This document shows positions 1 through 64,000 of a stretch of DNA of 64,000 nt, one piece after another. Below the pieces are notes generated by a model. That model had not been told where the DNA came from and did no database searches. It saw only the letters and a program-made list of their open reading frames with translations. The DNA is from a virus. Positions within the stretch are counted from its first letter, which is position 1; each line of letters begins with the position of its first letter. The position numbers and the translations under genes are program-made. The stretch is from IMG/VR virus record IMGVR_UViG_3300027801_000011, positions 51,310-115,309 of that record. One strand, given 5' to 3'.

Positions 1-507
1 ATAATTACCAAGATCACTATCCACGGGTACAGCATAGACAATAGTGTTAGGTTGAAATGTGATATATTTAATGCCATCGATAGTCTTATTCTCAGTATCA
101 TCAGTCCACATAAGATCGCCCTGTAGAACGCCTTTGATACCAAGTTTAGAGAATTCAGTAAGTGCCACCTTGAATTTACTATTCAATGCACCAGATAGAT
201 CATCATCAATTTCCTTAATAGACTTATACAATTTGGGATTAACATTAAACACAGACTTTTTGGCAACAAAGAACTTACCATCATCGGGGTCTATACCAGC
301 AAAGATCGCTGGTGCGCCATCCCATTTGACAGTCATATTAACAGAAGAACGAGAAGAACCAGCCAACATATCACGTAGAGAACGAAGGAAGTTCAATGCT
401 GCCCTACCACCATCAACACCAAAGTTAATGATCTCATCCTCTAAGTGTTCAAGATGTAAGTTCTTGCCACCTTTATCTTCAGTAATCATTGTATTAAATT
501 TCATCAT
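1..507 (-). CDS. KWDG-motif phage protein, DUF6267-like (partial, cut by window start)
   Basis: Reading leftward from the ATG at 507 the frame is open for 169 codons and runs off the window. The N-terminus is hydrophilic, with HLEHLEDEIINFG at about residues 19-31, followed by a KWDGAPA motif at residues 61-67. The KxDG element resembles motif I of ATP-grasp/ligase-type nucleotidyltransferases and is typical of a conserved marine T4-like phage family that I associate with DUF6267. The catalytic role is not established. A second in-frame ATG lies at 504. A leftward TATAAATA (513-520) ends 5 nt before the ATG, so it is probably a late gene with little or no 5' leader. The family assignment is from memory of similar proteins; nucleotidyl transfer is inference. 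Confidence 0.7.
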   Translation of the reverse strand, partial: MMKFNTMITEDKGGKNLHLEHLEDEIINFGVDGGRAALNFLRSLRDMLAGSSRSSVNMTVKWDGAPAIFAGIDPDDGKFFVAKKSVFNVNPKLYKSIKEIDDDLSGALNSKFKVALTEFSKLGIKGVLQGDLMWTDDTENKTIDGIKYITFQPNTIVYAVPVDSDLGNY

Positions 508-512
508 GCTTC

Positions 513-520
513 TATTTATA
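513..520 (-). promoter_or_regulatory. T4-type late promoter (leftward)
   Basis: The top strand reads TATTTATA, so the bottom strand carries the full T4 late consensus TATAAATA. Exactly 5 nt separate it from the ATG at 507, which places the canonical late start site at the initiation codon. Confidence 0.7.
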
Positions 521-548
521 TCATAAACAATATAGTATGTCAAGTCAC

Positions 549-556
549 AATAAATA
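549..556 (+). promoter_or_regulatory. T4-type late promoter variant AATAAATA
   Basis: AATAAATA, one mismatch from TATAAATA, ends 5 nt before the ATG at 562. With the leftward motif at 513-520 it forms a divergent late-promoter pair in a 54-bp intergenic region. Confidence 0.55.
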
Positions 557-561
557 GAATA

Positions 562-765
562 ATGCCAGATAGATACGGAGAAAATACAAGAGAATGGATG
601 ATCATGTATAGTGATATAGAGATGGATAAAGAGTGGCATACGACTGCCTGTATAGGGGTTTGCACGCTCGAGGATGACGTATGCATAGGGTGTAATAGGA
701 CTATGGATGAGATTAGAGAAGCGTATATAGAGAGTATGCGGAGAGATTCCCATATAATCCCATAG
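562..765 (+). CDS. DUF1289 small cysteine-cluster protein
   Basis: This is a 67-residue protein whose centre reads CIGVCTLEDDVCIGCNRTMDEI (residues 30-51, with Cys30, Cys34, Cys41 and Cys44). The CIGVC...C.GC.RT..EI pattern is the signature of DUF1289, a family of short, probably metal- or Fe-S-binding proteins that are common in proteobacteria. Its biochemical role is unknown. The start is the ATG at 562; there is no Shine-Dalgarno sequence, but an AATAAATA late motif ends 5 nt upstream. An overlapping bottom-strand frame is judged a shadow. A phage copy of this bacterial family may have been acquired from a host. Domain recognition is confident, function is not. Confidence 0.75.
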   Translation: MPDRYGENTREWMIMYSDIEMDKEWHTTACIGVCTLEDDVCIGCNRTMDEIREAYIESMRRDSHIIP

Positions 766-885
766 GAACCCATAAAATAGGGTATTTAAATAAAGGTTAA
801 AATAAACATGATGCCGTTGTGATATGAATTTGTAGACTCTCAGCATAAGCTCCACACAGCCCTCAGAATTATTATAGAAAGGGAC

Positions 886-914
886 TTGACAATGGCCCCA
901 TATAGGTGTATATT
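886..914 (+). promoter_or_regulatory. sigma70-type early promoter P1
   Basis: TTGACA (886-891), a 17-bp spacer and TATATT (909-914). ATGGCC (892-897) and GGCCAT (916-921) form an inverted repeat flanking the -10 box, which looks like an operator. The predicted start is near 921; no ORF begins close by. Confidence 0.75.
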
Positions 915-1001
915 AGGCCATGCTGGGCTTTTAAGGGTAGCTATAGAGTGTAACATTAATACAACACAGAGATAATAAACACAAATAAGCTAAATGAGTG
1001 C

Positions 1002-1030
1002 TTGACATATCCCTGCCAGCCATGTATAGT
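1002..1030 (+). promoter_or_regulatory. sigma70-type early promoter P2
   Basis: TTGACA (1002-1007), a 17-bp spacer and TATAGT (1025-1030). Transcription would start near 1037, which excludes the upstream in-frame start codon of the next gene and supports the ATG at 1067. Confidence 0.85.
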
Positions 1031-1066
1031 ATTACTATAATGAGGATTAACGGTAAGGATAGAGAG

Positions 1067-1285
1067 ATGACTGAATTAACACTAGTGGCAGACGGCTGGA
1101 TGGAGAAGGGTGTACGAGTGGTATGCTGGAGATATGGTTCATATGACTATGAGATAGAGATATACAATATGAAGCTAACATCTAAGGAGACTAAGGTCAC
1201 TATACCGTATAAGGCCTCCTATGAGGCGACTATCGCCCATGTTAAGGAGATGTGTGCAGCTACTAACGCCTGTTGTGTGTATTAA
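1067..1285 (+). CDS. small early protein of unknown function
   Basis: A 72-residue protein with no recognised domain. It is rich in beta-prone residues (VRVVCWRYGSYDYEIEIYNMKL around residues 18-39) and ends in a Cys-containing tail. The frame stays open upstream to 998, but promoter P2 overlaps that part and the predicted transcript starts near 1037. The ATG at 1067 follows AAGGATAGAG, which is a usable ribosome site, and is therefore preferred; the ATG at 1040 is the alternative. Small genes directly behind consensus host promoters in T4-like phages are often early host-takeover proteins; that role is inference. Confidence 0.6.
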   Translation: MTELTLVADGWMEKGVRVVCWRYGSYDYEIEIYNMKLTSKETKVTIPYKASYEATIAHVKEMCAATNACCVY

Positions 1286-1295
1286 AAGAAAGTAC

Positions 1296-1324
1296 TTGAC
1301 ATATACCTTATAGTGTGTTATAGT
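1296..1324 (+). promoter_or_regulatory. sigma70-type early promoter P3
   Basis: TTGACA (1296-1301), a 17-bp spacer and TATAGT (1319-1324). The upstream context GTACTTGACATAT closely matches P2. The predicted start near 1331 immediately precedes the inverted-repeat-rich segment 1335-1456. Confidence 0.85.
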
Positions 1325-1330
1325 ACTAAT

Positions 1331-1456
1331 AGAATTGAGAGAGTGATTCGTTAAGGTTGGATGGGTCATGTTAAAGTTCCACAATGGTGGTGTGACAAGT
1401 GAGTCGATCCTCTCTCAGCTCTCTCTAAGAAGGGTGGCCCCTTTAAACTGGCCGCC
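1331..1456 (+). ncRNA. candidate structured RNA or leader downstream of P3
   Basis: Two helices can be drawn by eye. TTGAGAGAG (1335-1343) pairs with CTCTCTCAG (1410-1418) to close a 66-nt domain. GGTGGCC (1433-1439) pairs with GGCCGCC (1450-1456) around a 10-nt loop. No T-run follows, so neither is an intrinsic terminator. The segment could be a non-coding RNA or a structured leader. It also contains a 34-codon ORF (1368-1472) that competes with the RNA interpretation. No known RNA family was recognised. Confidence 0.35.
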
Positions 1457-1472
1457 AATGTCTAATCTATAA
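1368..1472 (+). CDS. possible 34-residue peptide
   Basis: An ATG at 1368 opens a 34-codon frame ending at TAA 1470-1472, within the predicted P3 transcript. An AAGG lies 11 nt upstream, which is rather far, and no domain is recognised. A 13-codon frame from the ATG at 1361 (AAGG 4 nt upstream) overlaps it. Either may be translated, or the segment may be untranslated structured RNA. Support is weak; it is listed because a strong promoter points at it. Confidence 0.3.
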   Translation: MLKFHNGGVTSESILSQLSLRRVAPLNWPPMSNL

Positions 1473-1488
1473 ATGTAATAAGTATCCA

Positions 1489-1692
1489 ATGAAACATCTA
1501 ACAGCAACTGAAAGGATCAACCCCCCAATGGCCAATTCCCCTATATCTTTAAGCTCCTCAGAGGCAATCACAATATCAGTATTAGAGAAGGAACTTGGTT
1601 CACCCTCTATAGATTCCCGATACAGAGAATGTATCATTAGGAGAATTGAGTACATCAAGGAGAACTTACAGGACAACATGGCCACCCCCTAA
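1489..1692 (+). CDS. small protein of unknown function
   Basis: A 67-residue frame. The second half looks coding, with an amphipathic stretch from about residue 29 (ISVLEKELGSPSIDSRYREC) and then RRIEYIKENLQ. There is no recognised domain. The start is uncertain: ATG 1489 lacks a clear ribosome site although a near-late motif TATAAATG sits at 1468-1475, and ATG 1528 is an internal alternative. A similar-length bottom-strand frame exists across the same bases; the rightward one is preferred because all neighbours and promoters point right. The 3' end enters an inverted repeat (1678-1709). Confidence 0.45.
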   Translation: MKHLTATERINPPMANSPISLSSSEAITISVLEKELGSPSIDSRYRECIIRRIEYIKENLQDNMATP

Positions 1693-1743
1693 AACTGGAA
1701 GGGGGCCATATCCCTTAACTGGGAATAAAAATTCAGCTGGCCC
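1678..1743 (+). other. mutually exclusive inverted repeats at gene end
   Basis: ATGGCC (1678-1683) can pair with GGCCAT (1704-1709), extended by CCC/GGG across a bulged A. Alternatively GGGCCA (1703-1708) can pair with TGGCCC (1738-1743), enclosing a small TCCC/GGGA hairpin (1711-1724). The two pairings compete for the same bases, as in an attenuator. A run of A rather than T follows, so it is not a standard intrinsic terminator on this strand. Confidence 0.4.
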
Positions 1744-1753
1744 AAAAAAAGAC

Positions 1754-1782
1754 TTGACAAGGCTGTTTATATGTGTTACTAT
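1754..1782 (+). promoter_or_regulatory. sigma70-type early promoter P4
   Basis: TTGACA (1754-1759), a 17-bp spacer and TACTAT (1777-1782). It lies 34 bp upstream of the ATG at 1816 and probably drives that gene and the oxygenase genes behind it. Confidence 0.8.
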
Positions 1783-1815
1783 AACACTTAACAATTGAGA
1801 AGGAACTACTACACT

Positions 1816-2136
1816 ATGAATGAATACAATATTGGCGACACCGTGTCCTATCTGGACGAATATAACGGAATGAAGTCTGGAGTTATCGCAGAGGTTGCCT
1901 CTGATATGGACTCCTATAACGATATGAAGCTTGAGGATGGTATTCCTTACTATGCTTCGAAGAAGCTGACAGCAGCTGCGAATAAGAAGTTAAAAAATGA
2001 AGCGAAAGCTCCGTTAACCTCTCCCGTATATGCGAAGGTCAAGCCGAAGAACATGGAATCAGTCTTCCTTATTCTGAAGAAGGATTTGGCGGCTGTTGAG
2101 GAGGAGTTTATCATGATGGATGATGTTATTGGATAA
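1816..2136 (+). CDS. conserved-looking small protein, unknown function
   Basis: A 106-residue acidic/basic mixed protein beginning MNEYNIGDTVSYLDEYNG. The N-terminal part (IGDTVSYLDEYNGMKSGVIAEV) resembles a small SH3/KOW-like beta-barrel seen in short phage proteins that bind nucleic acid; this is a weak structural guess. The ATG at 1816 is preferred because GAGAAGGAA precedes it; a TTG 21 nt upstream is the alternative. It is the first gene behind promoter P4 and its last 17 nt overlap the start of the first oxygenase gene, implying co-transcription and translational coupling. Confidence 0.6.
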   Translation: MNEYNIGDTVSYLDEYNGMKSGVIAEVASDMDSYNDMKLEDGIPYYASKKLTAAANKKLKNEAKAPLTSPVYAKVKPKNMESVFLILKKDLAAVEEEFIMMDDVIG

Positions 2137-2674
2137 CCTTATAAGGACTGTGGATGGCGCTCTTAGTGCTGAGCAGTGTGATTACCTTATCGATATGTTT
2201 GAGAGGAACGTAGCTCTTCAAGAGACGCAGATGAATGGCAAAGGCCAATCATTAACCCGTATGAATTTGATGGGTTCCTCTCATACCCCCTTTAGAGAAG
2301 ACTTGGATTACTTAACCAAGGTCTTTAGTGCTGGTGTGGAGAAGTACAAGGCTGCATGTGGTATTCAGTCATGGCAGTTCCCGAAGAAGTATGCCCTAGA
2401 GGCCATAAAAATCAAGCGATACGAGCCTGATACTAATGAGAGCTTCCCCGATCATATAGATGTGATGGATTTAGAGATGAGCCGCCGTTTTTTGGTGATG
2501 TTTATCTACCTTACTGACAATGAGGGTGGTCAGACGTTCGTACAGGACTTTGTAAGCCCCTGTAAGCAAGGCACTATGCTATTGTTCCCACCTATGTGGC
2601 CTTGGGTTCATTCAGGCGAGTCTCCTGTGAAAACATCTAAGTATATTTTAGGGAGTTATCTGCATTATGTCTAG
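2120..2674 (+). CDS. 2OG-Fe(II) oxygenase, prolyl-4-hydroxylase-like
   Basis: A 184-residue protein with the double-stranded beta-helix signature of P4H-type 2-oxoglutarate/Fe(II) dioxygenases. HxD is at His112-Asp114 (DHIDVMD), LTDNEGGQTFVQD follows at 131-143, and the distal His164 (WPWVHSGESPV) is followed by Lys174 where the family more often has Arg to bind 2OG. The iron triad is complete, so it is probably active. Enzymes of this class hydroxylate proteins or small molecules using O2 and 2OG; the substrate is unknown. It overlaps the upstream gene by 17 nt and the next by 8 nt. ATG 2120 and ATG 2123 are both possible starts. It is the first of three adjacent oxygenase genes. Confidence 0.85.
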   Translation: MMLLDNLIRTVDGALSAEQCDYLIDMFERNVALQETQMNGKGQSLTRMNLMGSSHTPFREDLDYLTKVFSAGVEKYKAACGIQSWQFPKKYALEAIKIKRYEPDTNESFPDHIDVMDLEMSRRFLVMFIYLTDNEGGQTFVQDFVSPCKQGTMLLFPPMWPWVHSGESPVKTSKYILGSYLHYV

Positions 2675-3317
2675 TTTATCTCGTTTGGCTGGTTCTGTGA
2701 CGCCGGGCGCTACATTCAGTGAGAAGTTTAAGGCGAAAGTGGTTGACTTGGAACAGTCGATGCACTATAATACCGAACGAGCCACTGGAACTTGCGTTGG
2801 TGGCACCGAAGGCTATACGATGGCCGAGATGAACGATGCCCTACGGAATGATATAAGAGAATCAGGCGATTCGTTTCAAGGTCGGAACTCTTCTACTGCC
2901 TCCTTTATGACAAGATGGGACATGCATCAAACCTATGGTTCATTTTCTCTTCTGGGTGATCTAGCAATAGAGGCAGCCGCAGACATACCCCTGGCGATAC
3001 GGACGTTTGCTGATGGAAGTCCTAATCCTATATCTCTTTACGTTCAAGAGAGCTGGGGTTTGATATATAATAAGGGTCATACGTGTAAAACGCATACGCA
3101 TTGGCCTTCCACGTGGTCTTACACCTATTGTGTGGATGCATGTGAGAAATGTGCGCCTCTTTGTTTCCCAACAAATGATGGTGTTCATCCTATACCCCCA
3201 AAGCAAGGGCAGTTAATACTCTTTCCTTCTTGGGTTAATCACTTTGTGCCAGAGCATGAGTGTGATCACGAAAGAATTATGATCTCTGGCAACCTAGACG
3301 TAGATTGGAAAAAGTAA
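2667..3317 (+). CDS. putative 2OG-Fe(II) oxygenase (second of three)
   Basis: A 216-residue protein with a C-terminal double-stranded beta-helix. THTHWPSTWSYTYCV gives His143/His145, followed by GQLILFPSWVNHFVP with His192 and then DHERIMISGNL with Arg203. This layout matches the PF13759-like 2OG-Fe(II) oxygenases found in marine phages, where HxH or HxD plus a distal His bind iron and the Arg binds 2OG. A CEKCAPLC cluster (159-166) inserted in the barrel is unusual and could bind metal. The N-terminal 80 residues are not assigned. It shares the core pattern with the next gene and is clearly its paralogue. A strong sigma70-like promoter lies inside it (2743-2771). Confidence 0.8.
   Translation: MSSLSRLAGSVTPGATFSEKFKAKVVDLEQSMHYNTERATGTCVGGTEGYTMAEMNDALRNDIRESGDSFQGRNSSTASFMTRWDMHQTYGSFSLLGDLAIEAAADIPLAIRTFADGSPNPISLYVQESWGLIYNKGHTCKTHTHWPSTWSYTYCVDACEKCAPLCFPTNDGVHPIPPKQGQLILFPSWVNHFVPEHECDHERIMISGNLDVDWKK
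2743..2771 (+). promoter_or_regulatory. intragenic sigma70-type promoter
   Basis: TTGACT (2743-2748), a 17-bp spacer and a perfect TATAAT (2766-2771) lie inside the second oxygenase gene. It matches the spacing of the early promoters upstream and could drive the third oxygenase separately, or it may be a chance match. Confidence 0.5.
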
Positions 3318-3964
3318 TGCAAGGTAAAATGAGTTTAAAAGAATTAAGTGCTATGGTTAATGTCAACAATAAGGCGTTCGATGCTAATCGACGGCCTGAT
3401 ATGTACCAGCATCCGAAGAACAGACCCTTTCAAGTGGGATATCCGCTCATTCAACAGCATGTTGATCTGCCAGAGGGTGTAGATGAGGAACTTATACAGA
3501 TTATCAAGGGCCGAGGTGATACACAACGTCACAAAACGAACGTCAAAGCGGATATGACGGATTGGTTCATGCAAAAACAGCACCCACAGTTTCAATTGGT
3601 GGGCGATGTAGCGATTGAACTCGCAAAACGTGAGTCTCCCTATGACATGGCGATGGAACTGTTCGATTGTTGGGGTGTCATCTATCAAAAAGACGATTGG
3701 ACAAAGGCCCACGATCATTGGCCTCACCCGTGGTCGTTCGTTTATTACATAAGATGCGGAGTAGACGATTCGCCCCTAGCGTTCCCCGATGGATATCAAG
3801 GTGAGCATCATTTGAAGCCTGTTTCTGGTGACATGATCCTCTTTCCAGGCCATTTGAGGCACAAAGTACCCAGACAAACGCATGATTCAGAGAGAATCAT
3901 AGTGGCAGGGAACATTTCACCCATGCTTTTACCTTTGGCACACCCTTTTAGAAGGTTTGATTAG
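3317..3964 (+). CDS. putative 2OG-Fe(II) oxygenase (third of three)
   Basis: A 215-residue paralogue of the preceding gene. KAHDHWPHPWSFVYYI contributes His132/His134, GDMILFPGHLRHKVP contributes the distal His182, and SERIIVAGNIS contributes the 2OG-binding Arg193. It lacks the cysteine cluster of its neighbour. The ATG at 3317 overlaps the upstream stop as TAATG and follows GGAAAAA, so coupled translation is likely; the ATG at 3329 preceded by AAGGTAAA is the alternative. A role in hydroxylating a phage or host protein or a nucleobase is possible, but no substrate can be read from the sequence. Confidence 0.78.
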   Translation: MQGKMSLKELSAMVNVNNKAFDANRRPDMYQHPKNRPFQVGYPLIQQHVDLPEGVDEELIQIIKGRGDTQRHKTNVKADMTDWFMQKQHPQFQLVGDVAIELAKRESPYDMAMELFDCWGVIYQKDDWTKAHDHWPHPWSFVYYIRCGVDDSPLAFPDGYQGEHHLKPVSGDMILFPGHLRHKVPRQTHDSERIIVAGNISPMLLPLAHPFRRFD

Positions 3965-3972
3965 TCTAAATA
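3965..3972 (+). promoter_or_regulatory. late promoter variant TCTAAATA
   Basis: TCTAAATA overlaps the end of the third oxygenase gene and ends 8 nt before the ATG at 3981. CTAAATA is the common late-promoter variant in marine T4-like phages. Confidence 0.6.
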
Positions 3973-3980
3973 AACTTCAC

Positions 3981-4199
3981 ATGACAATAAGAACCACAAA
4001 AACGGGAAACAAGTTTCGTGTAATGGTCTTAGAAGACCCTAATGTTCCAGATGTGTATCTGGAGTATCAGAGCGGACTGAGCTTTGAGGAGGCACATGAG
4101 ATGTTAGCCTTCTACGCAGACCAAGGAAAGAATGACTTGGTACTTGAAGAATACTATCCAGATGCTAATCGTATAGGACGCAATCCCGAGCTCCATTAA
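3981..4199 (+). CDS. small conserved-type phage protein, unknown function
   Basis: A 72-residue, mildly acidic protein. It pairs a beta-rich N-terminus (TTKTGNKFRVMVLEDP) with an amphipathic helix (GLSFEEAHEMLAFYADQ) and has no domain I can name. The ATG at 3981 is chosen because the CTAAATA late motif lies just upstream; an upstream TTG would put the late promoter inside the gene. It sits between the oxygenase block and the baseplate hub and is probably a late gene transcribed with or just before gp5. Confidence 0.6.
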   Translation: MTIRTTKTGNKFRVMVLEDPNVPDVYLEYQSGLSFEEAHEMLAFYADQGKNDLVLEEYYPDANRIGRNPELH

Positions 4200-4203
4200 T
4201 CCT

Positions 4204-4211
4204 TATAAATA
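4204..4211 (+). promoter_or_regulatory. T4-type late promoter for gp5
   Basis: A perfect TATAAATA ends 5 nt before the gp5 ATG at 4217. No Shine-Dalgarno sequence can fit between them, so this promoter predicts a leaderless gp5 mRNA. Confidence 0.75.
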
Positions 4212-4216
4212 GGTTT

Positions 4217-5731
4217 ATGGAAACAGAAAATCAATATTTTATGGGCATGGACGGATTCGTATGGTTCGTTGGTGTTGTTGAAGATCGTAACGATCCAGAC
4301 CAACAAGGCAGGGTTCGAATACGCTGTCTAGGATATCATAGTCAGAACCATCATGAGGTTCCAACAACTGATCTACCTTGGGCTCACGTTATGCATCCCG
4401 TCACAGACCCTTCTATGCATGGAATGGGCAACAGTCCTTCTTGGCTTGTTGAAGGCTCTTGGATTATCGGATTCTTTCGAGATGCAATAGAGAAACAACA
4501 ACCCATCATCATAGGTTCAATGCCTGGCCAACCTTCTGAGGTTGCGAACTACCGAACAGGGTTCAACGATCCTCGACACAAAGAGTCCACTCAGACAAAT
4601 GATGCTGGTATTAAAGAATATGCAGCCAACCCAGAAGATGAGGCGGATTACGGCCCCTATCCTTTGGGAGCGATAAAGGATAACTCTCTACCAGAAGACA
4701 AACAAACGAAATTCAGTAGGTTCTCTGGACACACTGTCGGAGAAACGGACACAAGTCGTTTGGGTAGAGGTATAACATCAGAAAATCATGCTGCACTATC
4801 ACGAAGACGCAAGCAACGCCGTACGAAGATACCTACTGCCACCAAACCATTCATACCTACGGTTGAAAACCTTAGTGTAAATGGAACTAATAAAGCAGAT
4901 GTGATGAAACCGTGGGATGAATTGCATCCTAAAGGTCTAACCAAGGATGCATCTCCCTATATCTCAGCCGCTTATCCATACAACCACGTATATGAGAGCG
5001 AGTCTGGTCATCTTATGGAGATTGACGATACGCCAGGCGGAGAAAGACTCCACAGAGAGCATATGTCTGGTACGTTTGAAGAGATTCATCCAAAAGGAGA
5101 TAAGGTTGTCAAGGTTGTCGGATCGAACTACGAGATTATCGCTGGTTCCTCTAATGTTATTATAACAGGAGATGTAAATCTTACAATAGAAGGCACGAAG
5201 AAAGAACTTATCAAGGGAGATTACGTTCTAGAGGTAGAAGGCGATTATACGAGGAAGATACATAAGAACGAGAGAATGAAAGTTGGGTCTGGAATAGGTG
5301 GCAACCTAGAACAAGAGATTGTTGGAAACAATTCCTTCAATATCAATGGTGCAGTAAAGGGCCGGATTAATAAAGACTCCGATACTACCATTGTAGGAAA
5401 CCAACAACACACCGTAGAGGGATTCCAACGTACTTCTATCACAGGAGACATCGGCAGGAAGTCTACTAAGGGTTCTATTATGGATGAGGCGTTTGTTAAC
5501 TACTCTCAACTGTCGATATCTGGTATCATGTCTGTCAAGTCTGGTACAACAGGTAACTTTAAGACTGCTGATGTCATGACAATTCATTCAGAGGCCGCAA
5601 CCAATTGGCGTTCCGAAGGCTTGGTTACAGAAACCTTCGAAGCAAGTCATACTAATAACACTACAGGGATTTTCGACTTGAACGTATCGACTGAAGTTGA
5701 TATCGACAGTGCGTTGATTAACTTAAACTAG
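4217..5731 (+). CDS. gp5: baseplate hub/tail spike protein gp5 (no lysozyme domain)
   Basis: A 504-residue protein. Residues 10-112 form the gp5 OB-fold (FVWFVGVVEDRNDPDQQGRV, LPWAHVMHP, GSWIIGFFRDAIEKQQPIIIGSMPG). From about residue 275 the sequence is built of short V-x-G-x repeats (KVVKVVGSNYEIIAG, GDVNLTIEGTKK) that form the trimeric beta-helix needle, as in T4 gp5 and VgrG. The lysozyme domain that T4 gp5 carries between these parts is absent; the linker (about 115-270) is hydrophilic and low-complexity. It is the membrane-puncturing spike at the centre of the baseplate and partners the PAAR protein encoded next. Peptidoglycan must therefore be opened by another protein. The start is fixed by the OB-fold and the late promoter. 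Confidence 0.92.
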   Translation: METENQYFMGMDGFVWFVGVVEDRNDPDQQGRVRIRCLGYHSQNHHEVPTTDLPWAHVMHPVTDPSMHGMGNSPSWLVEGSWIIGFFRDAIEKQQPIIIGSMPGQPSEVANYRTGFNDPRHKESTQTNDAGIKEYAANPEDEADYGPYPLGAIKDNSLPEDKQTKFSRFSGHTVGETDTSRLGRGITSENHAALSRRRKQRRTKIPTATKPFIPTVENLSVNGTNKADVMKPWDELHPKGLTKDASPYISAAYPYNHVYESESGHLMEIDDTPGGERLHREHMSGTFEEIHPKGDKVVKVVGSNYEIIAGSSNVIITGDVNLTIEGTKKELIKGDYVLEVEGDYTRKIHKNERMKVGSGIGGNLEQEIVGNNSFNINGAVKGRINKDSDTTIVGNQQHTVEGFQRTSITGDIGRKSTKGSIMDEAFVNYSQLSISGIMSVKSGTTGNFKTADVMTIHSEAATNWRSEGLVTETFEASHTNNTTGIFDLNVSTEVDIDSALINLN

Positions 5732-5739
5732 GAGATGTT

Positions 5740-6036
5740 ATGCCAGAAGTAACAAGAGTGGAATCAGACCAGCATGTAGGACACGCAAGTCCTACGCCAG
5801 GCCCATTCCACAAAACAGCATATGCAACAGGTTCGCCAGATGTGTTTGTGAATGGTAAAAAGTGTACACGTATTACAGACACTACGGCTTGTGGTGATCC
5901 AGCTGTGGTAGGAAGTGCAACTGTATTTGCAAACGGTCTTAAAGTTCATCGTAAAGGTGACGGGACAGGTGGTCATGCTTCATGGGTTCCTAATGCTTCT
6001 GCATCTGGTTCACCTAATGTGTTTGCTGGAGGTTAA
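5740..6036 (+). CDS. gp5.4: PAAR-repeat spike tip protein (gp5.4-like)
   Basis: A 98-residue Gly/His-rich protein with PAAR-type repeats: HVGHASPTPGPFHKTAYATGSPDVFVNGK and later VGSATVFANGLKVHRKGD, GHASWVPNASASGSPNVF. PAAR proteins form a small cone that binds a metal ion through conserved His and Cys residues and caps the gp5/VgrG needle to sharpen it. The gene follows gp5 after 8 nt with GGAGATGTT as ribosome site, the same neighbour relation as in other contractile-tail systems. Confidence 0.9.
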   Translation: MPEVTRVESDQHVGHASPTPGPFHKTAYATGSPDVFVNGKKCTRITDTTACGDPAVVGSATVFANGLKVHRKGDGTGGHASWVPNASASGSPNVFAGG

Positions 6037-6038
6037 CT

Positions 6039-6758
6039 ATGGATTTTAATGTACCTAATTTGCCAGGCGCTAGTGCCATATACAATAAGATTGCAGCCAA
6101 AGTTGCGGATATCGAAAAGGATATTAAAGCAGCGCTAGATATTACGGCTTCTGAAATCAAAGCGATCATGGATGCTAACATGGTAGACCTTGTGGAAAGA
6201 ACCAAAGGTCTTATTCCAGAGTTGCCGACTACCACTCCTGTAAATTTTCAAGCAGAGGTGGAAGGTTTGCTTTCTATGGCACCCACTAGTGCTATCTATG
6301 CGGAAAAGCTTGCATCACTAACAACAAGTTTTGGCCCAGGCCTAAAAGATGCTGGATATGCGTTAGATGATTTGGTAGTTGCTGGAGCAGCTGCATTGAA
6401 AGGTGATGCTGCCAGTCTGGCCGGAGCAATACCTAACTTTGAAATACCGCCTGGTTCTCTAGATGCAATTGAAGTTGCACACGCATCTTTAATGCCAGAC
6501 CTGTTAACCTTAAAAGAGGCCGCTCATAAATTTTCGGAAGATGTTTCGGAAGATGATATCAAAGGATTGTTTGGAGATAAGTTCTCTACGGAAGAATTAA
6601 ATAAAACCAAAACTGCTATGGAAGCTCATGCGAAACAGATTGAAAAGGTATGGGGAGCTAAAATGAAAAGACTTGGAGTTGAAATTGAAGCAAGGGCAGA
6701 AGAAGTTAGAAAAGATTCACAAAACATCGGCACTTCAGCTGAAGTTATATCACTATAG
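6039..6758 (+). CDS. putative virion protein, helical, unknown function
   Basis: A 239-residue protein starting 2 nt after the PAAR gene. It is Ala/Lys/Glu-rich and predicted mostly helical, with long heptad-like stretches (IYNKIAAKVADIEKDIKAAL near residue 15 and MEAHAKQIEKVWGAKMKRLG near 195) that could form coiled coils. No signal peptide or membrane segment is present. Its place between spike genes and gp25 suggests a hub or baseplate component, or a protein travelling with the spike. No family was recognised. Confidence 0.7.
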   Translation: MDFNVPNLPGASAIYNKIAAKVADIEKDIKAALDITASEIKAIMDANMVDLVERTKGLIPELPTTTPVNFQAEVEGLLSMAPTSAIYAEKLASLTTSFGPGLKDAGYALDDLVVAGAAALKGDAASLAGAIPNFEIPPGSLDAIEVAHASLMPDLLTLKEAAHKFSEDVSEDDIKGLFGDKFSTEELNKTKTAMEAHAKQIEKVWGAKMKRLGVEIEARAEEVRKDSQNIGTSAEVISL

Positions 6759-6766
6759 GATTAGTT

Positions 6767-7030
6767 ATGGGTAAGAAGAAATCAAGAGAAGGACAAACAT
6801 CGAAAGGTGAGCGTAGGAATGTTGTTGCTGGGAAGGGCCCCGATTGGAGTCCCCTAGAAACTCTACATCATAAGGTAGATGCTTGGAAACGGGGGAAACC
6901 AGTAATGCTAACTATTGCTAACCCTATTAAGAGTGAAACGTCAAAACCATTTGTAAAAGTACAAGCAACAGACGTTTGGGGTAAATATACTCCTTATCTA
7001 ATGAAGCACAATCCTGCCGCCGGAGTATAA
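6767..7030 (+). CDS. small basic virion-associated protein, unknown function
   Basis: An 87-residue, strongly basic protein. Its first 20 residues are Lys/Arg-rich (MGKKKSREGQTSKGERR), followed by a compact part with WSPLETLHHKVDAWKRGKP and VQATDVWGKYTPYL. The family is not recognised. It lies in the hub/wedge operon between the helical protein and gp25. Its stop codon TAA (7028-7030) is embedded in the TATAAATA late promoter that serves gp25. The start is ATG 6767 after GGATTAGTT. Confidence 0.65.
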   Translation: MGKKKSREGQTSKGERRNVVAGKGPDWSPLETLHHKVDAWKRGKPVMLTIANPIKSETSKPFVKVQATDVWGKYTPYLMKHNPAAGV

Positions 7031-7033
7031 ATA
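7026..7033 (+). promoter_or_regulatory. T4-type late promoter for gp25-gp6-gp7 region
   Basis: A perfect TATAAATA overlaps the stop codon of the preceding gene. The predicted start near 7039 leaves a 12-nt leader carrying AGGAG before the gp25 ATG. Confidence 0.8.
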
Positions 7034-7050
7034 GAAGAAGGAGTTAATAA

Positions 7051-7515
7051 ATGTCTACTACGAATACAAATTATGCATGGCGAAATACCGATGTTGCTCG
7101 TGATGCCGCTGGAGCAGGGGCATCCCGTAGTTCCAATTTGTATACAGACCTTGATTTATTCTTTAGTAAAAACAATACTACTGGTGACGTTAATACACTA
7201 ACAGATGTTGCCGCTGTTAAGCGGTCTATACGTAATTTGGTATTGACCAATCAATATGAGAAACCCTTTCATCCAGAAATTTTCTCTGGGGTAAGGGGGC
7301 AGTTGTTTGAACTGATGACTCCTATAACAGCAGTCATTATAGCACGCCAAGTTGAAGATGTTATCACAAACTTTGAACCAAGGGCCAGACTAGTTGGTGT
7401 ACGTGCTACACCAGACCTTGATCGTAATATGTATGAAATAACCGTAGAATTTTATATTGTTAATGCTCCTACTGAATTGGTTGACTTAACACTAACATTA
7501 GAGAGAGTACGATAA
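7051..7515 (+). CDS. gp25: baseplate wedge protein gp25
   Basis: A 154-residue protein of the gp25/TssE family. It shows YTDLDLFFSKN, then AVKRSIRNLVLTNQYEKPFHPE and the EPR core motif in VITNFEPRARLVGVRATPD, which is diagnostic of gp25-like wedge proteins. gp25 forms the conserved core bundle with gp6 and gp7 that links baseplate to sheath initiation. Its last base overlaps the gp6 start codon (ATAATGG), so translation is coupled. Confidence 0.93.
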   Translation: MSTTNTNYAWRNTDVARDAAGAGASRSSNLYTDLDLFFSKNNTTGDVNTLTDVAAVKRSIRNLVLTNQYEKPFHPEIFSGVRGQLFELMTPITAVIIARQVEDVITNFEPRARLVGVRATPDLDRNMYEITVEFYIVNAPTELVDLTLTLERVR

Positions 7516-9425
7516 TGGCCACAGGAACAAATCGAAGATTAGATGTAACAGAGTTTGATTTTGATGAGGTAAAATCAAATCTAAAAACTTTCCTCAAAGG
7601 GCAGTCTCAGTTTAAAGATTATGACTTTGAAGGTGCTGGTATTAACGTGCTTCTAGATACTCTCGCTTACAACACTCACTACCTTGGTTATAACTTGAAC
7701 ATGGTTGCTAATGAGATGTTCTTGGACAGTTCTACTCTACGTTCTAGTATAGTATCACATGCAAAGACACTAGGATACGAAGTTAGTTCTGCAAGGGCTT
7801 CTTATGCGGAAGTTAATATTGTCCTAAACGATGCTTCCAAGGCCTCCGCTGTTATGCCTGCTGGTACAAAGTTTTTAACCAAATTAGATAATATAGATTA
7901 TCAGTATGTCACTGTAGCAGATGTTGTGGCTTCAAGTACTGGAGTGGAGATTCCTTTTAACAATATTAAGATATATGAAGGATCGTATATAACAACACGA
8001 TACGTTGTAGACTCTACCGATCTTAATCAGAGATTTCTTATAAACGACAACTCTACTGATACGACAACTCTTACTGTTAAGGTACAGAACTCCGTATCTG
8101 ATTCTACGACAACCAAATACACCAGAGCATCTGACATAACTCAATTGATAGGTGATTCTACAGTTTACTTCTTACAGGAAGTCGAGAACGGAAAGACGGA
8201 AATCTATTTCGGTGACGGTGTTACTAGTGCTAAAGTTCTGGACGGTAATGTAGTTTACCTTGAATATGTTATATCAAACAAGGCCGCTGGAAATGGTGCG
8301 AAAGACTTTACTCCATCTGGGGGTATTGATTCAGTAACAGACGTTACGGTCACTACACTTAACAGATCGATAGGTGGTGCAGAATCAGAATCACTGGCTT
8401 CTATAAAACTAAATGCTCCCTTGGATTACGCTTCTCAAGGGCGATGTGTTACTACGGAAGACTATAAAGTTTATGCAAGGAAACTGTTTCCGCAAACTCA
8501 AGCGGTAATGGTGTTCGGCGGAGAAGCCGGTTCCTTTGATCCTAGTCTTGGTGTAACAAGTACAGCGTCTTATGGTAGAGTTTATATATCAATCAAATCT
8601 ACCACAGGAAATAATTTAACAATATCTCAGAAAGAGCTACTTGTATCTCAGTTAGGAAAATTTAATGTTGCTTCTATTACTCCTGTCATTATTGACCCAG
8701 ACGTAACCTCACTAATTTTGAATATTGGATTCAAATACGACTCCAGTAAAACCACCAAAGAAAAATCTGGCCTGCAAACTGCCGTTATCAATGAGTTAAA
8801 AGATTATAACAACAAACAGCTAAAATCTTTTAACCAAGTATTCCGTTTCTCTAACGTGTCTGCTATTGTTGATAGTGTGGACACATCGATTTTAAATAAT
8901 ACAATGACTGTTACTATGTCTAAAAAAATCGAACCAGTGCTAAATGTTAAACGTGGTTACTTCCTATATTTCAATAACCCAATTTACAACCCCCATCCGA
9001 CACATAACGAAGAGAATGGCGGTGTTACTACTTCATCAGGCTTCTATCAAGACGGGAATACTACTAACGAAATATTCTTTGATGATGATGGTGAGGGGAA
9101 TATGAGAACATACTATATTTCTGGTATTACCAGATTATATACAAATCGTCTAGCAGGGAAAATTGATTACAATACAGGCTCAATCGTAATCAACTCTATC
9201 AACATTACGAAGATGTCTAAAGTGGATGGATTGAAAACAACTACAATCCGAATTACTGCTTTACCGACATCTAAAGATATTGTACCTGTTCGAAATCAGA
9301 TATTAGAATTAGACATAGTGAACTTAGGATGCGTAGGAGAAATAGATACAATTGCTGTTGGGGATGCTGGTGCTAGTTCAACCTATACCACCACACCTTC
9401 AGCTCCAGATAATAAGAGTTATTAA
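7515..9425 (+). CDS. gp6: baseplate wedge protein gp6 (baseplate_J-like)
   Basis: A 636-residue protein, close to T4 gp6 (660). The N-terminus FDFDEVKSNLKTFLKGQSQFKDYDFEGAGINVLLDTLAYNTHYLGYNLN is the hallmark of gp6, and a Baseplate_J-type domain spans roughly residues 100-420 (ARASYAEVNIVLND, LDYASQGRCVTTEDYKVYARK). gp6 dimers form the inner ring of the baseplate and join neighbouring wedges. It follows gp25 with a 1-nt overlap and precedes the giant gp7-position gene by 3 nt. Confidence 0.93.
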   Translation: MATGTNRRLDVTEFDFDEVKSNLKTFLKGQSQFKDYDFEGAGINVLLDTLAYNTHYLGYNLNMVANEMFLDSSTLRSSIVSHAKTLGYEVSSARASYAEVNIVLNDASKASAVMPAGTKFLTKLDNIDYQYVTVADVVASSTGVEIPFNNIKIYEGSYITTRYVVDSTDLNQRFLINDNSTDTTTLTVKVQNSVSDSTTTKYTRASDITQLIGDSTVYFLQEVENGKTEIYFGDGVTSAKVLDGNVVYLEYVISNKAAGNGAKDFTPSGGIDSVTDVTVTTLNRSIGGAESESLASIKLNAPLDYASQGRCVTTEDYKVYARKLFPQTQAVMVFGGEAGSFDPSLGVTSTASYGRVYISIKSTTGNNLTISQKELLVSQLGKFNVASITPVIIDPDVTSLILNIGFKYDSSKTTKEKSGLQTAVINELKDYNNKQLKSFNQVFRFSNVSAIVDSVDTSILNNTMTVTMSKKIEPVLNVKRGYFLYFNNPIYNPHPTHNEENGGVTTSSGFYQDGNTTNEIFFDDDGEGNMRTYYISGITRLYTNRLAGKIDYNTGSIVINSINITKMSKVDGLKTTTIRITALPTSKDIVPVRNQILELDIVNLGCVGEIDTIAVGDAGASSTYTTTPSAPDNKSY

Positions 9426-9428
9426 CAG

Positions 9429-12400
9429 ATGGCGCCCTTTGATGCAGAATTAACAACTAAAATTTCTCCACTGATAGAAGGCCAGGTGCCTGATTATCTT
9501 CAGGCAGAGAATCCAAAGTTTGTCGAATTTCTAAAACAGTATTATCAGTTTTTGGAAGCTGCTGAACTACGGGTCAGTGGTATTATTAATAATATAGTTT
9601 TAGAGAATACTGATGTTCGATATCTACGTAGTGAAGATGGCACAAAGATTGTTGCTGAATCAGGCGTAGGTACTACTGGTAAATTTATCGAAGGTGAATT
9701 AATAACTGGTACTGATACCAAAGCTACAGCTACAGTTTTGATTGATGATCTAGATCAAGAAAAACCTAGATTGTTTATTTCCTCTACTCAGAAATTTAAT
9801 ATAGGTGAAACGGTCACGGGTGCAACTTCTGGTGCTTCTGCTCAGATCATTCAGTATCGTGCTAATCCTATTCAGAACATACAACAACTATTAGATTACT
9901 CCAATGTGGACAATACTACTTCCACAGTATTAGATGAAATGCAACGGCAGTTTATGGATGCTATTCCAGAGACTTTGGCTAATGGAGTTTCTAAGAGAAA
10001 TCTATTAAAGAATATTAAAGACCTCTATGCGGCTAAAGGAACTTCTGAAGGACATAAACTCTTTATGCGTTTGATGTTTGCTGAAGAGGCAGAAATCTTC
10101 TATCCTACACAATACATGTTAAGAGCATCAGATGGTAACTGGACTAAGAAATCTGTTATCCGTTGTGAAAATTCACAAGGAGCAAATGGTCAAGAAGTTA
10201 TAGGACAGACACTAGTAGGACGATCCTCTGGTGCTTCAGTCTTTGTTATTAATGCAGTTACGTTTGCCCAAGGTAGTGCTTCCATAACAGAATTCGATGT
10301 AGACTTACGATATGTTGTTGGTACTTTTATTGATGGTGAAACTCTAACGGCCGATGGACTACTAACCTTCACCGAACAAAATTTTACTATTCAAAAGATT
10401 ATCGCAAGTGCCACAGTAGATAACGGTGGTATACTTTACAATGCTGGTGACATTATTTCTATTAGTGCTGGTGGTAACAATGCAGCTCGTGCTCAAGTCA
10501 ACACTACTGGTGTTGGTACTGTGGATGGTGTTCATATCGATACTGGGGGTTCTGGTTATAGAGTTGGCGATAGATTTGTTTTCACTAGTGATGCTACATC
10601 TCAACCAGCTGAGGGTTATGTCTCTTCTATTGGTGGATCGTTTCTTTTAGAAAACAATGAAAATATAGACGGTGTGATCAGCGAAGATTACTTATCACAG
10701 GAAGAAAATACAACTTATCAATATGCAGATATTAATATAGGACTAGAAGAAGGTGGTTCACTATTAATAGATGCTACAGACTCCAGCGGGACAGATGAGA
10801 ATTGGTATTTTGATTATGAGGCCGCCGTTGAACGAAAGTTAATAGCGGACGGTAATGCTTCTAAAAGAATTACCTTTGAAGCTAACACCAACTTAACGTA
10901 TGGTGAAATCGCAAACGTGATAGTGACAACCAGAGGCGCTGGTTATATTAGGTTGCCTCAAATTTCAATAACATCTGTGAATGGTACAGGTGGTAAAATT
11001 ATTCCTACTACAAATACTATTGGTACAATTCAAGATGTGTCTATTGTTGATGCTGGGTTTAACTATAAGGTTGTTCCCGAAGCAGCCGTTGATGCTAAGT
11101 TTATTGTTAAACAAGTCTCTGGATCATTTTCTGCGGCAGAGAAATTAACAACTCACACAGGTACAGTTACGGGTTGGAGTTCCCAAGATCAAGTACTCTC
11201 AGTTTCAATTGAAGATGTTATCCGTATTAAGATGGAACAAGAGACTGCTGACATAAATGAGAATATCCAATTAGAAGTAAATACCGATAATGAATTTAAT
11301 AGAGTACTAGGTGAGAATGCTGTAGAAGGAAACACTGGCCCAGAACTAGTTGCTAGAGGTTTGGATGATGTAGACACTACTGGTATTGTAGTAAAAGAAG
11401 AATACAGATATGATATAGAAGATCAACTAGTACTTGATTCAGATGGTAGTACTAAGGTAACAATTCCTTTAGAACGGCCGTCTGCCCCAGGCCCTAGAGC
11501 AGTCTTCAATCAACCATCTGTGGCATCAGGCATGACGCCGTTTCCGCCTTTACGACATCAATTTCCAGACCCTGGCTTGGGGGGATATGATAATGACGGC
11601 GCACTCTTTAGAGAGAACGTAGAACTTGAACAAAGATTTGTTGGCCCCGATGGTTTTGAGGATACTATTTTTGATGGTGTGACTAAGTTGCCTTCTCTTA
11701 CTACTTACAGTGGTGCGTTTTCTGATGTTAACCTTCTATTAGAAGGTACTGCTGTGGGTGATGATCTACAATTAAATGGCACAGATGCAAGTCAGACTGA
11801 CGCTGGTGATGATTTCCGTCAAGAAGATGGATCAACAGGCTCTGGTATGGGCGACAAGTTGATACAGGAATCCTTGGATGATGGTAATAGAGTTCGATAC
11901 GAAACTCATGGCATGGTGGATAACCTCCAGTATAAGAAAGATAAGTTTCAATTAAACGGAACTAAAGAACAAGTATATACTAGTGGTGGTTGGGTTGATG
12001 CAGATCGAGCAACTTCTGAAGAGTTACAGATAGTCAGCAGTCACGTTGTTGTTGAACCTGGCAAAGAAGGTGATAGAATTATTACAGAAGACGGCGTTGA
12101 TCTTATAGTGCTGGATGGTACTAATGGTAAAGCGCTTTTTAGAATAGGGTCTGCTGCGACATTCTGGGAGAAGACACTTGACGAAGGTAGCTACCTTAGA
12201 AACGAACCATTGCCAGATCGATATGTTAATGTTGAACACCCATCATCTAGAATAGTAGATGATACAGATGGTATTTTACTAGAAGATGCATCTGCTCAAT
12301 CTACTGTTAACTGGACAGAGTATTTGATTCTACAGGGTCAAGATGGTACTTCTAATTCTGATGCTGACGGTTGGTATACTGAGTACACAGATTATAAAGC

Positions 12401-15287
12401 TTCTCATGGTAACGATGATAGAGACATTTGGATTTTAGAAGATGGAGATTGTGTCTTATCAGAAGAGTCTGTAGATGACCCTAATGGTGGATTTGATGCT
12501 GCCACATTATTGGCAAGGACTACTAATTCGGGAAGTAGAGTTATACTCGACAATAATATTGTGGGTGGTCTTGATGATATTCATATTGTTCTAGATGGGA
12601 CAGATACAGAATTGACAAATGCCGGCGGGTATATGCTTCACGATGGTTTCTCTACAACAGAAAGAGGTGGAACAACTCTAGTACAAGAGAGTGGACTTGC
12701 TGCTGGTCTTTCGGCAGAAAGTGATGCTGTTCCTGGCGATGAATTAACTCACGAAACGCAAAGCTTTACATCTGGTAATATCGTAATGAATGCTTACGAT
12801 GATAATAATTTGTATGCTGGGTTTGATGTTGTAACCGAAAGCTTACAGAACTTTATTGGACAAACAATTTCTACTGGCCAAGGAACGGCAGTTATTATTG
12901 GTGCTAACCTTGGTAAAGTTTCTGTTAATATTGGATTTATAACAACAGACGTTGGTAGATATTCATCTACGAATAGTTTGATATCAGAAGATGTTATTCG
13001 TATTCAAGATTCATATTACTATCAAGACTTCTCTTACGAAGTTCGTATTGGTCAATCTGTCAACACATACATGAATGAATTGAAACGTGCAGTTCATCCA
13101 GCTGGTTTCATTCCATTTGGTAGGGTTACTATTGCTAGTCTGATGTCTGTGTCTATGTCACCAGCTGGTATTGGTCGTGTCGATCCTCCGTTGGCGTCCT
13201 TCTCTCCAGTACTTGCTTCTTCTCTTAGAGAATTGTTTGAATTGAGAATCAATCACAGATTGGGTATACCTAAAGTATTTGAACAAGGTAGTTTGTTTGC
13301 TGAACTTAGATTAGAGAACGGCACTTCAGATTTCAACTTTGTTTTGGATGGTACTGAATATGGTACACTACTAGAAGCAGAAGAAGGCGGTGTTATCAGT
13401 CTTGAGGAATCTCATGACGATGGAGATAACATTTGTATTGTTGCTGGAGATGATGGATCACAAGTTGATGCTGGGGATAATATTTCATTAGACGGTACGG
13501 ACATATTCGGCACAGACAATGTAGATGTGCTTGGTGAAGTTAGTTCTATACTTCTAGATGGTTCTAATATTGTAGACGGTGCTGTACAGGATGCTGGTTC
13601 TTCTTTATTGTTAGACGGTAGTGCTCTTGGTGTATACAATCTTATAGATGCCGATAGTAATCAACTAGTATTAAACGGTACTAGTGTTGATGGAAATACT
13701 CCAAATAGTAAAGTAGTACATGAAGATGGAGATCATGTTGGTGCAAAAATAATAACAGATTCTATTCAAACTACAAGTGGCCAAGTATTTGATTCCTCAG
13801 AAAATATAGTTTCAGAATCCTCTATGGGTGGCGCTCTTACATTACAAGATAGTTCTGGTAAACTAATGAGTGAGGCTGCAGCTGGTGTTTCCGATTCAGA
13901 TCGTGAAAATCTTTTCATCAGAATGTTAAAGGTAAAAATTTCTGTACCGAAACCCAGAGCGCTTAACTCTGTTGGACTTAGTTCAATGGGTATATCTGAT
14001 ATGTTCAGTGATGCCTTTGGTGCAACACACATACAATTAGAAGATGCCCTACGGAAACGTGGGCCAACGATTAACGCTTCTAGACTTGTTCTTGATGGTT
14101 TAGATGTTGGTGGTAAAGATGATCCATTAGATGTTAAAAACCAAGGCGAAGCAATTGAGATGGAAGTATCTCAAGCTGTTAACTTAGGTTCTGGTCTAAA
14201 GTTTTCTGACTTTAATAAGAAGAACACTTGGACTATTGATTTGGAAGATGGAACTGGAAGCATATACTTAGAAGATTATGCTGGCGGTTTCCTTGTTTCT
14301 GAAGATGAAATAGTTTCACCACTATTATCAAACTTCTTAGAACAAGATATTTTGTTGAGAGAAAATGATATTGATCACGTTTCTGATTGGGGGAGATTAC
14401 AATTAAACAGAACTGCTGTCGATAGCGATGATGAATTTGATTTCATTGTTCTTAATGCTATTGATGCTACGGGCCGAGGTGATGGAGATTATGTCTTAAA
14501 AGAAACTTACTCTGAATATCACAAGTCTGTAGATGGCGATCTTGGTGGACTAGGAATACTTACAGAAGATTCTGATCAGTCTGGTAAGTATCAGTTAGAG
14601 AATCCAAGAAACTTCTTTATGTTATATGATGGTATATATTCTGAGACTCAAGGGTGGACAGATGATGGCACGCCGATGACGCTTGAAGATGGTTCCAACT
14701 TACTTACCGAAGTCACAGACCCATTTGGAATTAGTATACTTCTAGAAGAAGGTTCAGCTACAACGAGTGGTTCAAAGTTGTTGTTAGATTCTCAAAGACT
14801 TTCATTAGAAGATCATATTAACGATGGTCATGTGCCTGATAGTAACTGGGGTGATAATTCTTATTATCCAGAATTTACACGGCCAACAGAAATTAAAATT
14901 CGTCCAGTAGGAAGAATATCCCTACAGGATGAAAGGGCTATTACAGAATTGGTTCTGGATAGTCACGAAGTATCAACGGGCCCACTGGTCGTAGATAGTC
15001 AAGGTGACAATATCATCTTTGATCGTACAACTTTATCTGGAGACGATATTGGGGATAAGGTTATGGTTGAATCCAATGCCGAAGTTATCCTTGATCAGTG
15101 TGCCGGCGGTATGTTACTAGATGCAGATGGCGGTATGGTTAGTTTTGAAGAAGGTACTCATGCTAGTCTAATTGCTACAGGTAAGGCGTTCTTACCTCTA
15201 GGTGCTGAGGCGGAAACTTTCGATAATGAGACTAGGACTACATTTGACAGTACCAATCAAACTTACGATGTTGTCGAAGGCAGCTAA
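9429..15287 (+). CDS. giant baseplate/structural protein at gp7 position
   Basis: A 1952-residue protein. The N-terminal 250 residues (PLIEGQVPDYLQAENPKFVE, then FLKQYYQFLEAAELRV and GVSKRNLLKNIKDLYAAKGT) match the start of long marine T4-like virion proteins encoded after gp6. A Gly/Thr-rich beta region follows (250-760). From about residue 770 to 1920 short LxLDGTD / LEDG / SEED motifs recur many times. A non-repeat block at about 1190-1280 (FSYEVRIGQSVNTYMNELKR, HPAGFIPFGRV) interrupts them. By position it replaces T4 gp7 (1032 residues), but it is almost twice as long; homology to gp7 itself is not visible by eye. It is probably a wedge or peripheral baseplate protein. Confidence 0.75.
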   Translation: MAPFDAELTTKISPLIEGQVPDYLQAENPKFVEFLKQYYQFLEAAELRVSGIINNIVLENTDVRYLRSEDGTKIVAESGVGTTGKFIEGELITGTDTKATATVLIDDLDQEKPRLFISSTQKFNIGETVTGATSGASAQIIQYRANPIQNIQQLLDYSNVDNTTSTVLDEMQRQFMDAIPETLANGVSKRNLLKNIKDLYAAKGTSEGHKLFMRLMFAEEAEIFYPTQYMLRASDGNWTKKSVIRCENSQGANGQEVIGQTLVGRSSGASVFVINAVTFAQGSASITEFDVDLRYVVGTFIDGETLTADGLLTFTEQNFTIQKIIASATVDNGGILYNAGDIISISAGGNNAARAQVNTTGVGTVDGVHIDTGGSGYRVGDRFVFTSDATSQPAEGYVSSIGGSFLLENNENIDGVISEDYLSQEENTTYQYADINIGLEEGGSLLIDATDSSGTDENWYFDYEAAVERKLIADGNASKRITFEANTNLTYGEIANVIVTTRGAGYIRLPQISITSVNGTGGKIIPTTNTIGTIQDVSIVDAGFNYKVVPEAAVDAKFIVKQVSGSFSAAEKLTTHTGTVTGWSSQDQVLSVSIEDVIRIKMEQETADINENIQLEVNTDNEFNRVLGENAVEGNTGPELVARGLDDVDTTGIVVKEEYRYDIEDQLVLDSDGSTKVTIPLERPSAPGPRAVFNQPSVASGMTPFPPLRHQFPDPGLGGYDNDGALFRENVELEQRFVGPDGFEDTIFDGVTKLPSLTTYSGAFSDVNLLLEGTAVGDDLQLNGTDASQTDAGDDFRQEDGSTGSGMGDKLIQESLDDGNRVRYETHGMVDNLQYKKDKFQLNGTKEQVYTSGGWVDADRATSEELQIVSSHVVVEPGKEGDRIITEDGVDLIVLDGTNGKALFRIGSAATFWEKTLDEGSYLRNEPLPDRYVNVEHPSSRIVDDTDGILLEDASAQSTVNWTEYLILQGQDGTSNSDADGWYTEYTDYKASHGNDDRDIWILEDGDCVLSEESVDDPNGGFDAATLLARTTNSGSRVILDNNIVGGLDDIHIVLDGTDTELTNAGGYMLHDGFSTTERGGTTLVQESGLAAGLSAESDAVPGDELTHETQSFTSGNIVMNAYDDNNLYAGFDVVTESLQNFIGQTISTGQGTAVIIGANLGKVSVNIGFITTDVGRYSSTNSLISEDVIRIQDSYYYQDFSYEVRIGQSVNTYMNELKRAVHPAGFIPFGRVTIASLMSVSMSPAGIGRVDPPLASFSPVLASSLRELFELRINHRLGIPKVFEQGSLFAELRLENGTSDFNFVLDGTEYGTLLEAEEGGVISLEESHDDGDNICIVAGDDGSQVDAGDNISLDGTDIFGTDNVDVLGEVSSILLDGSNIVDGAVQDAGSSLLLDGSALGVYNLIDADSNQLVLNGTSVDGNTPNSKVVHEDGDHVGAKIITDSIQTTSGQVFDSSENIVSESSMGGALTLQDSSGKLMSEAAAGVSDSDRENLFIRMLKVKISVPKPRALNSVGLSSMGISDMFSDAFGATHIQLEDALRKRGPTINASRLVLDGLDVGGKDDPLDVKNQGEAIEMEVSQAVNLGSGLKFSDFNKKNTWTIDLEDGTGSIYLEDYAGGFLVSEDEIVSPLLSNFLEQDILLRENDIDHVSDWGRLQLNRTAVDSDDEFDFIVLNAIDATGRGDGDYVLKETYSEYHKSVDGDLGGLGILTEDSDQSGKYQLENPRNFFMLYDGIYSETQGWTDDGTPMTLEDGSNLLTEVTDPFGISILLEEGSATTSGSKLLLDSQRLSLEDHINDGHVPDSNWGDNSYYPEFTRPTEIKIRPVGRISLQDERAITELVLDSHEVSTGPLVVDSQGDNIIFDRTTLSGDDIGDKVMVESNAEVILDQCAGGMLLDADGGMVSFEEGTHASLIATGKAFLPLGAEAETFDNETRTTFDSTNQTYDVVEGS
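11735..15130 (+). repeat. coding repeats of LxLDGTD/LEDG type
   Basis: Within the giant gene, at least ten copies of an eight-residue consensus (examples LLLEGTAV, LQLNGTDA, IVLDGTDT, FVLDGTEY, ISLDGTDI, ILLDGSNI, LVLNGTSV) alternate with acidic LEDG/SEES motifs. They are diverged at DNA level, so they are an old protein repeat rather than a fresh tandem duplication. Confidence 0.7.
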
Positions 15288-15295
15288 CGACTTCG

Positions 15296-15303
15296 TATAA
15301 ATA
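15296..15303 (+). promoter_or_regulatory. T4-type late promoter
   Basis: TATAAATA 9 nt after the stop of the giant gene, followed by GAAGAAGAGAAAGGG and the ATG at 15328. Confidence 0.8.
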
Positions 15304-15327
15304 GAAGAAGAGAAAGGGATCGTATTA

Positions 15328-16053
15328 ATGGCATATCAAACAATAGGGGTTGGTTTAGCAGCAGATGATGGGCAAGGAGATTCCTTACGTATTGGTGCGG
15401 TAAAAATAAACTCCAACTTTAATGAGATATACACAACATTCGGAGATGGATCAAGTTTAACATCTGGTATCGGTGTTGACGGCTCTATAATAACATTAAC
15501 ATCCCCAACAATCAACACTCCTACTATAGTAGGTGTTGTATTAGGTATTCAAACATCTGCAAATATTGTAACCCTTGCTACCACGACAGTTAACGGTACT
15601 ACATTAAAAGCAGGCGGATTGACGTTGGCTGAAGGTTCAATAACGGACAGTACTGGTGCTATTAGTTTCTCAAATGAAAATCTTACGACAACTGGTACTA
15701 TTAACAGTGGACAGATATCAACAGATGGAGTTTTATATATTACTGGTGGTGTATCTGGTGGAGAAGTTAGTTTTCTTCAAGTAGAAGGTACAGCTGACGG
15801 AAGTGAACTAAACTTTAAAGCAATCGATCCTACTGGAGATCGTACTCTAACCTTTCCAGACATTACGGGAACTATTATCACATCAGCTGATACAAACACG
15901 GTAACTGGAGTTATGCTTGCTGCTGATACGGTAGTGGAAGCAAACATGGCGAATGACTCAATAAGTTCAGTTGAATTGAAAAGTCTTTCTACATTACTAA
16001 TTAAAAATTCTGGCGGCACAACTTTAAAGACACATTACGGTGCTGGTGCATAA
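15328..16053 (+). CDS. baseplate/fibre-type structural protein
   Basis: A 241-residue protein. The N-terminus IGVGLAADDGQGDSLRIGAV and then KINSNFNEIYTTFG is a widespread N-terminal attachment motif of T4-like fibre and baseplate proteins. The middle is Thr/Ser/Gly-rich beta sequence with a DPTGDRTLTFPDITGTI module (about 168-184) that recurs in the long fibre encoded at 24234. The last 32 residues (DSISSVELKSLSTLLIKNSG...) are nearly the same as the end of that fibre. It is probably a short fibre or an adaptor that carries one. The start follows a late promoter and GAAAGGG. Confidence 0.75.
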   Translation: MAYQTIGVGLAADDGQGDSLRIGAVKINSNFNEIYTTFGDGSSLTSGIGVDGSIITLTSPTINTPTIVGVVLGIQTSANIVTLATTTVNGTTLKAGGLTLAEGSITDSTGAISFSNENLTTTGTINSGQISTDGVLYITGGVSGGEVSFLQVEGTADGSELNFKAIDPTGDRTLTFPDITGTIITSADTNTVTGVMLAADTVVEANMANDSISSVELKSLSTLLIKNSGGTTLKTHYGAGA

Positions 16054-16056
16054 ATA
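16049..16056 (+). promoter_or_regulatory. late promoter CATAAATA for gp8
   Basis: CATAAATA contains the stop codon of the preceding gene (16051-16053); GAACGAGGA follows as ribosome site for the ATG at 16073. Confidence 0.75.
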
Positions 16057-16072
16057 GAACGAGGATAAAAAA

Positions 16073-17569
16073 ATGACAGCAATAATTACGGAAAGATTTA
16101 GGCAACACAATGCGACTCAATTCTTTGAGTCCTTTAGTGAAGCTTCTGGGAACTCTTATTACCTTTTCATAGGTAAAGCGACTCCCTTCACCACAGGAAC
16201 ATCTGGAGGCTCGGATGGCGCTCCACCTACACCAGTAGATGGAATAAGTGAAGAGTTTTATGTGTGGGATGATATGATTGCTGCTAAACAAATTACTGGT
16301 AGTTTTATAAGTTATGCAATTCCTCGGCGTGACTTTGCTAACGGTACAATTTATGATATGTATGATCACGCAGTTAGTTCTTCTAATGTAACTACTTCTG
16401 GTGCTACAAACATATACGACTCAAGTTTCTTCTTCTTAACTGCTGATTATCGTGTATATCAAATACTAGACAACAATGGCGGAGTTGCATTTAGTGGTTC
16501 TGCTCCTACATCAGAATCTACTGCCCCATTCGAATCTGGTGGATATGTTCTTCAGTATATGTACTCTCTCACATCTTCAGAAGTTGAGAAGTACTTGACA
16601 ACAGACTTTATGCCTGTTAGTACAGACACAGCAGTTAGTTCGGCCGCAGTCGATGGATCGATTGTTTCCCTTAAAGTAACTGGTGGTTCTGGATATTCAG
16701 ATGGAACTTACTACGCTGCCATATATGGAGATGGTACAAGTCAAGGAACTTCCTCTGGTGGTATTGTAAGAGTTACCGTTGTTAGTGGTGCTGTTGCATC
16801 TTTCGGTCTTACTGCTGGAACAGACACAACAATTCATGCTATCGGTTCTGGATACACTTACGGAAAAGTAAACCTTGCTTCTGGATATACCTTTTCAGAT
16901 ACATCCCTATCAACTGCCTCGGCAATGGGTGGTACTGGTGGAGTGGTAGAAGTTGTAATTAGTCCTAAAGGTGGTCATGGTTATAATGCTGTTGAACAAC
17001 TTGGTGGACATTATCTTATGATGAACACAACTCTAACACAGTCTGAAGGCGATGACTTCACTACTGCTAACGATTTTCGAAGAGTGGGTGTTGTTGTAGA
17101 CCCTTATATTTACGGTACATCTACATTATCTACTGCTTCAACTGTAAGACAAACATATGCTTTAAACTTAACAACCATCAGTGGTACTTTTGATATTGAT
17201 GAGAAAATATCACAACAGACTACTGGTGCGATTGGCAAGGTTGTTGATTGGGACTCTAGTTTAAATATTCTTTATTACCAACAAGAAAGGTTTGGGGATT
17301 ATGGAACGAATGGTTCTACTGGTTCCTATGTTGCTTTTAGTGGCGCAAACAGAGTTACTGGATCAACTTCAAATGCTTATGGTACTCCAGATGCAGCTTC
17401 GGATAGTGCGGTTACTCTTGCTGGTGGCGCTACAATGTCATTTACAAATGGATATGCAAATCCAGAGTTACAACCAGATAGTGGCAATATAATTTATATA
17501 GAAAATAGAAAACCGATTAGTCGATCATCTGACCAAACGGAAGACATTAAACTTATTGTGGAGTTCTAA
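16073..17569 (+). CDS. gp8: baseplate wedge protein gp8
   Basis: A 498-residue protein. The N-terminus ITERFRQHNATQFFESFSEA and SYYLFIGKATPF, with DDMIAAKQI and YRVYQILDNNGG further on, is characteristic of gp8-like wedge proteins of marine T4-like phages. It is longer than T4 gp8 (334 residues) because of a Gly/Ser-rich beta insertion between about residues 190 and 320. gp8 binds gp7 and gp10 in the baseplate arm. It is followed after 3 nt by the gp10-like gene. Confidence 0.85.
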   Translation: MTAIITERFRQHNATQFFESFSEASGNSYYLFIGKATPFTTGTSGGSDGAPPTPVDGISEEFYVWDDMIAAKQITGSFISYAIPRRDFANGTIYDMYDHAVSSSNVTTSGATNIYDSSFFFLTADYRVYQILDNNGGVAFSGSAPTSESTAPFESGGYVLQYMYSLTSSEVEKYLTTDFMPVSTDTAVSSAAVDGSIVSLKVTGGSGYSDGTYYAAIYGDGTSQGTSSGGIVRVTVVSGAVASFGLTAGTDTTIHAIGSGYTYGKVNLASGYTFSDTSLSTASAMGGTGGVVEVVISPKGGHGYNAVEQLGGHYLMMNTTLTQSEGDDFTTANDFRRVGVVVDPYIYGTSTLSTASTVRQTYALNLTTISGTFDIDEKISQQTTGAIGKVVDWDSSLNILYYQQERFGDYGTNGSTGSYVAFSGANRVTGSTSNAYGTPDAASDSAVTLAGGATMSFTNGYANPELQPDSGNIIYIENRKPISRSSDQTEDIKLIVEF

Positions 17570-17572
17570 AAA

Positions 17573-20500
17573 ATGCCAATTAAAACCGATTTAAATGTAA
17601 CGCCGTATTACGACGATTACAACGAAGAGAATAATTTTCATCAAATTCTCTCTAGGCCTGGTTATGCTATCCAAGCAAGAGAGTTAACTCAGATGCAATC
17701 CATCTTGAGGAATTCTGTAGAACATATTAGTAATTTTGTTTTGCAAGAAGGTTCCGTGGTGGTTCCTGGCCAACTGAGAGTTATGAATGATTTTAGTTTC
17801 ATTAAATTGGCGGCAGATTTCGGAGGAGAAGCAGTAGACGTTACTCAGTATCTTGGTACAGAAATTCAAGGTGTTACTTCTGGTGTTAAGGCACATGTAC
17901 AACATGTGATTGCTGGAACAACTACAGAACAGCCAACTCTCTATCTACGTTATACTTCAACTGGTTCTGATAATACATCCACAGTATTTAATGACGGTGA
18001 AATACTTAAAGCTAATTTAAAGTCTATAGTTAACGGTTCTACAACTTATGCTATCGGTGCTAATTCTGCTCAAGCACATAGTACTAAGGCAACAGGTCAA
18101 GGATTAGGCGCTGTTATACAATCTGGTATCTATTATCTAAGAGGTTGTTTTGTACATGTTGCAGAACAGACACTAATCATATCTAAGTATACTACCTTTG
18201 GGCCTGGAACTTCTGTACGGGTTGGTTTTACTGTTAAAGAAACTATTGTTACTCCAGAGACAAATACTACTCTACTAGACAATGCTTCTGGAACTTCCAA
18301 CTATGCAGCCAAAGGTGCTCATAGATTGCACATCGATGCGAAGTTATCTTTCCTACCAAAAGGATCAACTGATGATGGTAATTTTACTGAACTTATGATC
18401 ACGGATAATGGAATATCTGTTTCTCCTATCGACAGGGCTCAGTTAGGTTCCATAATAGATACCCTTGCTCGTAGGACTTATGACGAATCTGGTGATTACA
18501 CGGTTCGTAATTTCCAATATGAAAATATGGAATCGGTTACTCTTAATGAAAACCTTGGTGTTTATAATAAGGGTGATGTTACATCCGGCGGCAAAATAGC
18601 ATCAAATGCTTTGCTTGCTCTTAAAGTATCGCCTGGTAAAGCATATATCAGAGGTTTCGAGATTGAAAAATTAACGAATACTTTTGTAGACATCCCCAAA
18701 GCTAGAACGGTTAGTTCAATCAACGCTGGTGTTACAACATACGATATTGGTAACTTCCTAAACGTAACTAACGTATTTGGAACGCCTGACGTTTCATTTA
18801 TTAGTGGTGAGACTACTCCCTATAAACAAATCTCTTTGTTTGATGACGTTACCCAAATTAGGGGTGTATCATCTGGTAATCGTATTGGTGTGGCACGTGC
18901 AAGGACAATAGAATATTCTACTGGTACAGTTGGCCAAACGACTTCTGTGTTCAAGTGTTATTTGTTTGATATTCGCCCATTCACCCAATTAACATTGAGT
19001 GATACTCCTAGTCCTACCCTTGAAGCAAATCATGTTCTGGGTGGTGTACAGGTTAAGGGTGAAACCTCTAAAGCAACTGGTTGGGTATTTGCTGATGGTA
19101 CTTCTGGAGAAAACGTGTATCTCACAAATGTTTCTGGTATATTTAAAGATGGAGAAAAGATTACAGCCTCTGATTCAGTGGAATCAGACGGCATTGTAGA
19201 AAACTCTGGTAATGTAGACATTACTATCTTACGGTCACGTATTAACACGATTAGTGAAGCCCGTCAACTACACATGACAGATGTCGATAGTGGACAGAAC
19301 TTCTCAGCTGATATTGTTTTAAATGCTCTACCAACCACGGAGTCTTATTTGACTTTGGATGGTACAAATGAATTTGGATTGAATGGTAATGAGAATATTG
19401 TCGGAGAATTAGATAATGTTCCTATCGGCCTTAACCGTGGTGCTACTGGTGGTACAGGTTCTACTCTACCTCAGGCTAAATTGAAATTATCAGAAAAGAA
19501 TATTGGAGTATTTAAATTACCGAAGACAGGTATTAAAACTCATCTAACAACTGCTAATGCTGGTGCAAGTGATACTACTTATTACTTACGTAGACAATAT
19601 GTCACAACCTCATCCTCAGTTGGTGTCGTAACAATTAGTGCTGGAACGAATGAGGTGTTTACCTCTCACAGTGAAGTTGACTATACAGTTTCTATTCTTT
19701 CACAAGGTTCTGGTGGTCTAGGACAAGCTGGTGATATAGTTAGTGCGTCTACTGGTTTCTCTGGTGCTGGTACATCTACTGCCACTATCACGAATAATGA
19801 CATTTTTGGTAACGGTGCCAAGTTAAAGATCACCGCTACTCTGCTTAAGAGTTCTGCTAATGCTAAGACTAAGACTGTTAAACTAATGAAACAGATGAAA
19901 GTGGTTGGCGGCGCTACTGGTGCATATGGAACCAGACCAAAAGATAAAACTATCTCTCTAGGAAGGGCAGATTGTTTTAAACTTGTTGCCGTTCTAGACT
20001 CAGAGAGTGAGACTACTGATGCGGTTGCTCCATCTATGACACTGGGTACAATTATTGGTAACTTCATTAAAGGTGAAGAGATTATTGGTGATCAATCTGG
20101 CGCAGTAGGTAGAATTATAACAACATCTAGTCCTATGAAATTTGTTCGAAAACGTGGTACTACGGCAATCTTTACGTCTGGTGAAACAATTACAGGTTTC
20201 TCTAGTGGTGCGAAATGCCCAGTTCTTGTTGTAACAACTGGTGACACTAATATCACAGAACGATATGAACTTGATATGGGCCAACGAGATAACTACTATG
20301 ACATATCTAGAGTTGTTAGGAAACCAAATGTGGGTATGCCTCTTGGTAGAATTCTAGTTATTTATGACTATCTAGAACATGGTACAGGTGACTTCTTTAC
20401 AGTTGATTCCTATATTGATGTTGCTGACCAAATGACATATGAAGATATTCCAAAATACTCTGCTACAAAAGTCGATCCAGATGATCCAGCTCCAACTGGT

Positions 20501-23500
20501 GAGTATGATCTACAGGACGTTTTAGATATGCGGCCGAGGGTTGAAAATATTGCTGGAAGTTCTACAAACGTAGAATTAGTAGATTCGATAACAGGAAGCT
20601 CATTTGATTTTGCCAACAGGCAGTTTGATGGTACGGGTGCTTCTACTGTTAACTTTATGAAACCTGGCGGTTTGATTATAACTGATTTTGAATACTTCTT
20701 GCCTTATCGGGGTAGATTGTATCTAGAAAAATCTGGAAATATTAAATTTAAGGCTGGTACTGCTGATGAAAATCCAAGGATGCCTGATCCTGTAGCAGAC
20801 ACTATGCAACTTGCCACCATGCTTGTTCCTGCTTATACATTTAAACCTACAGATGTTAATGTTGTGAAAGAGAAGAATCGTAGATACACAATGAGGGACA
20901 TTGGTAAGTTAGACGAACGTCTTTCTCATGTAGAATACTATACTGCTCTAAGTCTACTGGAACGAGATGCTGAAAGTTTTCAGATACAGGACGCTAACGG
21001 ACTTGATAGATTTAAGTCTGGTTTCGTAGTCGATAGTTTCTCTGGTCATAAGATTGGTGATGCTAAACACAAAGATTATAAATGTTCTATTGATATGACT
21101 CTAAATGAACTGAGGCCTTTATGTTCTCCTAAGGCGATTAAGTTACAAGAGTCTATATCTACAGATGCTTTACGGACTTCTGCAAACTATTCTAAGAAGG
21201 GTGATCTTATTACTCTACCATATACAGAGGTTCTTTATCAAGAACAACCATATGCTTCTAGGGTGGAACGTGTTACACCATTGCTCATGTCTACTTGGAC
21301 AGGTCAGATTGATCTTGATCCAGCTGGAGATGAGTGGTTTGAAACTGAAACTGCTCCAGATTTAATTATTAATGTCGAAGGTAATTTTGATACTTTCTCT
21401 GCTGCTAACGCTCGATCTGTTGGCACAGTGTGGGGTGCTTGGTCAACTGTTTGGGGTGGTTCATCTTCTTCATCAACTTCAACCTTTACTGGAAACGCCA
21501 CGGTTACTCGTACAACTACAACTTCACGTGGAACAAGTAACCGTTCTGGTGTTCAGACGGACATTATACCACAGATTGACCTTGAGAGTCAAGGAACAAG
21601 AGTTATTCAACGTGCATTTATTCCTTTCATGAGGGCAGTTAATATAACCTTTACAGGGTTTGGGTTCTTCCCGAATATTAGATTGTATTGTTTCTTTGAT
21701 CAGAAAAATGTCAACTTGTATTGTACTCCTCTATCTGGATTCACTACAGACGCTGCTGATGTTAGTGGTGTGCCTGTTGCGGCTACACCGTTAATTACAA
21801 CTGCTTCTGGTGAGATTAAAGGTATACTCTCAATCCCCGATCCTAAAGTAACTGGTAATCCAAAATTTAGAACTGGTGAGATTGAATTTAGATTGACTTC
21901 TAGTTCTACTGATGTTAGAACCAAAGACCCAGAAACTGCTGGTACTACTACATTCCAAGCAGTGGGTATCTTAGAAACGGAACAAGAAACTATTATTGCT
22001 ACTCGTAATGCAAGAATGGTTAGTTCTTCCGTTAGTCAGTCCACTAGTGTAACTTCTAGATCAACGCAGCAAAGTATAGTGCAGATGGCGACGGGGGATG
22101 ATGGCGGTGGTTGTGGTGGTAATGATCCACTTGCTCAGACGTTTATTGTTAGTCCAAACCCGAAGGTCAACGAAACTTTTGACAACATGAACAACACTCG
22201 TTCATCTGGACGTTTCTTAACATCTATTGATGTATTTTTCTCTCATAAAGATGCTAACTTACCAGTGTGGATGGAAATCCATAATACAGAAAATGGTTTC
22301 CCAGGCAGTAAGATTTTGCCTTTTGCAAGAGTGGTTAAAAACCCAGCTGATATTAATATTTCTTCAGATGCCACAGTGGCGACTAGGTTTACTTTCCCTG
22401 CTCCTGTTTATGTCATGAGTGACAAAGAATATGCGATATGTCTCATGGCAACAACTCCAGAGTATAAAGTATTTATTTCTAGAATGGGTGAGACTGATAT
22501 TCTTGGTTCTCGTATGATTTCTAAACAACCTCACACGGGTACTTTATTTAAAGGACACAATAATAGAACTTGGGCTCCTTCTATGACGGAAGACCTCAAG
22601 TTTAGAATGAATGTTGCCAAATTTGATACTGGAACTATTGGTAATGTTACTCTACAGAATGCTGAGGTTCCTAAGAAAAACCTAGTGGTAAACCCATTTG
22701 TCTTTACTAATGGTAATACTGCTGTTCACATTGAACACATGAACCACGGTATGTATCTGAATACTAATAATGTTGTCATCTCTGGAATGGAATCTGGTGC
22801 TGAGACAACTCTTGCTTCTGCAATGGATGCTGCTGCAACAAGTTTAACATTAACTACCAGTACAGACTTTGATGATAGCTCTGGTAAATTTGCATATGAC
22901 TCTAGTAGTCAGTGGTGGCTTAAAATTGGTGATGAGATTATGAAATATAGTACCATTTCTGGTACTGCTGTTTCTAGTATAACAAGGGCTCAAAGTAGTA
23001 CCGCTGCTGTCTCTCATGCGGCTGGTAGTAAAGTTGAACTCTATATCTTGCATAAAGTTCCACTGCACGAAATAAATAAAACTCATGAGTCACTTGATAA
23101 TATTGGTATGGACTCATACACAGTATTGTTGACCACAGCACCTACAATTGTTGGTGGTGCATTAACTGCTACTAATGGTGGTCAAAATGTCTTTGCCACA
23201 GAGAATATAACTATGGATACAATCAATCCAATTATCTCTTCTATGGAATTGCCTGAAACAAATATGGCTGCAAATATTTTGCCGATGTCTGCTACTTCTC
23301 CAAGTGGCGATCAATCATCCTTTGTACCTACCTCAGCTGCAAATAAAATACCTATTGACTTCAATATCGATACAGATTTTGAGGAACCGTTTATGGTTGC
23401 TTCTGCGATTAATGAACAGAAAGAGAACGCTGCAAACAAATCTCTTAATATTGAAATTGCTCTAACTAGTGCTAACGAAGATGTTTCTCCCGTCATTGAT

Positions 23501-23995
23501 ATGGGAAGGGCATCATTAATGTGTGCCGCTAATAGACTTAATGTTATTGATTCTGCAACGGATGTTTATCCTCAATCAGATTGGAATTCCTCTCTTGATC
23601 CTATTGGTGATGATAATGCCGCAATTTATTTAACCAAGAAAATATCCCTAGAGAATCCTGCCACCGCTATAAAAGTATTCTTTGCTGGCCATAGACATTC
23701 TAGTGCCGATATAGAAGTTTACTATAAGATTTTGAGATCAGATGATGCGTCTGAATTTGATGATTTGAGTTACGTTGCATTTAATGGAACTGGTGGCCCA
23801 GATCAACACACTAATGCATCTACGACAAAACAAAGTTTCACGGAATACTTGTACAGTGCTGGTGTGAATGACGATGGTGATGGAACTCCTTTGGATGAGT
23901 TTATATCTTTTCAGATTAAGATCGTCATGAAAGGAACTAATACAGCAGAACCGCCTAGGATTAAAGAACTTAGAGCAATAGCATTGGCGATGTGA
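17573..23995 (+). CDS. gp10: giant DUF4815 baseplate protein (gp10-like)
   Basis: A 2140-residue protein, the largest in the window. The N-terminus (TDLNVTPYYDDYNEENNFHQ, ILSRPGYAIQARELTQMQSIL, QEGSVVVPG) is a clear DUF4815 domain. DUF4815 proteins of marine T4-like phages stand at the gp10 position and form peripheral baseplate/tail-fibre attachment structures. Further on there is a helical segment near residue 1120 (KLDERLSHVEYYTALSLLERDAE) and a Gly/Cys patch GDDGGGCGGNDPLAQTFIV near 1505-1523. That patch introduces a beta domain with FLTSIDVFFSHKDANLPVWM. The gp10 role is inferred from gene order. Confidence 0.82.
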   Translation: MPIKTDLNVTPYYDDYNEENNFHQILSRPGYAIQARELTQMQSILRNSVEHISNFVLQEGSVVVPGQLRVMNDFSFIKLAADFGGEAVDVTQYLGTEIQGVTSGVKAHVQHVIAGTTTEQPTLYLRYTSTGSDNTSTVFNDGEILKANLKSIVNGSTTYAIGANSAQAHSTKATGQGLGAVIQSGIYYLRGCFVHVAEQTLIISKYTTFGPGTSVRVGFTVKETIVTPETNTTLLDNASGTSNYAAKGAHRLHIDAKLSFLPKGSTDDGNFTELMITDNGISVSPIDRAQLGSIIDTLARRTYDESGDYTVRNFQYENMESVTLNENLGVYNKGDVTSGGKIASNALLALKVSPGKAYIRGFEIEKLTNTFVDIPKARTVSSINAGVTTYDIGNFLNVTNVFGTPDVSFISGETTPYKQISLFDDVTQIRGVSSGNRIGVARARTIEYSTGTVGQTTSVFKCYLFDIRPFTQLTLSDTPSPTLEANHVLGGVQVKGETSKATGWVFADGTSGENVYLTNVSGIFKDGEKITASDSVESDGIVENSGNVDITILRSRINTISEARQLHMTDVDSGQNFSADIVLNALPTTESYLTLDGTNEFGLNGNENIVGELDNVPIGLNRGATGGTGSTLPQAKLKLSEKNIGVFKLPKTGIKTHLTTANAGASDTTYYLRRQYVTTSSSVGVVTISAGTNEVFTSHSEVDYTVSILSQGSGGLGQAGDIVSASTGFSGAGTSTATITNNDIFGNGAKLKITATLLKSSANAKTKTVKLMKQMKVVGGATGAYGTRPKDKTISLGRADCFKLVAVLDSESETTDAVAPSMTLGTIIGNFIKGEEIIGDQSGAVGRIITTSSPMKFVRKRGTTAIFTSGETITGFSSGAKCPVLVVTTGDTNITERYELDMGQRDNYYDISRVVRKPNVGMPLGRILVIYDYLEHGTGDFFTVDSYIDVADQMTYEDIPKYSATKVDPDDPAPTGEYDLQDVLDMRPRVENIAGSSTNVELVDSITGSSFDFANRQFDGTGASTVNFMKPGGLIITDFEYFLPYRGRLYLEKSGNIKFKAGTADENPRMPDPVADTMQLATMLVPAYTFKPTDVNVVKEKNRRYTMRDIGKLDERLSHVEYYTALSLLERDAESFQIQDANGLDRFKSGFVVDSFSGHKIGDAKHKDYKCSIDMTLNELRPLCSPKAIKLQESISTDALRTSANYSKKGDLITLPYTEVLYQEQPYASRVERVTPLLMSTWTGQIDLDPAGDEWFETETAPDLIINVEGNFDTFSAANARSVGTVWGAWSTVWGGSSSSSTSTFTGNATVTRTTTTSRGTSNRSGVQTDIIPQIDLESQGTRVIQRAFIPFMRAVNITFTGFGFFPNIRLYCFFDQKNVNLYCTPLSGFTTDAADVSGVPVAATPLITTASGEIKGILSIPDPKVTGNPKFRTGEIEFRLTSSSTDVRTKDPETAGTTTFQAVGILETEQETIIATRNARMVSSSVSQSTSVTSRSTQQSIVQMATGDDGGGCGGNDPLAQTFIVSPNPKVNETFDNMNNTRSSGRFLTSIDVFFSHKDANLPVWMEIHNTENGFPGSKILPFARVVKNPADINISSDATVATRFTFPAPVYVMSDKEYAICLMATTPEYKVFISRMGETDILGSRMISKQPHTGTLFKGHNNRTWAPSMTEDLKFRMNVAKFDTGTIGNVTLQNAEVPKKNLVVNPFVFTNGNTAVHIEHMNHGMYLNTNNVVISGMESGAETTLASAMDAAATSLTLTTSTDFDDSSGKFAYDSSSQWWLKIGDEIMKYSTISGTAVSSITRAQSSTAAVSHAAGSKVELYILHKVPLHEINKTHESLDNIGMDSYTVLLTTAPTIVGGALTATNGGQNVFATENITMDTINPIISSMELPETNMAANILPMSATSPSGDQSSFVPTSAANKIPIDFNIDTDFEEPFMVASAINEQKENAANKSLNIEIALTSANEDVSPVIDMGRASLMCAANRLNVIDSATDVYPQSDWNSSLDPIGDDNAAIYLTKKISLENPATAIKVFFAGHRHSSADIEVYYKILRSDDASEFDDLSYVAFNGTGGPDQHTNASTTKQSFTEYLYSAGVNDDGDGTPLDEFISFQIKIVMKGTNTAEPPRIKELRAIALAM

Positions 23996-23996
23996 T

Positions 23997-24233
23997 ATGA
24001 GCGAATCAAAATTAATATCTGTTGAAGGAAAACCTGCTCTTGTAAGAGAGGAAGCTTCTGGTGCAATTATAAATAGGGATAGAGATGCTTATGATCAGGC
24101 AGTTAAGAGGGCTCGTTCAGCATCCGATCAAAGAGATGCTATAAGAGACACAACAAGAGAGATAAATACATTAAAGTGCGAAATGCATGAAATTAAAAGT
24201 CTATTACAATCTCTAGTGGAAGGTAAAAATTAA
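23997..24233 (+). CDS. small coiled-coil protein, unknown function
   Basis: A 78-residue charged protein. The second half (residues 33-75: AYDQAVKRARSASDQRDAIR ... INTLKCEMHEIKSLLQSLVE) is a probable coiled coil. It begins 1 nt after the DUF4815 gene and abuts the long fibre gene, suggesting a fibre chaperone or connector; that is position-based inference. A TATAAATA (24068-24075) lies inside it. Confidence 0.7.
   Translation: MSESKLISVEGKPALVREEASGAIINRDRDAYDQAVKRARSASDQRDAIRDTTREINTLKCEMHEIKSLLQSLVEGKN
24068..24075 (+). promoter_or_regulatory. possible internal late promoter
   Basis: A perfect TATAAATA inside the small coiled-coil gene, about 160 nt before the long fibre gene. It could give an extra fibre transcript or be a chance match in a GCAATTATAAATAGG coding context. 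Confidence 0.35.
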
Positions 24234-27200
24234 ATGGCTATTACAGCATCACAGTTAACGACATCTCAAACTCTAGAAGAGTTTAGATTAGAATATAACA
24301 AGCTTCAAGACGATGTGACTATCCTAAAAGATAATCCCACTTTTGGATCAAATCTCGTTTTCGAAGGTGCTATAGCTGATGCCCATGAAACGACACTCTC
24401 TGTTGTAAACCCCACAGCGGATCGAACTGTACTTGTTCCAGATTCTAGTGGTACTATATTTCTATCAGACACAACCCCCCTAAGAATTGCTGATGGTGGT
24501 ACTATTGGTTCTGTATCAGACGCTGACTCTATGACAATTGCTAGTACGGGTGTAATTACCTTTAGTCAGAAAAATAACTTCACACTAGGTATGACTGTTA
24601 ATGACGGTCAAACAATCGGTTCTGTTAGTACTGCCGCTGCAATGACAATTGCTTCTACAGGTATTGTAACATTTATTGATGATATCCTTATCAAAGATGA
24701 TGGAACTATTGGTTCTGCTTCGGCAACCACTGCCATGACAATTGGTTCTGGTGGTATAGTAACATTCGTAGATGACATCATAATCAAAGACGTTGGAACA
24801 ATTGGTTCTGCCACAACACCTGGCGCTATGACAATAGCTGCAAATGGAACCGTTACTTTTGCTGTAGGGCCCGTATATCCCGATGGTTCAATAGTCCTTC
24901 TGGATATAGACATTGATGGTGGAACAGACATTGGTGCTGATCTTGTTGATGCCGATCTAATTATTGTCGATGATGGCGCTAATGGTACAAACAGAAAAAG
25001 TGCTGTATCACGAATTAAAACCTATATTGCTGACGTTACACTAACAACGCCTGCTCAACCAAATATTACTTCACTAGGAACACTTACTACACTTACTGTT
25101 GATAACGTAATTATCAATGGAGCGACAGTTGGACATACAGGTGATACTGATTTAATGACATTAGCAGATCAGTTGGTAACTGTTGCTGGCGCTTTAACTG
25201 CTACAGGAGTTGTGACTGCTGGTGGATTTACAATTGGTTCTGCTGTAATAAATGAAGCAGACCTAGAAGCGATTGATGGTATAACTGCCGGAACGGCTGC
25301 TGCTTCAAAAGCACTAGTACTAGATGCTAATGGTGATATCGTAATCGCAGACGGCGACAAGTTCAACTTCGGCGGTGGTAGTGATATGATAATATACCAT
25401 GACGCTGCAAATTCTTATATCACTAACAAAACGGGTATAATGAAACTTGCAACGGAAACTTCTGGTATTGCGGTGACGATTGGTCACACTACATCTGAAG
25501 TAACAATCGGAGATAACCTAACTGTTGCTGGTAACTTAACAGTTCAAGGAACTCAGACTGTTGTTGATACCGTAACCATGAACGCAGCTAATGCTATTAT
25601 ATTTGAGGGTGCTACGCCAGATGAATGGGAAACCACCCTAACAATAACAGACCCTACTGCTGATAGAACAATTACTCTACCAAATGAAACTGGTACTGTA
25701 CATACTTCTGGTGGAAGTATTACAATCCCAGATGCTGGAACCATAGGTTCGGCCTCATCAACTAGTGCTATTACAATTGCTAGTAACGGTGTTGTTTCTT
25801 TTAGTAGTCACATCAAAATAGCTGATGCTGGTACAATCGGTTCTGCTAGTGCAACGGATGCGATGACAATTGCATCAACTGGTATCGTAACATTTAAAGA
25901 CGATATTCTACTCAAAGATGCTGGCACAATCGGTGTCGCAAGTTCTACTTCTGCCATAACAATTGCTTCTACTGGTATTGTTTCTTTTGTAGACGATATC
26001 GCAATTAAAGACGGTGGAACAATAGGAACTGCTACTGATGCTGACTCAATTACGATTGCATCTGATGGTGTAGTTACACTCAGTCAAAGAAGTGTTCACA
26101 ATGCTGGTATAACAATTAATAATGCTGGAGAAATTGGTTCTGTAGGTGATCCAGATGCAATGTCCATTACCAATGTTGGTGTAGTAACTTTCAGTCAAAG
26201 AGATATTCATAGTGCTGGTATAACACTTGCCGATGATGGTCAGATAGGTTCTGCCTCTGATGCAGATTCAATAGCAATCGCTTCAACAGGCCTTGTATCA
26301 TTTAGTCAAGGTGTGTCCCTTATTGGTGACGAAATGGAATTACGTTGGTATGAAGGTTCGAACTATGTTGGATTTGCTGCACACAGTACACTCGCTGGAA
26401 ATCAGATTTGGAAATTGCCTGTTGCAGATGCTTCTTCTAGCGGTGACGCTTTGGTTTCTGATGGTGCTGGTAATCTTTCATTCTCTGGTACAGTAGGAAG
26501 TAATGCCGCAAGCTTTACTCTGATTGCAACTAATACTACAGACGCAACTCATTTCCCAGTATTTGTTGATACTGCTACGGGTAATGAAAATCCAAGAACA
26601 GACACAGGGTATACTTACAATCCTAATAGTGGAACATTAACATCCACAATATTTGCTGGTAACGTAACGGGTAACTTGACAGGTACAGTTAATACCGCAG
26701 CTCAAGGAAGTATAACTTCATTGGGTACTCTAACAAGTCTCGTAATTGCAGATGCTGGAACCATAGGTTCAGCCTCTGATACAGATGCAATGACGATCAG
26801 TTCTGCTGGTGTTGTTACATTCTCTTCTGATATTGTAGTTACAGGAACCACAACCCTTAACGGTAACTTGGTTCTGGGCGATGCGGCTGCCGATACATTA
26901 ACAATCGGGGCAACAATTGCTGGTGCAACACCTCTAGTATTTGAGGGTGGTACTCCTAATGATCACGAAACATCTTTTGCCTTTACTAATCCTACTGCTG
27001 ATCGTACTATCACTTTTCCAGATCAAACTGGTACTGTACATACTTCTGGTGGTAGTATCCAAATTCCAGACGGTGGAACAATAGGAACTGCTACTGATGC
27101 TGACTCTATGACAATTGCATCTGCTGGTGTAGTTACCTTTAGTCAGATACCAATTCTGCCAGCTTCTTCAATTCCCGTTGGCGCCTTGGTAGATGATTCA

Positions 27201-27323
27201 ATAACAGAAGCAAAAATGGCCGATGATGCGATTAGTTCTGTACAGTTAAAAACTCTATCAACTCTGTTAATTAAAAATTCTAGTGGTACAACACTGAAAA
27301 CAATGCATACGGCGGGGGCATAA
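24234..27323 (+). CDS. long repeat-built tail fibre protein
   Basis: A 1029-residue protein. Its start (LTTSQTLEEFRLEYNKLQDDV) is a typical phage fibre attachment segment. Most of the chain is a roughly 28-31 residue repeat with consensus (D/N)-x-G-x-IGS-x5-AMTIAS-x-GVVTF-x3-I-x-IK, found about twelve times. Three copies of a second module are interspersed (HETTLSVVNPTADRTVLVPD, EWETTLTITDPTADRTITLP, HETSFAFTNPTADRTITFPD). The C-terminal 33 residues are shared with the protein encoded at 15328. It probably forms a trimeric beta-helical fibre for host contact. No chaperone domain is visible at the C-terminus. The start follows GGAAGG. Confidence 0.82.
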   Translation: MAITASQLTTSQTLEEFRLEYNKLQDDVTILKDNPTFGSNLVFEGAIADAHETTLSVVNPTADRTVLVPDSSGTIFLSDTTPLRIADGGTIGSVSDADSMTIASTGVITFSQKNNFTLGMTVNDGQTIGSVSTAAAMTIASTGIVTFIDDILIKDDGTIGSASATTAMTIGSGGIVTFVDDIIIKDVGTIGSATTPGAMTIAANGTVTFAVGPVYPDGSIVLLDIDIDGGTDIGADLVDADLIIVDDGANGTNRKSAVSRIKTYIADVTLTTPAQPNITSLGTLTTLTVDNVIINGATVGHTGDTDLMTLADQLVTVAGALTATGVVTAGGFTIGSAVINEADLEAIDGITAGTAAASKALVLDANGDIVIADGDKFNFGGGSDMIIYHDAANSYITNKTGIMKLATETSGIAVTIGHTTSEVTIGDNLTVAGNLTVQGTQTVVDTVTMNAANAIIFEGATPDEWETTLTITDPTADRTITLPNETGTVHTSGGSITIPDAGTIGSASSTSAITIASNGVVSFSSHIKIADAGTIGSASATDAMTIASTGIVTFKDDILLKDAGTIGVASSTSAITIASTGIVSFVDDIAIKDGGTIGTATDADSITIASDGVVTLSQRSVHNAGITINNAGEIGSVGDPDAMSITNVGVVTFSQRDIHSAGITLADDGQIGSASDADSIAIASTGLVSFSQGVSLIGDEMELRWYEGSNYVGFAAHSTLAGNQIWKLPVADASSSGDALVSDGAGNLSFSGTVGSNAASFTLIATNTTDATHFPVFVDTATGNENPRTDTGYTYNPNSGTLTSTIFAGNVTGNLTGTVNTAAQGSITSLGTLTSLVIADAGTIGSASDTDAMTISSAGVVTFSSDIVVTGTTTLNGNLVLGDAAADTLTIGATIAGATPLVFEGGTPNDHETSFAFTNPTADRTITFPDQTGTVHTSGGSIQIPDGGTIGTATDADSMTIASAGVVTFSQIPILPASSIPVGALVDDSITEAKMADDAISSVQLKTLSTLLIKNSSGTTLKTMHTAGA
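24490..27150 (+). repeat. about twelve fibre repeats, 28-31 codons each
   Basis: Repeats such as DAGTIGSASATDAMTIASTG + IVTF and DGGTIGTATDADSMTIASAG + VVTF recur through the fibre gene. Several copies are close enough at DNA level (for example the GGAACAATAGGAACTGCTAC stretch near 26020 and 27078) to recombine and change fibre length. Confidence 0.8.
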
Positions 27324-27326
27324 ATA
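27319..27326 (+). promoter_or_regulatory. late promoter CATAAATA
   Basis: CATAAATA contains the fibre gene stop codon (27321-27323). ATAAGGAG follows, 9 nt before the TTG start at 27347. Confidence 0.75.
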
Positions 27327-27346
27327 ATGTATAAGGAGATTATCCA

Positions 27347-28300
27347 TTGACTGTTCGAACGCCATTAAAACTTGACGGAAGTAACGATCTTCAAGAAATG
27401 ACTGCTGGTGAAATTCTTTTGGTACAACAAAAGATGATCTATACCTATGCTGGCAATCCTACTGCACAATTGACATATGTAAGTGCTAGTGGTGCTTTGA
27501 TCGCTGCTATTAGTGATACAAGATTGCAAGCTGGTGCAAGGTCACAGTCTTCAACTGCTTTTGTTGCAGAAGGATCAACTGCTGAACCTTCTACTGTTAC
27601 AGTGTCCCACGATAAAGTAAACTTGGGGTATGTTGTTACAGGAAGTATTGCCAACCCTGCCGATGATGGAACAACTTTCCCTGTGTATTATGATTCCTCT
27701 ACTTCTTCTATTCAAGCAATGACTTTAGCAGATACCTTAGATACCTTTGTGTATCCTGCTGTTGATCTAATGGTTGTTAGTTCTGAAAGTGGAAACACAG
27801 GTGGAACTTATACAATAACAACTTCTGCTACTGCTGCTTCTGGTTACACACAAGTAAGTGCCAATCCTATTTTTACCGACACAAGAGCAAATACGGGCGC
27901 ATATTCTGCTGCTGGTATTCCAGAAACATTAGATCAACCAACTACGATTACAAGTTATTACTTACACAGACGGAATGGTACAGATGTTACGGTCAATGCA
28001 CCACCCTTAGTTATTAACGCTCAGAATGATCTTCAACAGATGAGTGATGCAACAATCGCTTCAGAACTTGCTAATTGGTTGAGATATACAGCGGCCCACA
28101 ATGCTGCTGGTTACAAGATTAATTACCTCATGGCCTCAAGTGGAGGCGCTACAAGAGGAACTGCTATTGTTGATACTAGACTAAATGGTGCTGGTGCTTA
28201 TGGAACATTACAAGTTGGTGATGATTACCGTTCACAAGAATTTCCAAATGGATCAGCTGCAACCATAGCTACGTATAACCTACGTATAGTTAAAGCATAA
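27347..28300 (+). CDS. structural/fibre-associated protein with internal duplication
   Basis: A 317-residue protein with a TTG start, chosen because AAGGAG (27333-27338) sits at good distance and no ATG is available. Residues about 5-65 (PLKLDGSNDLQEMTAGEILL ... AAISDTRLQAGA) are repeated in diverged form near the C-terminus (PLVINAQNDLQQMSDATIAS ... TAIVDTRLNGAGA, about 28001-28200). The middle is Thr/Ser-rich beta sequence. Proteins of this type lie behind the tail fibres of marine T4-like phages and are probably virion components. The exact role is unknown. Confidence 0.72.
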   Translation: MTVRTPLKLDGSNDLQEMTAGEILLVQQKMIYTYAGNPTAQLTYVSASGALIAAISDTRLQAGARSQSSTAFVAEGSTAEPSTVTVSHDKVNLGYVVTGSIANPADDGTTFPVYYDSSTSSIQAMTLADTLDTFVYPAVDLMVVSSESGNTGGTYTITTSATAASGYTQVSANPIFTDTRANTGAYSAAGIPETLDQPTTITSYYLHRRNGTDVTVNAPPLVINAQNDLQQMSDATIASELANWLRYTAAHNAAGYKINYLMASSGGATRGTAIVDTRLNGAGAYGTLQVGDDYRSQEFPNGSAATIATYNLRIVKA

Positions 28301-28303
28301 ATA
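28296..28303 (+). promoter_or_regulatory. late promoter CATAAATA
   Basis: CATAAATA contains the preceding stop codon (28298-28300); GATAGGAGATAATA precedes the ATG at 28321. Confidence 0.75.
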
Positions 28304-28320
28304 AAGGATAGGAGATAATA

Positions 28321-28896
28321 ATGGCTGATAACGACTATAAACCGATTGCCGGTGAACCTTTCCCTTTTTGTGGTAGGATCGTAGAGGCATACTATACGAA
28401 TCCAGAATTGGATACGGTAGCTGTTCTGTGGCATGATACAGGCGATTCAGCTGAAACACAAACATTGCGAGAGTATTACATTGCAGTTGATGAGGAAAAT
28501 GAACAATTTCAGTATCTACTGAAGGAATTTAGTTATGACTCTATTGATGAGTGTACACGTGATCGCAATGAAGCAACCAGAACAGAATTTAGAGATGCTT
28601 TTCATAGGTATGCTACAGAGAATAATTTATATGGTCATGGGGATGATGGAACCAATCGGGCGCCTGAACCAGAAGCAATGGTAGCGCCGGCAGAAGAAAC
28701 TATGCCATCTGTAGATATTATGTTTGAGTATGATGAAGAAGATGAAGTCCAAAAAGAATCTTTGTTTAAAATGAAACTAAAAATGTTCGAACAGGACGTA
28801 ATCCAAAAAAGCAAAGCAAAGGTTAAAAAAGCTGCAATCCGTAAAGCAAAAACTCCATTGGAGGCTCTAGTAGCATATTCCGCTTTTATCAAATAG
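28321..28896 (+). CDS. acidic protein of unknown function
   Basis: A 191-residue protein in three parts: a beta-rich N-terminal domain (GEPFPFCGRIVEAYYTNPEL, DTVAVLWHDTG), an acidic low-complexity linker (about 105-145), and a lysine-rich helical tail (residues 150-185). No family was recognised, although similar acidic proteins follow fibre genes in marine T4-like phages. It has its own late promoter and is the last gene before the sigma70-driven accessory island, so it probably belongs with the virion genes. Confidence 0.68.
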   Translation: MADNDYKPIAGEPFPFCGRIVEAYYTNPELDTVAVLWHDTGDSAETQTLREYYIAVDEENEQFQYLLKEFSYDSIDECTRDRNEATRTEFRDAFHRYATENNLYGHGDDGTNRAPEPEAMVAPAEETMPSVDIMFEYDEEDEVQKESLFKMKLKMFEQDVIQKSKAKVKKAAIRKAKTPLEALVAYSAFIK

Positions 28897-28900
28897 GTAC

Positions 28901-28929
28901 TTGACTTTAATTATAACTTGTGATATGAT
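28901..28929 (+). promoter_or_regulatory. sigma70-type promoter of the accessory island
   Basis: TTGACT (28901-28906), a 17-bp spacer and TATGAT (28924-28929), in the same GTACTTGAC context as early promoters P2 and P3. It starts transcription near 28936, just before the carbamoyltransferase gene. It is the only strong host-type promoter seen in the island. Confidence 0.8.
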
Positions 28930-28952
28930 GTTCTTATTTGTGGGAGTAGGTG

Positions 28953-30290
28953 ATGAATATACTAGGGATATCTGAGGGATTTCATGATGCAAGCGTGTGT
29001 TTAATCAGAGGTCACACTATTGTACATGCTTCCCATGCTGAGAGATACAGCGGAGTCAAAAACGACAAATGGGTACATCCTTCCCAATGGCCTGTTTCAG
29101 ATCGCAATCAACCAGACATAGTTGCATACTATGAGAAACCTTTTCGTAAAAACCTAAGACGTTTGTATGCTGGACAATCCTGGCAAACCCCCAGAGTTAA
29201 TTATGACTTTAATTACGGACACCATGAATCTCATGCGGCCGCTGGGTATTATACGTCACCCTTCAATGAATGTAATATTCTAGTTATCGATGCTATCGGT
29301 GAATGGGATACTATTTCTATATGGAAGGCAAAAGATGATAAGATGACTAAGTTGCAGTCATGGAAATATCCGTATTCTCTTGGCCTCCTCTATTCTGCAA
29401 TCACCCAACGTATAGGACTAAAACCCAACGAAGATGAATATATCACGATGGGGATGTCTGCTTATGGAGAACCCAAGTATAATTTAGAAGATCAACTGTG
29501 GGAGAACAATCATAAGGGATGTGGAGACATATACCCAAAAGCCACCTCAGAAGACCTGGCAGCATCCGTTCAGCTGCTCTATGAGAGGGAGTTACTTAAA
29601 CTTGTGGACTTATGTCCCAGTGAAAATCTAGTAATTATGGGAGGGTGTGCTTTAAATTGTGCAGCTAATTCTAAGATAAAAGGAAAGAATATCTGGATCA
29701 TGCCCGCCCCTGGCGATGCTGGTTCTGCTATTGGGGCAGCGGCCTTAGTTCTAAAGACAAAACTAAAGTGGCGAAATCCTTATCTTGGTTATCCTATAAT
29801 GCAAGGTTTACATTTGAACGAAATAATAGAAACATTAGAAACAAATAAGATTGTTGGTATTGCAAATGGTAGGGCAGAGTTTGGGCCCAGGGCATTAGGT
29901 AATCGATCTCTTCTTGCTGATCCACGATATGATATAAAGGATACTGTGAATAAGATCAAACGCAGACAGTTGTTTCGTCCTTTCGCACCAGCAATTCTGG
30001 AAGAGTATGCAGACGAATACTTTGAGGGCCCTATGAATGAGTACATGCAATTTGTCGCAAAAGCAAAGCATGACTATAGTTCTGTTACTCATGTTGATGG
30101 CACTGCCAGAGTGCAAGTAGTGAAGAAAAATTGTGGTTCACAAATAAGACAAATATTAGAGGTGTGGTATGAAAAGACAGGATGTCCTATGTTACTCAAT
30201 ACCTCTTTAAATATTAAAGGCAAACCTATGGTTAATACGTGGGAAGACGCCCAACAATGGAGTAAGTTATATAATGTCCCTGTTTTCTAA
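28953..30290 (+). CDS. NodU/TobZ-family carbamoyltransferase
   Basis: A 445-residue protein with both domains of O-carbamoyltransferases. The N-terminal Kae1-like domain starts ILGISEGFHDASVCLI, carries HHESHAAAGYY (90-100) that binds carbamoyl-adenylate and metal, and GGCALNC (230-236). The C-terminal domain carries GPRALGNRS (311-319) and FRPFAP (341-346). The family transfers carbamoyl from carbamoyl phosphate, with ATP, to hydroxyls of sugars or antibiotics. It is shorter than bacterial relatives (about 550-600) but no core motif is missing. ATG 28953 follows GGGAGTAGGTG. The last 17 nt overlap the SGNH gene. Its acceptor here is unknown; a glycan made by neighbouring glycosyltransferases is a reasonable guess. 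Confidence 0.9.
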   Translation: MNILGISEGFHDASVCLIRGHTIVHASHAERYSGVKNDKWVHPSQWPVSDRNQPDIVAYYEKPFRKNLRRLYAGQSWQTPRVNYDFNYGHHESHAAAGYYTSPFNECNILVIDAIGEWDTISIWKAKDDKMTKLQSWKYPYSLGLLYSAITQRIGLKPNEDEYITMGMSAYGEPKYNLEDQLWENNHKGCGDIYPKATSEDLAASVQLLYERELLKLVDLCPSENLVIMGGCALNCAANSKIKGKNIWIMPAPGDAGSAIGAAALVLKTKLKWRNPYLGYPIMQGLHLNEIIETLETNKIVGIANGRAEFGPRALGNRSLLADPRYDIKDTVNKIKRRQLFRPFAPAILEEYADEYFEGPMNEYMQFVAKAKHDYSSVTHVDGTARVQVVKKNCGSQIRQILEVWYEKTGCPMLLNTSLNIKGKPMVNTWEDAQQWSKLYNVPVF

Positions 30291-31080
30291 ACGCAAGAAG
30301 TTAATTATAGGTGGTTGTTCCTACACAGACAACTATGCAGAAAAACAAAAGATGCCAGAGTTTCCTATATGGGGAGAAGTTCTAGCTGATAAGTTGGATA
30401 TGGATTTGATTAATCTAGCATCGTGTGGTTATAGTAATAAAGCAATTTATCACACTCTTACAGAATCTATGCTAACCAATAAGAACGTAGGTCTAGTTGT
30501 TTCTATGTGGAGTGAATGGCAGAGGTTTGGAGCCTATGTAGATGTGAGCACGAAAATGTTAAACAGACACCCGTGGAGATGCTTTCTACCAGAAAGAACT
30601 GTTAAGGACGCTGAATGGCACGATCAATTTTATACGAATGGAACTATCAATCCAAAGAAGCAAGGACTAAAATACGATATAAGTAAAGCAATTATTGCAA
30701 AGGGACTTGACTCTATTAAAGCCGGCACGGTTGAAACCTTGGGTTATATGTATGCTTTTCAAAACGCATGTGAACAAGAGGGAGTAGACTACTTACAAAT
30801 ACAGGGATGTCAACCTCTGATGAGCAAATCAGAACCAATGAATGGTATGCAGTATAGAGAATTGTGCAATCATATTATTGAAAGTCCCTACATCGAAAGA
30901 ATGAGTAGTGCCTTTATGGGTTGGCCGATTGATGAACGAATTGGTGGTTATAGTATCGACAACAAATTAAAAGACGAACACAGGTTCAGTCCAGAAGATA
31001 CACACCCGAATGAAGAAGGCCACCTATTAATGGCAGAAAGGATATTTGAAGAATATGAAAAAATATATACTGAAACTTAA
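30274..31080 (+). CDS. SGNH/GDSL-like hydrolase or acyl-transferase A
   Basis: A 268-residue protein with an SGNH fold pattern. Block I is IIGGCSYTDN with nucleophile Ser16, followed by INLASCGYSNKAI with block II Gly and block III Asn. A C-terminal EDTHPNEEGH (241-250) supplies the catalytic Asp/His. It has a family-specific VVSMWSEWQRF segment and a MGWPIDERIGGYSID segment, both shared with the gene at 31225. SGNH enzymes deacylate or acylate glycans and lipids. There is no signal peptide, so it is cytosolic. It overlaps the carbamoyltransferase gene by 17 nt and is part of a continuous operon. Confidence 0.78.
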   Translation: MSLFSKRKKLIIGGCSYTDNYAEKQKMPEFPIWGEVLADKLDMDLINLASCGYSNKAIYHTLTESMLTNKNVGLVVSMWSEWQRFGAYVDVSTKMLNRHPWRCFLPERTVKDAEWHDQFYTNGTINPKKQGLKYDISKAIIAKGLDSIKAGTVETLGYMYAFQNACEQEGVDYLQIQGCQPLMSKSEPMNGMQYRELCNHIIESPYIERMSSAFMGWPIDERIGGYSIDNKLKDEHRFSPEDTHPNEEGHLLMAERIFEEYEKIYTET

Positions 31081-31228
31081 ACTATTCTTATCTGGATTTA
31101 AAAGGCAGAATAATAAAGAAGAAGCTGGATTCATATATGAATTTGATGATAAGAGATTTAAAGACCTTACACAAGAAGAACAGGGGATACAGGTTCAGAA
31201 AAACTGGAACAGGTATATGAAGAAATGA
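31055..31228 (+). CDS. small lysine-rich protein, unknown function
   Basis: A 57-residue protein. The N-terminal helix is basic (MKKYILKLKLFLSGFKRQ), followed by an acidic part and a C-terminal RYMKK. There is no recognised domain; the N-terminus could associate with membranes. The start overlaps the end of the first SGNH gene and its stop overlaps the next ATG (ATGA at 31225). This is typical of real co-translated genes and is the main support for it. Confidence 0.5.
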   Translation: MKKYILKLKLFLSGFKRQNNKEEAGFIYEFDDKRFKDLTQEEQGIQVQKNWNRYMKK

Positions 31229-31950
31229 AATTAGTAGCAATAGGAGATAGTTATACTATTAATGGTTCATGGCCAGACCTGTTAGCTGAAAAACTTGATA
31301 TGGAATGTATTAACTTTGGAGGCGATGGATCAGGCAATCAATTTATCATATCTAAAGTGTTAGATACTTTATTGCTTGAAGATGTTGGGTTGGTTGTTGT
31401 TCAATGGAGCGAATGGCAAAGGTTAGATTTCGAACATCACCCTAAGAGAAATAAGGGCTGGACTTCATTACACCCACATAGAGACAACTCTAGAGTAGAA
31501 AAATATCCCATGAGTTTAGAAGGAAGATGGACTATGATGGAGTATAGTAATTTTGTAGCATCTACTATGCTTTCCCTTAGACTCTTTGTCATTGCTCAGA
31601 AACTATTAAAAGATATTCCTCACCTTATGATGCAAGGGCCATATCCCCTAATTCAACCACAATATGACATGGGTAGAGCCGAGAGTTATAAATGGAACTA
31701 TAGTGAGGAAATGAAAAAGGTGTATTCAAACTGCTTAGATCATCAGCTAATGAATCAGATAGAAGAGGACACGTTTATCGGTTGGCCAATAATTGGAATG
31801 GGTGGATATAGTATGGACGGACTACTTGACGAAAATGATAGTACGAGACAAAAATACAGACAGGGCAACAACAACAGCACCCCCAATGATGCTGGAAATG
31901 AGATGATTTCGAAGGATATATATAAAGTATATAAGAAGGTTTATGGATGA
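31225..31950 (+). CDS. SGNH-like paralogue B lacking the catalytic His
   Basis: A 241-residue protein. LVAIGDSYTING gives the GDS block with Ser9, INFGGDGSGNQFI gives blocks II/III, and VVVQWSEWQRL plus IGWPIIGMGGYSMD mark it as a close paralogue of the protein encoded at 30274. The C-terminal block reads STPNDAGNEM where the paralogue has DTHPNEEGH, so the catalytic His (and Asp) are replaced. It may be inactive, have a different mechanism, or act as a binding partner of the active copy. It is the first member of a tight run of ATGA-type overlaps with its neighbours. Confidence 0.75.
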   Translation: MKLVAIGDSYTINGSWPDLLAEKLDMECINFGGDGSGNQFIISKVLDTLLLEDVGLVVVQWSEWQRLDFEHHPKRNKGWTSLHPHRDNSRVEKYPMSLEGRWTMMEYSNFVASTMLSLRLFVIAQKLLKDIPHLMMQGPYPLIQPQYDMGRAESYKWNYSEEMKKVYSNCLDHQLMNQIEEDTFIGWPIIGMGGYSMDGLLDENDSTRQKYRQGNNNSTPNDAGNEMISKDIYKVYKKVYG

Positions 31951-32699
31951 ATACAATATTATGCGTAAGGTGGGGTGACAAGTATGATCATACCTATGTT
32001 GAAAAACTAAAGGAACAGTGCGAACAAAATTGCTCTGTTCCATTTAACTTCTACTGTCTCACAGACAAACCAACTAAGCCATATGATATAAAACTTCCAA
32101 CTGAGTTGGATGAGTACTACTTAGAGGATCGTGGATTCTTTTGGGCGTATAGGAAGTATTATGCATTTGCATTGGCTGGTGATGATAATAAACTAAACGT
32201 AAAACATTTTTCTAGAATTAAGGGCGACAAATTCTTGCTGTTAGACCTTGATGTTATCATACACCAAGACCTTAAATATTTCTTTGATCTTCCTATGGAC
32301 AAGCCTTGGATGGTACGTGGATGGTGGAATAACATAGATACAGTTAAACAAAACTTTGCTAAACACAAATCTACGCCTCTTAACTCTTCCGTGATACGAT
32401 GGGATCGTGGGCAATTAGAAAGTGTCTATAAGAAAATCAAAACAAATGCTGAAGTAATCTTCTTTACATACCCCAGTGCCGATAACTATTTTAATCATCA
32501 CTGGTATAACTGTTGGGATGAAGACAAGGGATTCTTTAAAGCTTTCCCCAAAGGTGACGTATACTCTTGGTATAAGGGTAATGTATATCCTCATGATATG
32601 GCACCAAAGAAAATAAGAGAAGATCATAAAATATGTCTATTCAATAACTCTGGATATGATGAAGGCGACAACGATGATGAGATAAAGGAACTATGGTGA
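31947..32699 (+). CDS. GT-A glycosyltransferase-like protein A
   Basis: A 250-residue protein beginning MNTILCVRWGDKYDHTYVEK. A DLD motif follows beta-strands at residues 98-104 (LLDLDVII); this is the metal/nucleotide-sugar binding DxD of GT-A enzymes such as GT8. A YCLTD strand precedes it and an RGWW acceptor-side segment follows. It is paralogous to the protein encoded at 36836 (shared R-x-GDKY start, DxD, and GWW). It probably transfers a sugar from a nucleotide donor in the cytosol. The acceptor is unknown. It overlaps both neighbours by a few bases. Confidence 0.72.
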   Translation: MNTILCVRWGDKYDHTYVEKLKEQCEQNCSVPFNFYCLTDKPTKPYDIKLPTELDEYYLEDRGFFWAYRKYYAFALAGDDNKLNVKHFSRIKGDKFLLLDLDVIIHQDLKYFFDLPMDKPWMVRGWWNNIDTVKQNFAKHKSTPLNSSVIRWDRGQLESVYKKIKTNAEVIFFTYPSADNYFNHHWYNCWDEDKGFFKAFPKGDVYSWYKGNVYPHDMAPKKIREDHKICLFNNSGYDEGDNDDEIKELW

Positions 32700-33343
32700 A
32701 TTATATAAAGTACACGCCTGAACTGGCAAACGATTGGAAACAAGCAGCTGCAGATGTTAAGAAAGATTACCCCCATCAGTTCAGACGCACTTTAGACGCT
32801 AGTACGGAATCTCAATTAAAAAGTAAACTATGGCTCGTTAACACCTTAAAAGAATTGGCGATGGATTCGTTGATACCAGACAACCCCCGTGTTGCTTTGG
32901 TAGGTGGCTGGTTTGCGAACTACCTAACACCTTTATTGTTTGATGTAATGTATGCTAAACAGGTATTCAATTATGAGATTGATAATGATGCAAAAGAAAT
33001 AAGCTACAAATACAATAAGAGATATAAGGATTCAGATAAATATCAATGTTCTGTTAAAGACGTTATGATGAAGTCTTTAGGAGACAACTATGATATTATT
33101 ATTAATTGTTCATGTGAACACATGTTTCCCATGACAAAATTCTATGAATGGAATCCAGACTTGCCTGATCCAGTGTATGTCTTACAATCCACAGATGAAG
33201 ACTGCTTTGATGATCATATCAATTGTGTGAGCTCCCCCGAAGAGTTAGCAAAACAAAACAGAATAACAGAAGTGTTATATTCGGGAACGAAGAAGTTACC
33301 TAACGGAATGAACCGTTTTATGGTTATAGGATATCCTTCATGA
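32693..33343 (+). CDS. SAM-dependent methyltransferase-like protein
   Basis: A 216-residue protein with a class I methyltransferase pattern. RVALVGGWFANYL (66-78) resembles motif I (V-x-GGxxG-like), followed by NYEIDNDAKEI (93-103) with acidic motif II, DVMM (123-126), and YDIIINCSCEHM (133-144) as motif IV. Motif I is not perfectly canonical, so activity is uncertain. The target could be a sugar or small molecule. It overlaps the glycosyltransferase gene by 7 nt (ATGGTGA) and the next gene by 4 nt. Confidence 0.68.
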   Translation: MVNYIKYTPELANDWKQAAADVKKDYPHQFRRTLDASTESQLKSKLWLVNTLKELAMDSLIPDNPRVALVGGWFANYLTPLLFDVMYAKQVFNYEIDNDAKEISYKYNKRYKDSDKYQCSVKDVMMKSLGDNYDIIINCSCEHMFPMTKFYEWNPDLPDPVYVLQSTDEDCFDDHINCVSSPEELAKQNRITEVLYSGTKKLPNGMNRFMVIGYPS

Positions 33344-34032
33344 CAATTGTCGAGTGGTGCAGAGAGAATGATGTTTGGTATCTTAAAATGGATATAGAGA
33401 TACCAGAAGTATGCATTAAAGAAGCACAAGCAGTATACGATGAAGGGTTCTTTGTAGATCACAGATATGGAGATGGAGATGGTTGGCGTTCTGCTGCAAT
33501 ACATAGCTTCGTCCACGAAGACGCAAAAGATACCAGCATGGGTTGGCATCATACTAAAAACCCAGATGGCCATGGCTTACACGAAAGCAAAGTTAAATGG
33601 GGGTGGACTGAAATTGCAGAAACTGCTCCAGAGACTAAGAGGTGGTTAGAAGACTTTCCACACAAGTCTTATAGACGTTTACGTTTCATGTTATTGGAAC
33701 CACAGGGACGTATAGTAGCCCACAACGATTCTAATAAAAAAAGAGATGACGAAGGAAGAACTAGAAACATTGCTGGTGCAATAAACCTTGCGTTCTACCA
33801 ACCAAAAAATTGTTATCTGAGAAGGGTAGATACTAAAGAAGAGTTGCCCTTTCAAAACTGTACAGGGTTTTGGTTCGACAATGGTGTACACCACGAAGCA
33901 TATAACGCCTCTGAAGAAAATAGATTTCACTTTATTATGCATGGTGGATTTAATTCAGAGCGTAAAGAACTTATGAAGAGGTCGCTTGCAAAGCAATTTG
34001 GCAACGATGTTCTGAAGGAAATTGATGAGTAA
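33340..34032 (+). CDS. Asp/Asn beta-hydroxylase-like 2OG oxygenase
   Basis: A 230-residue protein. YRRLRFMLLEPQGRIVAHND carries HxD at His128-Asp130, followed by INLAFYQPKNC and the distal FDNGVHHEAYN (His184/185) and ENRFHFIMHGGF with the 2OG-binding Arg195. This order is that of the aspartyl/asparaginyl beta-hydroxylase family. The N-terminal 110 residues, including a His-rich GMGWHHTKN-type loop, are not assigned. It is the fourth 2OG oxygenase in the window and unrelated in detail to the three at 2.1-4.0 kb. It may hydroxylate a peptide or a small metabolite made by the island. Confidence 0.78.
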   Translation: MTIVEWCRENDVWYLKMDIEIPEVCIKEAQAVYDEGFFVDHRYGDGDGWRSAAIHSFVHEDAKDTSMGWHHTKNPDGHGLHESKVKWGWTEIAETAPETKRWLEDFPHKSYRRLRFMLLEPQGRIVAHNDSNKKRDDEGRTRNIAGAINLAFYQPKNCYLRRVDTKEELPFQNCTGFWFDNGVHHEAYNASEENRFHFIMHGGFNSERKELMKRSLAKQFGNDVLKEIDE

Positions 34033-35278
34033 GCTTAAAGACTTGGAGTGGTTCTGTCCTCAGCCGTTCATGAACACTGTGATGAATCACGATCTTATTC
34101 CAAAGGCATGTTGTGTGCTAAAGCAGTGGCCTGGAAATGAAATACGTGAAACTGGTAAGACATCTATTATGGAAGTTCATAATTCAGATTTTATGAAAGA
34201 TTTCCGTAAAGAATTCTTAAACGGTGGCGGGCCAATATCTGATAAATTGTGCATGGTCTGTAAGGAACAAGAAAAACATTCCTCCACAGAAAGTCATCGA
34301 CTAACGTATCTAGATAAGTTTGATGAAGAACATGGAGAGTATAGAGAACATCTAGAGGCTCTTGAGGAGTACATTGATACAGACCAAAGCGATTCTATGT
34401 ATTTGACGTTTGAATATAATGCTCCTAATAACTTCTGCAACCTCAAATGTAACATGTGTTCCCCCATGAATTCATCTACATACGCCAAAGAGAATAAAGC
34501 AATAGGTGTTTCTAATGGAGCTCTAAGGGATGAGACTTGGATCAATCTTGAAGATGATATGTCAAGATATGAGGATGTGCTTAAAAACCTTATAGAATTG
34601 AAACTAGTTGGTGGTGAGACACTTGCTCTTCCTCAAAACTATGCGATGATGGATAAAGCAATAGAGATGGGCGTGTCTAAACAAATGAGACTTGTTATGA
34701 CTACAAATGCAACGCTGACTCCGAAGATGGGTAAGCATGGCGATGTGTTTGATTATGTCCCATACTTTAAAGATTGTCAAATGAATATCTCTATAGAATT
34801 TTGGGGAGAGAAGAATAACTATCTACGGTTCCCATCTAAATGGGAAAAGATTATGAAGAATGTTAAAAAGTTTGCTAAGATGCCCAGAACTAGGATACTA
34901 TTTGCTACCTGTGTTAGTTCTCTAACGATAGGATATCTACACGAAGTAGCTATAGCTGTTGATGCTCTGATAGAAAAAGAACCACACATTTACAATAGTT
35001 TTGCAACTGGCAGTTTGGTTATTGGTGGAACCAACTTATATACTGTAACAGCAATCCCAGAGGGAATTAGAGAAGAGTATCTTGAGACAATTTATAGTCG
35101 TGCTCCCCGAAACCATGCTCCCACATTCTTGAAACTGGCCAACTATCTAACAGAGATGCCTTTTGATCAAGACCTACATAATAGAATGATGATTGACGTA
35201 GCTAAGCGTGATAAATTTCGAGGAACCGTGTTGACAGATTTGTTCCCAGAGTGGAAACCATATTATGAAAAACTTTGA
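34025..35278 (+). CDS. radical SAM protein with N-terminal SPASM-like cysteine domain
   Basis: A 417-residue protein. The radical SAM motif CNLKCNMC (Cys138, Cys142, Cys145) binds the 4Fe-4S cluster that cleaves SAM. It is preceded by a cysteine domain: FCPQPF (Cys11), KACC (Cys29/30), and LCMVCKEQE (Cys76/79). This layout is found in phage and bacterial twitch-type radical SAM proteins. ELKLVGGETL (about 193-202) is the conserved GGE SAM-binding strand. Reactions range from peptide crosslinking to sugar modification; the substrate is unknown. ATG 34025 is preferred to the adjacent TTG. It overlaps the hydroxylase gene by 8 nt and the next gene by 14 nt. Confidence 0.85.
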   Translation: MSKLKDLEWFCPQPFMNTVMNHDLIPKACCVLKQWPGNEIRETGKTSIMEVHNSDFMKDFRKEFLNGGGPISDKLCMVCKEQEKHSSTESHRLTYLDKFDEEHGEYREHLEALEEYIDTDQSDSMYLTFEYNAPNNFCNLKCNMCSPMNSSTYAKENKAIGVSNGALRDETWINLEDDMSRYEDVLKNLIELKLVGGETLALPQNYAMMDKAIEMGVSKQMRLVMTTNATLTPKMGKHGDVFDYVPYFKDCQMNISIEFWGEKNNYLRFPSKWEKIMKNVKKFAKMPRTRILFATCVSSLTIGYLHEVAIAVDALIEKEPHIYNSFATGSLVIGGTNLYTVTAIPEGIREEYLETIYSRAPRNHAPTFLKLANYLTEMPFDQDLHNRMMIDVAKRDKFRGTVLTDLFPEWKPYYEKL

Positions 35279-36839
35279 TGAGTTTGGCAATGTAATAGTT
35301 GGGCGGGACGTAATGCCCTTCCGGCATCACGCCCTTGAACTATCAATTGTAGAACCATTTTTGGCATTTAAAGCTCTGTGGGAAAAAGAAACCAAAGACA
35401 TCAAAAATAAAAAAGAGTTAGAACACTTATTATTTGTAGTTGTATATCCAGACAAGTTGAAGTGGGCGTTTCATATTGAGAAACAACTACAAACAACTAC
35501 AATACAAACCTCAGGCGGTGTCACTGGCGCTGGTACTGGTCACAATCAAATATTGTGTCTAGAGAGTGAACTCCATAATACCCTACAAAACTCTAAAGCC
35601 TCCCATGCGATGATAGTAACGGTGGGTATGGTCTTTAATATGACTAAAGTAAATACTTCTATAACAAGATTTTATGAATTTGCAGAGACAGACGTATACG
35701 CTAGAGGTCATATTATAGCCCGCCCAGAAGATAAGGCATATCTACATCATCAACATATAGAGATAAACTTAAACCAGTGGAAAGGTTTAGGATCACCTAA
35801 AGTATATGAGAGGTGGCCTGTGTTTGAAAGATCAGAAGAAAACTTTCATGATGATTATACTCCACATTGGATTCTGCCTAAAGATCGCCCATTGATTAAT
35901 AACTTTACAGACGAAGAACGAAAAAATAAACATTTTGCATATCATATGGCGAACAGAAAAGATATACAGGAAATAAATTGGAGAGCGATGACACCACAGT
36001 TGCCAGACTATTGGTGGAAAAGTGCCGCAACTTTTAAGCATACACCTAAAGGAAGAGGGTTCTATGGTTGGCGTCAAAGGGTGGATAGGAGTGATCCTTA
36101 TTTTGATATCTTGATGAACAGGATGACTGAGGTTTTTTACGCTGAAAATACTGAAGAAGTTGGCCAACTCCCAACTGATAAATTTGATTTAATTATTACA
36201 CCAACAGCTGGTTATAGTGGAGAAGTGTTTGCTGAAAAACTAGATTTCGATGGAGAAATTATATTCTATGATTATTGTCATGAAAATGTTGAGATCAAAA
36301 AATCGATTGTTGATATGAATATGAGTCTTGATGAGATATCTATTTTGAAAAAGTATTGGAGTAAGGGCGTGGGTAATCGCAAAAATGGTAAAACTAGAAC
36401 CCATATGATTACGTTTAATTCCAATCAACTTTCTAATGGCAAGGAACTTAAAAAACGATCTGAGACTTTTGGAACTTGGGAAGAACTACAAGCCCTACAA
36501 GGTAAAATGTCTGATAACTATAAAGTTGATTTTTGGTTGATGGATTTGGTGTGTATGTCTGATCCCGATTGGTATCGGCCGACCAATATTTACTCAGATC
36601 ACTCCGACATACACAACAAATCGGGATATACAACAACTGAGAATTTTATAGATAAGATAAAGGGGAAGCGTGTGTTTATGGATTGTAGTAATATTTTCGG
36701 ATATCATATAGTACATGCTTGTTGGTCTTTATCTCAACTAGTTGAAAGTTATGAAAGACTTGTTAAACTGCTACAAGAGAACACCGAATATTTCTACTTA
36801 AAGGGAACTCGGCCCGGCAAACAGAAAATAAGAATATGA
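35265..36839 (+). CDS. large protein of unknown function in the island
   Basis: A 524-residue protein. The N-terminal half has GGVTGAGTGHNQILCLESEL and a predicted beta-rich stretch RFYEFAETDVYARGHIIARP with HHQHIEINLNQW. The second half begins with a Rossmann-like pattern (FDLIITPTAGYSGEVFAEKL, GEIIFYDYCHENVEIKKSIV) and ends with helices and a VFMDCSNIFGYH segment. It could be a two-domain transferase, but no motif is decisive. It is codon-biased like its neighbours and overlaps the flanking genes by 14 nt and 4 nt, so it is a genuine member of the operon. Confidence 0.65.
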   Translation: MKNFDEFGNVIVGRDVMPFRHHALELSIVEPFLAFKALWEKETKDIKNKKELEHLLFVVVYPDKLKWAFHIEKQLQTTTIQTSGGVTGAGTGHNQILCLESELHNTLQNSKASHAMIVTVGMVFNMTKVNTSITRFYEFAETDVYARGHIIARPEDKAYLHHQHIEINLNQWKGLGSPKVYERWPVFERSEENFHDDYTPHWILPKDRPLINNFTDEERKNKHFAYHMANRKDIQEINWRAMTPQLPDYWWKSAATFKHTPKGRGFYGWRQRVDRSDPYFDILMNRMTEVFYAENTEEVGQLPTDKFDLIITPTAGYSGEVFAEKLDFDGEIIFYDYCHENVEIKKSIVDMNMSLDEISILKKYWSKGVGNRKNGKTRTHMITFNSNQLSNGKELKKRSETFGTWEELQALQGKMSDNYKVDFWLMDLVCMSDPDWYRPTNIYSDHSDIHNKSGYTTTENFIDKIKGKRVFMDCSNIFGYHIVHACWSLSQLVESYERLVKLLQENTEYFYLKGTRPGKQKIRI

Positions 36840-37540
36840 AGATATTAGCATTAAGAATTGGTGATAAGTATGGCCCAGAGTATGAAGACTATTTGAATAA
36901 AAAACTATCCAAATATGACATACATTGGATGCATGAGCCGTATGATGAAAGAGTTACCTTACAGTGGAATAAGATGTGGGGTATGCAGTTGGATCAAAAT
37001 GAGCCTATTTGTGTCATGGACATAGATGTTCTTCTCATGGGCGACTACGAAAGAATATTTGACTATCCTATTATGCGTGGACAATTCCTTGCAATGCCTG
37101 GCTGGTGGAGAGACACAAAGAAAGAAGGTTACTCTATCAACGGTGGATTCTTTAAGTACTATCCGAAGGACTGTAAGTATATCTACGATAAGTTTATGAA
37201 AGATATACACGGGTGGCAGAGACACTACATTGATAATGGGGTTACAAAAGGCCCTGTTAATGGAGAGCAGTACTTTGTCGAAGACTCAGTATTACAAAAA
37301 TTAGAACTTATCACATTACCCAAAGAATGGTTTACTCGCTGGGTTGTAGACTCCGATATTGTAGGTAGGAGTATGACTACATGGCAAGTACAGATCACAC
37401 GTAAGTATCGGGAGATAACAGGGAACGACTATATATTCCTTGGTGGTGAGTTTCATCCAGATATCAAATTCGTACACTTCACACACAGAAATAACAAGCC
37501 TCATGAATGGGAATACTATGAACAAATTCGTTTACGTTAG
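36836..37540 (+). CDS. GT-A glycosyltransferase-like protein B
   Basis: A 234-residue paralogue of the protein encoded at 31947. The start MKILALRIGDKYGPEYEDYL matches its paralogue, and the DxD is CVMDIDVLLMGD (DID 62-64). MPGWW follows, then GEQYFVEDSV and a final FVHFTHRNNKPHEW resembling the metal-binding H-x-x-x of GT8-type enzymes. All expected GT-A elements are present, so it is probably active. It overlaps the previous gene by 4 nt and the following PP-loop gene by 23 nt. Confidence 0.74.
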   Translation: MKILALRIGDKYGPEYEDYLNKKLSKYDIHWMHEPYDERVTLQWNKMWGMQLDQNEPICVMDIDVLLMGDYERIFDYPIMRGQFLAMPGWWRDTKKEGYSINGGFFKYYPKDCKYIYDKFMKDIHGWQRHYIDNGVTKGPVNGEQYFVEDSVLQKLELITLPKEWFTRWVVDSDIVGRSMTTWQVQITRKYREITGNDYIFLGGEFHPDIKFVHFTHRNNKPHEWEYYEQIRLR

Positions 37541-38681
37541 TCATGAGTTTCGTACTCTATATCAGAGTATGTACTTCAAGAATACTCAGAAGGTCTGGGA
37601 TACTTCTTGGGTAGATGAAGACTTTAAAGAACAACTTGAATTTAAACTTCAAGAAGAACAACATATGCTTAGAAAATACACAAGGCCTCATACTGCATAC
37701 CTTAATGATATAGAAGGTGAGACTGAGCTTGTATTCAACATGAGTATGAAACATTTTGGTGAGCCCCAGAAATATGAATGGACTGCTGATCTGACAGAGA
37801 AATTTACAGACCTTCTTATGGAAAAAGCGATATCTATTAGAGACAAGGGTAGAAAAATTCAAGTATTATATTCTGGAGGAATTGACAGTTCTGCAGCACT
37901 ACTTGCTTTATATGAGGTTTGTCCTAAAGATCAGATTGAAGTTGTCATGGGAAGAACTGGCGAAGGTGGTGCTGGTTTTAGAGCTAAAGATCAGACTGAT
38001 CCTGTAAAGCAAAATCCTTGGATGTTTGATAATATTGTAAAACATTTGGATCACACATTCACTGATGATTTAAATGGTTACTGTGATCCTAGCAAATATG
38101 TGTTTGTCACAGGCAATGAAGCAGATCGTTTATTCGGGTCTACTGGTTATACTCTAATGACTCAATACTCTAAACCAGATGGTGCTGATTACCAAGAACA
38201 TTGGGGAAAGGCTCCAACTGATGAACTTGATGAAAATTGGCAATGGAACCAAAACAGGTGGTGGGGTATAACTAGGTACACATATCTTATGCAATCTTTT
38301 CGTATGATGGCAAACATTTCATGTGATAAGATTGATATGGACAACTACCAGCCCATGTTCTTTGATAGAAAGATGTTACAATTTGCTATCAATCTACATA
38401 TCCAAAAGAAACATAAGTGGTACAACTGTGGAGCCTTAGCAGATGAGAAGAAATTTAGAGATGGAAAGATGTGGATACGTGACGCTATATTTGATATAAC
38501 TAAAAATAGTTGGGTATCATATAACATGCATAAGACTATTTCATCTGCAACTGATCTTAATAAAAGGCAGTCTGTTCCTCTGCCATTGCGCTTGAAGGTG
38601 TTAGCAATAACAGAAGATGGTACAGTTGTTAATAGAAAAAATTTAATGGAATATGTCTGTAGGGAGTCTTTTACGATATGA
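37518..38681 (+). CDS. PP-loop ATP-pyrophosphatase (asparagine-synthase-like) A
   Basis: A 387-residue protein. VLYSGGIDSSAALLAL (PP-loop SGGIDSS at 119-125) binds ATP pyrophosphate as in asparagine synthetase and other N-type ATP-pyrophosphatases. FVTGNEADRLFG (about 195-206) is the second conserved active-site segment (GxxADxLFG) of asparagine-synthase-like proteins. No glutaminase domain is present, so ammonia must come from elsewhere. The N-terminal 115 residues are family-specific (KVWDTSWVDE). The start at 37518 is set by alignment with the next gene (MNKFVYVS versus MKKFCYVS), not by the longer open frame. Amidation of a carboxylate is the likely chemistry. Confidence 0.85.
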   Translation: MNKFVYVSHEFRTLYQSMYFKNTQKVWDTSWVDEDFKEQLEFKLQEEQHMLRKYTRPHTAYLNDIEGETELVFNMSMKHFGEPQKYEWTADLTEKFTDLLMEKAISIRDKGRKIQVLYSGGIDSSAALLALYEVCPKDQIEVVMGRTGEGGAGFRAKDQTDPVKQNPWMFDNIVKHLDHTFTDDLNGYCDPSKYVFVTGNEADRLFGSTGYTLMTQYSKPDGADYQEHWGKAPTDELDENWQWNQNRWWGITRYTYLMQSFRMMANISCDKIDMDNYQPMFFDRKMLQFAINLHIQKKHKWYNCGALADEKKFRDGKMWIRDAIFDITKNSWVSYNMHKTISSATDLNKRQSVPLPLRLKVLAITEDGTVVNRKNLMEYVCRESFTI

Positions 38682-39823
38682 AAAAATTCTGCTATGTAAG
38701 TAATGATTTCAAAAATGCTTGGAGAATATTTTTTGCCAATAAGAAGATGTTATGGGATACCTCTTGGGTAGACGAATCTGTTTTGAAGAGATTCTTTGAA
38801 CTTTATAATAAAGAGAATTCTGATCTGAAGAAGTACTCTCGCCCAGCTAACTGGTATCTTAATGACCTAGAACAAAAGGATACTTATTTGTTTCCTATGG
38901 CACAATCACATTTTAACGGTGCTGGCCAGAAGTATGAATATACAGAGGGGTTGCCTTCTCTTAAAGATATCTTATTAGAGAGAGCCGCTGATATAAGGGA
39001 TCAAGGAAAACCTATTGAAATATTGTATTCTGGTGGGATAGATAGTTCAGCTGTAGTTCTTGCTTTTAATGAAGTATGTCCCAAAGATCAGCTGAAGATT
39101 TGGATGGCAGGAGATCATTGCATTACCAACAACAAAAATCTTTTTGATAAAATTGTTAGTAATTTGGAATGGGAAATGACAACAAATCTAAATGGTTGTT
39201 GTGACCCTAGTAAAAATGTATTCACATCTGGTAATGAAGCAGATAGATTGTTTGGTGCTGATGGTTACACTCAAATGATGGGACACTCAAAACGAGATGA
39301 GAATAGTAAGAACGGATATAAGATACTAGGGCCAAATGAACCACCCACTACAGATCATCCAGACAACTGGCAGTGGAACCAAGACCGATGGTGGGGTATT
39401 ACTAGTCACACATATCTAACACAGTCTTGGAGAATGTTACGTAATGTTGAATGTGATAAAATAGTTATGGATAATTTCCAGCCTTTGTTTTTTGATAAAA
39501 GAATATTACAGTATGCTATAAACATCCATATGGATGGAGAAATGAAGTGGTACAACTCTGGTCTATTGGCTGACCCTCAGAGATACAAAGAGGGCAAGAT
39601 TTGGGTAAGAAATTTTGTTTATGAAATGTCGGGCGATAAAGAATATTCTTATAATATCGGTAAGACATTAACTACTGTATCAGATATAAATGAAATGTTT
39701 AAGTTACCACTGGCTCCAGACTTTAATGTTCTTGGTGTTATGGACGATGGTACTGTTGTAAATAGAGACAATATGATGGAATATATGACCAAAGAACACA
39801 CATTGTTCTCTAATGCTATATAA
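38678..39823 (+). CDS. PP-loop ATP-pyrophosphatase (asparagine-synthase-like) B
   Basis: A 381-residue tandem paralogue of the preceding gene, overlapping it by 4 nt (ATGA). ILYSGGIDSSAVVLAF carries SGGIDSS at 118-124; FTSGNEADRLFGADGY is the second site; WQWNQDRWWGIT and DNFQPLFFD are shared with copy A. Both active-site segments are intact, so both copies are probably functional, perhaps with different acceptors or as a heteromer. The end of the gene (39819-39823) lies in a double TATAAATA late promoter for the next gene. Confidence 0.85.
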   Translation: MKKFCYVSNDFKNAWRIFFANKKMLWDTSWVDESVLKRFFELYNKENSDLKKYSRPANWYLNDLEQKDTYLFPMAQSHFNGAGQKYEYTEGLPSLKDILLERAADIRDQGKPIEILYSGGIDSSAVVLAFNEVCPKDQLKIWMAGDHCITNNKNLFDKIVSNLEWEMTTNLNGCCDPSKNVFTSGNEADRLFGADGYTQMMGHSKRDENSKNGYKILGPNEPPTTDHPDNWQWNQDRWWGITSHTYLTQSWRMLRNVECDKIVMDNFQPLFFDKRILQYAINIHMDGEMKWYNSGLLADPQRYKEGKIWVRNFVYEMSGDKEYSYNIGKTLTTVSDINEMFKLPLAPDFNVLGVMDDGTVVNRDNMMEYMTKEHTLFSNAI

Positions 39824-39832
39824 ATATAAATA
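39819..39832 (+). promoter_or_regulatory. overlapping double late promoter
   Basis: TATAAATA occurs twice in an overlapping array (39819-39826 and 39825-39832), the first containing the preceding stop codon. GAGGAG follows before the ATG at 39852. Late transcription therefore resumes inside the island. Confidence 0.8.
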
Positions 39833-39851
39833 GAACAAGAGGAGATTAATA

Positions 39852-40196
39852 ATGGCTTTTACATTAACTACAACGTCTGTCGCAGTTAGAGATGACACAA
39901 GCACACCGTGGTTCCATGAAGTTGATAATGATGCAAGGACTGCCTTTTTAGCTTGGCGTGATACAAATTATATCGACACCAATAAAACTTCTGCATGGTC
40001 GGCTACTGAATCTGCTGATGAGACAACTCTTACTTCTGTACGACAATTTGTAGACAGGGATGGGATAAATGCATGGTTAGCGGAATCCAATGTAAAAACT
40101 CAGATGGCTGCTCGAAAAGTGTATGAAGATGCAAACGGAATTACTAGAACAGGCACAAGGATGCTTTTAGGCAGTTACCTTGCTTTCTCTGGTTAG
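39852..40196 (+). CDS. small late protein sharing a module with the adjacent kinase-like protein
   Basis: A 114-residue protein. The C-terminal half (SVRQFVDRDGINAWLAESNV ... AARKVYEDANGI) matches by eye the last 60 residues of the kinase-like protein encoded convergently next to it (SRTIFKDKSANIDYLEDPVI ... LLSQYNKEQGI). The N-terminal half is Thr-rich. The double late promoter suggests it is made in quantity late, perhaps as a virion component. The family is not recognised. Its stop is 1 nt from the stop of the opposite gene. Confidence 0.68.
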   Translation: MAFTLTTTSVAVRDDTSTPWFHEVDNDARTAFLAWRDTNYIDTNKTSAWSATESADETTLTSVRQFVDRDGINAWLAESNVKTQMAARKVYEDANGITRTGTRMLLGSYLAFSG

Positions 40197-40197
40197 T

Positions 40198-41106
40198 TTA
40201 TTCAACAAATGATTCTATACCTTGTTCTTTATTATACTGAGACAGCAATTCTCTTCGTGCCACAATCACTGGGTCTTCTAGATAATCAATGTTGGCTGAC
40301 TTGTCTTTAAATATAGTACGAGACGTTTTTGACAATCCATCCTTAGACATCATCGTATTGGTTGTAATCATTTTGCCAGTATCTCTATATGTTTCCATAA
40401 TATGTGCTTTGTGATCTTCTGATTGCTCTGACCATTCTACATCAACACTTGGTCTAGTCTGGATCAGTATAGTCATATAACCTTTTACTTGAGCGTCAGT
40501 CATTTTCATTCGTTCAAATTTCTGTATAGCATCTGGTTCATCGTGACGCAGAAGGCCTCGCTCCTCTCGTATTCTAATAGAGTTAGCAATAGAAACTCTG
40601 TTCAATACTTCAACAACATCAATATCAATTTTCCAAGGGACATGCTTGTGGTAGTGAGTGAGCAATTCTTCTAGTCCATTCCAACCAATCCAACGGTGAA
40701 CCATTCTAAATTCCCAGTGAGGATTACATTTGGATTTTGCTTCCCAATCTATTAGTCCAGTAAGATTTCCCTGCTCATCTACAAAAATATTCTGTCTCCA
40801 CAAGTCTCCATGAATTATACACCGTTCTTCACCCAAAGGCCCTTTTAGTTCTGCTAAGTCAAACAAAGCATCTTCTATATATTCGTCTTTAGTTGCCATC
40901 GGCATTAAAGACTTTATTACAGAGTGCATTTGGTGTGGACGGATACCTTTGACTCTGAGATTGGTACTGTGTAATTCTCCCAACAAATTTCCAAGTTGCT
41001 CGTTGAATTTACGACTAGGCATTATAGGCCCACCCTTACCATAAGTATGAGCGAGCTGTTCGCCTGGCACGTGCTGGCCCTTTATCATTTGATCTAAAGT
41101 AACCAT
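40198..41106 (-). CDS. aminoglycoside-phosphotransferase-like kinase without N-lobe
   Basis: A 302-residue protein. CIIHGDLWRQNIFVDEQGNL (HGD 99-101, Asn106) and GLIDWE (Asp120) are the catalytic loop and metal-binding DxD-like element of the APH/choline-kinase family, which phosphorylates small-molecule hydroxyls. Only about 40 residues precede the LGELH helix, where complete enzymes have an ATP-binding N-lobe of about 90; that lobe is missing. The last 60 residues form a module shared with the neighbouring small protein. It may use another donor or partner, or have lost kinase activity. It overlaps the sulfotransferase-like gene upstream by 13 nt. Confidence 0.78.
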   Translation of the reverse strand: MVTLDQMIKGQHVPGEQLAHTYGKGGPIMPSRKFNEQLGNLLGELHSTNLRVKGIRPHQMHSVIKSLMPMATKDEYIEDALFDLAELKGPLGEERCIIHGDLWRQNIFVDEQGNLTGLIDWEAKSKCNPHWEFRMVHRWIGWNGLEELLTHYHKHVPWKIDIDVVEVLNRVSIANSIRIREERGLLRHDEPDAIQKFERMKMTDAQVKGYMTILIQTRPSVDVEWSEQSEDHKAHIMETYRDTGKMITTNTMMSKDGLSKTSRTIFKDKSANIDYLEDPVIVARRELLSQYNKEQGIESFVE

Positions 41107-41777
41107 TCTTCTATCTCCTTGTAATTCGTAAATATTTCAGAATAATCTGGATAAGGTATTACTCCATCCTTATCTAATTCTTCATATGTAACAACAGTAT
41201 GCTCAAGTCTGGACATAAGCATGTTTGTGAATTCTTCTCTTGCCTTGTATTTATGCATCTGCTCGATTGAACCTGTAAAGGAATGTGGTTCTGGGGTTGT
41301 TCTCCATTCATAATTATACGTACAAAATTCTCTTGGAGCAGGATATCCAGGCATACTACAAAACATGGCCGTTTGTTCAAAACAAAAATGAGATACTTTA
41401 TCGTGTTGTTGAAACCAAATTAGAGTGAAATCTTTCAGTATTTTCTCAGCAATGTCAAGTCTCTTTTCTACAGGAAGCTTCCATTTCTTGGGGGTATTGG
41501 TTAATTGTAATGGCATACACTTAACAACATATGGTAGGGGGAAATTGTGGAGATGATTTAGACGCACACGCATTTCAATATCTGTTAACAAATCTTCATT
41601 AACATTCCAATTAATATCCACAGTCTTAGTTTTAAGCTCTGATTTTAGTTGGAGATTAACCATTTTGTTTCGGCCAAACCATTCATTACCATTTACTAGG
41701 TCTTTGTCTTTAGCAAACTGCTTAAGAAAATAGTAAGAACCAGAACGGGGAGTACAGACGATGCAATATTCACTCAC
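41094..41777 (-). CDS. sulfotransferase-like P-loop protein A
   Basis: A 227-residue protein. IVCTPRSGSYYFLKQF (residues 6-21) is the 5'-phosphosulfate-binding loop of sulfotransferases (consensus TPRSGSTYL). The rest is divergent, with helices and WFQQH at the position where a core strand is expected. The 3'-phosphate-binding motif is not obvious. It probably belongs to the PAPS-dependent sulfotransferase superfamily, acting on a carbohydrate or peptide. Genes for making PAPS are not in the window, so the host would supply it. Both ends overlap neighbouring genes on the same strand. Confidence 0.72.
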   Translation of the reverse strand: MSEYCIVCTPRSGSYYFLKQFAKDKDLVNGNEWFGRNKMVNLQLKSELKTKTVDINWNVNEDLLTDIEMRVRLNHLHNFPLPYVVKCMPLQLTNTPKKWKLPVEKRLDIAEKILKDFTLIWFQQHDKVSHFCFEQTAMFCSMPGYPAPREFCTYNYEWRTTPEPHSFTGSIEQMHKYKAREEFTNMLMSRLEHTVVTYEELDKDGVIPYPDYSEIFTNYKEIEEWLL

Positions 41778-42376
41778 TCAAACCACCCTTTAATCTCTTC
41801 AATATTTTCAAATTTCTTTTCATAGTCTATGCCCATCTTAATTGTTAACACAGTTTGCACAGTGTTATCAACCTCTAATCCATACTGCTCTTGTAGATGA
41901 GCAAGAGTACTTAAAGGATCATCTAGAAAATTCTCAAACGCTACTAGAGCTCCTTCATTGTGAGTATAATAGAAATCCCAGAACTGTTCTAGCTTAGTCA
42001 TAAACCTATCATATTCTTCTTTGGTAGCTATGAGACTATTATCTTTAATCTCTGGCCTCTCAGATGCGTAATGAATGTGGTTGACTTTTGTTCGTAAACG
42101 TGTTATATGACTCAAAAATTGTGATAGTACGTCTTTTCTATACAACCAGATACAGGGAAATCCACTAATCATTTCCCCGAAGTGTTGATCTTCTGGTAGG
42201 TAGTGGGGAAGGATTTTAAGAAGGTGTGGTTGTGTTGCCCAGTTCTGCTCATCTATATCTTTATAGTCATTCTTCTTTAGCCATGAGGCAGGGTCATATA
42301 GTCCGAAGGTGTTGCAAAGGAACCTACGGAAATACGTGCTACCACTCCTAGACGTTGCAATTAACCCTATTCTCAT
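41774..42376 (-). CDS. sulfotransferase-like P-loop protein B
   Basis: A 200-residue protein beginning MRIGLIATSRSGSTYFRRFL; the TSRSGSTYF loop (8-16) is close to the sulfotransferase 5'-PSB consensus. A later strand CIWLYRKDVLSQFLSHITR (about 90-108) matches the LxRDP-x-xxxxS region that carries the 3'-phosphate-binding Arg and Ser. The open frame extends upstream, but the start at 42376 is chosen because the sulfotransferase loop normally lies within the first 15 residues and the longer form would overlap the divergent gene. It heads a leftward three-gene operon with A and the kinase-like gene. Confidence 0.75.
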   Translation of the reverse strand: MRIGLIATSRSGSTYFRRFLCNTFGLYDPASWLKKNDYKDIDEQNWATQPHLLKILPHYLPEDQHFGEMISGFPCIWLYRKDVLSQFLSHITRLRTKVNHIHYASERPEIKDNSLIATKEEYDRFMTKLEQFWDFYYTHNEGALVAFENFLDDPLSTLAHLQEQYGLEVDNTVQTVLTIKMGIDYEKKFENIEEIKGWFE

Positions 42377-42392
42377 GTACCTATATATAACT
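42377..42392. promoter_or_regulatory. 16-bp divergent intergenic region with TATATATA
   Basis: Only 16 bp separate the start codons of two divergent genes. They contain the palindromic TATATATA (42382-42389), which is related to the late motif and reads the same in both directions. No ribosome site fits for either gene. Confidence 0.45.
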
Positions 42393-42866
42393 ATGAAAGT
42401 TATTGAATCTACATTCGAGGAAGTGTTTCCTGTCTGGCGTGACAGACTGTGGCCCAATAGGATTAGTGCAATTGAACCTATGAGTAGTCTGTGCTGGAGG
42501 CAACCAAAAGATATAATAAAGGACAGTTCGATATTCGATAAGTATGTCCCCAGTTTCTTTGCTTTGAAGATAGATGATGAAATTGTTGGAGTGAATAGTG
42601 GATTTAAAACAAGTGAGAAAGTTTATCGTTCTAGAGGATTGTGGGTAAGTGAACAACATAGAGGTAGGGGATTTGGCCAACTTCTTTTGTTACAAGCAAT
42701 AGTTCAAGGTAAAAGCGAAGACTGTCATTGGATATGGAGTATGCCACGAAAAACCGCTTTGGGGTCTTACGAGAAGGTAGGATTCAAAAAAAGAGGTAAG
42801 TGGATAGACCAAAAGGTAGAATTTGGGCCCAATTGTCTGGCTACCCGCCAGATAATATATAAATAG
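42393..42866 (+). CDS. GNAT-family N-acetyltransferase
   Basis: A 157-residue protein with the GNAT acetyl-CoA-binding motif A: LWVSEQHRGRGFGQLLLLQA (Q/RxxGxG at 88-95). This is followed by IWSMPRKTALGSYEKVGFKK, which is motif B with the conserved YEKxGF. It transfers an acetyl or acyl group to an amine, on a sugar, peptide or small molecule. The start at 42393 is set by the divergent neighbour and by a standard GNAT N-terminus; a longer frame exists upstream. The last codons (TAT AAA TAG) overlap the late promoter of gp13. Confidence 0.85.
   Translation: MKVIESTFEEVFPVWRDRLWPNRISAIEPMSSLCWRQPKDIIKDSSIFDKYVPSFFALKIDDEIVGVNSGFKTSEKVYRSRGLWVSEQHRGRGFGQLLLLQAIVQGKSEDCHWIWSMPRKTALGSYEKVGFKKRGKWIDQKVEFGPNCLATRQIIYK
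42858..42865 (+). promoter_or_regulatory. T4-type late promoter for the neck operon
   Basis: A perfect TATAAATA overlaps the GNAT stop codon; GACAGGAG follows before the gp13 ATG at 42884. Confidence 0.85.
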
Positions 42867-42883
42867 AGGACAGGAGATAGTAT

Positions 42884-43702
42884 ATGGCCATTCCAACAAG
42901 TAAGACTACTTTCAAAGAATACTGCTTACGCTCATTGGGTGATGGTGTTATTGATATTAACATATCAGATGCCCAAGCGGATGATCGAATTGATGAAGCG
43001 ATTCAGTATTTCTCTCAATATCACTATGAGGGAATTGAAAGGATGTACTTAAAACATCTTATCACACAAGCAGATGTAACTAGAGCTACATCTAACACAG
43101 CATCAACTGGAACCGATCCAGCAGATGACACTATTACTGCGAGTTGGTTAGAAGGTGGAAACTATATTCCTCTGCCAACTTCTGTCATTTCTGTCGTTCA
43201 AGTATTTCCTCTTACTGGTACTGGTACTGGGGCAAACATGTTTGATGCCCGTTATCAGTTACACCTAAACGAATTGTTTGATCTCTCATCTACATCTGTT
43301 ATTCAGTATGAGATGATGAAGAACAACCTAGATTTCCTAGAACACATTCTCATTGGTGAAGCACCTATCAGATTTAACCAACATCAAAATCGTTTATATA
43401 TTGATGCCGATTGGTCTACTGATTTTGTTGCTGGTCAAGACTACATTGTTATTGAGTGTTTCCGAAAACTAGACCCAGCAACATTTACAAATGTGTATGA
43501 TGATGTTCTACTGAAACGATATGCGACTGCTCTTATTAAGAAACAATGGGGTGCAAACCTATCTAAGTTTAGTGGCGTTGCAATGCTAGGTGGTGTTACC
43601 ATGAACGGTGAAACCATTTACTCCCAAGCGCTTGAGGAGATTACCAAGTTAGAGGAAACAATCTTCTTACACGAACCTCCAATACTTATGGCGGTAGGAT
43701 AA
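42884..43702 (+). CDS. gp13: neck protein gp13
   Basis: A 272-residue protein. The N-terminus TTFKEYCLRSLGDGVIDINI and then DDRIDEAIQYFSQYHYEGIE is typical of gp13 neck proteins, as is LLKRYATALIKKQWGANLSKF near residue 210-230. gp13 joins gp14 at the head-tail vertex after DNA packaging. It begins the conserved gp13-gp14-gp15-gp16 order, with gp14 3 nt downstream. Confidence 0.92.
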   Translation: MAIPTSKTTFKEYCLRSLGDGVIDINISDAQADDRIDEAIQYFSQYHYEGIERMYLKHLITQADVTRATSNTASTGTDPADDTITASWLEGGNYIPLPTSVISVVQVFPLTGTGTGANMFDARYQLHLNELFDLSSTSVIQYEMMKNNLDFLEHILIGEAPIRFNQHQNRLYIDADWSTDFVAGQDYIVIECFRKLDPATFTNVYDDVLLKRYATALIKKQWGANLSKFSGVAMLGGVTMNGETIYSQALEEITKLEETIFLHEPPILMAVG

Positions 43703-43705
43703 AAA

Positions 43706-44695
43706 ATGGCCGTAAATAAACACTTTCACACCAGTGGGCGGACTGCTGTTACGTCAGAACAGAATCTATATGCTAACCTTGTATCTGAAGCAATTCAAAT
43801 CCACGGGCATGATGTGTATTATCTAGATCGTACTCTTGTTGCAGAAGACACTGTGTTTGGTGAAGATTCTCTATCTAAGTTTCAAACACAGGTTCCTATA
43901 GAAATGTATATGGAAGACAATCAATCTGGATTTGCTGGCCAGCAAGAATTGATGAGCCAATTTGGTTTACAGAATTTGAGTGAGGCAACCTTTGTCGTAA
44001 GTAAGAATCGTTTTCAAGATAAGACTAAACAGATTACAATAGAGAGTGGAACAGACACTTCTTCATCTGGAGCAATTGAGATGGAGAGTGGAACGCTAAC
44101 AACGCTAGACGGCGGGTTTCTTATTTCAGAGGCAGATGTTTCTGATTCCGACAGACCCCTAGAAGGCGATGCAATCTACCACCCTATCTTAAAGAAATTA
44201 TTTGAGATCAACTTTGTGGATCATGACGATCCTTTCAATCAATTAGACAACAACCCTGTATATAAAATGCGTTGTCGTTTATATGAATACAGTTCAGAAG
44301 CACTGGATACTGGTATATCTGCAATTGATGCTATCGAAGATGCCTTGTCTACTGACACCCTTGGTTATCAAATTTCATTAGAACAAACTACTGCTCAGAA
44401 TGAACCATTCAGATTAGAATTATTTGCTGATAATGGTTTGATTGCAGATGAGGATGGCGATAATATTATAGGTGAGGATGACTCAACTTCAGTTGGTGAG
44501 AGTATTCTTATGGAACACAATATCGATACTGGTCATGGAGGCTGGTTAATTTCAGAGGACTATATAATAGGAACAGGTGGTGTAAACACTAATAGTGTAG
44601 ATAAGTCTGCACAAAATGAATTATTTGACGAATTGGATGATACGATCTTAGACTTCTCTGAGAAAAATCCATTCGGTGATGCTGGGAGTAGTTAA
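43706..44695 (+). CDS. gp14: neck protein gp14
   Basis: A 329-residue protein. AVNKHFHTSGRTAVTSEQNL and IHGHDVYYLDRTL are gp14 hallmarks, with FEINFVDHDDPFNQLDNNPV in the centre. Two acidic segments rich in LLxEDGD-type motifs (about 120-150 and 235-285) resemble the LEDG repeats of the giant baseplate protein. gp14 forms the collar with gp13. It is followed by gp15 after 2 nt. Confidence 0.92.
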   Translation: MAVNKHFHTSGRTAVTSEQNLYANLVSEAIQIHGHDVYYLDRTLVAEDTVFGEDSLSKFQTQVPIEMYMEDNQSGFAGQQELMSQFGLQNLSEATFVVSKNRFQDKTKQITIESGTDTSSSGAIEMESGTLTTLDGGFLISEADVSDSDRPLEGDAIYHPILKKLFEINFVDHDDPFNQLDNNPVYKMRCRLYEYSSEALDTGISAIDAIEDALSTDTLGYQISLEQTTAQNEPFRLELFADNGLIADEDGDNIIGEDDSTSVGESILMEHNIDTGHGGWLISEDYIIGTGGVNTNSVDKSAQNELFDELDDTILDFSEKNPFGDAGSS

Positions 44696-44697
44696 TT

Positions 44698-45498
44698 ATG
44701 TTAGGACAACAATTTTATCACGAAACAATTCGAAAAGTGGTTATCGCTTTTGGAAGCATGTTTAACGATATACATTTAGTACGAAAAGACAACGAAGGAA
44801 ACATTGCACAGTCAATGAAGGTTCCCTTGGCTTATGGCCCAAGACAAAAGTTTCTGGTTAGGTTGCGAGAAGACGCAGACCTTACGAAACAAGTTGCTGT
44901 TACGTTGCCTCGTATTGGTTTTGAGATTAAGGGTCTGACTTATGATCCTGCTCGTAAACTAAACCGTGTACAACAGTTTAAGAAAGTTAAGAGTGGCGCT
45001 TCTAAGCAACTAGACACACAGTATATGCCTGTGCCTTATAATATTGAATTTGATTTATATATCATGGCAAAGCAATCTGATGATGCTCTACAAATTGTAG
45101 AACAGATTTTACCTTACTTTCAACCAGACTATACGGTAACTATTAATGACAATACTGATATGGGAATCAAACGAGATGTGCCCGTAGTGTTGGGTGGTAT
45201 TACGTATGAAGATACTTATCAAGGCGAGTTTGAGAGTAGACAGACTTTAATCTACTCTTTGCAAATGACTGCTAAGTTCTATCTCTACGGGCCAGTCACT
45301 TCCACTAAGGTTATCAAAACTGTTCAGGCAGATTCATTCGCTGACATGCCAGATAAGACACCTACTAGGGAACAAAGATATACGGTTAGTCCAAAACCCG
45401 CTACTGCTAATGCAGAAGATGATTTTGGTTTTAACGAATCTAGTTCATTCTTCCAAGATGCGAAGTCCTATGATCCAGAAAGTGGAACCGACAAGTAA
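44698..45498 (+). CDS. gp15: tail completion/sheath terminator gp15
   Basis: A 266-residue protein, near T4 gp15 (272). FYHETIRKVVIAFGSMFNDI, then VPLAYGPRQKFLVRLREDAD and LPRIGFEIKGLTYDPARKLN are strongly diagnostic. gp15 caps the tail and locks the last sheath ring, creating the site for head joining. The last base overlaps the gp16 ATG. Confidence 0.94.
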   Translation: MLGQQFYHETIRKVVIAFGSMFNDIHLVRKDNEGNIAQSMKVPLAYGPRQKFLVRLREDADLTKQVAVTLPRIGFEIKGLTYDPARKLNRVQQFKKVKSGASKQLDTQYMPVPYNIEFDLYIMAKQSDDALQIVEQILPYFQPDYTVTINDNTDMGIKRDVPVVLGGITYEDTYQGEFESRQTLIYSLQMTAKFYLYGPVTSTKVIKTVQADSFADMPDKTPTREQRYTVSPKPATANAEDDFGFNESSSFFQDAKSYDPESGTDK

Positions 45499-45908
45499 TG
45501 TCTTCTGATCCGATAGGTGAAGCTCTTGGTGTAGTCGAAGAGATTACTAAAGAAGTTGAGGTAATCGGCCCAACTTCTAGATATCCAGCGGAGCTTACAG
45601 ATGGAAATGATGATGACATCGAAGCAGATTATGTTCATCAAAGAAAGATGTTTTATGCTTTGGTCGAGAAAGGGAGTGCCGCAATTGATGGAATACTCAT
45701 GCTTGCTAAAGAAGGCGAACACCCCAGAGCGTACGAAGTAGCGGGACAACTGATAAAGAATGTTGCAGAAGTAACAGAGAAATTAGGCGATCTTCAAGAG
45801 AAAATGAAGAAACTAAAAGAGGTTCCAGGCAATGCGCCGAAGAACGTCACAAATGCCCTATTTGTAGGGTCAACTGCTGAATTGCAGAAAATGTTAAAAG
45901 GAAAGTGA
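45498..45908 (+). CDS. gp16: small terminase subunit gp16
   Basis: A 136-residue protein with the two-helix core of gp16: DYVHQRKMFYALVEKGSAAI and HPRAYEVAGQLIKNVAEVTE, followed by LGDLQEKMKKLKE. The small subunit forms rings that recognise concatemeric DNA and regulate gp17. In T4, gp17 follows directly; here four genes are inserted between the two terminase genes. Confidence 0.88.
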   Translation: MSSDPIGEALGVVEEITKEVEVIGPTSRYPAELTDGNDDDIEADYVHQRKMFYALVEKGSAAIDGILMLAKEGEHPRAYEVAGQLIKNVAEVTEKLGDLQEKMKKLKEVPGNAPKNVTNALFVGSTAELQKMLKGK

Positions 45909-45915
45909 AAATATT

Positions 45916-46167
45916 ATGAGTTTTACACAACCAAAATGGTTTGAAAAATTACCAAGAACAATTGCTAAAGCTGTTACTTGGAGAAGTTGGATGATGATTA
46001 CCAATAGTCTTATTGGGTGGATTGTCACAGGGGATTGGATGAAAGGTTTAGTAGTGGGTTTAATGGCTCTAGTCATTAACAGTATTTTGTATATATGTCA
46101 CGAAAGACTCTGGAATCGGTTTGATTGGAAGAAAGTTTCTTCTGATACAGACAAGATTGTATTATAA
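45916..46167 (+). CDS. DUF2061 membrane protein
   Basis: An 83-residue protein with two hydrophobic segments (about 23-40 and 45-62). TIAKAVTWRSWMMITNSLIG and then ALVINSILYICHERLWNRFDW match DUF2061, a family of small inner-membrane proteins with the YxxHERxW motif and unknown function. It is inserted between the terminase genes. The start is ATG 45916. The stop codon lies in the TATAAATA at 46163-46170. Effects on the host membrane are possible but cannot be read from the sequence. Confidence 0.8.
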   Translation: MSFTQPKWFEKLPRTIAKAVTWRSWMMITNSLIGWIVTGDWMKGLVVGLMALVINSILYICHERLWNRFDWKKVSSDTDKIVL

Positions 46168-46170
46168 ATA
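46163..46170 (+). promoter_or_regulatory. T4-type late promoter for the DctP-like gene
   Basis: A perfect TATAAATA contains the preceding stop codon (46165-46167); AAAGGGAG precedes the ATG at 46194. Confidence 0.8.
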
Positions 46171-46193
46171 GATACAGATAAAGGGAGACTATT

Positions 46194-47138
46194 ATGAAAA
46201 CCATTCGTTGGGTGCTAGCACACGAACCTATTGAATTATTTCTTAGGGCTGCAAAACATTTTAAAGCAACTATGGAAGAGAAGATGCCGGGCGCTATTAA
46301 CTTGGAAATCTTAACTCTATCAGAATATGCCGAGAAGTACAAGCCTGGCGAGAAGATCACAAAACACGATCTTCTTCAATTGATGGAGGACGGTGAGATA
46401 GAAATGTCTCAGATGTATACTTCTACTCTTGGACGTACTCACGCAAAAGATATGTGGGCCCTAGATATGCCGTTCATCTTTAAAGATCACGATCACGCAA
46501 AAGAAGTGCTTGAGGGTGATATCGGCAAGTCTCTCCTTGCTGGTCTTAATAAGAACAGTAATGTTCAAGGCCTTGCGTTTACCTACTCTGGTGGATTTCG
46601 AATGATCCCTGCTAACGTAGAACTACACAAGATTGAAGACTTTGAAGGTCAGAAGTTGCGTTGCAACAAATCTCCTATCGCAGAAGAAACTCTTAGTGCT
46701 GTTGGTGCTGTCCCTGTTCCTATGGAACTTGAGCAGATCAACGAAGGTGTACAGGGTGATATCATTGTTGGTGGTGAGTCTACTTATCCCCGTTTCTATG
46801 GTTTGAAACAGAATGAGTTCATGGACACAATCAACGATGCAGAACATTCATTGTTCCTTACTACAATTCTTGTTGCTAAGGATTTCTGGAACACTCTTGA
46901 TCTTGAGCTGCAAACCGAAATTGAAGATGCATCTTTTGATGCAGCTAGGGCAGAACGTGTCTGGTCTGTAGAAGACATTGACATTGTTAAGTCCAAATGT
47001 GAGAAAGATACCATTAAGGTAGTCACCATGTCTGATAAGGAACGTCTGCGTTTCAAAGAGGCAACTGAGTATATGTATGAAAAATATGATGATATGTTTA
47101 CGCCAGGGCTACTTCAAAGTATCAAATATGATGCATGA
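46194..47138 (+). CDS. DctP-type TRAP substrate-binding protein without signal peptide
   Basis: A 314-residue protein covering the full DctP fold. IRWVLAHEPIELFLRAAKHF with EEKMPGAINLEIL forms the first lobe; MYTSTLGRTHAKDMWALDMP, then FEGQKLRCNKSPIAEETLSA with GAVPVPM holds the conserved Arg that binds substrate carboxylates; EHSLFLTTILVAKDFWNTLD follows. The mature-type sequence starts immediately after Met1, so there is no signal peptide and the protein should stay in the cytosol. True DctP proteins work in the periplasm with DctQM. With a strong late promoter it may be repurposed, for example as a virion or scavenging protein. It overlaps the next gene by 4 nt (ATGA). Confidence 0.85.
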   Translation: MKTIRWVLAHEPIELFLRAAKHFKATMEEKMPGAINLEILTLSEYAEKYKPGEKITKHDLLQLMEDGEIEMSQMYTSTLGRTHAKDMWALDMPFIFKDHDHAKEVLEGDIGKSLLAGLNKNSNVQGLAFTYSGGFRMIPANVELHKIEDFEGQKLRCNKSPIAEETLSAVGAVPVPMELEQINEGVQGDIIVGGESTYPRFYGLKQNEFMDTINDAEHSLFLTTILVAKDFWNTLDLELQTEIEDASFDAARAERVWSVEDIDIVKSKCEKDTIKVVTMSDKERLRFKEATEYMYEKYDDMFTPGLLQSIKYDA

Positions 47139-48325
47139 AAATAATTAATCACTGTTCTCTAACAAGAACATACGGAATACGTCCAGAACTAAAACTTTAT
47201 AATCCTTTAGATTTAGAGGATATTTCTGGCTATGAATCCACTCATATTGGGGAACTGTTCAACAACTTCATCTATGGTTTAGGTGTGTTGGTTGAAACAG
47301 ATGCCCCGTATGATAGACTTGGTAGAGACAACAATCTCAACGTAGATTTCGATCCTATCCCAAAAATCCCAAATAACTGGAATAGAGAATTCGGAGATAT
47401 ATGTGACCAGAGAGCTCAAGAGTTATGGGCCCTGGGAAAACCTATTCGATGTTGGTGGTCTGGTGGTATAGACAGCACCACAACTCTTACTGCTCTTATA
47501 CGAACTAAGAAACCAGAAGACACGCTTAGTATCTGGATGAGCAAACAATCTGTTGAAGAAAATCCTACCTACTACGAAAAAATAAAGAACTTGAATATAG
47601 AGTGGGCTACTAAGGAAACTCTACTAGCAAAGAAATCTCTGTGGAATGGTAAGGTGTTAAATGTCAACGGTGAGTGTGGTGATCCTATGTACGGAACATT
47701 CGTCATTGAAAAACACATAGAAGAACTAGATGATCACTGGCACACATTTCTAGACTTTGAAGATGTAAACTTCATATACAAAGACAGTCCCATGAGAGGA
47801 CGCTTCATGGATTATCTTGAGGAACATATCACTCATTGTCCATTTGAGATTAAAAATCCTTTTGATATCGCATGGTGGTTAGCGTTTACAACCAAGTGGC
47901 AGTGGATAGAACGCCGTTGGTTTGGATTCCTAGAAGACCCATCTGGATATAAAAATCTGGTTGCTTTCTTCAACGATCCAGAGTTTCAGATATGGAGTAT
48001 GACTAATCATCATCTGAAGCATAAGGGAACGTACAAAACATACAAGTGGCCTTCTAAAAAGTACATCTATGATTTTAATCCAGATTCAAATTACTTGATG
48101 AATAAGACAAAAGAAAAAAGTTTACCTAAGACTATGGGGAGCTTTAAAACCTTTCCTTTTAGAAACCAGAATAGAGTTGTATTTGATAACGGTGACTATT
48201 ATCCGTTTGGAGATGATGGAGAGATATTCCCTATCATGCCAACAGACGTACCAAAATGGGATTTATTTAATAAGCCAGTTTGGGATAGATACAAGACTAT
48301 GGAACCTATTCGCATAAATAGTTAA
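47135..48325 (+). CDS. PP-loop ATP-pyrophosphatase (asparagine-synthase-like) C
   Basis: A 396-residue, more diverged relative of the two island PP-loop proteins. IRCWWSGGIDSTTTLTAL has SGGIDST at 109-115. The GNEADRLFG segment of the other copies is replaced here by VNGECGDPMYGTFV (about 175-188), so the second active-site segment differs. The C-terminal end retains VVFDNGDYYPFGDDGE, comparable to the VMDDGTVVNR of the other copies. No glutaminase domain is seen. It overlaps the DctP-like gene, so the two are co-translated. It probably adenylates a carboxylate; the acceptor is unknown. Confidence 0.78.
   Translation: MKIINHCSLTRTYGIRPELKLYNPLDLEDISGYESTHIGELFNNFIYGLGVLVETDAPYDRLGRDNNLNVDFDPIPKIPNNWNREFGDICDQRAQELWALGKPIRCWWSGGIDSTTTLTALIRTKKPEDTLSIWMSKQSVEENPTYYEKIKNLNIEWATKETLLAKKSLWNGKVLNVNGECGDPMYGTFVIEKHIEELDDHWHTFLDFEDVNFIYKDSPMRGRFMDYLEEHITHCPFEIKNPFDIAWWLAFTTKWQWIERRWFGFLEDPSGYKNLVAFFNDPEFQIWSMTNHHLKHKGTYKTYKWPSKKYIYDFNPDSNYLMNKTKEKSLPKTMGSFKTFPFRNQNRVVFDNGDYYPFGDDGEIFPIMPTDVPKWDLFNKPVWDRYKTMEPIRINS
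48313..48320 (+). promoter_or_regulatory. late promoter CATAAATA
   Basis: CATAAATA lies in the last codons of the PP-loop gene; AATAGGAGAAGAGAG precedes the ATG at 48341. Confidence 0.7.
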
Positions 48326-48340
48326 AATAGGAGAAGAGAG

Positions 48341-48751
48341 ATGCACGAATATGCTTGTAAAGTTGTACACATTGTAGACGGAGACACCGTAGATGTGGAC
48401 ATTGATTTGGGCTTTGGAATTTGGATGAAGAAAGAACGTATTCGATTGTTCGGCATTGATACTCCAGAATCTAGGACTAGAGATTTAGAAGAAAAGAAAT
48501 ATGGGTATGCTGCGAAAGATTACTTAACTGGCATGCTCGATGATGAGTTGATTATGTTGAAAACTCATAAGGATAAAGCTGGAAAGTACGGCCGCATCCT
48601 TGGTGAGTTGTGGCGTACTACTGACTTTGCAGACCAATCCATTAACGAATACATGATTGAGAAACATCATGCAGTACGGTATATGGGACAATCAAAAGAT
48701 GATATTGCTGAAGAGCATATTAAAAACAGAGAGTTTATAACGATAAAATGA
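48341..48751 (+). CDS. staphylococcal-nuclease-like protein
   Basis: A 136-residue protein with an SNase/thermonuclease OB-fold. VVHIVDGDTVDVDIDLGFGI, RIRLFGIDTPESR and AGKYGRILGEL contain the conserved residues: Asp in DGDT, Arg35, Asp40, Glu43 and Arg85. All catalytic positions are intact. There is no signal peptide, so it is cytosolic or virion-borne. A role in host DNA/RNA degradation or packaging-linked trimming fits its place just before gp17. It overlaps gp17 by 4 nt. Confidence 0.88.
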   Translation: MHEYACKVVHIVDGDTVDVDIDLGFGIWMKKERIRLFGIDTPESRTRDLEEKKYGYAAKDYLTGMLDDELIMLKTHKDKAGKYGRILGELWRTTDFADQSINEYMIEKHHAVRYMGQSKDDIAEEHIKNREFITIK

Positions 48752-50391
48752 ATGACACCGTATATCTTGGTAATCCAAATCTCAAGAGGGCTAATGTCAC
48801 TCAAGAGTGGACTAAGGAAGAATTAGAACAATACGCTTTGTGTATGGAAGACCCAGCGTATTTTATTATGAATTACATTAAGATTGTATCTCTTGATGAA
48901 GGTCTAGTGCCTTTCAAGATGTACGACTTTCAGAAGGATATGGTAGGTACTTTTCATAGTAATCGTTTTACTATCTGTAAATTACCTCGGCAATCTGGTA
49001 AGTCCACAACCATTATTGCTTATCTCCTTCATTATGTTTTGTTTAATGATTCTGTGAATGTTGCTATACTTGCGAACAAGGCGGCTGTTGCCCGTGATTT
49101 ACTATCACGATTACAACTCGCTTACGAACATTTACCCAAGTGGTTACAACAAGGAGTAATGTCATGGAACAAAGGAAGTCTAGAGCTTGAGAATGGTTCT
49201 AAGATTTTGGCGTCTTCTACTTCTGCTAGTGCGGTGCGTGGCGGGTCTTATAATATTATTTTCCTTGATGAGTTTGCTTACGTTCCCGCTAATGTGGCTG
49301 AACAATTCTTCAGCTCCGTCTATCCCACCATCTCCTCTGGTAAAACCTCAAAGGTGATGATCGTTTCCACCCCACATGGAATGAATATGTTTTATAAAAT
49401 GTGGACGGATGCAGAAGAAGGCCGCAACAGTTATGTACCGATAGAGGTTCATTGGAGCGAAGTGCCAGGGCGTGATGAAGCATGGAAAAAAGAAACTATC
49501 AAGAATACCTCAGAGTCACAGTTTAATACTGAGTTTGAGTGTGAATTCCTTGGTTCTATTGATACGCTTATATCCTCTAGAAAGTTGAAGACCCTTGCAT
49601 ATGTACAACCCGCTCAATCTAATGCTGGGTTCGATGTGTACGAAAAACCTATTGAAGATCACACGTATATGTTAACAGCAGACGTTTCACGTGGCACATC
49701 TCTAGATTACTCAGCTTTTGTTATGTTTGATATAACTGAGGTTCCATTTAAAATTGTTGCAAAGTACAGAGATAACGAAATAAAACCCCTTCTATTCCCA
49801 GCGAAGATATACGATGCTGCTAGGGCATACAACACAGCATACGTTTTGATTGAAGTAAATGACATTGGAGAACAGGTTGCAAACACTATGCAGTTTGACT
49901 TGGAGTATGACAACCTTGTTATGGCTAGTATGCGTGGGCGAGCGGGACAGGTACTTGGAGGTGGCTTCTCTGGTGGTAAAGCACAATTAGGGGTAAGAAC
50001 CACAAAGGCGACAAAAAAGGTTGGTTGTTCTAATCTTAAACAGTTAGTCGAAGATGACAAGCTCATAGTTCAAGATTTAGAAATAATTAGTGAACTGTCT
50101 ACGTTTATTGTGAAGGGATCATCTCACGAAGCAGATGACGGGTGTACAGATGATCTAGTTGCCTGTCTGTTCATATTTGCATGGGCCGCCGATCAACAAT
50201 ACTTCAAAGAATTAACTGATCAAGATATTCGAAGGACTATGATGCGAGAACAACAAGACGCACTAGAACAGGACATGGCTCCATTTGGATTTGTAATTAA
50301 TGGTCTAGAAGAAGATAATGTAGGTACAATGGTAGATGAGTATGGTACTAAATGGAATCCTATAGTACGAGATTACGGGACTGATTGGTAA
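48748..50391 (+). CDS. gp17: large terminase subunit gp17
   Basis: A 547-residue protein. Walker A CKLPRQSGKSTT (RQSGKST 81-87), Walker B IIFLDEFAYV (LDE 173-175) and coupling motif VSTPHG (206-211) form the packaging ATPase. The C-terminal RNase H-like nuclease begins TADVSRGTSLDYSAFV (Asp312), with LIEVNDIGEQVANTM and TDDLVACLFIFAWA holding further acidic residues. It pumps DNA into the prohead and cuts concatemers. It is shorter than T4 gp17 (610). Its stop codon directly abuts the stop of the opposing TRAP permease gene (0 nt gap). Confidence 0.95.
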   Translation: MNDTVYLGNPNLKRANVTQEWTKEELEQYALCMEDPAYFIMNYIKIVSLDEGLVPFKMYDFQKDMVGTFHSNRFTICKLPRQSGKSTTIIAYLLHYVLFNDSVNVAILANKAAVARDLLSRLQLAYEHLPKWLQQGVMSWNKGSLELENGSKILASSTSASAVRGGSYNIIFLDEFAYVPANVAEQFFSSVYPTISSGKTSKVMIVSTPHGMNMFYKMWTDAEEGRNSYVPIEVHWSEVPGRDEAWKKETIKNTSESQFNTEFECEFLGSIDTLISSRKLKTLAYVQPAQSNAGFDVYEKPIEDHTYMLTADVSRGTSLDYSAFVMFDITEVPFKIVAKYRDNEIKPLLFPAKIYDAARAYNTAYVLIEVNDIGEQVANTMQFDLEYDNLVMASMRGRAGQVLGGGFSGGKAQLGVRTTKATKKVGCSNLKQLVEDDKLIVQDLEIISELSTFIVKGSSHEADDGCTDDLVACLFIFAWAADQQYFKELTDQDIRRTMMREQQDALEQDMAPFGFVINGLEEDNVGTMVDEYGTKWNPIVRDYGTDW

Positions 50392-51693
50392 TTAAAACCA
50401 CACGAATATAAACGGCATTATATAGAGGGGCCAAGCAATAAACATAGAAGTTATTGCGGTTCTGATAGGATTAGCGCCTGCTATCTTTGCCGCAGTAAAA
50501 GATGATAATGCGACAGGTGGAGTTATCATCGACAACACCCCAAAATACAATACAAACATATGTGCCCAGATTTCAGTGATTCCAGCATCTACTAGAGTTG
50601 GTGCTGCTACGATTGCTACAATAAGGTATGTAGAACTAGTCGGCATACCCATTCCAAGTATTATACACAATATTGCGACTAATGTCAAGAGAAAAAACGT
50701 ATTACCTCCAGATGCTACATTAAGTATAGATGTAATATGAAAACTAAGTCCAGTTTGATCCATTATCCCTATTATAAGACCGATGGCCGCAGATAGTATA
50801 ATAAGACCATACATGCTATCAGCGATAGGGGATACCGAAGCCGTTTTTTTAAAATCCCCTGCCATTGAAATTCTTCCTTTAGGAACTGAACAGAACAGCA
50901 CTGTATAGAACAATACTGCTGGTACAAGTGCCGAGAGTGCCACTGTCCAATAAGATACTTGAAGTATTTCTGCCATGAGAAATGCAGCTGCGCCCATAAC
51001 GGGGGGCATTAGTTGACCACCCGTGGAAGCAACTGCTTCATATGCAGCTGCTTTGTGTTTTTTATATCCACATTGAATCATTAGGGGTATTGTGAGTTGC
51101 CCTGTACTCATTACATTAGCTACAGCACTACCAGAGACACTACCAAATACTGCTGAGGAAAGGATTGCTACCTTGCCGGGCGATTGAACATGTTGTAAGA
51201 TAAATTTGATAATGTAGTCTATAATTCCAAATCTTACCAAGAATTGTCCAGCAAGAACAAATAAGAATACAATACCACACATAATAGACATTGACATACC
51301 AAGCATAGCGGTGTTATCTATAACGATATGTGATATTATATCATAATAATTCCTATCTGTCAAGAGGGGAAATGAAAGAAAACACATTAATATTATGCCG
51401 AACGCTTTGCCGCTTGTCTTAAAGCAAGCATAAACAACGAGCAAACAGAGAGGTATTGATATAAAGTTTAACAGAGTTTTTTCATAATTTGCGTATTCTG
51501 TTAGATATGGATATGCAAACCACATAGCCACACCCATAGAAACTAGTAGTAGACTATATCGTTTGTAAGCGTGTCCTAGAGCTGTGAATAGTATCAGAAC
51601 GAACCACTGCTCATCAAAGGTAGGGTATCCAACATAGAAATCTATGTCAGATACGCTTACCAATAGAAAGAGGGGTAGTAAAAAGTTAGTCAA
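50392..51693 (-). CDS. TRAP transporter fused permease, TAXI type
   Basis: A 433-residue, very hydrophobic protein with about twelve membrane segments. ASTGGQLMPPVMGAAAFLMA, GMGMPTSSTYLIVAIVAAPT and YFGVLSMITPPVALSSFTAA + KIAGANP are signature sequences of the DctM-like domain of TAXI-type fused TRAP permeases. The DctQ-like N-terminal region is short compared with bacterial fused permeases (often 600-850 residues). It uses the sodium gradient to import an organic acid delivered by the binding protein encoded just upstream. The start is a TTG overlapping the binding-protein stop (TTGACTAA); the next ATG is 52 codons in. There is no frameshift, so it looks functional. Confidence 0.88.
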   Translation of the reverse strand: MTNFLLPLFLLVSVSDIDFYVGYPTFDEQWFVLILFTALGHAYKRYSLLLVSMGVAMWFAYPYLTEYANYEKTLLNFISIPLCLLVVYACFKTSGKAFGIILMCFLSFPLLTDRNYYDIISHIVIDNTAMLGMSMSIMCGIVFLFVLAGQFLVRFGIIDYIIKFILQHVQSPGKVAILSSAVFGSVSGSAVANVMSTGQLTIPLMIQCGYKKHKAAAYEAVASTGGQLMPPVMGAAAFLMAEILQVSYWTVALSALVPAVLFYTVLFCSVPKGRISMAGDFKKTASVSPIADSMYGLIILSAAIGLIIGIMDQTGLSFHITSILNVASGGNTFFLLTLVAILCIILGMGMPTSSTYLIVAIVAAPTLVDAGITEIWAHMFVLYFGVLSMITPPVALSSFTAAKIAGANPIRTAITSMFIAWPLYIMPFIFVWF

Positions 51694-52630
51694 TTAACTT
51701 CAATACTTTATACGCAAATCTAGCGCCATTATGAATAGGAACTCCGCTTTCTTTAGAGTACATATTCTTCCTGTCGAAACCGCTAACCATCTTAGACGAT
51801 TTCTTATAAACCTCAGCATTGTTGTAAAGAGCAATAACCATGCTCGAAACAACTGGAACAGGCACATCTTTATGTGCCCATAAGACATAAGGGAATGTTA
51901 GTACACGTGTTGCACCCCTTACTTCTGGTGTTCTTTTCTTAGGATGTACAGTGGTTACAGAAAAGTTTTTCCAACCATGTAGCAACCTTTTTTCTGCTTC
52001 TCCTCCATTGAGAGATAAAACACGGATACCACCGTCACTCAAAGCCTCAGCATGTAATTTCTTAGTATGGCCTGCACCAATAGCAACAATAGTCACATCC
52101 ACCCGTCCTTGCCGAAAGGCGTTCCAATTGCCTGGCAAAGAAGTTACTGGTACACGTTTAACGTCATCCCACACTAGAGCGGGGTTAGAATTAAGTAGTT
52201 TGTGTTTAATATTCCAATGGAATCCAGGCGCTCCACGAAATCCAGAAGGCACTCGTTTGCCCTTTAGATCATCATAGTTTTTGATGCCTGAGTTATCCCG
52301 AACAGCAAGTCCTGTCTGGAAGAAGTGTAAATTAGCCACAAAACGTAGATTTTTGTGTGCTTTTTTTGATGTACGGATACCTGTGTATCCCCAATAAAAG
52401 TCCGTAGGATTGCTAATCCCAAAGTCTAGTTCTTTATTATCAACCTTTTCAAGATAAGATTGAGTACCACGATGAGGGATGGGGGTTAATGTTAATCCAG
52501 CCGCTCTCATAGTTTTCGCAAGTGCAAGGCCAGTTTGTGCATTAGCACTGCCCTTTGTAGTCCCTAACGTCTCAGCTAAAGATGTAGTTGTCATGGCGAC
52601 TAATACTAGTGCCGCAATAATGAATTTCAT
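51686..52630 (-). CDS. TAXI-family TRAP substrate-binding protein
   Basis: A 314-residue protein with a signal peptide (MKFIIAALVLVAMTTTSLAE, cleavage expected after Ala19). The mature chain has ALAKTMRAAGLTLTPIPHRG, DFGISNPTDFYWGYTG, LRFVANLHFFQTGLAVRDNS, LKGKRVPSGFRGAPG and VTIVAIGAGHTKKLHAEALS, the order seen in TAXI (TRAP-associated extracytoplasmic immunogenic) binding proteins. It works in the periplasm and feeds the fused permease encoded next. The start at 52630 is preferred because AGGAG lies 6 nt upstream and it gives a clean signal peptide. It begins 1 nt after the stop of the zinc-finger-like gene, so the three genes form an operon. Confidence 0.88.
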   Translation of the reverse strand: MKFIIAALVLVAMTTTSLAETLGTTKGSANAQTGLALAKTMRAAGLTLTPIPHRGTQSYLEKVDNKELDFGISNPTDFYWGYTGIRTSKKAHKNLRFVANLHFFQTGLAVRDNSGIKNYDDLKGKRVPSGFRGAPGFHWNIKHKLLNSNPALVWDDVKRVPVTSLPGNWNAFRQGRVDVTIVAIGAGHTKKLHAEALSDGGIRVLSLNGGEAEKRLLHGWKNFSVTTVHPKKRTPEVRGATRVLTFPYVLWAHKDVPVPVVSSMVIALYNNAEVYKKSSKMVSGFDRKNMYSKESGVPIHNGARFAYKVLKLID

Positions 52631-52631
52631 A

Positions 52632-52943
52632 TCATACTCCTGTAATAAATTCAATTAGATCGTTGTCGAGCTTAATCCAGCAATTGGAGCAAACAACAAA
52701 TGATTCACGAATAAGGGCGAACACTTCTTGTCTGCTTTCATTACTAGTTCCTACTCGTTTGGTTAGTTTACGGATTTCAGAGTTATGTGGATAAAACTTG
52801 AGGCAAACCGTCTCAGACTCGCCACAGTGTTTACAGTGCTTATCTCCTAAATATTCATTCAAGATAACAATACGTTTACGATAATTGCGTCTAGCAACCT
52901 TCTTAATCGTATCCTTATATTTTTCATAATGAGCATTTACCAT
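52632..52943 (-). CDS. HNH-like zinc protein with degenerate active site
   Basis: A 103-residue protein. HCKHCGESE (Cys37/Cys40) and VVCSNCWIKLDND (Cys85/Cys88) form the two CxxC knuckles of a phage HNH-type zinc fold, with LKFYPHNSEIRKL between. The usual catalytic HH is YPH here and the terminal His of NxxH is Asp, so nuclease activity is doubtful. It may be a DNA-binding relic or regulator. It is the first gene of the leftward TRAP operon and has a late promoter exactly 5 nt before its ATG. Confidence 0.7.
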   Translation of the reverse strand: MVNAHYEKYKDTIKKVARRNYRKRIVILNEYLGDKHCKHCGESETVCLKFYPHNSEIRKLTKRVGTSNESRQEVFALIRESFVVCSNCWIKLDNDLIEFITGV

Positions 52944-52948
52944 GCTTT

Positions 52949-52956
52949 TATTTATA
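52949..52956 (-). promoter_or_regulatory. T4-type late promoter for the TRAP operon (leftward)
   Basis: The top strand reads TATTTATA, so TATAAATA points left and ends 5 nt before the ATG at 52943. It is divergent to the gp18 late promoter at 52999. Confidence 0.75.
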
Positions 52957-52998
52957 AGAGACTACACATATAAAAACACTCTTTAGGATTCTTTTTTT

Positions 52999-53006
52999 TA
53001 TAAATA
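52999..53006 (+). promoter_or_regulatory. T4-type late promoter for gp18
   Basis: TATAAATA after a T-rich run, giving a leader of about 50 nt with AAGAAGGAG before the ATG at 53062. This is the longest late leader in the window. Confidence 0.8.
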
Positions 53007-53061
53007 TTATTAATAACAGATAAGAAAACTATCCCTTGTTAAAAAAGAAGGAGAACAAAAT

Positions 53062-55074
53062 ATGTCTTTTCTATCATCTCCTGGCGTACATGTAAAAGAG
53101 ATTGACCTTACGAATATTGTGCCTGCCGTTGCTACCACTGTTGGTGCAATTGCTGGCCCGTTCGCTAAAGGCCCAGTTTCTTCCATTACGACCATTGGGA
53201 GTGAACAAGATTTGTTGCAAGTGTTTGGTAAACCAAATGCTAGTAACTTTGAGTGGTGGTTCACAGCCGCTAACTTCCTTGCTTATTCCGATCAACTAAA
53301 GGTGATTCGTGCCGGTTCTGGAATCCTAAATGCTGGTGAAGCATCTGGTGTTTTAATCCGTGACGATGATCACTATCTACACGACTTCTGGGCCGAAACT
53401 GGTGACGGTCAAGTAACTTCTAACGATTGGTATGCACGTACTGCTGGAACTCATGGTAATTCAATTGGTATTCAGACTTGCCCATCTGCTACAGCATATG
53501 AACAGGACTTGAGTACTTCTAACCAAGTAAACGATGCTTCTGCAACTGCTGGTGAAAATGTTATCAGTGTTGATGATGCAGATGCCTCTGGTTTTGCAAT
53601 TAATATCGGTGATTTGCTCACATTTACTTCCACTAACGGTTCTATTACTCATGTGCCTGGTGATGAAGGAAATGAGTATCAAGTTACTGCTATCGCTACC
53701 AACGAACTGACGATTCGCCTTGCTGGTGATCCGAATGGTGCTGGTCTTGCCGTTGCAATTCCCGATGATTCTTTCATCCGAAGACGCTGGGCTTTCTACA
53801 ACCTCTTTAACGGGGCGCCTGGAACTTCTGCTTGGGCAACTGATAATACCCGTGGTACTGGTGATGAAATGCACATTGTTGTGTATGACACTACTGGTGA
53901 TCTAACTGGGTATGACTATGATGTTGCTGGTCAGGCAACGAATGCTGTACTTGAACGCTGGGACAGTGTAAGTAAGAATCCTGCTGCTAAGACTGCACAG
54001 GGTGGATCAAACTATTATGTTGATGTAATCTTTAGGGGTTCTCAATATATTTACTGGGGTGATCATCTTGCTGCTGGAACTAACTGGGGAACAGATGTAA
54101 CTGCTGCTATGACTGCCGTAAGTACAATTGCTATCGCAGAACTTACTGGTGGAACGGACGATTATGCAGTAAGTAACGGTGAACTCAAAACTGCTTACGA
54201 TCTGTTCTCAGACGTAGAAAGTCTTGATATTAACTTAGTACTTGCTGGGCCTTCTGGTGGTGTTACTAACAGTGCTGCTGGTATGGACACACATGGAACA
54301 ATGATTACTGATCTTTGCGAATTACGTAAAGATTGTGTAGGATTTATCTCTCCATATCGTGCCGCTACAGTTGGTGTTGCTTCCACTATCACGCAAACCT
54401 CTAATGTCGTAGATGCGTTTAATCTACTGCCATCGTCCTCTTACATAGTGTACGATAGTGGTTACAAATACATGTATGACAAGTATGCAGATGTTTATCG
54501 TTACGTACCACTAAATGGTGATATGGGCGGATTATGTGCTAATGCAGATAAAGTTGCCGATCCTTGGTATTCTCCTGCTGGATATAACCGTGGACATGTT
54601 CGTGGTGCTATTAAACTCTCTTACAACCCGAAGAACAGTGAAAGGGATCAACTATATCGTGCCAGAATTAATCCTGTTACGAACTTCCCAGGCCAAGGTG
54701 TTTTACTCTTTGGTGATAAAACTGCTCTTGCCAAACCTAGTGCATTTGATCGTATTAACGTACGCCGATTGTTCTTGGTACTTGAGAAGGCGATTGCTAC
54801 TGCTTCTAAATATCAACTCTTTGAATTCAACGATGAATTTACAAGGGCGCAGTTTAGGAACATGGTAGAACCTTTCTTGAGGGACGTACAGGGAAGACGA
54901 GGAATCTTTGACTTTAAGGTAGTCTGTGATTCATCTAATAATACAGGTGAAGTCATTGATCGTAACGAGTTTATTGGTGATATTTACATCAAACCAGCCC
55001 GTTCGATCAACTTCATTACCCTAAACTTTATTGCAGTACGAACTGGTGTTGCATTTAGTGAGGTAGGAGGTTAA
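53062..55074 (+). CDS. gp18: tail sheath protein gp18
   Basis: A 670-residue protein, near T4 gp18 (659). The start SFLSSPGVHVKEIDLTNIVP with GAIAGPFAKGPV and FGKPNASNFEWWFTAANFLA is diagnostic. The C-terminal domain (FDRINVRRLFLVLEKAIATA, ARSINFITLNFIAVRTGVAF) forms the conserved core that grips the tube. The middle (about 140-370) is a surface-exposed, variable region. It assembles as the contractile sheath around gp19, whose gene starts 2 nt later. Confidence 0.96.
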   Translation: MSFLSSPGVHVKEIDLTNIVPAVATTVGAIAGPFAKGPVSSITTIGSEQDLLQVFGKPNASNFEWWFTAANFLAYSDQLKVIRAGSGILNAGEASGVLIRDDDHYLHDFWAETGDGQVTSNDWYARTAGTHGNSIGIQTCPSATAYEQDLSTSNQVNDASATAGENVISVDDADASGFAINIGDLLTFTSTNGSITHVPGDEGNEYQVTAIATNELTIRLAGDPNGAGLAVAIPDDSFIRRRWAFYNLFNGAPGTSAWATDNTRGTGDEMHIVVYDTTGDLTGYDYDVAGQATNAVLERWDSVSKNPAAKTAQGGSNYYVDVIFRGSQYIYWGDHLAAGTNWGTDVTAAMTAVSTIAIAELTGGTDDYAVSNGELKTAYDLFSDVESLDINLVLAGPSGGVTNSAAGMDTHGTMITDLCELRKDCVGFISPYRAATVGVASTITQTSNVVDAFNLLPSSSYIVYDSGYKYMYDKYADVYRYVPLNGDMGGLCANADKVADPWYSPAGYNRGHVRGAIKLSYNPKNSERDQLYRARINPVTNFPGQGVLLFGDKTALAKPSAFDRINVRRLFLVLEKAIATASKYQLFEFNDEFTRAQFRNMVEPFLRDVQGRRGIFDFKVVCDSSNNTGEVIDRNEFIGDIYIKPARSINFITLNFIAVRTGVAFSEVGG

Positions 55075-55076
55075 CC

Positions 55077-55610
55077 ATGGCTAATATAGATGACTTTAAA
55101 GCAAACTTACTTGGTGGTGGTGCTCGTGCCAACCAATTTAGGGTAACGATTACTCCGCCCCCAGGCATTGCAATTGGATTAGATGTTCGAAGAACTTCTT
55201 TTCTAGTAAAATCGGCAGCTCTTCCTGCTCTATCTCTTGGTGAAATCGGTATTCCATTTCGTGGACGACAGATTTTCATCGCTGGTGACAGAAATACTGC
55301 TGAGACTTGGGACGTAACTTTCCTTAATGATACGGACTTTATGATCCGTAACGCTATGGAGAGATGGTCTAATGGAATTAACGATCTTGCCAATAATACT
55401 GGTGTGGTTGCTCCATCTGATTATCAGAGTGATTTGACTGTAGAACAGTTGGATCGTGATGATGCGGTACTGAAGTCTTACATCTTTAAGAGTGCTTGGC
55501 CGACTGCTGTTTCAACAATTGCGTTGGATACTGCTGAAGCTACTGCGATTGAAGAATTCTCAGTCACGTGGAGGTTCCAACACTTTGAAGCCTCTGGCGT
55601 AAACTTCTAA
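55077..55610 (+). CDS. gp19: tail tube protein gp19
   Basis: A 177-residue protein; T4 gp19 has 163. FKANLLGGGARANQFRVTIT, FLVKSAALPALSLGEIGIPF + RGRQIFIAGDR and ETWDVTFLNDTDFMIRNAME are typical tube-protein segments. It forms the inner tube through which DNA passes. It follows gp18 by 2 nt with GGAGGTTAACC as ribosome site. Confidence 0.95.
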   Translation: MANIDDFKANLLGGGARANQFRVTITPPPGIAIGLDVRRTSFLVKSAALPALSLGEIGIPFRGRQIFIAGDRNTAETWDVTFLNDTDFMIRNAMERWSNGINDLANNTGVVAPSDYQSDLTVEQLDRDDAVLKSYIFKSAWPTAVSTIALDTAEATAIEEFSVTWRFQHFEASGVNF

Positions 55611-55620
55611 TTATAAACCT

Positions 55621-55628
55621 ACTAAATA
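55621..55628 (+). promoter_or_regulatory. late promoter ACTAAATA for gp20
   Basis: ACTAAATA, the CTAAATA variant, followed by GAAGTAGGAG and the gp20 ATG at 55648. Confidence 0.65.
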
Positions 55629-55647
55629 GAAGTAGGAGAAAATTAGT

Positions 55648-57357
55648 ATGGCAGAGTTATTCGGATATAGTATAAAGAAAACCAAAGATCAGGCGTTGGG
55701 TAAAGATGAGAAATCATTTGTATCCCCAACGTCTGACGATGGTGCTGTAGAGGTTGCCGGTGGCGGCTTCTTTGGACAAGTATTAAACACTGACGGAAGA
55801 GAAAAAACTGAGATTGATCTCATCAAGCGGTATCGTGACATTTCCCAGCAGGGAGAGTGCGATACTGCTGTTGAGGACATCATCAATGAAGGTATTGTGG
55901 CCAATCAAGAAGATGTGCCCGTACATATTTCATTAGACAGAATTCCTTATTCAGATAAAATCAGACGCAAAATTAGAGATGAATTTGACGAAGTATTACG
56001 TTTACTTGATTTCGGAGTCAAGGGGCATGATGTTTTCCGTAGATGGTACGTAGATGGGCGCCTTTTCTATCACAAGGTTATTGATACGAAAGACCCTCGC
56101 AAGGGCATCACAGAATTACGTATGATTGATCCCACACGGATCAAAAAAGTACGAGAAGTAAAAAAGAGTCCAGACCCTAAGACGGGCGTTGAAATGGTAC
56201 GTTCTATCGAAGAGTATTTTGTATTCAATGATAAAGGTATTGAGAAAGCTGGTCTAGCAGGCTCTGGCGCCAACCAAGGAATTAAGATAGCATCAGATTC
56301 TATCACTTATGTTCCTTCTGGTCTAGTTAATCAAAACACAGGAATGGTAATGTCTTATCTACATAAGGCAATCAAACCTGTTAATCAGTTGCGTATGATT
56401 GAAGATTCATTAGTTATCTATCGTATCTCACGTGCGCCTGAGAGACGTATCTTCTATATTGACGTTGGTAATCTACCAAAGGTTAAAGCAGAACAGTATC
56501 TTAAAGACGTTATGAACAGGTATCGTAACAAAATGGTATATGATGCATCTACTGGAGAAATCCGTGATGATCGTAATCATATGTCTATGTTGGAAGATTT
56601 TTGGTTGCCACGGCGTGAAGGTGGTAGAGGTACAGAAATTACAACTTTGCCAGGCGGTTCTAATCTTGGAGAGATTGATGACATTACCTACTTTCAGAGA
56701 AAATTATATCGTTCACTTAACGTGCCGATTTCAAGACTTGAATCCGAAAGCGGTTTCTCTCTCGGCCGATCAACTGAGATCACTAGGGATGAACTTAAAT
56801 TCACTAAGTTTGTACAGAGAATACGGAAGAAATTCACTCCCCTATTCACTGACATACTCAAGACCCAACTACTTCTCAAAGGCATTATAGCTCAAGAGGA
56901 TTGGAAAGCTCTTCAAGAACACATTTCATATGATTTCCTAGAGGATGGTCATTTTGCCGCTCTTAAAGAATCAGAGTTACTTGAAGATCGTATTAATCAG
57001 TTGGGTACTATTGAACCTTATATCGGTACATTCTTCAGTAAAGAGTTTGTTCTGAAGAAGGTATTACATCTTAATGATTCCGAAATTCAAACAATGCGGG
57101 ATCAGATTAAGAAAGAGACAGAAACCGATCCAATGGATGGTGGAATTATTCTACCGCCAGGTGGTGACGGTATTCAACGTATTCCTGTTGATCCAATGGG
57201 AATGCCAATTGATCCGAAAATGCCTGCCGATGATAGGGCTAAGGCTGCAATGGGACTTGACCCATCAGCACCGTCTGTAACACCAACCGTTAAACAACCA
57301 GCGCCGGGTGCTGCTGGATCAGCTACTGACACACCGAACGCTTCTGGTGACAAGTAA
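55648..57357 (+). CDS. gp20: portal protein gp20
   Basis: A 569-residue protein, near T4 gp20 (524) with an added tail. GGGFFGQVLNTDGREKTEID, DISQQGECDTAVEDIINEGI and RAPERRIFYIDVGNLPKVKA with EQYLKDVMNRYRNKMVYD are gp20 hallmarks. From about residue 500 there is a Pro/Gly/Asp-rich tail (GGIILPPGGDGIQRIPVDPM and beyond) that looks disordered. It forms the dodecameric portal that starts head assembly and holds gp17. Confidence 0.96.
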   Translation: MAELFGYSIKKTKDQALGKDEKSFVSPTSDDGAVEVAGGGFFGQVLNTDGREKTEIDLIKRYRDISQQGECDTAVEDIINEGIVANQEDVPVHISLDRIPYSDKIRRKIRDEFDEVLRLLDFGVKGHDVFRRWYVDGRLFYHKVIDTKDPRKGITELRMIDPTRIKKVREVKKSPDPKTGVEMVRSIEEYFVFNDKGIEKAGLAGSGANQGIKIASDSITYVPSGLVNQNTGMVMSYLHKAIKPVNQLRMIEDSLVIYRISRAPERRIFYIDVGNLPKVKAEQYLKDVMNRYRNKMVYDASTGEIRDDRNHMSMLEDFWLPRREGGRGTEITTLPGGSNLGEIDDITYFQRKLYRSLNVPISRLESESGFSLGRSTEITRDELKFTKFVQRIRKKFTPLFTDILKTQLLLKGIIAQEDWKALQEHISYDFLEDGHFAALKESELLEDRINQLGTIEPYIGTFFSKEFVLKKVLHLNDSEIQTMRDQIKKETETDPMDGGIILPPGGDGIQRIPVDPMGMPIDPKMPADDRAKAAMGLDPSAPSVTPTVKQPAPGAAGSATDTPNASGDK

Positions 57358-57379
57358 TTAATTATTAAAGGAGAATAAA

Positions 57380-57547
57380 ATGAGTAGAGAATTTGTAGAT
57401 GCCACAATGAATGGTGATAACTCTAAAGCAGAAGATGATTTCAAAACATCTATTGCAGCTAAAGTTGGTGAAGTACTTGAACTTAAACGTCGAGAATTGG
57501 CCAAGAGTTTTGTAGGTACGCACGAAAAGGCGGAAAACGATGCTTAA
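57380..57547 (+). CDS. gp67: prohead core protein gp67-like
   Basis: A 55-residue protein: MSREFVDATMNGDNSKAEDD, then KTSIAAKVGEVLELKRRELA and AKSFVGTHEKAENDA. It has the gp67 position after gp20 and the typical short sequence in which a LELKRxELAK helix follows an acidic segment. gp67 is a scaffold-core component removed by the gp21 protease. T4 gp67 has 80 residues. AAGGAG precedes the ATG; the last 8 nt overlap the next gene. Confidence 0.75.
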   Translation: MSREFVDATMNGDNSKAEDDFKTSIAAKVGEVLELKRRELAKSFVGTHEKAENDA

Positions 57548-57788
57548 TTTCGTAGAGATTTACGAAGAAACCGTTGTGGAAAAGGACGAACATAAGAAAT
57601 CCAAAGCGTATAAGGGATTATCTCCTAAGATGCGGAGTGCTGTCGATGATATTTTCAAAAAAATGGAAGCTAAGCCGACAGATTTCCTAAATAGCTTTGA
57701 AAAAACAATTAAAGACGTTTCTAAGAAACATAATGTAATGAATAAGGATGTTATGAATTACTTTGAGAAAGAAATGTTAACGATCTAG
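57540..57788 (+). CDS. gp68: prohead core protein gp68-like
   Basis: An 82-residue, lysine-rich helical protein (LNFVEIYEETVVEKDEHKKS, MRSAVDDIFKKMEAKPTDFL). Sequence similarity to T4 gp68 (141 residues) is not evident by eye. The position between gp67 and gp21 and the charged helical composition make a core/scaffold role likely. It overlaps the gp67-like gene by 8 nt. Confidence 0.6.
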   Translation: MLNFVEIYEETVVEKDEHKKSKAYKGLSPKMRSAVDDIFKKMEAKPTDFLNSFEKTIKDVSKKHNVMNKDVMNYFEKEMLTI

Positions 57789-57799
57789 GAGAAGACTAA

Positions 57800-58168
57800 A
57801 TGGCGTTAGTTCTACAGACAATTAGTGACAGTGATTTTGAACACACAGTAAAAGTCACCACTACGGGTACGACCAGTACAACTGTTATTGCAGATGTCTC
57901 TGAACTCAAAGGCGATGCTACTAACCCACGTGTTTCAATTGTAGGCGTTACATGGTCAGTCGGGTCTGTTACCAATATTGAGTGGAACGCCGATTCAAAT
58001 GTCGTTGCACTATCTTTAACTGGAAACGGTTCTTGGACAAATATATCTATACCTAATAATGCCGGCACTGGAGTTAACGGTGATGTTCACCTTTCAACCG
58101 CTGGGGCTTCTGTTGGAACTGTTATACTACACCTTAGAAAAGTATCTGGATGGGATAATATCGTATAA
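57800..58168 (+). CDS. putative capsid-associated beta-sandwich protein
   Basis: A 122-residue protein rich in Thr, Val, Gly and Asn, and predicted all-beta (LVLQTISDSDFEHTVKVTTT, NIEWNADSNVVALSLTGNGS, TVILHLRKVSGWDNIV). It has no signal peptide. Its place among portal and protease genes suggests a head decoration or fibre-like protein. Similar small beta proteins are encoded here in some marine T4-like phages; no named family was recognised. The last base overlaps the ATG of the next gene. Confidence 0.65.
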   Translation: MALVLQTISDSDFEHTVKVTTTGTTSTTVIADVSELKGDATNPRVSIVGVTWSVGSVTNIEWNADSNVVALSLTGNGSWTNISIPNNAGTGVNGDVHLSTAGASVGTVILHLRKVSGWDNIV

Positions 58169-58860
58169 TGCTTAACGCACACACACATACAGAAATAGAT
58201 AAGGCAGTTATTCGCAGCCAACATACTCAGCGAAACTGGGATTTGAATCAAAACATTCCGAAGGCTGATATTAAGACACTACTACATGCAGTAACTAATT
58301 GTCCTAGTAAACAAAATATTGCATTTTACAAGGTACACTTTATTCAAGACCGTGACATAATTGAAGAAATTCATGAGAACACTTACGGTTTCGGAACAAC
58401 TAAAGGCCGAAAAGGTGCTGATTATGACGCTAGTGAGGTTCGTGAGACGGAGACAAATCCGCAGACCCTAGCTAATTTATTGGTGATTTTTGAAGACTAT
58501 AATTATTTAAACCACTTAGAAGGTGACATTCACAGAAATCAGGCAACTAGAGAGTATGTAATGAATGGTAAGTTGAGTGATGACCGACAGGCTGAACTTG
58601 ACAGAGATAAACAGATTGCAGTAGGTATTGCTTCTGGGTATCTTAACTTAACTGCTTCTTTGATGGGATACAAGACAGGGTGCTGTCAGTGTATGGATCA
58701 AAAGGCAATACAAAATATTGCTTTACTGGAAGAGAAACCCATTCTGTTGATGGGCGTAGGATTTCCCCAAAAGGGTGTAAGTCGGCGTCAACATCACGTA
58801 AGGGATTTCAATTTCGTAACAAAGAAAAAACAACCTATCAAATATAAGATATGGGATTGA
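58168..58860 (+). CDS. nitroreductase-like flavoprotein in the head operon
   Basis: A 230-residue protein with a nitroreductase-fold pattern. VIRSQHTQRNWD (14-25) supplies the N-terminal Arg/Ser FMN contacts; LLHAVTNCPSKQNIAFYKVH (38-57) matches the APSxxNxQPW region; AVGIASGYLNLTASLMGYKT (about 150-169) is the helix of aaxxxxxNLxLxAxxxGxxx; LLMGVGFPQKGVSRRQHH (about 193-210) is the GxP-R region that binds FMN phosphate. Members reduce nitro groups, flavins or other substrates with NAD(P)H, or are co-opted for unrelated roles. Finding one between gp20 and gp21 is odd; no role in head assembly is known to me. An intact CCQCMD cluster is also unusual. Confidence 0.75.
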   Translation: MLNAHTHTEIDKAVIRSQHTQRNWDLNQNIPKADIKTLLHAVTNCPSKQNIAFYKVHFIQDRDIIEEIHENTYGFGTTKGRKGADYDASEVRETETNPQTLANLLVIFEDYNYLNHLEGDIHRNQATREYVMNGKLSDDRQAELDRDKQIAVGIASGYLNLTASLMGYKTGCCQCMDQKAIQNIALLEEKPILLMGVGFPQKGVSRRQHHVRDFNFVTKKKQPIKYKIWD

Positions 58861-58876
58861 ACTTAGGAAGAGTGCT

Positions 58877-59533
58877 ATGGAAAACGTAAAATTATTTTCT
58901 GAACAAGTCGAAGAAGTAGAATACATTACCGAAGCCAATGACAGCGGCGGTAAGAACTACAAGATTCGGGGCATTTTTCTACAGGCGGACATTAAAAACC
59001 GTAACGGACGTATATATCCAATGGAAGTTCTTGAAAAAGAAGTCGGTAAGTATAATAAAAACTTTATCGGCGAGAAAAGGGCATATGGGGAGCTCGGACA
59101 CCCAGACGGCCCAACAGTGAATTTAGAAAGAGTTTCACACCTAACTACAAGCTTAGAGCGAGATGGAAAGAATTTCATAGGGGAGGCGAAGATTATGAAG
59201 ACCCCTATGGGAGAAATTGTGAAATCCCTTATGGATGAGGGATGTAAATTAGGTGTATCGAGTCGAGGGATGGGAAGTTTAGTTTCAAAGGGCGGTGCTA
59301 ATTACGTCAAGGATGATTTTTACCTTGCTACTGCTGCTGATATTGTTGCTGATCCTTCCGCACCAAATGCCTTTGTTGAAGGTGTTATGGAAGGAAAAGA
59401 GTGGGTATGGCAGAATGGCGCACTAATTGAATCTCATCTTATCGAATTAAAGCAGAAATTCGATGTAAAACAGCGGAATCGTAACGCAAACGTGGAGGCT
59501 TTGGAGTTTGCAAAGTTTCTTAAAAGACTATAA
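58877..59533 (+). CDS. gp21: prohead protease gp21
   Basis: A 218-residue protein, near T4 gp21 (212). IFLQADIKNRNGRIYPMEVL, RAYGELGHPDGPTVNLERVS with catalytic His75, and CKLGVSSRGMGSL with catalytic Ser128/129 identify the herpesvirus-like serine protease of T4-type proheads. It cleaves scaffold and gp23 during maturation. AGGAAGAG precedes the ATG. Confidence 0.95.
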   Translation: MENVKLFSEQVEEVEYITEANDSGGKNYKIRGIFLQADIKNRNGRIYPMEVLEKEVGKYNKNFIGEKRAYGELGHPDGPTVNLERVSHLTTSLERDGKNFIGEAKIMKTPMGEIVKSLMDEGCKLGVSSRGMGSLVSKGGANYVKDDFYLATAADIVADPSAPNAFVEGVMEGKEWVWQNGALIESHLIELKQKFDVKQRNRNANVEALEFAKFLKRL

Positions 59534-59536
59534 TTT

Positions 59537-59544
59537 ATAAATAA
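59537..59544 (+). promoter_or_regulatory. T4-type late promoter for gp22
   Basis: TATAAATA 3 nt after the gp21 stop; GAGAAGGAG precedes the gp22 ATG at 59571. Confidence 0.8.
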
Positions 59545-59570
59545 ATATTACAAAGAGAAGGAGACATCCT

Positions 59571-60929
59571 ATGTCCGACGAAATTGAACAAACCATTGAG
59601 GAACTTGAAGCGGAAGTCCTTGCAGAACTAGAGGAAGCATCAGAAAAACCTCTGGGTAAAGCAATTGACTTAGGCCTAGGTTCTAATAATGCTGACGAAA
59701 CAGTCAGTAACGCTAAGAAACCAGCACCGAAAGCTGCTGGTGCCGACAACGCAGAGTCAGTTGAGGGCGAGAAAGCTCAAGACCTCGGCGGTGCGAAACC
59801 AGAAGCTAGTGTAGAAAAAGGCGCTGACGAAGACCGATCTGAGAAAGAGATTGGTAAGAAGGCATCTGCTAAAGCTTCCGCAACGAAAGACGCCCAGAAT
59901 AAGGGTGCAAAACAGGAGCCTAAAGTGAAACAAGGAAGTTCAGGCGAAGCTACGCCAGGCGAAAGCCAGAAACTTGCAGCGTCTCATGTTCCCGAAGGAG
60001 ACGAGGTTCTTGAAGAAGCACCAAAACTTACTAAGGCGCAACACATTGAGAACATTGCAAAGATGAAGAAAGGCGACATCGAAGAGATGCTTGCTGCTCA
60101 TACATCTAAACTTGCTGAAGCAGACAATGCAGAGTCCGAAGAGGAACTTGCTAAACTTAAAGCTGCTAAGGAAGAGATTGAAGAAAAAATTAAAAATATC
60201 AATGTCAAAGAAGATGTTGATGCACTTGTTGACGGGGAAGACCTGTCAGAAGAGTTTAAAGCAAAAGCTGCAACTATCTTTGAGGCCGCTGTCAAATCAA
60301 AAATTCGCTCAGAAGTAGAACGTATTGTTGAAGAGTCAGCTTCTCAAAAGGATGCAGAGGTAGATACCTTTAAGGAAGAAATGACTGACAAGGTTGATAC
60401 ATATCTAAATTACGTAGTGGAAGAATGGACGAAGGAAAATGAGTTGGCAATCGAACGTGGCCTAAAGGGCGAGATTGCAGAAGACTTTATTTCTGGACTG
60501 AAACAGTTATTTGAAGACCATTACATCGATGTGCCTGATGAGAAATATGACGTTCTCGAAGCACAGAGTGAAAAGATTTCTGAACTAGAAAGTCGTTTGA
60601 ATGAGGAGATTGAAAAGAATGTTCAGTCTTCCACGAAGACTAACGATCTAGTTCGTGAAAGTGTCATTTCTGAAGTTTCCGTGGATTTGGCAGATACCGA
60701 AATTGAAAAGTTTAAGTCCCTTACCGCTGATGTTGAGTTTACTAGTGAAGAGGCTTTCAAAGAGAAACTTAATACTCTCAAAGAAAGTTATTTCCCTAAA
60801 CAGGATCAGGCAAGTGACGTAACTACTCTAAATTATGAGGAAGAAAGCACCGCTCAGGACATTGATACGACAGATAGTATGCGTAAGTATATGTCTGCTA
60901 TCAGTCGTGATCAAAAGGCGAGTGCATAA
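59571..60929 (+). CDS. gp22: prohead scaffold protein gp22
   Basis: A 452-residue, very acidic and lysine-rich protein; T4 gp22 has 269. The first 150 residues are an Ala/Lys/Glu-rich low-complexity region not seen in T4. The rest is long helices (AEADNAESEEELAKLKAAKE, VERIVEESASQKDAEVDTFK, ISGLKQLFEDHYIDVPDEKY). The second half matches the marine gp22 pattern with FKEKLNTLKESYFPK near the end. It forms the assembly core and is degraded by gp21. The gp23 gene follows after 36 nt. Confidence 0.88.
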   Translation: MSDEIEQTIEELEAEVLAELEEASEKPLGKAIDLGLGSNNADETVSNAKKPAPKAAGADNAESVEGEKAQDLGGAKPEASVEKGADEDRSEKEIGKKASAKASATKDAQNKGAKQEPKVKQGSSGEATPGESQKLAASHVPEGDEVLEEAPKLTKAQHIENIAKMKKGDIEEMLAAHTSKLAEADNAESEEELAKLKAAKEEIEEKIKNINVKEDVDALVDGEDLSEEFKAKAATIFEAAVKSKIRSEVERIVEESASQKDAEVDTFKEEMTDKVDTYLNYVVEEWTKENELAIERGLKGEIAEDFISGLKQLFEDHYIDVPDEKYDVLEAQSEKISELESRLNEEIEKNVQSSTKTNDLVRESVISEVSVDLADTEIEKFKSLTADVEFTSEEAFKEKLNTLKESYFPKQDQASDVTTLNYEEESTAQDIDTTDSMRKYMSAISRDQKASA

Positions 60930-60965
60930 TATTATTATAACAGATGTAAAATAAAGGAGAAACTA

Positions 60966-62306
60966 ATGTTTCAGACAGAACATCTTCAAGAAAAGTGGCA
61001 GCCAGTCCTAGAACACCCCGATCTTCCAAAGATTGAGGATTCTTACAAGCGTGCTGTTACTACTCTAATTCTAGAGAACCAAGAAAAGGCTATGCGAGAG
61101 GACGCTTCGTACCTCTCAGAAACTGCTCCTGTTAACGCCATGTCTGGCGGACAGATGGACACTTGGGATCCAATTTTGATCTCTTTGGTTCGTCGTGCAA
61201 TGCCAAACCTAATCGCTTATGACGTTTGTGGTGTACAGCCAATGACGGGCCCAACTGGTCTGATCTTTGCTATGCGTTCTTCGTTCATCTCACAAGATGG
61301 CGCAGAAGCACTCGTTGATGAGTCAATGCCCGATATCTCTAACCAAAATGCTGCCGGTACTATCGGTGGTGGTGATGTTGGTGCTACAGAAACTAACCCT
61401 GCTGTTCTTAATGACAGTCCTTCTGCTGGTACGTATGTAAGTGCTACTGGTATGACGACTGCTCAGGCTGAAGCACTGGGTGATTCTGGTGCAAATGCTT
61501 TCGGTCAGATGGCCTTCAGCATCGAGAAGTCCACGGTTACTGCTGTTACACGTGCCCTTAAAGCCGAGTACACAATGGAACTTGCACAGGATTTGAAAGC
61601 AATTCATGGTCTAGACGCTGAAACTGAGTTGGCAAACATTTTGTCTTCTGAGATTCTTGCTGAAATCAACCGTGAAGTTGTTCGTTCGCTTTATGTTACT
61701 GCTGTTGCAGGCGCACAGGTTAATACGACAACTGCTGGTATCTTTGATCTTGACACCGACTCAAATGGTCGTTGGTCAGTTGAGAAGTTTAAAGGTCTTA
61801 TGTTCGCTATCGAACGTGATGCCAATGCGATTGGTCAACAGACTCGTCGTGGTAAGGGTAACATGTTGATTGTATCTGCTGACGTTGCAAGTGCATTGAA
61901 CATGGCTGGTGTACTAGATTACACTCCTGCTCTTAATAACAACTTGAATGTAGATGATACGTCTACTACGTTCGCTGGTGTTATGAATGGTCGTTTCAAG
62001 GTTTATGTTGATCCGTATTCTGCCAATGTTGCTGCTAGTCAGTATTATGTTTGTGGTTACAAAGGTTCTTCGCCTTATGACGCTGGTTTCTTCTACTGCC
62101 CTTACGTGCCTCTTCAGATGGTTCGTGCGGTTGGTGAAAATTCCTTCCAACCTAAGATTGGTTTTAAGACTCGTTATGGTCTTGCTGCTAATCCTTTCGC
62201 AGGCGCTGGTGCAGTTGCTGCTGGTGATACCGTTAATGCTAACGCATCACTTGACGCAAATACCAATGCTTGGTATCGTCGAGTTAAAGTTACTAACCTT
62301 ATGTAA
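60966..62306 (+). CDS. gp23: major capsid protein gp23
   Basis: A 446-residue protein; T4 gp23 has 521. LQEKWQPVLEHPDLPKIEDS, YKRAVTTLILENQEKAMRED, WDPILISLVRRAMPNLIAYD + VCGVQPMTGPTGLIFAMRS and PFAGAGAVAAGDTVNANASL are classic gp23 segments. The HK97-fold lattice protein is processed by gp21 at an N-terminal site, probably near residue 50. No TATAAATA is found in the short gap before it. It is followed by a strong intrinsic terminator. Confidence 0.97.
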   Translation: MFQTEHLQEKWQPVLEHPDLPKIEDSYKRAVTTLILENQEKAMREDASYLSETAPVNAMSGGQMDTWDPILISLVRRAMPNLIAYDVCGVQPMTGPTGLIFAMRSSFISQDGAEALVDESMPDISNQNAAGTIGGGDVGATETNPAVLNDSPSAGTYVSATGMTTAQAEALGDSGANAFGQMAFSIEKSTVTAVTRALKAEYTMELAQDLKAIHGLDAETELANILSSEILAEINREVVRSLYVTAVAGAQVNTTTAGIFDLDTDSNGRWSVEKFKGLMFAIERDANAIGQQTRRGKGNMLIVSADVASALNMAGVLDYTPALNNNLNVDDTSTTFAGVMNGRFKVYVDPYSANVAASQYYVCGYKGSSPYDAGFFYCPYVPLQMVRAVGENSFQPKIGFKTRYGLAANPFAGAGAVAAGDTVNANASLDANTNAWYRRVKVTNLM

Positions 62307-62329
62307 AATAGGGAAGTCCTACTTTAGAA

Positions 62330-62674
62330 CTAGGGAGTGCCTTCGGGCGCTCCCTTTTTTTTGTCCCAAATGGTAAAACCGAATGTGGCACATGATGCTT
62401 CTTCATGTCTGTCAAATGTATAAATTTCACACTCCTTAGCAATCAAGAAGTCTAAGTATTCTTCCTCGTTCATACAAATTTTATCACCATCAAGAAGACG
62501 AAACATCTGGCAATCCTTACCAGAGATGTCACTTGCTATGTGATCAGTTGAAGTTTTTCCTGTCTGTGTCCACAGTACCGCATCAACAGCAGTTTTTCCT
62601 GCTGTTATGTACCACGGCAAACCACACCCAGTGAGTACTAAAAGGGTTAGTGACATAGTAATGATGAGGGGCAT
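62330..62674 (-). CDS. putative outer-membrane lipoprotein
   Basis: A 114-residue protein with a lipoprotein signal: hydrophobic MPLIITMSLTLLVL then lipobox LTGC (Cys17). The mature part contains several cysteines (CQMFRLLDGDKICM, CEIYTFDRHEEASC) that could form disulfides. It ends in KKKGAPEGTP, codons that overlap the gp23 terminator. It could be an o-spanin-like or surface-exclusion lipoprotein, but it lacks a recognisable spanin partner nearby. A CTAAATA late motif ends 7 nt before its ATG. Confidence 0.7.
   Translation of the reverse strand: MPLIITMSLTLLVLTGCGLPWYITAGKTAVDAVLWTQTGKTSTDHIASDISGKDCQMFRLLDGDKICMNEEEYLDFLIAKECEIYTFDRHEEASCATFGFTIWDKKKGAPEGTP
62332..62362 (+). terminator. 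intrinsic terminator with UUCG tetraloop after gp23
   Basis: A 10-bp stem (62332-62341 with 62346-62355, one G-T pair) closes a C(TTCG)G tetraloop and is followed by eight T (62355-62362). It ends the head operon. The same bases encode the last codons of the opposing lipoprotein gene. Confidence 0.93.
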
Positions 62675-62681
62675 ATGATAT

Positions 62682-62697
62682 TATTTAGGCCTAAATA
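62682..62697. promoter_or_regulatory. 16-bp palindromic divergent late promoter
   Basis: TATTTAGGCCTAAATA is a perfect palindrome presenting CTAAATA to both strands. The rightward copy ends 5 nt before ATG 62703 and the leftward copy 7 nt before ATG 62674. Two late transcripts in opposite directions are predicted from one site. Confidence 0.65.
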
Positions 62698-62702
62698 TTT
62701 GT

Positions 62703-62786
62703 ATGAGGTGGATATGTAGAATCTATAAGATATGGAAGAAGAAACGTGAAATTAAAAAACGTGATCCGTTTATATATGGTGGTTAA
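62703..62786 (+). CDS. 27-residue basic peptide
   Basis: MRWICRIYKIWKKKREIKKR followed by DPFIYGG. The ATG lies exactly 5 nt after the CTAAATA late motif, and the stop (TAA, 62784-62786) directly abuts the ATG of the SGNH gene. The tryptophan- and lysine-rich N-terminal helix is amphipathic. The KKRDPFIY ending reminds me of short peptides in other marine T4-like phages, but I cannot name a family. It may be a leader peptide coupling translation of the next gene or a functional membrane-active peptide. Confidence 0.55.
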   Translation: MRWICRIYKIWKKKREIKKRDPFIYGG

Positions 62787-63512
62787 ATGTTAATTGAAGA
62801 TTTTGAGCATTGGAAGACTAAGAGCAACTATCGTAATGATTATGATGGCATGGACAGTCCAGACGCACCTTGGCCGCTAGGTCTAGGTTATCGACCACGG
62901 GGGTGGTGGAAAAATTATCCAATACAAGATTTTAATTATAAGTATAACTCTTGGGGTTTTAGAGGCCCAGAATATGAGCAGTACTTAGGTAAACAGGTCA
63001 ACATATGTTTGGGTGACAGTTTTACTGTTAATATTGGAGGGCCGATAGAACACAGTTGGCCAACTCAGTTAGGGAAACTCTTATGGGATTTCCCTATTCT
63101 CAATTTGGGTATGGATGGCGCTGGAAACGATGCTATACGAATTGTATACGATAGGGCATGTAAATTGTTCGACGTTCAAAATGCATTTGTAATGCACAGT
63201 TATTTTCACAGAAGGTTTGAAGATAATAAATTTATACATCATAGAAACTGTCTTACTACAGATTGGCAGAACACCAAGCACCTCATAGAATCTATGGATG
63301 GTATGGATGCCTTCTGTGGGTTTATTCCAGATTGGTGTTACTCATATGAAGAGATGCACGTGGTAGACAACTCGCCTCACATGGCATATCCACATAATAA
63401 AGAAGAGTGGGTTAATAGAGATTACCACCACATGAATAAGAAACTTAACAAGAAGGTTGCAGAGCACTATTTCAATGAATTATCTCGTACTGACGCCGGA
63501 CGGCGTAGGTAG
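62787..63512 (+). CDS. SGNH/GDSL-like protein C
   Basis: A 241-residue protein. Residues 71-80 (VNICLGDSFT) hold the GDS nucleophile Ser78, and ILNLGMDGAGNDAI (104-117) gives blocks II/III with Gly and Asn. WVNRDYHHMNKKLNKKVAEH near the C-terminus supplies Asp/His (DYHH). All triad positions are therefore present. The N-terminal 65 residues (SPDAPWPLGLGYRPRGWWKN, NYKYNSWGFRGPEY) resemble the substrate-side segment of alginate/glycan acyl-processing SGNH proteins. It is related in plan, not closely in sequence, to the two SGNH genes at 30-32 kb. It abuts the 27-residue peptide gene. Confidence 0.75.
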   Translation: MLIEDFEHWKTKSNYRNDYDGMDSPDAPWPLGLGYRPRGWWKNYPIQDFNYKYNSWGFRGPEYEQYLGKQVNICLGDSFTVNIGGPIEHSWPTQLGKLLWDFPILNLGMDGAGNDAIRIVYDRACKLFDVQNAFVMHSYFHRRFEDNKFIHHRNCLTTDWQNTKHLIESMDGMDAFCGFIPDWCYSYEEMHVVDNSPHMAYPHNKEEWVNRDYHHMNKKLNKKVAEHYFNELSRTDAGRRR

Positions 63513-64000
63513 TACTTATCTACAAAGGGCGATAACGGTTTACCTTAACGCCAACGGAGAAGATTACTACAACACACATGAACTTCTAAACGGGTTAGAG
63601 TTAGATTATAACAACAACCTGTATAAGAAGATGAAAGGATATTCTCAGTCTATAGAAGAGATTGTTGGAATGATCGAAAAAAATGAGGCTATGTTAGTTT
63701 CTAGACTCGCTCACTATCACGTTTTGGATAGACTTGCTGGAAAGGTGCCGAAACCACCAAAGGGAGTAATAAGTAGACCTATAGATATAGATATCTTAGA
63801 ACGAAATAGGAGTGAAAATTATGATCTTTTATATGACGCTTGTAACGATCATTATGGAACTATCTTATGTTGTACACGTGATCCATTTGAGTACGCTTTA
63901 AGCTGGGGGATAAGAGACTTCACTGGCGTGTTGAATTGTTTTTCTTTGAAAGAGAAAGCAGATACGGTGAACTTTCACATGCCAATTGATCTGGAGTTCT
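63475..64000 (+). CDS. sulfotransferase-like P-loop protein C (partial, cut by window end)
   Basis: An open frame of 175 codons from ATG 63475 to the window end. MNYLVLTPDGVGSTYLQRAI with TVYLN contains a PDGVGSTYLQR loop comparable to the 5'-phosphosulfate loop of sulfotransferases (TPRSGSTYL). LCCTRDPFEYALSWG (about 133-147) matches the LxRDPxxxxxS 3'-phosphate region. Both halves of the PAPS site are therefore visible. It overlaps the SGNH gene by 38 nt. The C-terminus lies beyond the window. Confidence 0.7.
   Translation, partial: MNYLVLTPDGVGSTYLQRAITVYLNANGEDYYNTHELLNGLELDYNNNLYKKMKGYSQSIEEIVGMIEKNEAMLVSRLAHYHVLDRLAGKVPKPPKGVISRPIDIDILERNRSENYDLLYDACNDHYGTILCCTRDPFEYALSWGIRDFTGVLNCFSLKEKADTVNFHMPIDLEF

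Follow-up and report, generated by a model that had tools for sequence, protein, structure and literature searches.

Enzyme-rich host recognition clusters (HRCs) of pelagimyophages have already been published (Zaragoza-Solas et al., 2020; PMC7029224), and the part of that paper available names an Asp/Asn beta-hydroxylase among the pelagimyophage core proteins. As far as it describes them, the HRCs of pelagimyophages and cyanomyophages are hypervariable regions that extend from the tail fibres to the neck genes and hold glycosyltransferases along with tail fibres as well as radical SAM cassettes, all of which is shared by the locus analysed here. The HRCs are however described as non-syntenic, whereas the present island has an ordered core, and the available portion of the main text mentions no fixed GT1-MT-HYD-UNK-GT2 order, no HYD-UNK pair or fusion and no modular sub-cassettes. 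Enzyme genes likewise lie between a fib3 homologue and the neck in the isolate Pelagibacter phage Mosig EXVC030M (MT647606), i.e., two Asp_Arg_Hydrox proteins, a carbamoyltransferase, MoaA-like proteins, a methyltransferase and a GNAT, but at E <= 1e-5 it has no homologue of our HYD, UNK, GT2 or PP2 and carries an ArnB-like aminotransferase, an epimerase and nitroreductases in their stead. In HTVC008M (KC465899) the fibre-to-neck slot again holds enzymes (four annotated 2OG/phytanoyl-CoA dioxygenases and a ferrochelatase), but the whole record is devoid of an AspH-family match. Mycobacteriophage-encoded glycosyltransferases decorate virion proteins (Freeman et al., 2023, cited in PMC12619734); there the glycans are found on capsid and tail-tube subunits, and no hydroxylase-led five-gene core is mentioned in that citation. 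For the locus described below it is our reading, with a probability of about 0.42, that the island supplies the enzymes of a host-recognition cluster and that its core makes one hydroxylated, glycosylated decoration, likeliest on the tail fibre.

The 64,000-nucleotide stretch analysed (the window) is part of the genome of an uncultured T4-like marine myophage (Kyanoviridae), the TerL of which is 69% identical to that of OM43 phage Melnitz and 68% identical to that of HTVC008M. CsgG, looked for along with placement near HTVC008M as a sign of a pelagimyophage with a SAR11 host, was not found in the 115-kb record, which may be partial. An initial annotation of the window had placed a run of enzyme genes between the fibres and gp13 (28901-42866). 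The run is present where claimed, with its start refined to 28953, the ATG of the carbamoyltransferase gene, as positions 28901-28952 are intergenic and carry a promoter-like site. The island is located between the tail-fibre genes fib2-fib3-fibA and the neck gene gp13, and comprises eleven overlapping enzyme genes (28953-39823) and then a leftward trio and a GNAT gene. The features are listed here, with counts referring to 25 distinct complete slots of relatives.

27347-28300, plus strand: fib3, Ser/Thr-rich presumed tail-fibre protein
28321-28896, plus strand: fibA, acidic presumed fibre-associated protein
28901-28929, plus strand: sigma-70-like promoter, TTGACT-17-TATGAT with TG
28953-30290, plus strand: CT, O-carbamoyltransferase of the NodU/TobZ type (PF16861, 1.5e-49; PF02543, 2.4e-41; phrog_1601, 1.5e-87)
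30274-31080, plus strand: SG1, SGNH/GDSL-like, GCS and DTH motifs
31055-31228, plus strand: sm, small basic open reading frame
31225-31950, plus strand: SG2, SGNH-like, without the catalytic Asp-His
31947-32699, plus strand: GT1, DxD glycosyltransferase-like; core gene, 25/25 slots
32693-33343, plus strand: MT, methyltransferase-like by motif only; core gene, 25/25 slots
33340-34032, plus strand: HYD, Fe/2OG Asp/Asn-hydroxylase family; core gene, 24/25 slots
34025-35278, plus strand: RSAM, N-terminal-twitch radical SAM protein; optional
35265-36839, plus strand: UNK, predicted GT-A-like and class I methyltransferase-like di-domain protein; core gene, 25/25 slots
36836-37540, plus strand: GT2, GT-A fold resembling GT8 structures; core gene, 25/25 slots
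37518-38681, plus strand: PP1, Asn-synthase-like PP-loop protein; optional
38678-39823, plus strand: PP2, PP-loop protein; optional
39819-39832, plus strand: two TATAAATA late-promoter-like sites upstream of o12
39852-40196, plus strand: o12, 114-aa protein, no enzyme identified
40198-41106, minus strand: KIN, APH C-lobe-like by profile, without N-lobe
41094-41777, minus strand: ST1, sulfotransferase-like by motif
41774-42376, minus strand: ST2, weak Sulfotransfer_3/Stf0 similarity
42393-42866, plus strand: GNAT acetyltransferase, divergent from ST2

GT1, MT, UNK and GT2 were thus detected in every complete slot, and the order GT1-MT-HYD-UNK-GT2 was kept in 24 of the 25, the remaining one being without HYD only; fib3 relatives sit ahead of the core in most of them. 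Independent scatter of the homologues, against which the initial proposal of a joint system was to be checked, is therefore not what is seen for the core, the five genes of which co-occur in the same order. In a second sample that was seeded with gp13, picked independently of the cassette and had at least 8 kb of upstream sequence (n = 11), GT2 was found in 11 loci, UNK in 10, and MT and HYD in 9 each, some of the absences being explained by contig ends. In conservation HYD equals the core virion genes, the medians of identity to the window protein being 78% for HYD, 74% for gp15, 71% for gp13 and 71% for GT2. HYD is fused to UNK in three phage contigs and apparently also in a Bacteriovoracaceae MAG. 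The optional genes were detected less often (carbamoyltransferase and radical SAM in 10 slots each, PP-loop in 6, KIN-ST1-ST2 in 7 and GNAT in 14), and carbamoyltransferase/SGNH, radical SAM, PP-loop, KIN-ST1-ST2 and GNAT are interchangeable sub-cassettes around the core. Since the enzymes on either side come and go regardless of the core, a single pathway for the whole 14 kb, as first envisaged, was rejected; the joint pathway is supported in part, by the co-occurring five-gene core. No close relatives of the island were found among isolates by DNA, nor of UNK, HYD, PP2, GT2 or fibA at the protein level, and those of RSAM were weak and confined to two Vibrio phages and one marine virus record. 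With PP2 as bait viral contigs yielded near-identical copies only, and fibA retrieved just five loci, so neither provided a further independent sample. The recurrence of a fixed five-gene core in dozens of related phages suggests one joint chemical decoration, and the core itself appears not to have been described previously.

The identity of the core proteins gives an indication of what this decoration may be. The Asp/Asn hydroxylase-like assignment of HYD was confirmed by a match to PF05118 at 35.5 bits (curated cut-off 22.6). H128, D130, H185 and R195 are invariant; H128 and H185 (Fe-binding His) and R195 (2OG-binding Arg) align with AspH and D130 is additional. AspH is not known to have an Asp ligand, in contrast to HYD with its D130. 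Two GT-A glycosyltransferases had been proposed, and DxD is present in both GT1 and GT2 (DID at residue 62 in GT2). Structure prediction followed by fold search confirmed a GT-A fold for GT2, with LARGE1, UGGT, LgtC and GlyE as best matches; as GT2 matches no Pfam family, and hence no GT8 profile, it is classed only as GT-A, GT8-like. Profile searches gave no match for MT. The "large unknown protein" of the initial annotation is indeed large but no longer without a likeness, its predicted structure resembling GT-A and N-methyltransferase structures. By sequence no significant solved relative of UNK or GT1 was found, and the profiles of these two are unrelated to each other. The lack of a conserved DxD in UNK, and a GT2 model that is poor after residue 170, count against the reading favoured here. 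Hydroxylation is coupled to GT-A glycosylation in human lysyl hydroxylase LH3, which is among the fold matches of both UNK and GT2, and in the mimivirus collagen enzyme L230. Compared to LH3, however, HYD is of the AspH type, one half of UNK is methyltransferase-like, a conserved DxD is missing from UNK, and the overall similarity of UNK is weak (TMq about 0.19).

Among the flanking genes the carbamoyltransferase is secure, as both its N- and C-terminal domains score above the curated profile cut-offs. Together with the hydroxylase, the glycosyltransferases, the kinase-like and the PP-loop proteins it might act on the bases of phage DNA, which we consider very improbable. Carbamoyltransferases that share the Pfam families of CT do make 5-carbamoyloxymethylcytosine in phages (PMC8670742), and T4-like phages glycosylate hmC. 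On the other hand the DNA-modifying carbamoyltransferase clade co-occurs with thymidylate synthase, and glycosyltransferase-adjacent carbamoyltransferases came from unmodified contigs (PMC8670742); neither PF00303 (thymidylate synthase/dCMP hydroxymethylase) nor PF00145 (cytosine methylase) was matched in the 115-kb record, possibly incomplete, and HYD is a member of the Asp/Asn-hydroxylase family and not of TET/JBP. Both SGNH proteins had been taken as such. SG1 keeps the nucleophile Ser and the C-terminal DxH (by motif, its profile match being sub-threshold), but SG2, which keeps GDS, has STPN at the position of DTHPN in SG1 and therefore lacks the catalytic Asp-His pair. The radical SAM protein was verified by the N_Twi profile (234 bits, cut-off 170) and its CxxxCxxC motif. 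PP1 and PP2, 46% identical, both contain the SGGIDS motif expected of the two PP-loop proteins proposed. RiPPs are commonly tailored by radical SAM, 2OG and Asn-synthase-like enzymes, and these together with a glycosyltransferase could in principle process a short peptide, for which sm, recurring near RSAM or SGNH genes, would be a candidate. This is the least probable of the explanations weighed, since radical SAM was undetected in 15 of the 25 slots, sm tracks the SGNH genes, at the end of which it recurs, and the island is without transporter and protease. Cysteine is absent from sm, as is a leader/core pattern, and its candidacy as a RiPP precursor is unsupported. The kinase-like KIN matches the APH profile above cut-off, but only over positions 92-212 of 239 and from protein residue 30, so that the ATP-binding N-lobe is missing. 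The two sulfotransferase-like proteins begin with PAPS-loop-like sequence (motif), ST1 having no relevant Pfam match and ST2 sub-threshold matches only, and the divergent GNAT scores above its curated cut-off.

The rightward genes overlap by 4 to 26 bases at eleven successive junctions, and the run is therefore an operon and not a chance arrangement. The tail-fibre operon runs on into the core: in 18 of the 29 loci examined, the first island or cassette gene is matched from a point no more than 20 bp from the fibA stop, and TATAAATA, which precedes fib2, o12 and gp13, is absent from 24076 to 39818. A local sigma-70 promoter was rejected as a general feature, being near-consensus in just 2 of 29 loci, i.e., this phage and L127 (TTGACA-17-TATAAT). 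In these two it could allow expression ahead of the virion proteins, an observation that counts against the fibre as acceptor. It favours a close rival, somewhat less probable, by which the enzymes modify the LPS O-chain or capsule of the infected cell and so change the receptor, blocking superinfection by other phages or the sticking of released virions. Such conversion has been proposed for glycosyltransferase-rich islands at the same position (Zaragoza-Solas et al., 2020; PMC7029224), and the tailoring groups of the island are typical of polysaccharides. It is less easily reconciled with the cassette continuing the fibre operon in most relatives, as conversion late in infection would presumably bring a lytic phage little benefit, and with the lack of a clear membrane protein among the island genes, and therefore of an apparent flippase or GtrA/B-like anchor. 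A full O-antigen or capsule pathway is disfavoured, because in addition nucleotide-sugar enzymes of the two families searched are absent from the 115-kb record; of the polysaccharide-type decoration first proposed, the virion and the host-surface readings are both viable.

Comparison of loci bears on the same choice. In one relative, L164, the virion genes are distant (median identity 48% for gp13, 37% for gp14 and 47% for gp15, against 72, 67 and 78% within the clade), but fib3 (55 vs. 51%) and the core are near clade-typical (MT 50 vs. 52%, GT2 67 vs. 71%, GT1 57 vs. 63%, UNK 44 vs. 49%), with HYD below the clade value (62 vs. 74%). This suggests that fib3 and the core may have moved as a block in this single case, which speaks against conversion of the host surface. 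Bacteriovoracales chromosomes, on the other hand, carry HYD-UNK without virion genes, next to a carbamoyltransferase, an Asn-synthase-like protein, a family-2 glycosyltransferase and a YdjC protein. The bacterial HYD-UNK locus L193 resembles a gene cluster for a surface glycan, in favour of the host surface, and such loci fit a cell-surface glycan, which counts against the fibre. So does HYD-UNK in other phages, where it adjoins PhoH or peptidase/MoxR-like genes instead of fibres. A "Flavobacteriales" MAG match (L192) was discarded as a bacterial locus, being a phage contig with gp13-gp14-gp15.

Virion fibres are, all considered, the likeliest acceptor. We infer the acceptor, the order of reactions and the union of their products in one glycan as follows. 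The core would be expressed mainly by read-on from the tail-fibre operon. HYD would install a hydroxyl group, on which GT1, GT2 and possibly the N-terminal domain of UNK may build a short glycan from host sugar nucleotides, to be methylated or positioned by MT and the C-terminal domain of UNK. Carbamoyltransferase with SGNH, radical SAM, the PP-loop amidators, KIN-ST1-ST2 and GNAT would vary the end groups. With the phage's own tail fibre as the most likely acceptor, the effect of the decoration would be to tune or mask adhesion. It is tempting to go further and regard the island as a transferable cassette for post-translational modification in which HYD hydroxylates fibre residues, UNK and two GT8-like transferases extend them, and exchangeable enzymes for carbamoyl, sulfo, amide and acetyl groups vary the ends, so that adhesins would differ chemically and not by sequence; this is, however, rather unlikely.

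Marine T4-like phages are abundant and carry many glycan-type enzymes. With a fixed five-gene core that reads on from the fibre operon, and a defined set of optional genes around it, a "hypervariable island" becomes a small system open to test. If the enzymes act on the host, the published idea of serotype conversion narrows to a defined minimal gene set. If fibres are decorated, adhesins would be diversified by chemistry, and host range would be harder to predict from fibre sequence alone.

The run of enzyme genes that the initial annotation had placed between the tail-fibre genes (fib2, fib3 and fibA) and gp13 is present there. Rightward, from position 28953 to 39823, it encodes a carbamoyltransferase (CT), an SGNH protein (SG1), a small ORF (sm), a second SGNH-type protein (SG2), a glycosyltransferase-like protein (GT1), a methyltransferase-like protein (MT), an Asp/Asn-hydroxylase-family protein (HYD), a radical SAM protein (RSAM), a predicted two-domain protein (UNK), a second glycosyltransferase-like protein (GT2) and two PP-loop proteins (PP1 and PP2), with neighbouring genes overlapping by 4 to 26 bases. 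Downstream of PP2 follow a small ORF (o12), the leftward kinase-like and sulfotransferase-like genes KIN-ST1-ST2, a divergent GNAT gene and then gp13 at 42884 (PHROG 211). Profiles bear out the CT, HYD, APH, GNAT and N-twitch radical SAM labels, and motifs back the PP-loop pair, the radical SAM cluster, the DxD of both glycosyltransferases and the PAPS-type loops. The kinase identity proposed for KIN is doubtful because it matches the APH profile over the C-lobe only, and of the two proposed SGNH proteins SG1 has the Asp-His pair while SG2 is without it. No profile matches MT, a putative methyltransferase by motif only; ST1 gave no relevant profile match and ST2 sub-threshold matches only. The sm ORF (31055-31228) belongs to a recurrent family of small basic ORFs (MKKFIYRLRFFxSRFKK...FIYExDD), with long and short forms, found at the 3' end of SGNH genes in relatives (loci L127, L128, L183, L186 and others).

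With a large terminase 69% identical to that of Methylophilales phage Melnitz and 68% to that of Pelagibacter phage HTVC008M, the window phage is, on this similarity, a T4-like marine myophage (Kyanoviridae), about equally near to SAR11 phages and OM43 phages. The pelagimyophage marker CsgG was not found in the 115,309-base source record (window, positions 51310-115309), which may be incomplete. The G+C content of the island (37.6%) differs slightly from that of its flanks (about 39.3%). Genes of TRAP-transporter type (DctP solute-binding protein, DctM membrane component and a TAXI/NMT1-like binding protein) flank the terminase, and two more, shorter, Asp/Asn-hydroxylase-family ORFs lie outside the window in the same phage record (G000 C1:22231-22566 and C1:44844-45116).

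Window genes near the large terminase
46194-47138, plus strand, TRAP-transporter-type gene
48341-48751, staphylococcal-nuclease-like gene, immediately preceding the large terminase
50392-51693, minus strand, TRAP-transporter-type gene
51686-52654, minus strand, TRAP-transporter-type gene

A search of IMG/VR with UNK as bait gave 38 contigs, and all 38 also encode HYD, mostly adjacent to UNK; in three the two form a single 703-residue ORF. Slots of relatives were collected with gp13, PP2 and GT2 as further baits, and dropping near-duplicates (gp13 nucleotide identity >98.5%) left 25 slots that span the whole stretch between the fibre genes and gp13. GT1, MT, UNK and GT2 occur in 25/25 of these and HYD in 24/25, in the order GT1-MT-HYD-UNK-GT2, so that co-occurrence holds for this core of the proposed island. 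In the slot without HYD (L170), a short and divergent 2OG-like ORF lies at another place in the slot. As GT2 was itself bait for many slots, a gp13-seeded sample, independent of the cassette, served as a check for bias: among contigs that extend 8 kb or more upstream, GT2 was found in 11/11, UNK in 10/11, MT and HYD each in 9/11 and GT1 in 7/11, some absences being accounted for by contig ends, and of 16 that extend 5 kb or more, one (L121) showed no core gene. Since this sample consisted of the 80 closest by gp13, the claim is limited to this clade and does not extend to all T4-like phages. The AspH family has no match anywhere in HTVC008M or Melnitz, whose slots hold other oxygenases or nothing. 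One contig binned as a Flavobacteriales MAG (L192) belongs to a phage: it carries gp13-gp15 along with the full core, and is probably mis-binned.

Median identities to the window were 78% for HYD and CT, 74% for gp15, 71% for gp13 and GT2, 65% for GT1, 48% for MT and 40% for UNK. HYD and GT2 are thus conserved on par with virion genes, which suggests that they may act on a constant substrate, while UNK and MT are variable. Alignment of HYD with human AspH spans both Fe-binding His and the 2OG-binding Arg; these residues and D130 are invariant across 15 relatives. UNK has an invariant region around N-[FY]-HDDYTP (30-sequence alignment) and a good predicted structure (mean pLDDT 84.5, pTM 0.84), with fold matches to N-methyltransferases, GlyE and human LH3 and, in a viral library, to functionally uncharacterised phage proteins and, after these, many glycosyltransferases. 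It is read as a GT-A-like N-domain without the conserved DxD and a class I methyltransferase-like C-domain; because TM-scores over the whole protein are low, the predicted domains follow local similarity and motif reading. The GT2 model (pLDDT 68, poor past residue 170) matches GT-A enzymes, with LARGE1, UGGT, LgtC and GlyE on top, and in the absence of a Pfam match GT2 is termed only GT8-like. The two glycosyltransferase-like proteins are related to each other (hhalign probability 96%).

Around the core the content varies, with counts that reflect detection against the window's proteins and would miss divergent versions: CT in 10/25 complete slots, RSAM in 10/25, PP-loop genes in 6/25 and GNAT in 14/25. 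An SGNH gene follows CT in every case seen, except for a tandem CT pair in L184. The KIN-ST1-ST2 trio is intact in all seven complete slots with any member; over all loci it occurs in 32, with ST1 and ST2 only in four and ST2 alone in six, and in several partial sets the genes lie at contig ends. Further radical SAM genes, and also TRAP transporter genes, enter the slot, with DctP or DctM genes inside it in L131, L155 and L180. Three radical SAM genes weakly related to RSAM are found in a jumbo-phage island of Vibrio phages K566/K567 (L042). PP2-related genes are also present in another slot, located between gp15 and the terminase genes (L045-L050 and others), and PP-loop genes therefore move between slots.

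The match to the first island gene starts at most 20 bp from the fibA stop in 18 of the 29 loci examined, and in a few it overlaps the stop. The T4-type late-promoter motif TATAAATA occurs 12 times in the window (6.0 expected; 0/100 shuffles reach 12), with sites upstream of fib2, o12 and gp13 and none within 24076-39818. A near-consensus sigma-70-like site is found upstream of CT in the window phage and L127. In L164 the neck/tail genes are distant (median identities of gp13, gp14 and gp15 48, 37 and 47%, vs 72, 67 and 78% within the clade), whereas fib3 (55 vs 51), MT (50 vs 52), UNK (44 vs 49), GT2 (67 vs 71) and GT1 (57 vs 63) stay close to the clade values and HYD (62 vs 74) and fibA (34 vs 41) lie somewhat below. 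A block transfer of fib3 and the core is therefore probable in this single case, judged by identity medians rather than a tree test. In many relatives (L057, L060, L062, L066 and others) the gp14 match is in two pieces about 1 kb apart, which suggests an insertion in gp14 or a lengthened gp14. Because of position and operon continuity we favour, with a probability of about 0.4, decoration of the phage's own fibre as the role of the island.

HYD-UNK is also found outside the T4-type slot. In other phage contigs it has tail-fibre-like genes nearby (L018, L030), lies near PhoH (L006) or adjoins peptidase and MoxR-like genes (L003). Large phage islands around MT-HYD-UNK, unlike the T4-type slot (L014, L017, L020, L022, L024, L025 and similar), contain several radical SAM families and GT-like, SGNH, PP-loop and 2OG-like genes. 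On two Bacteriovoracales MAG contigs the pair occurs together with radical SAM genes.

HYD-UNK pairs on bacterial MAG contigs
L193, 9030-12162, Halobacteriovoraceae; also a carbamoyltransferase, a family-2 glycosyltransferase, a YdjC protein and a glutamine-amidotransferase (Asn-synthase-like) protein
L194, 9644-11689, Bacteriovoracaceae; apparently fused

The partner genes of HYD-UNK thus recur outside phages, which leaves room for an acceptor other than a virion protein. These loci favour a glycan context and a surface glycan as target, as does the interpretation in PMC7029224; the position of the island and its continuity with the fibre operon point to the fibre instead, and we rate the host-surface explanation only slightly lower than fibre decoration. 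A complete polysaccharide pathway is unlikely: by hydropathy none of the island proteins has a clear transmembrane segment, and the 115,309-base record gave no match to an NDP-sugar epimerase or a nucleotidyltransferase. DNA modification by the island enzymes is disfavoured, on searches of a possibly incomplete record in which the control for Tet_JBP gave no signal.

Enzyme-rich host-recognition clusters with glycosyltransferases and radical SAM cassettes are described for pelagimyophages in PMC7029224, where they are interpreted in terms of the host O-chain, and the isolate phage Mosig has an analogous island but a different enzyme set. In the main text of open-licence papers we found neither the HYD-UNK pair nor a fixed GT1-MT-HYD-UNK-GT2 core described.
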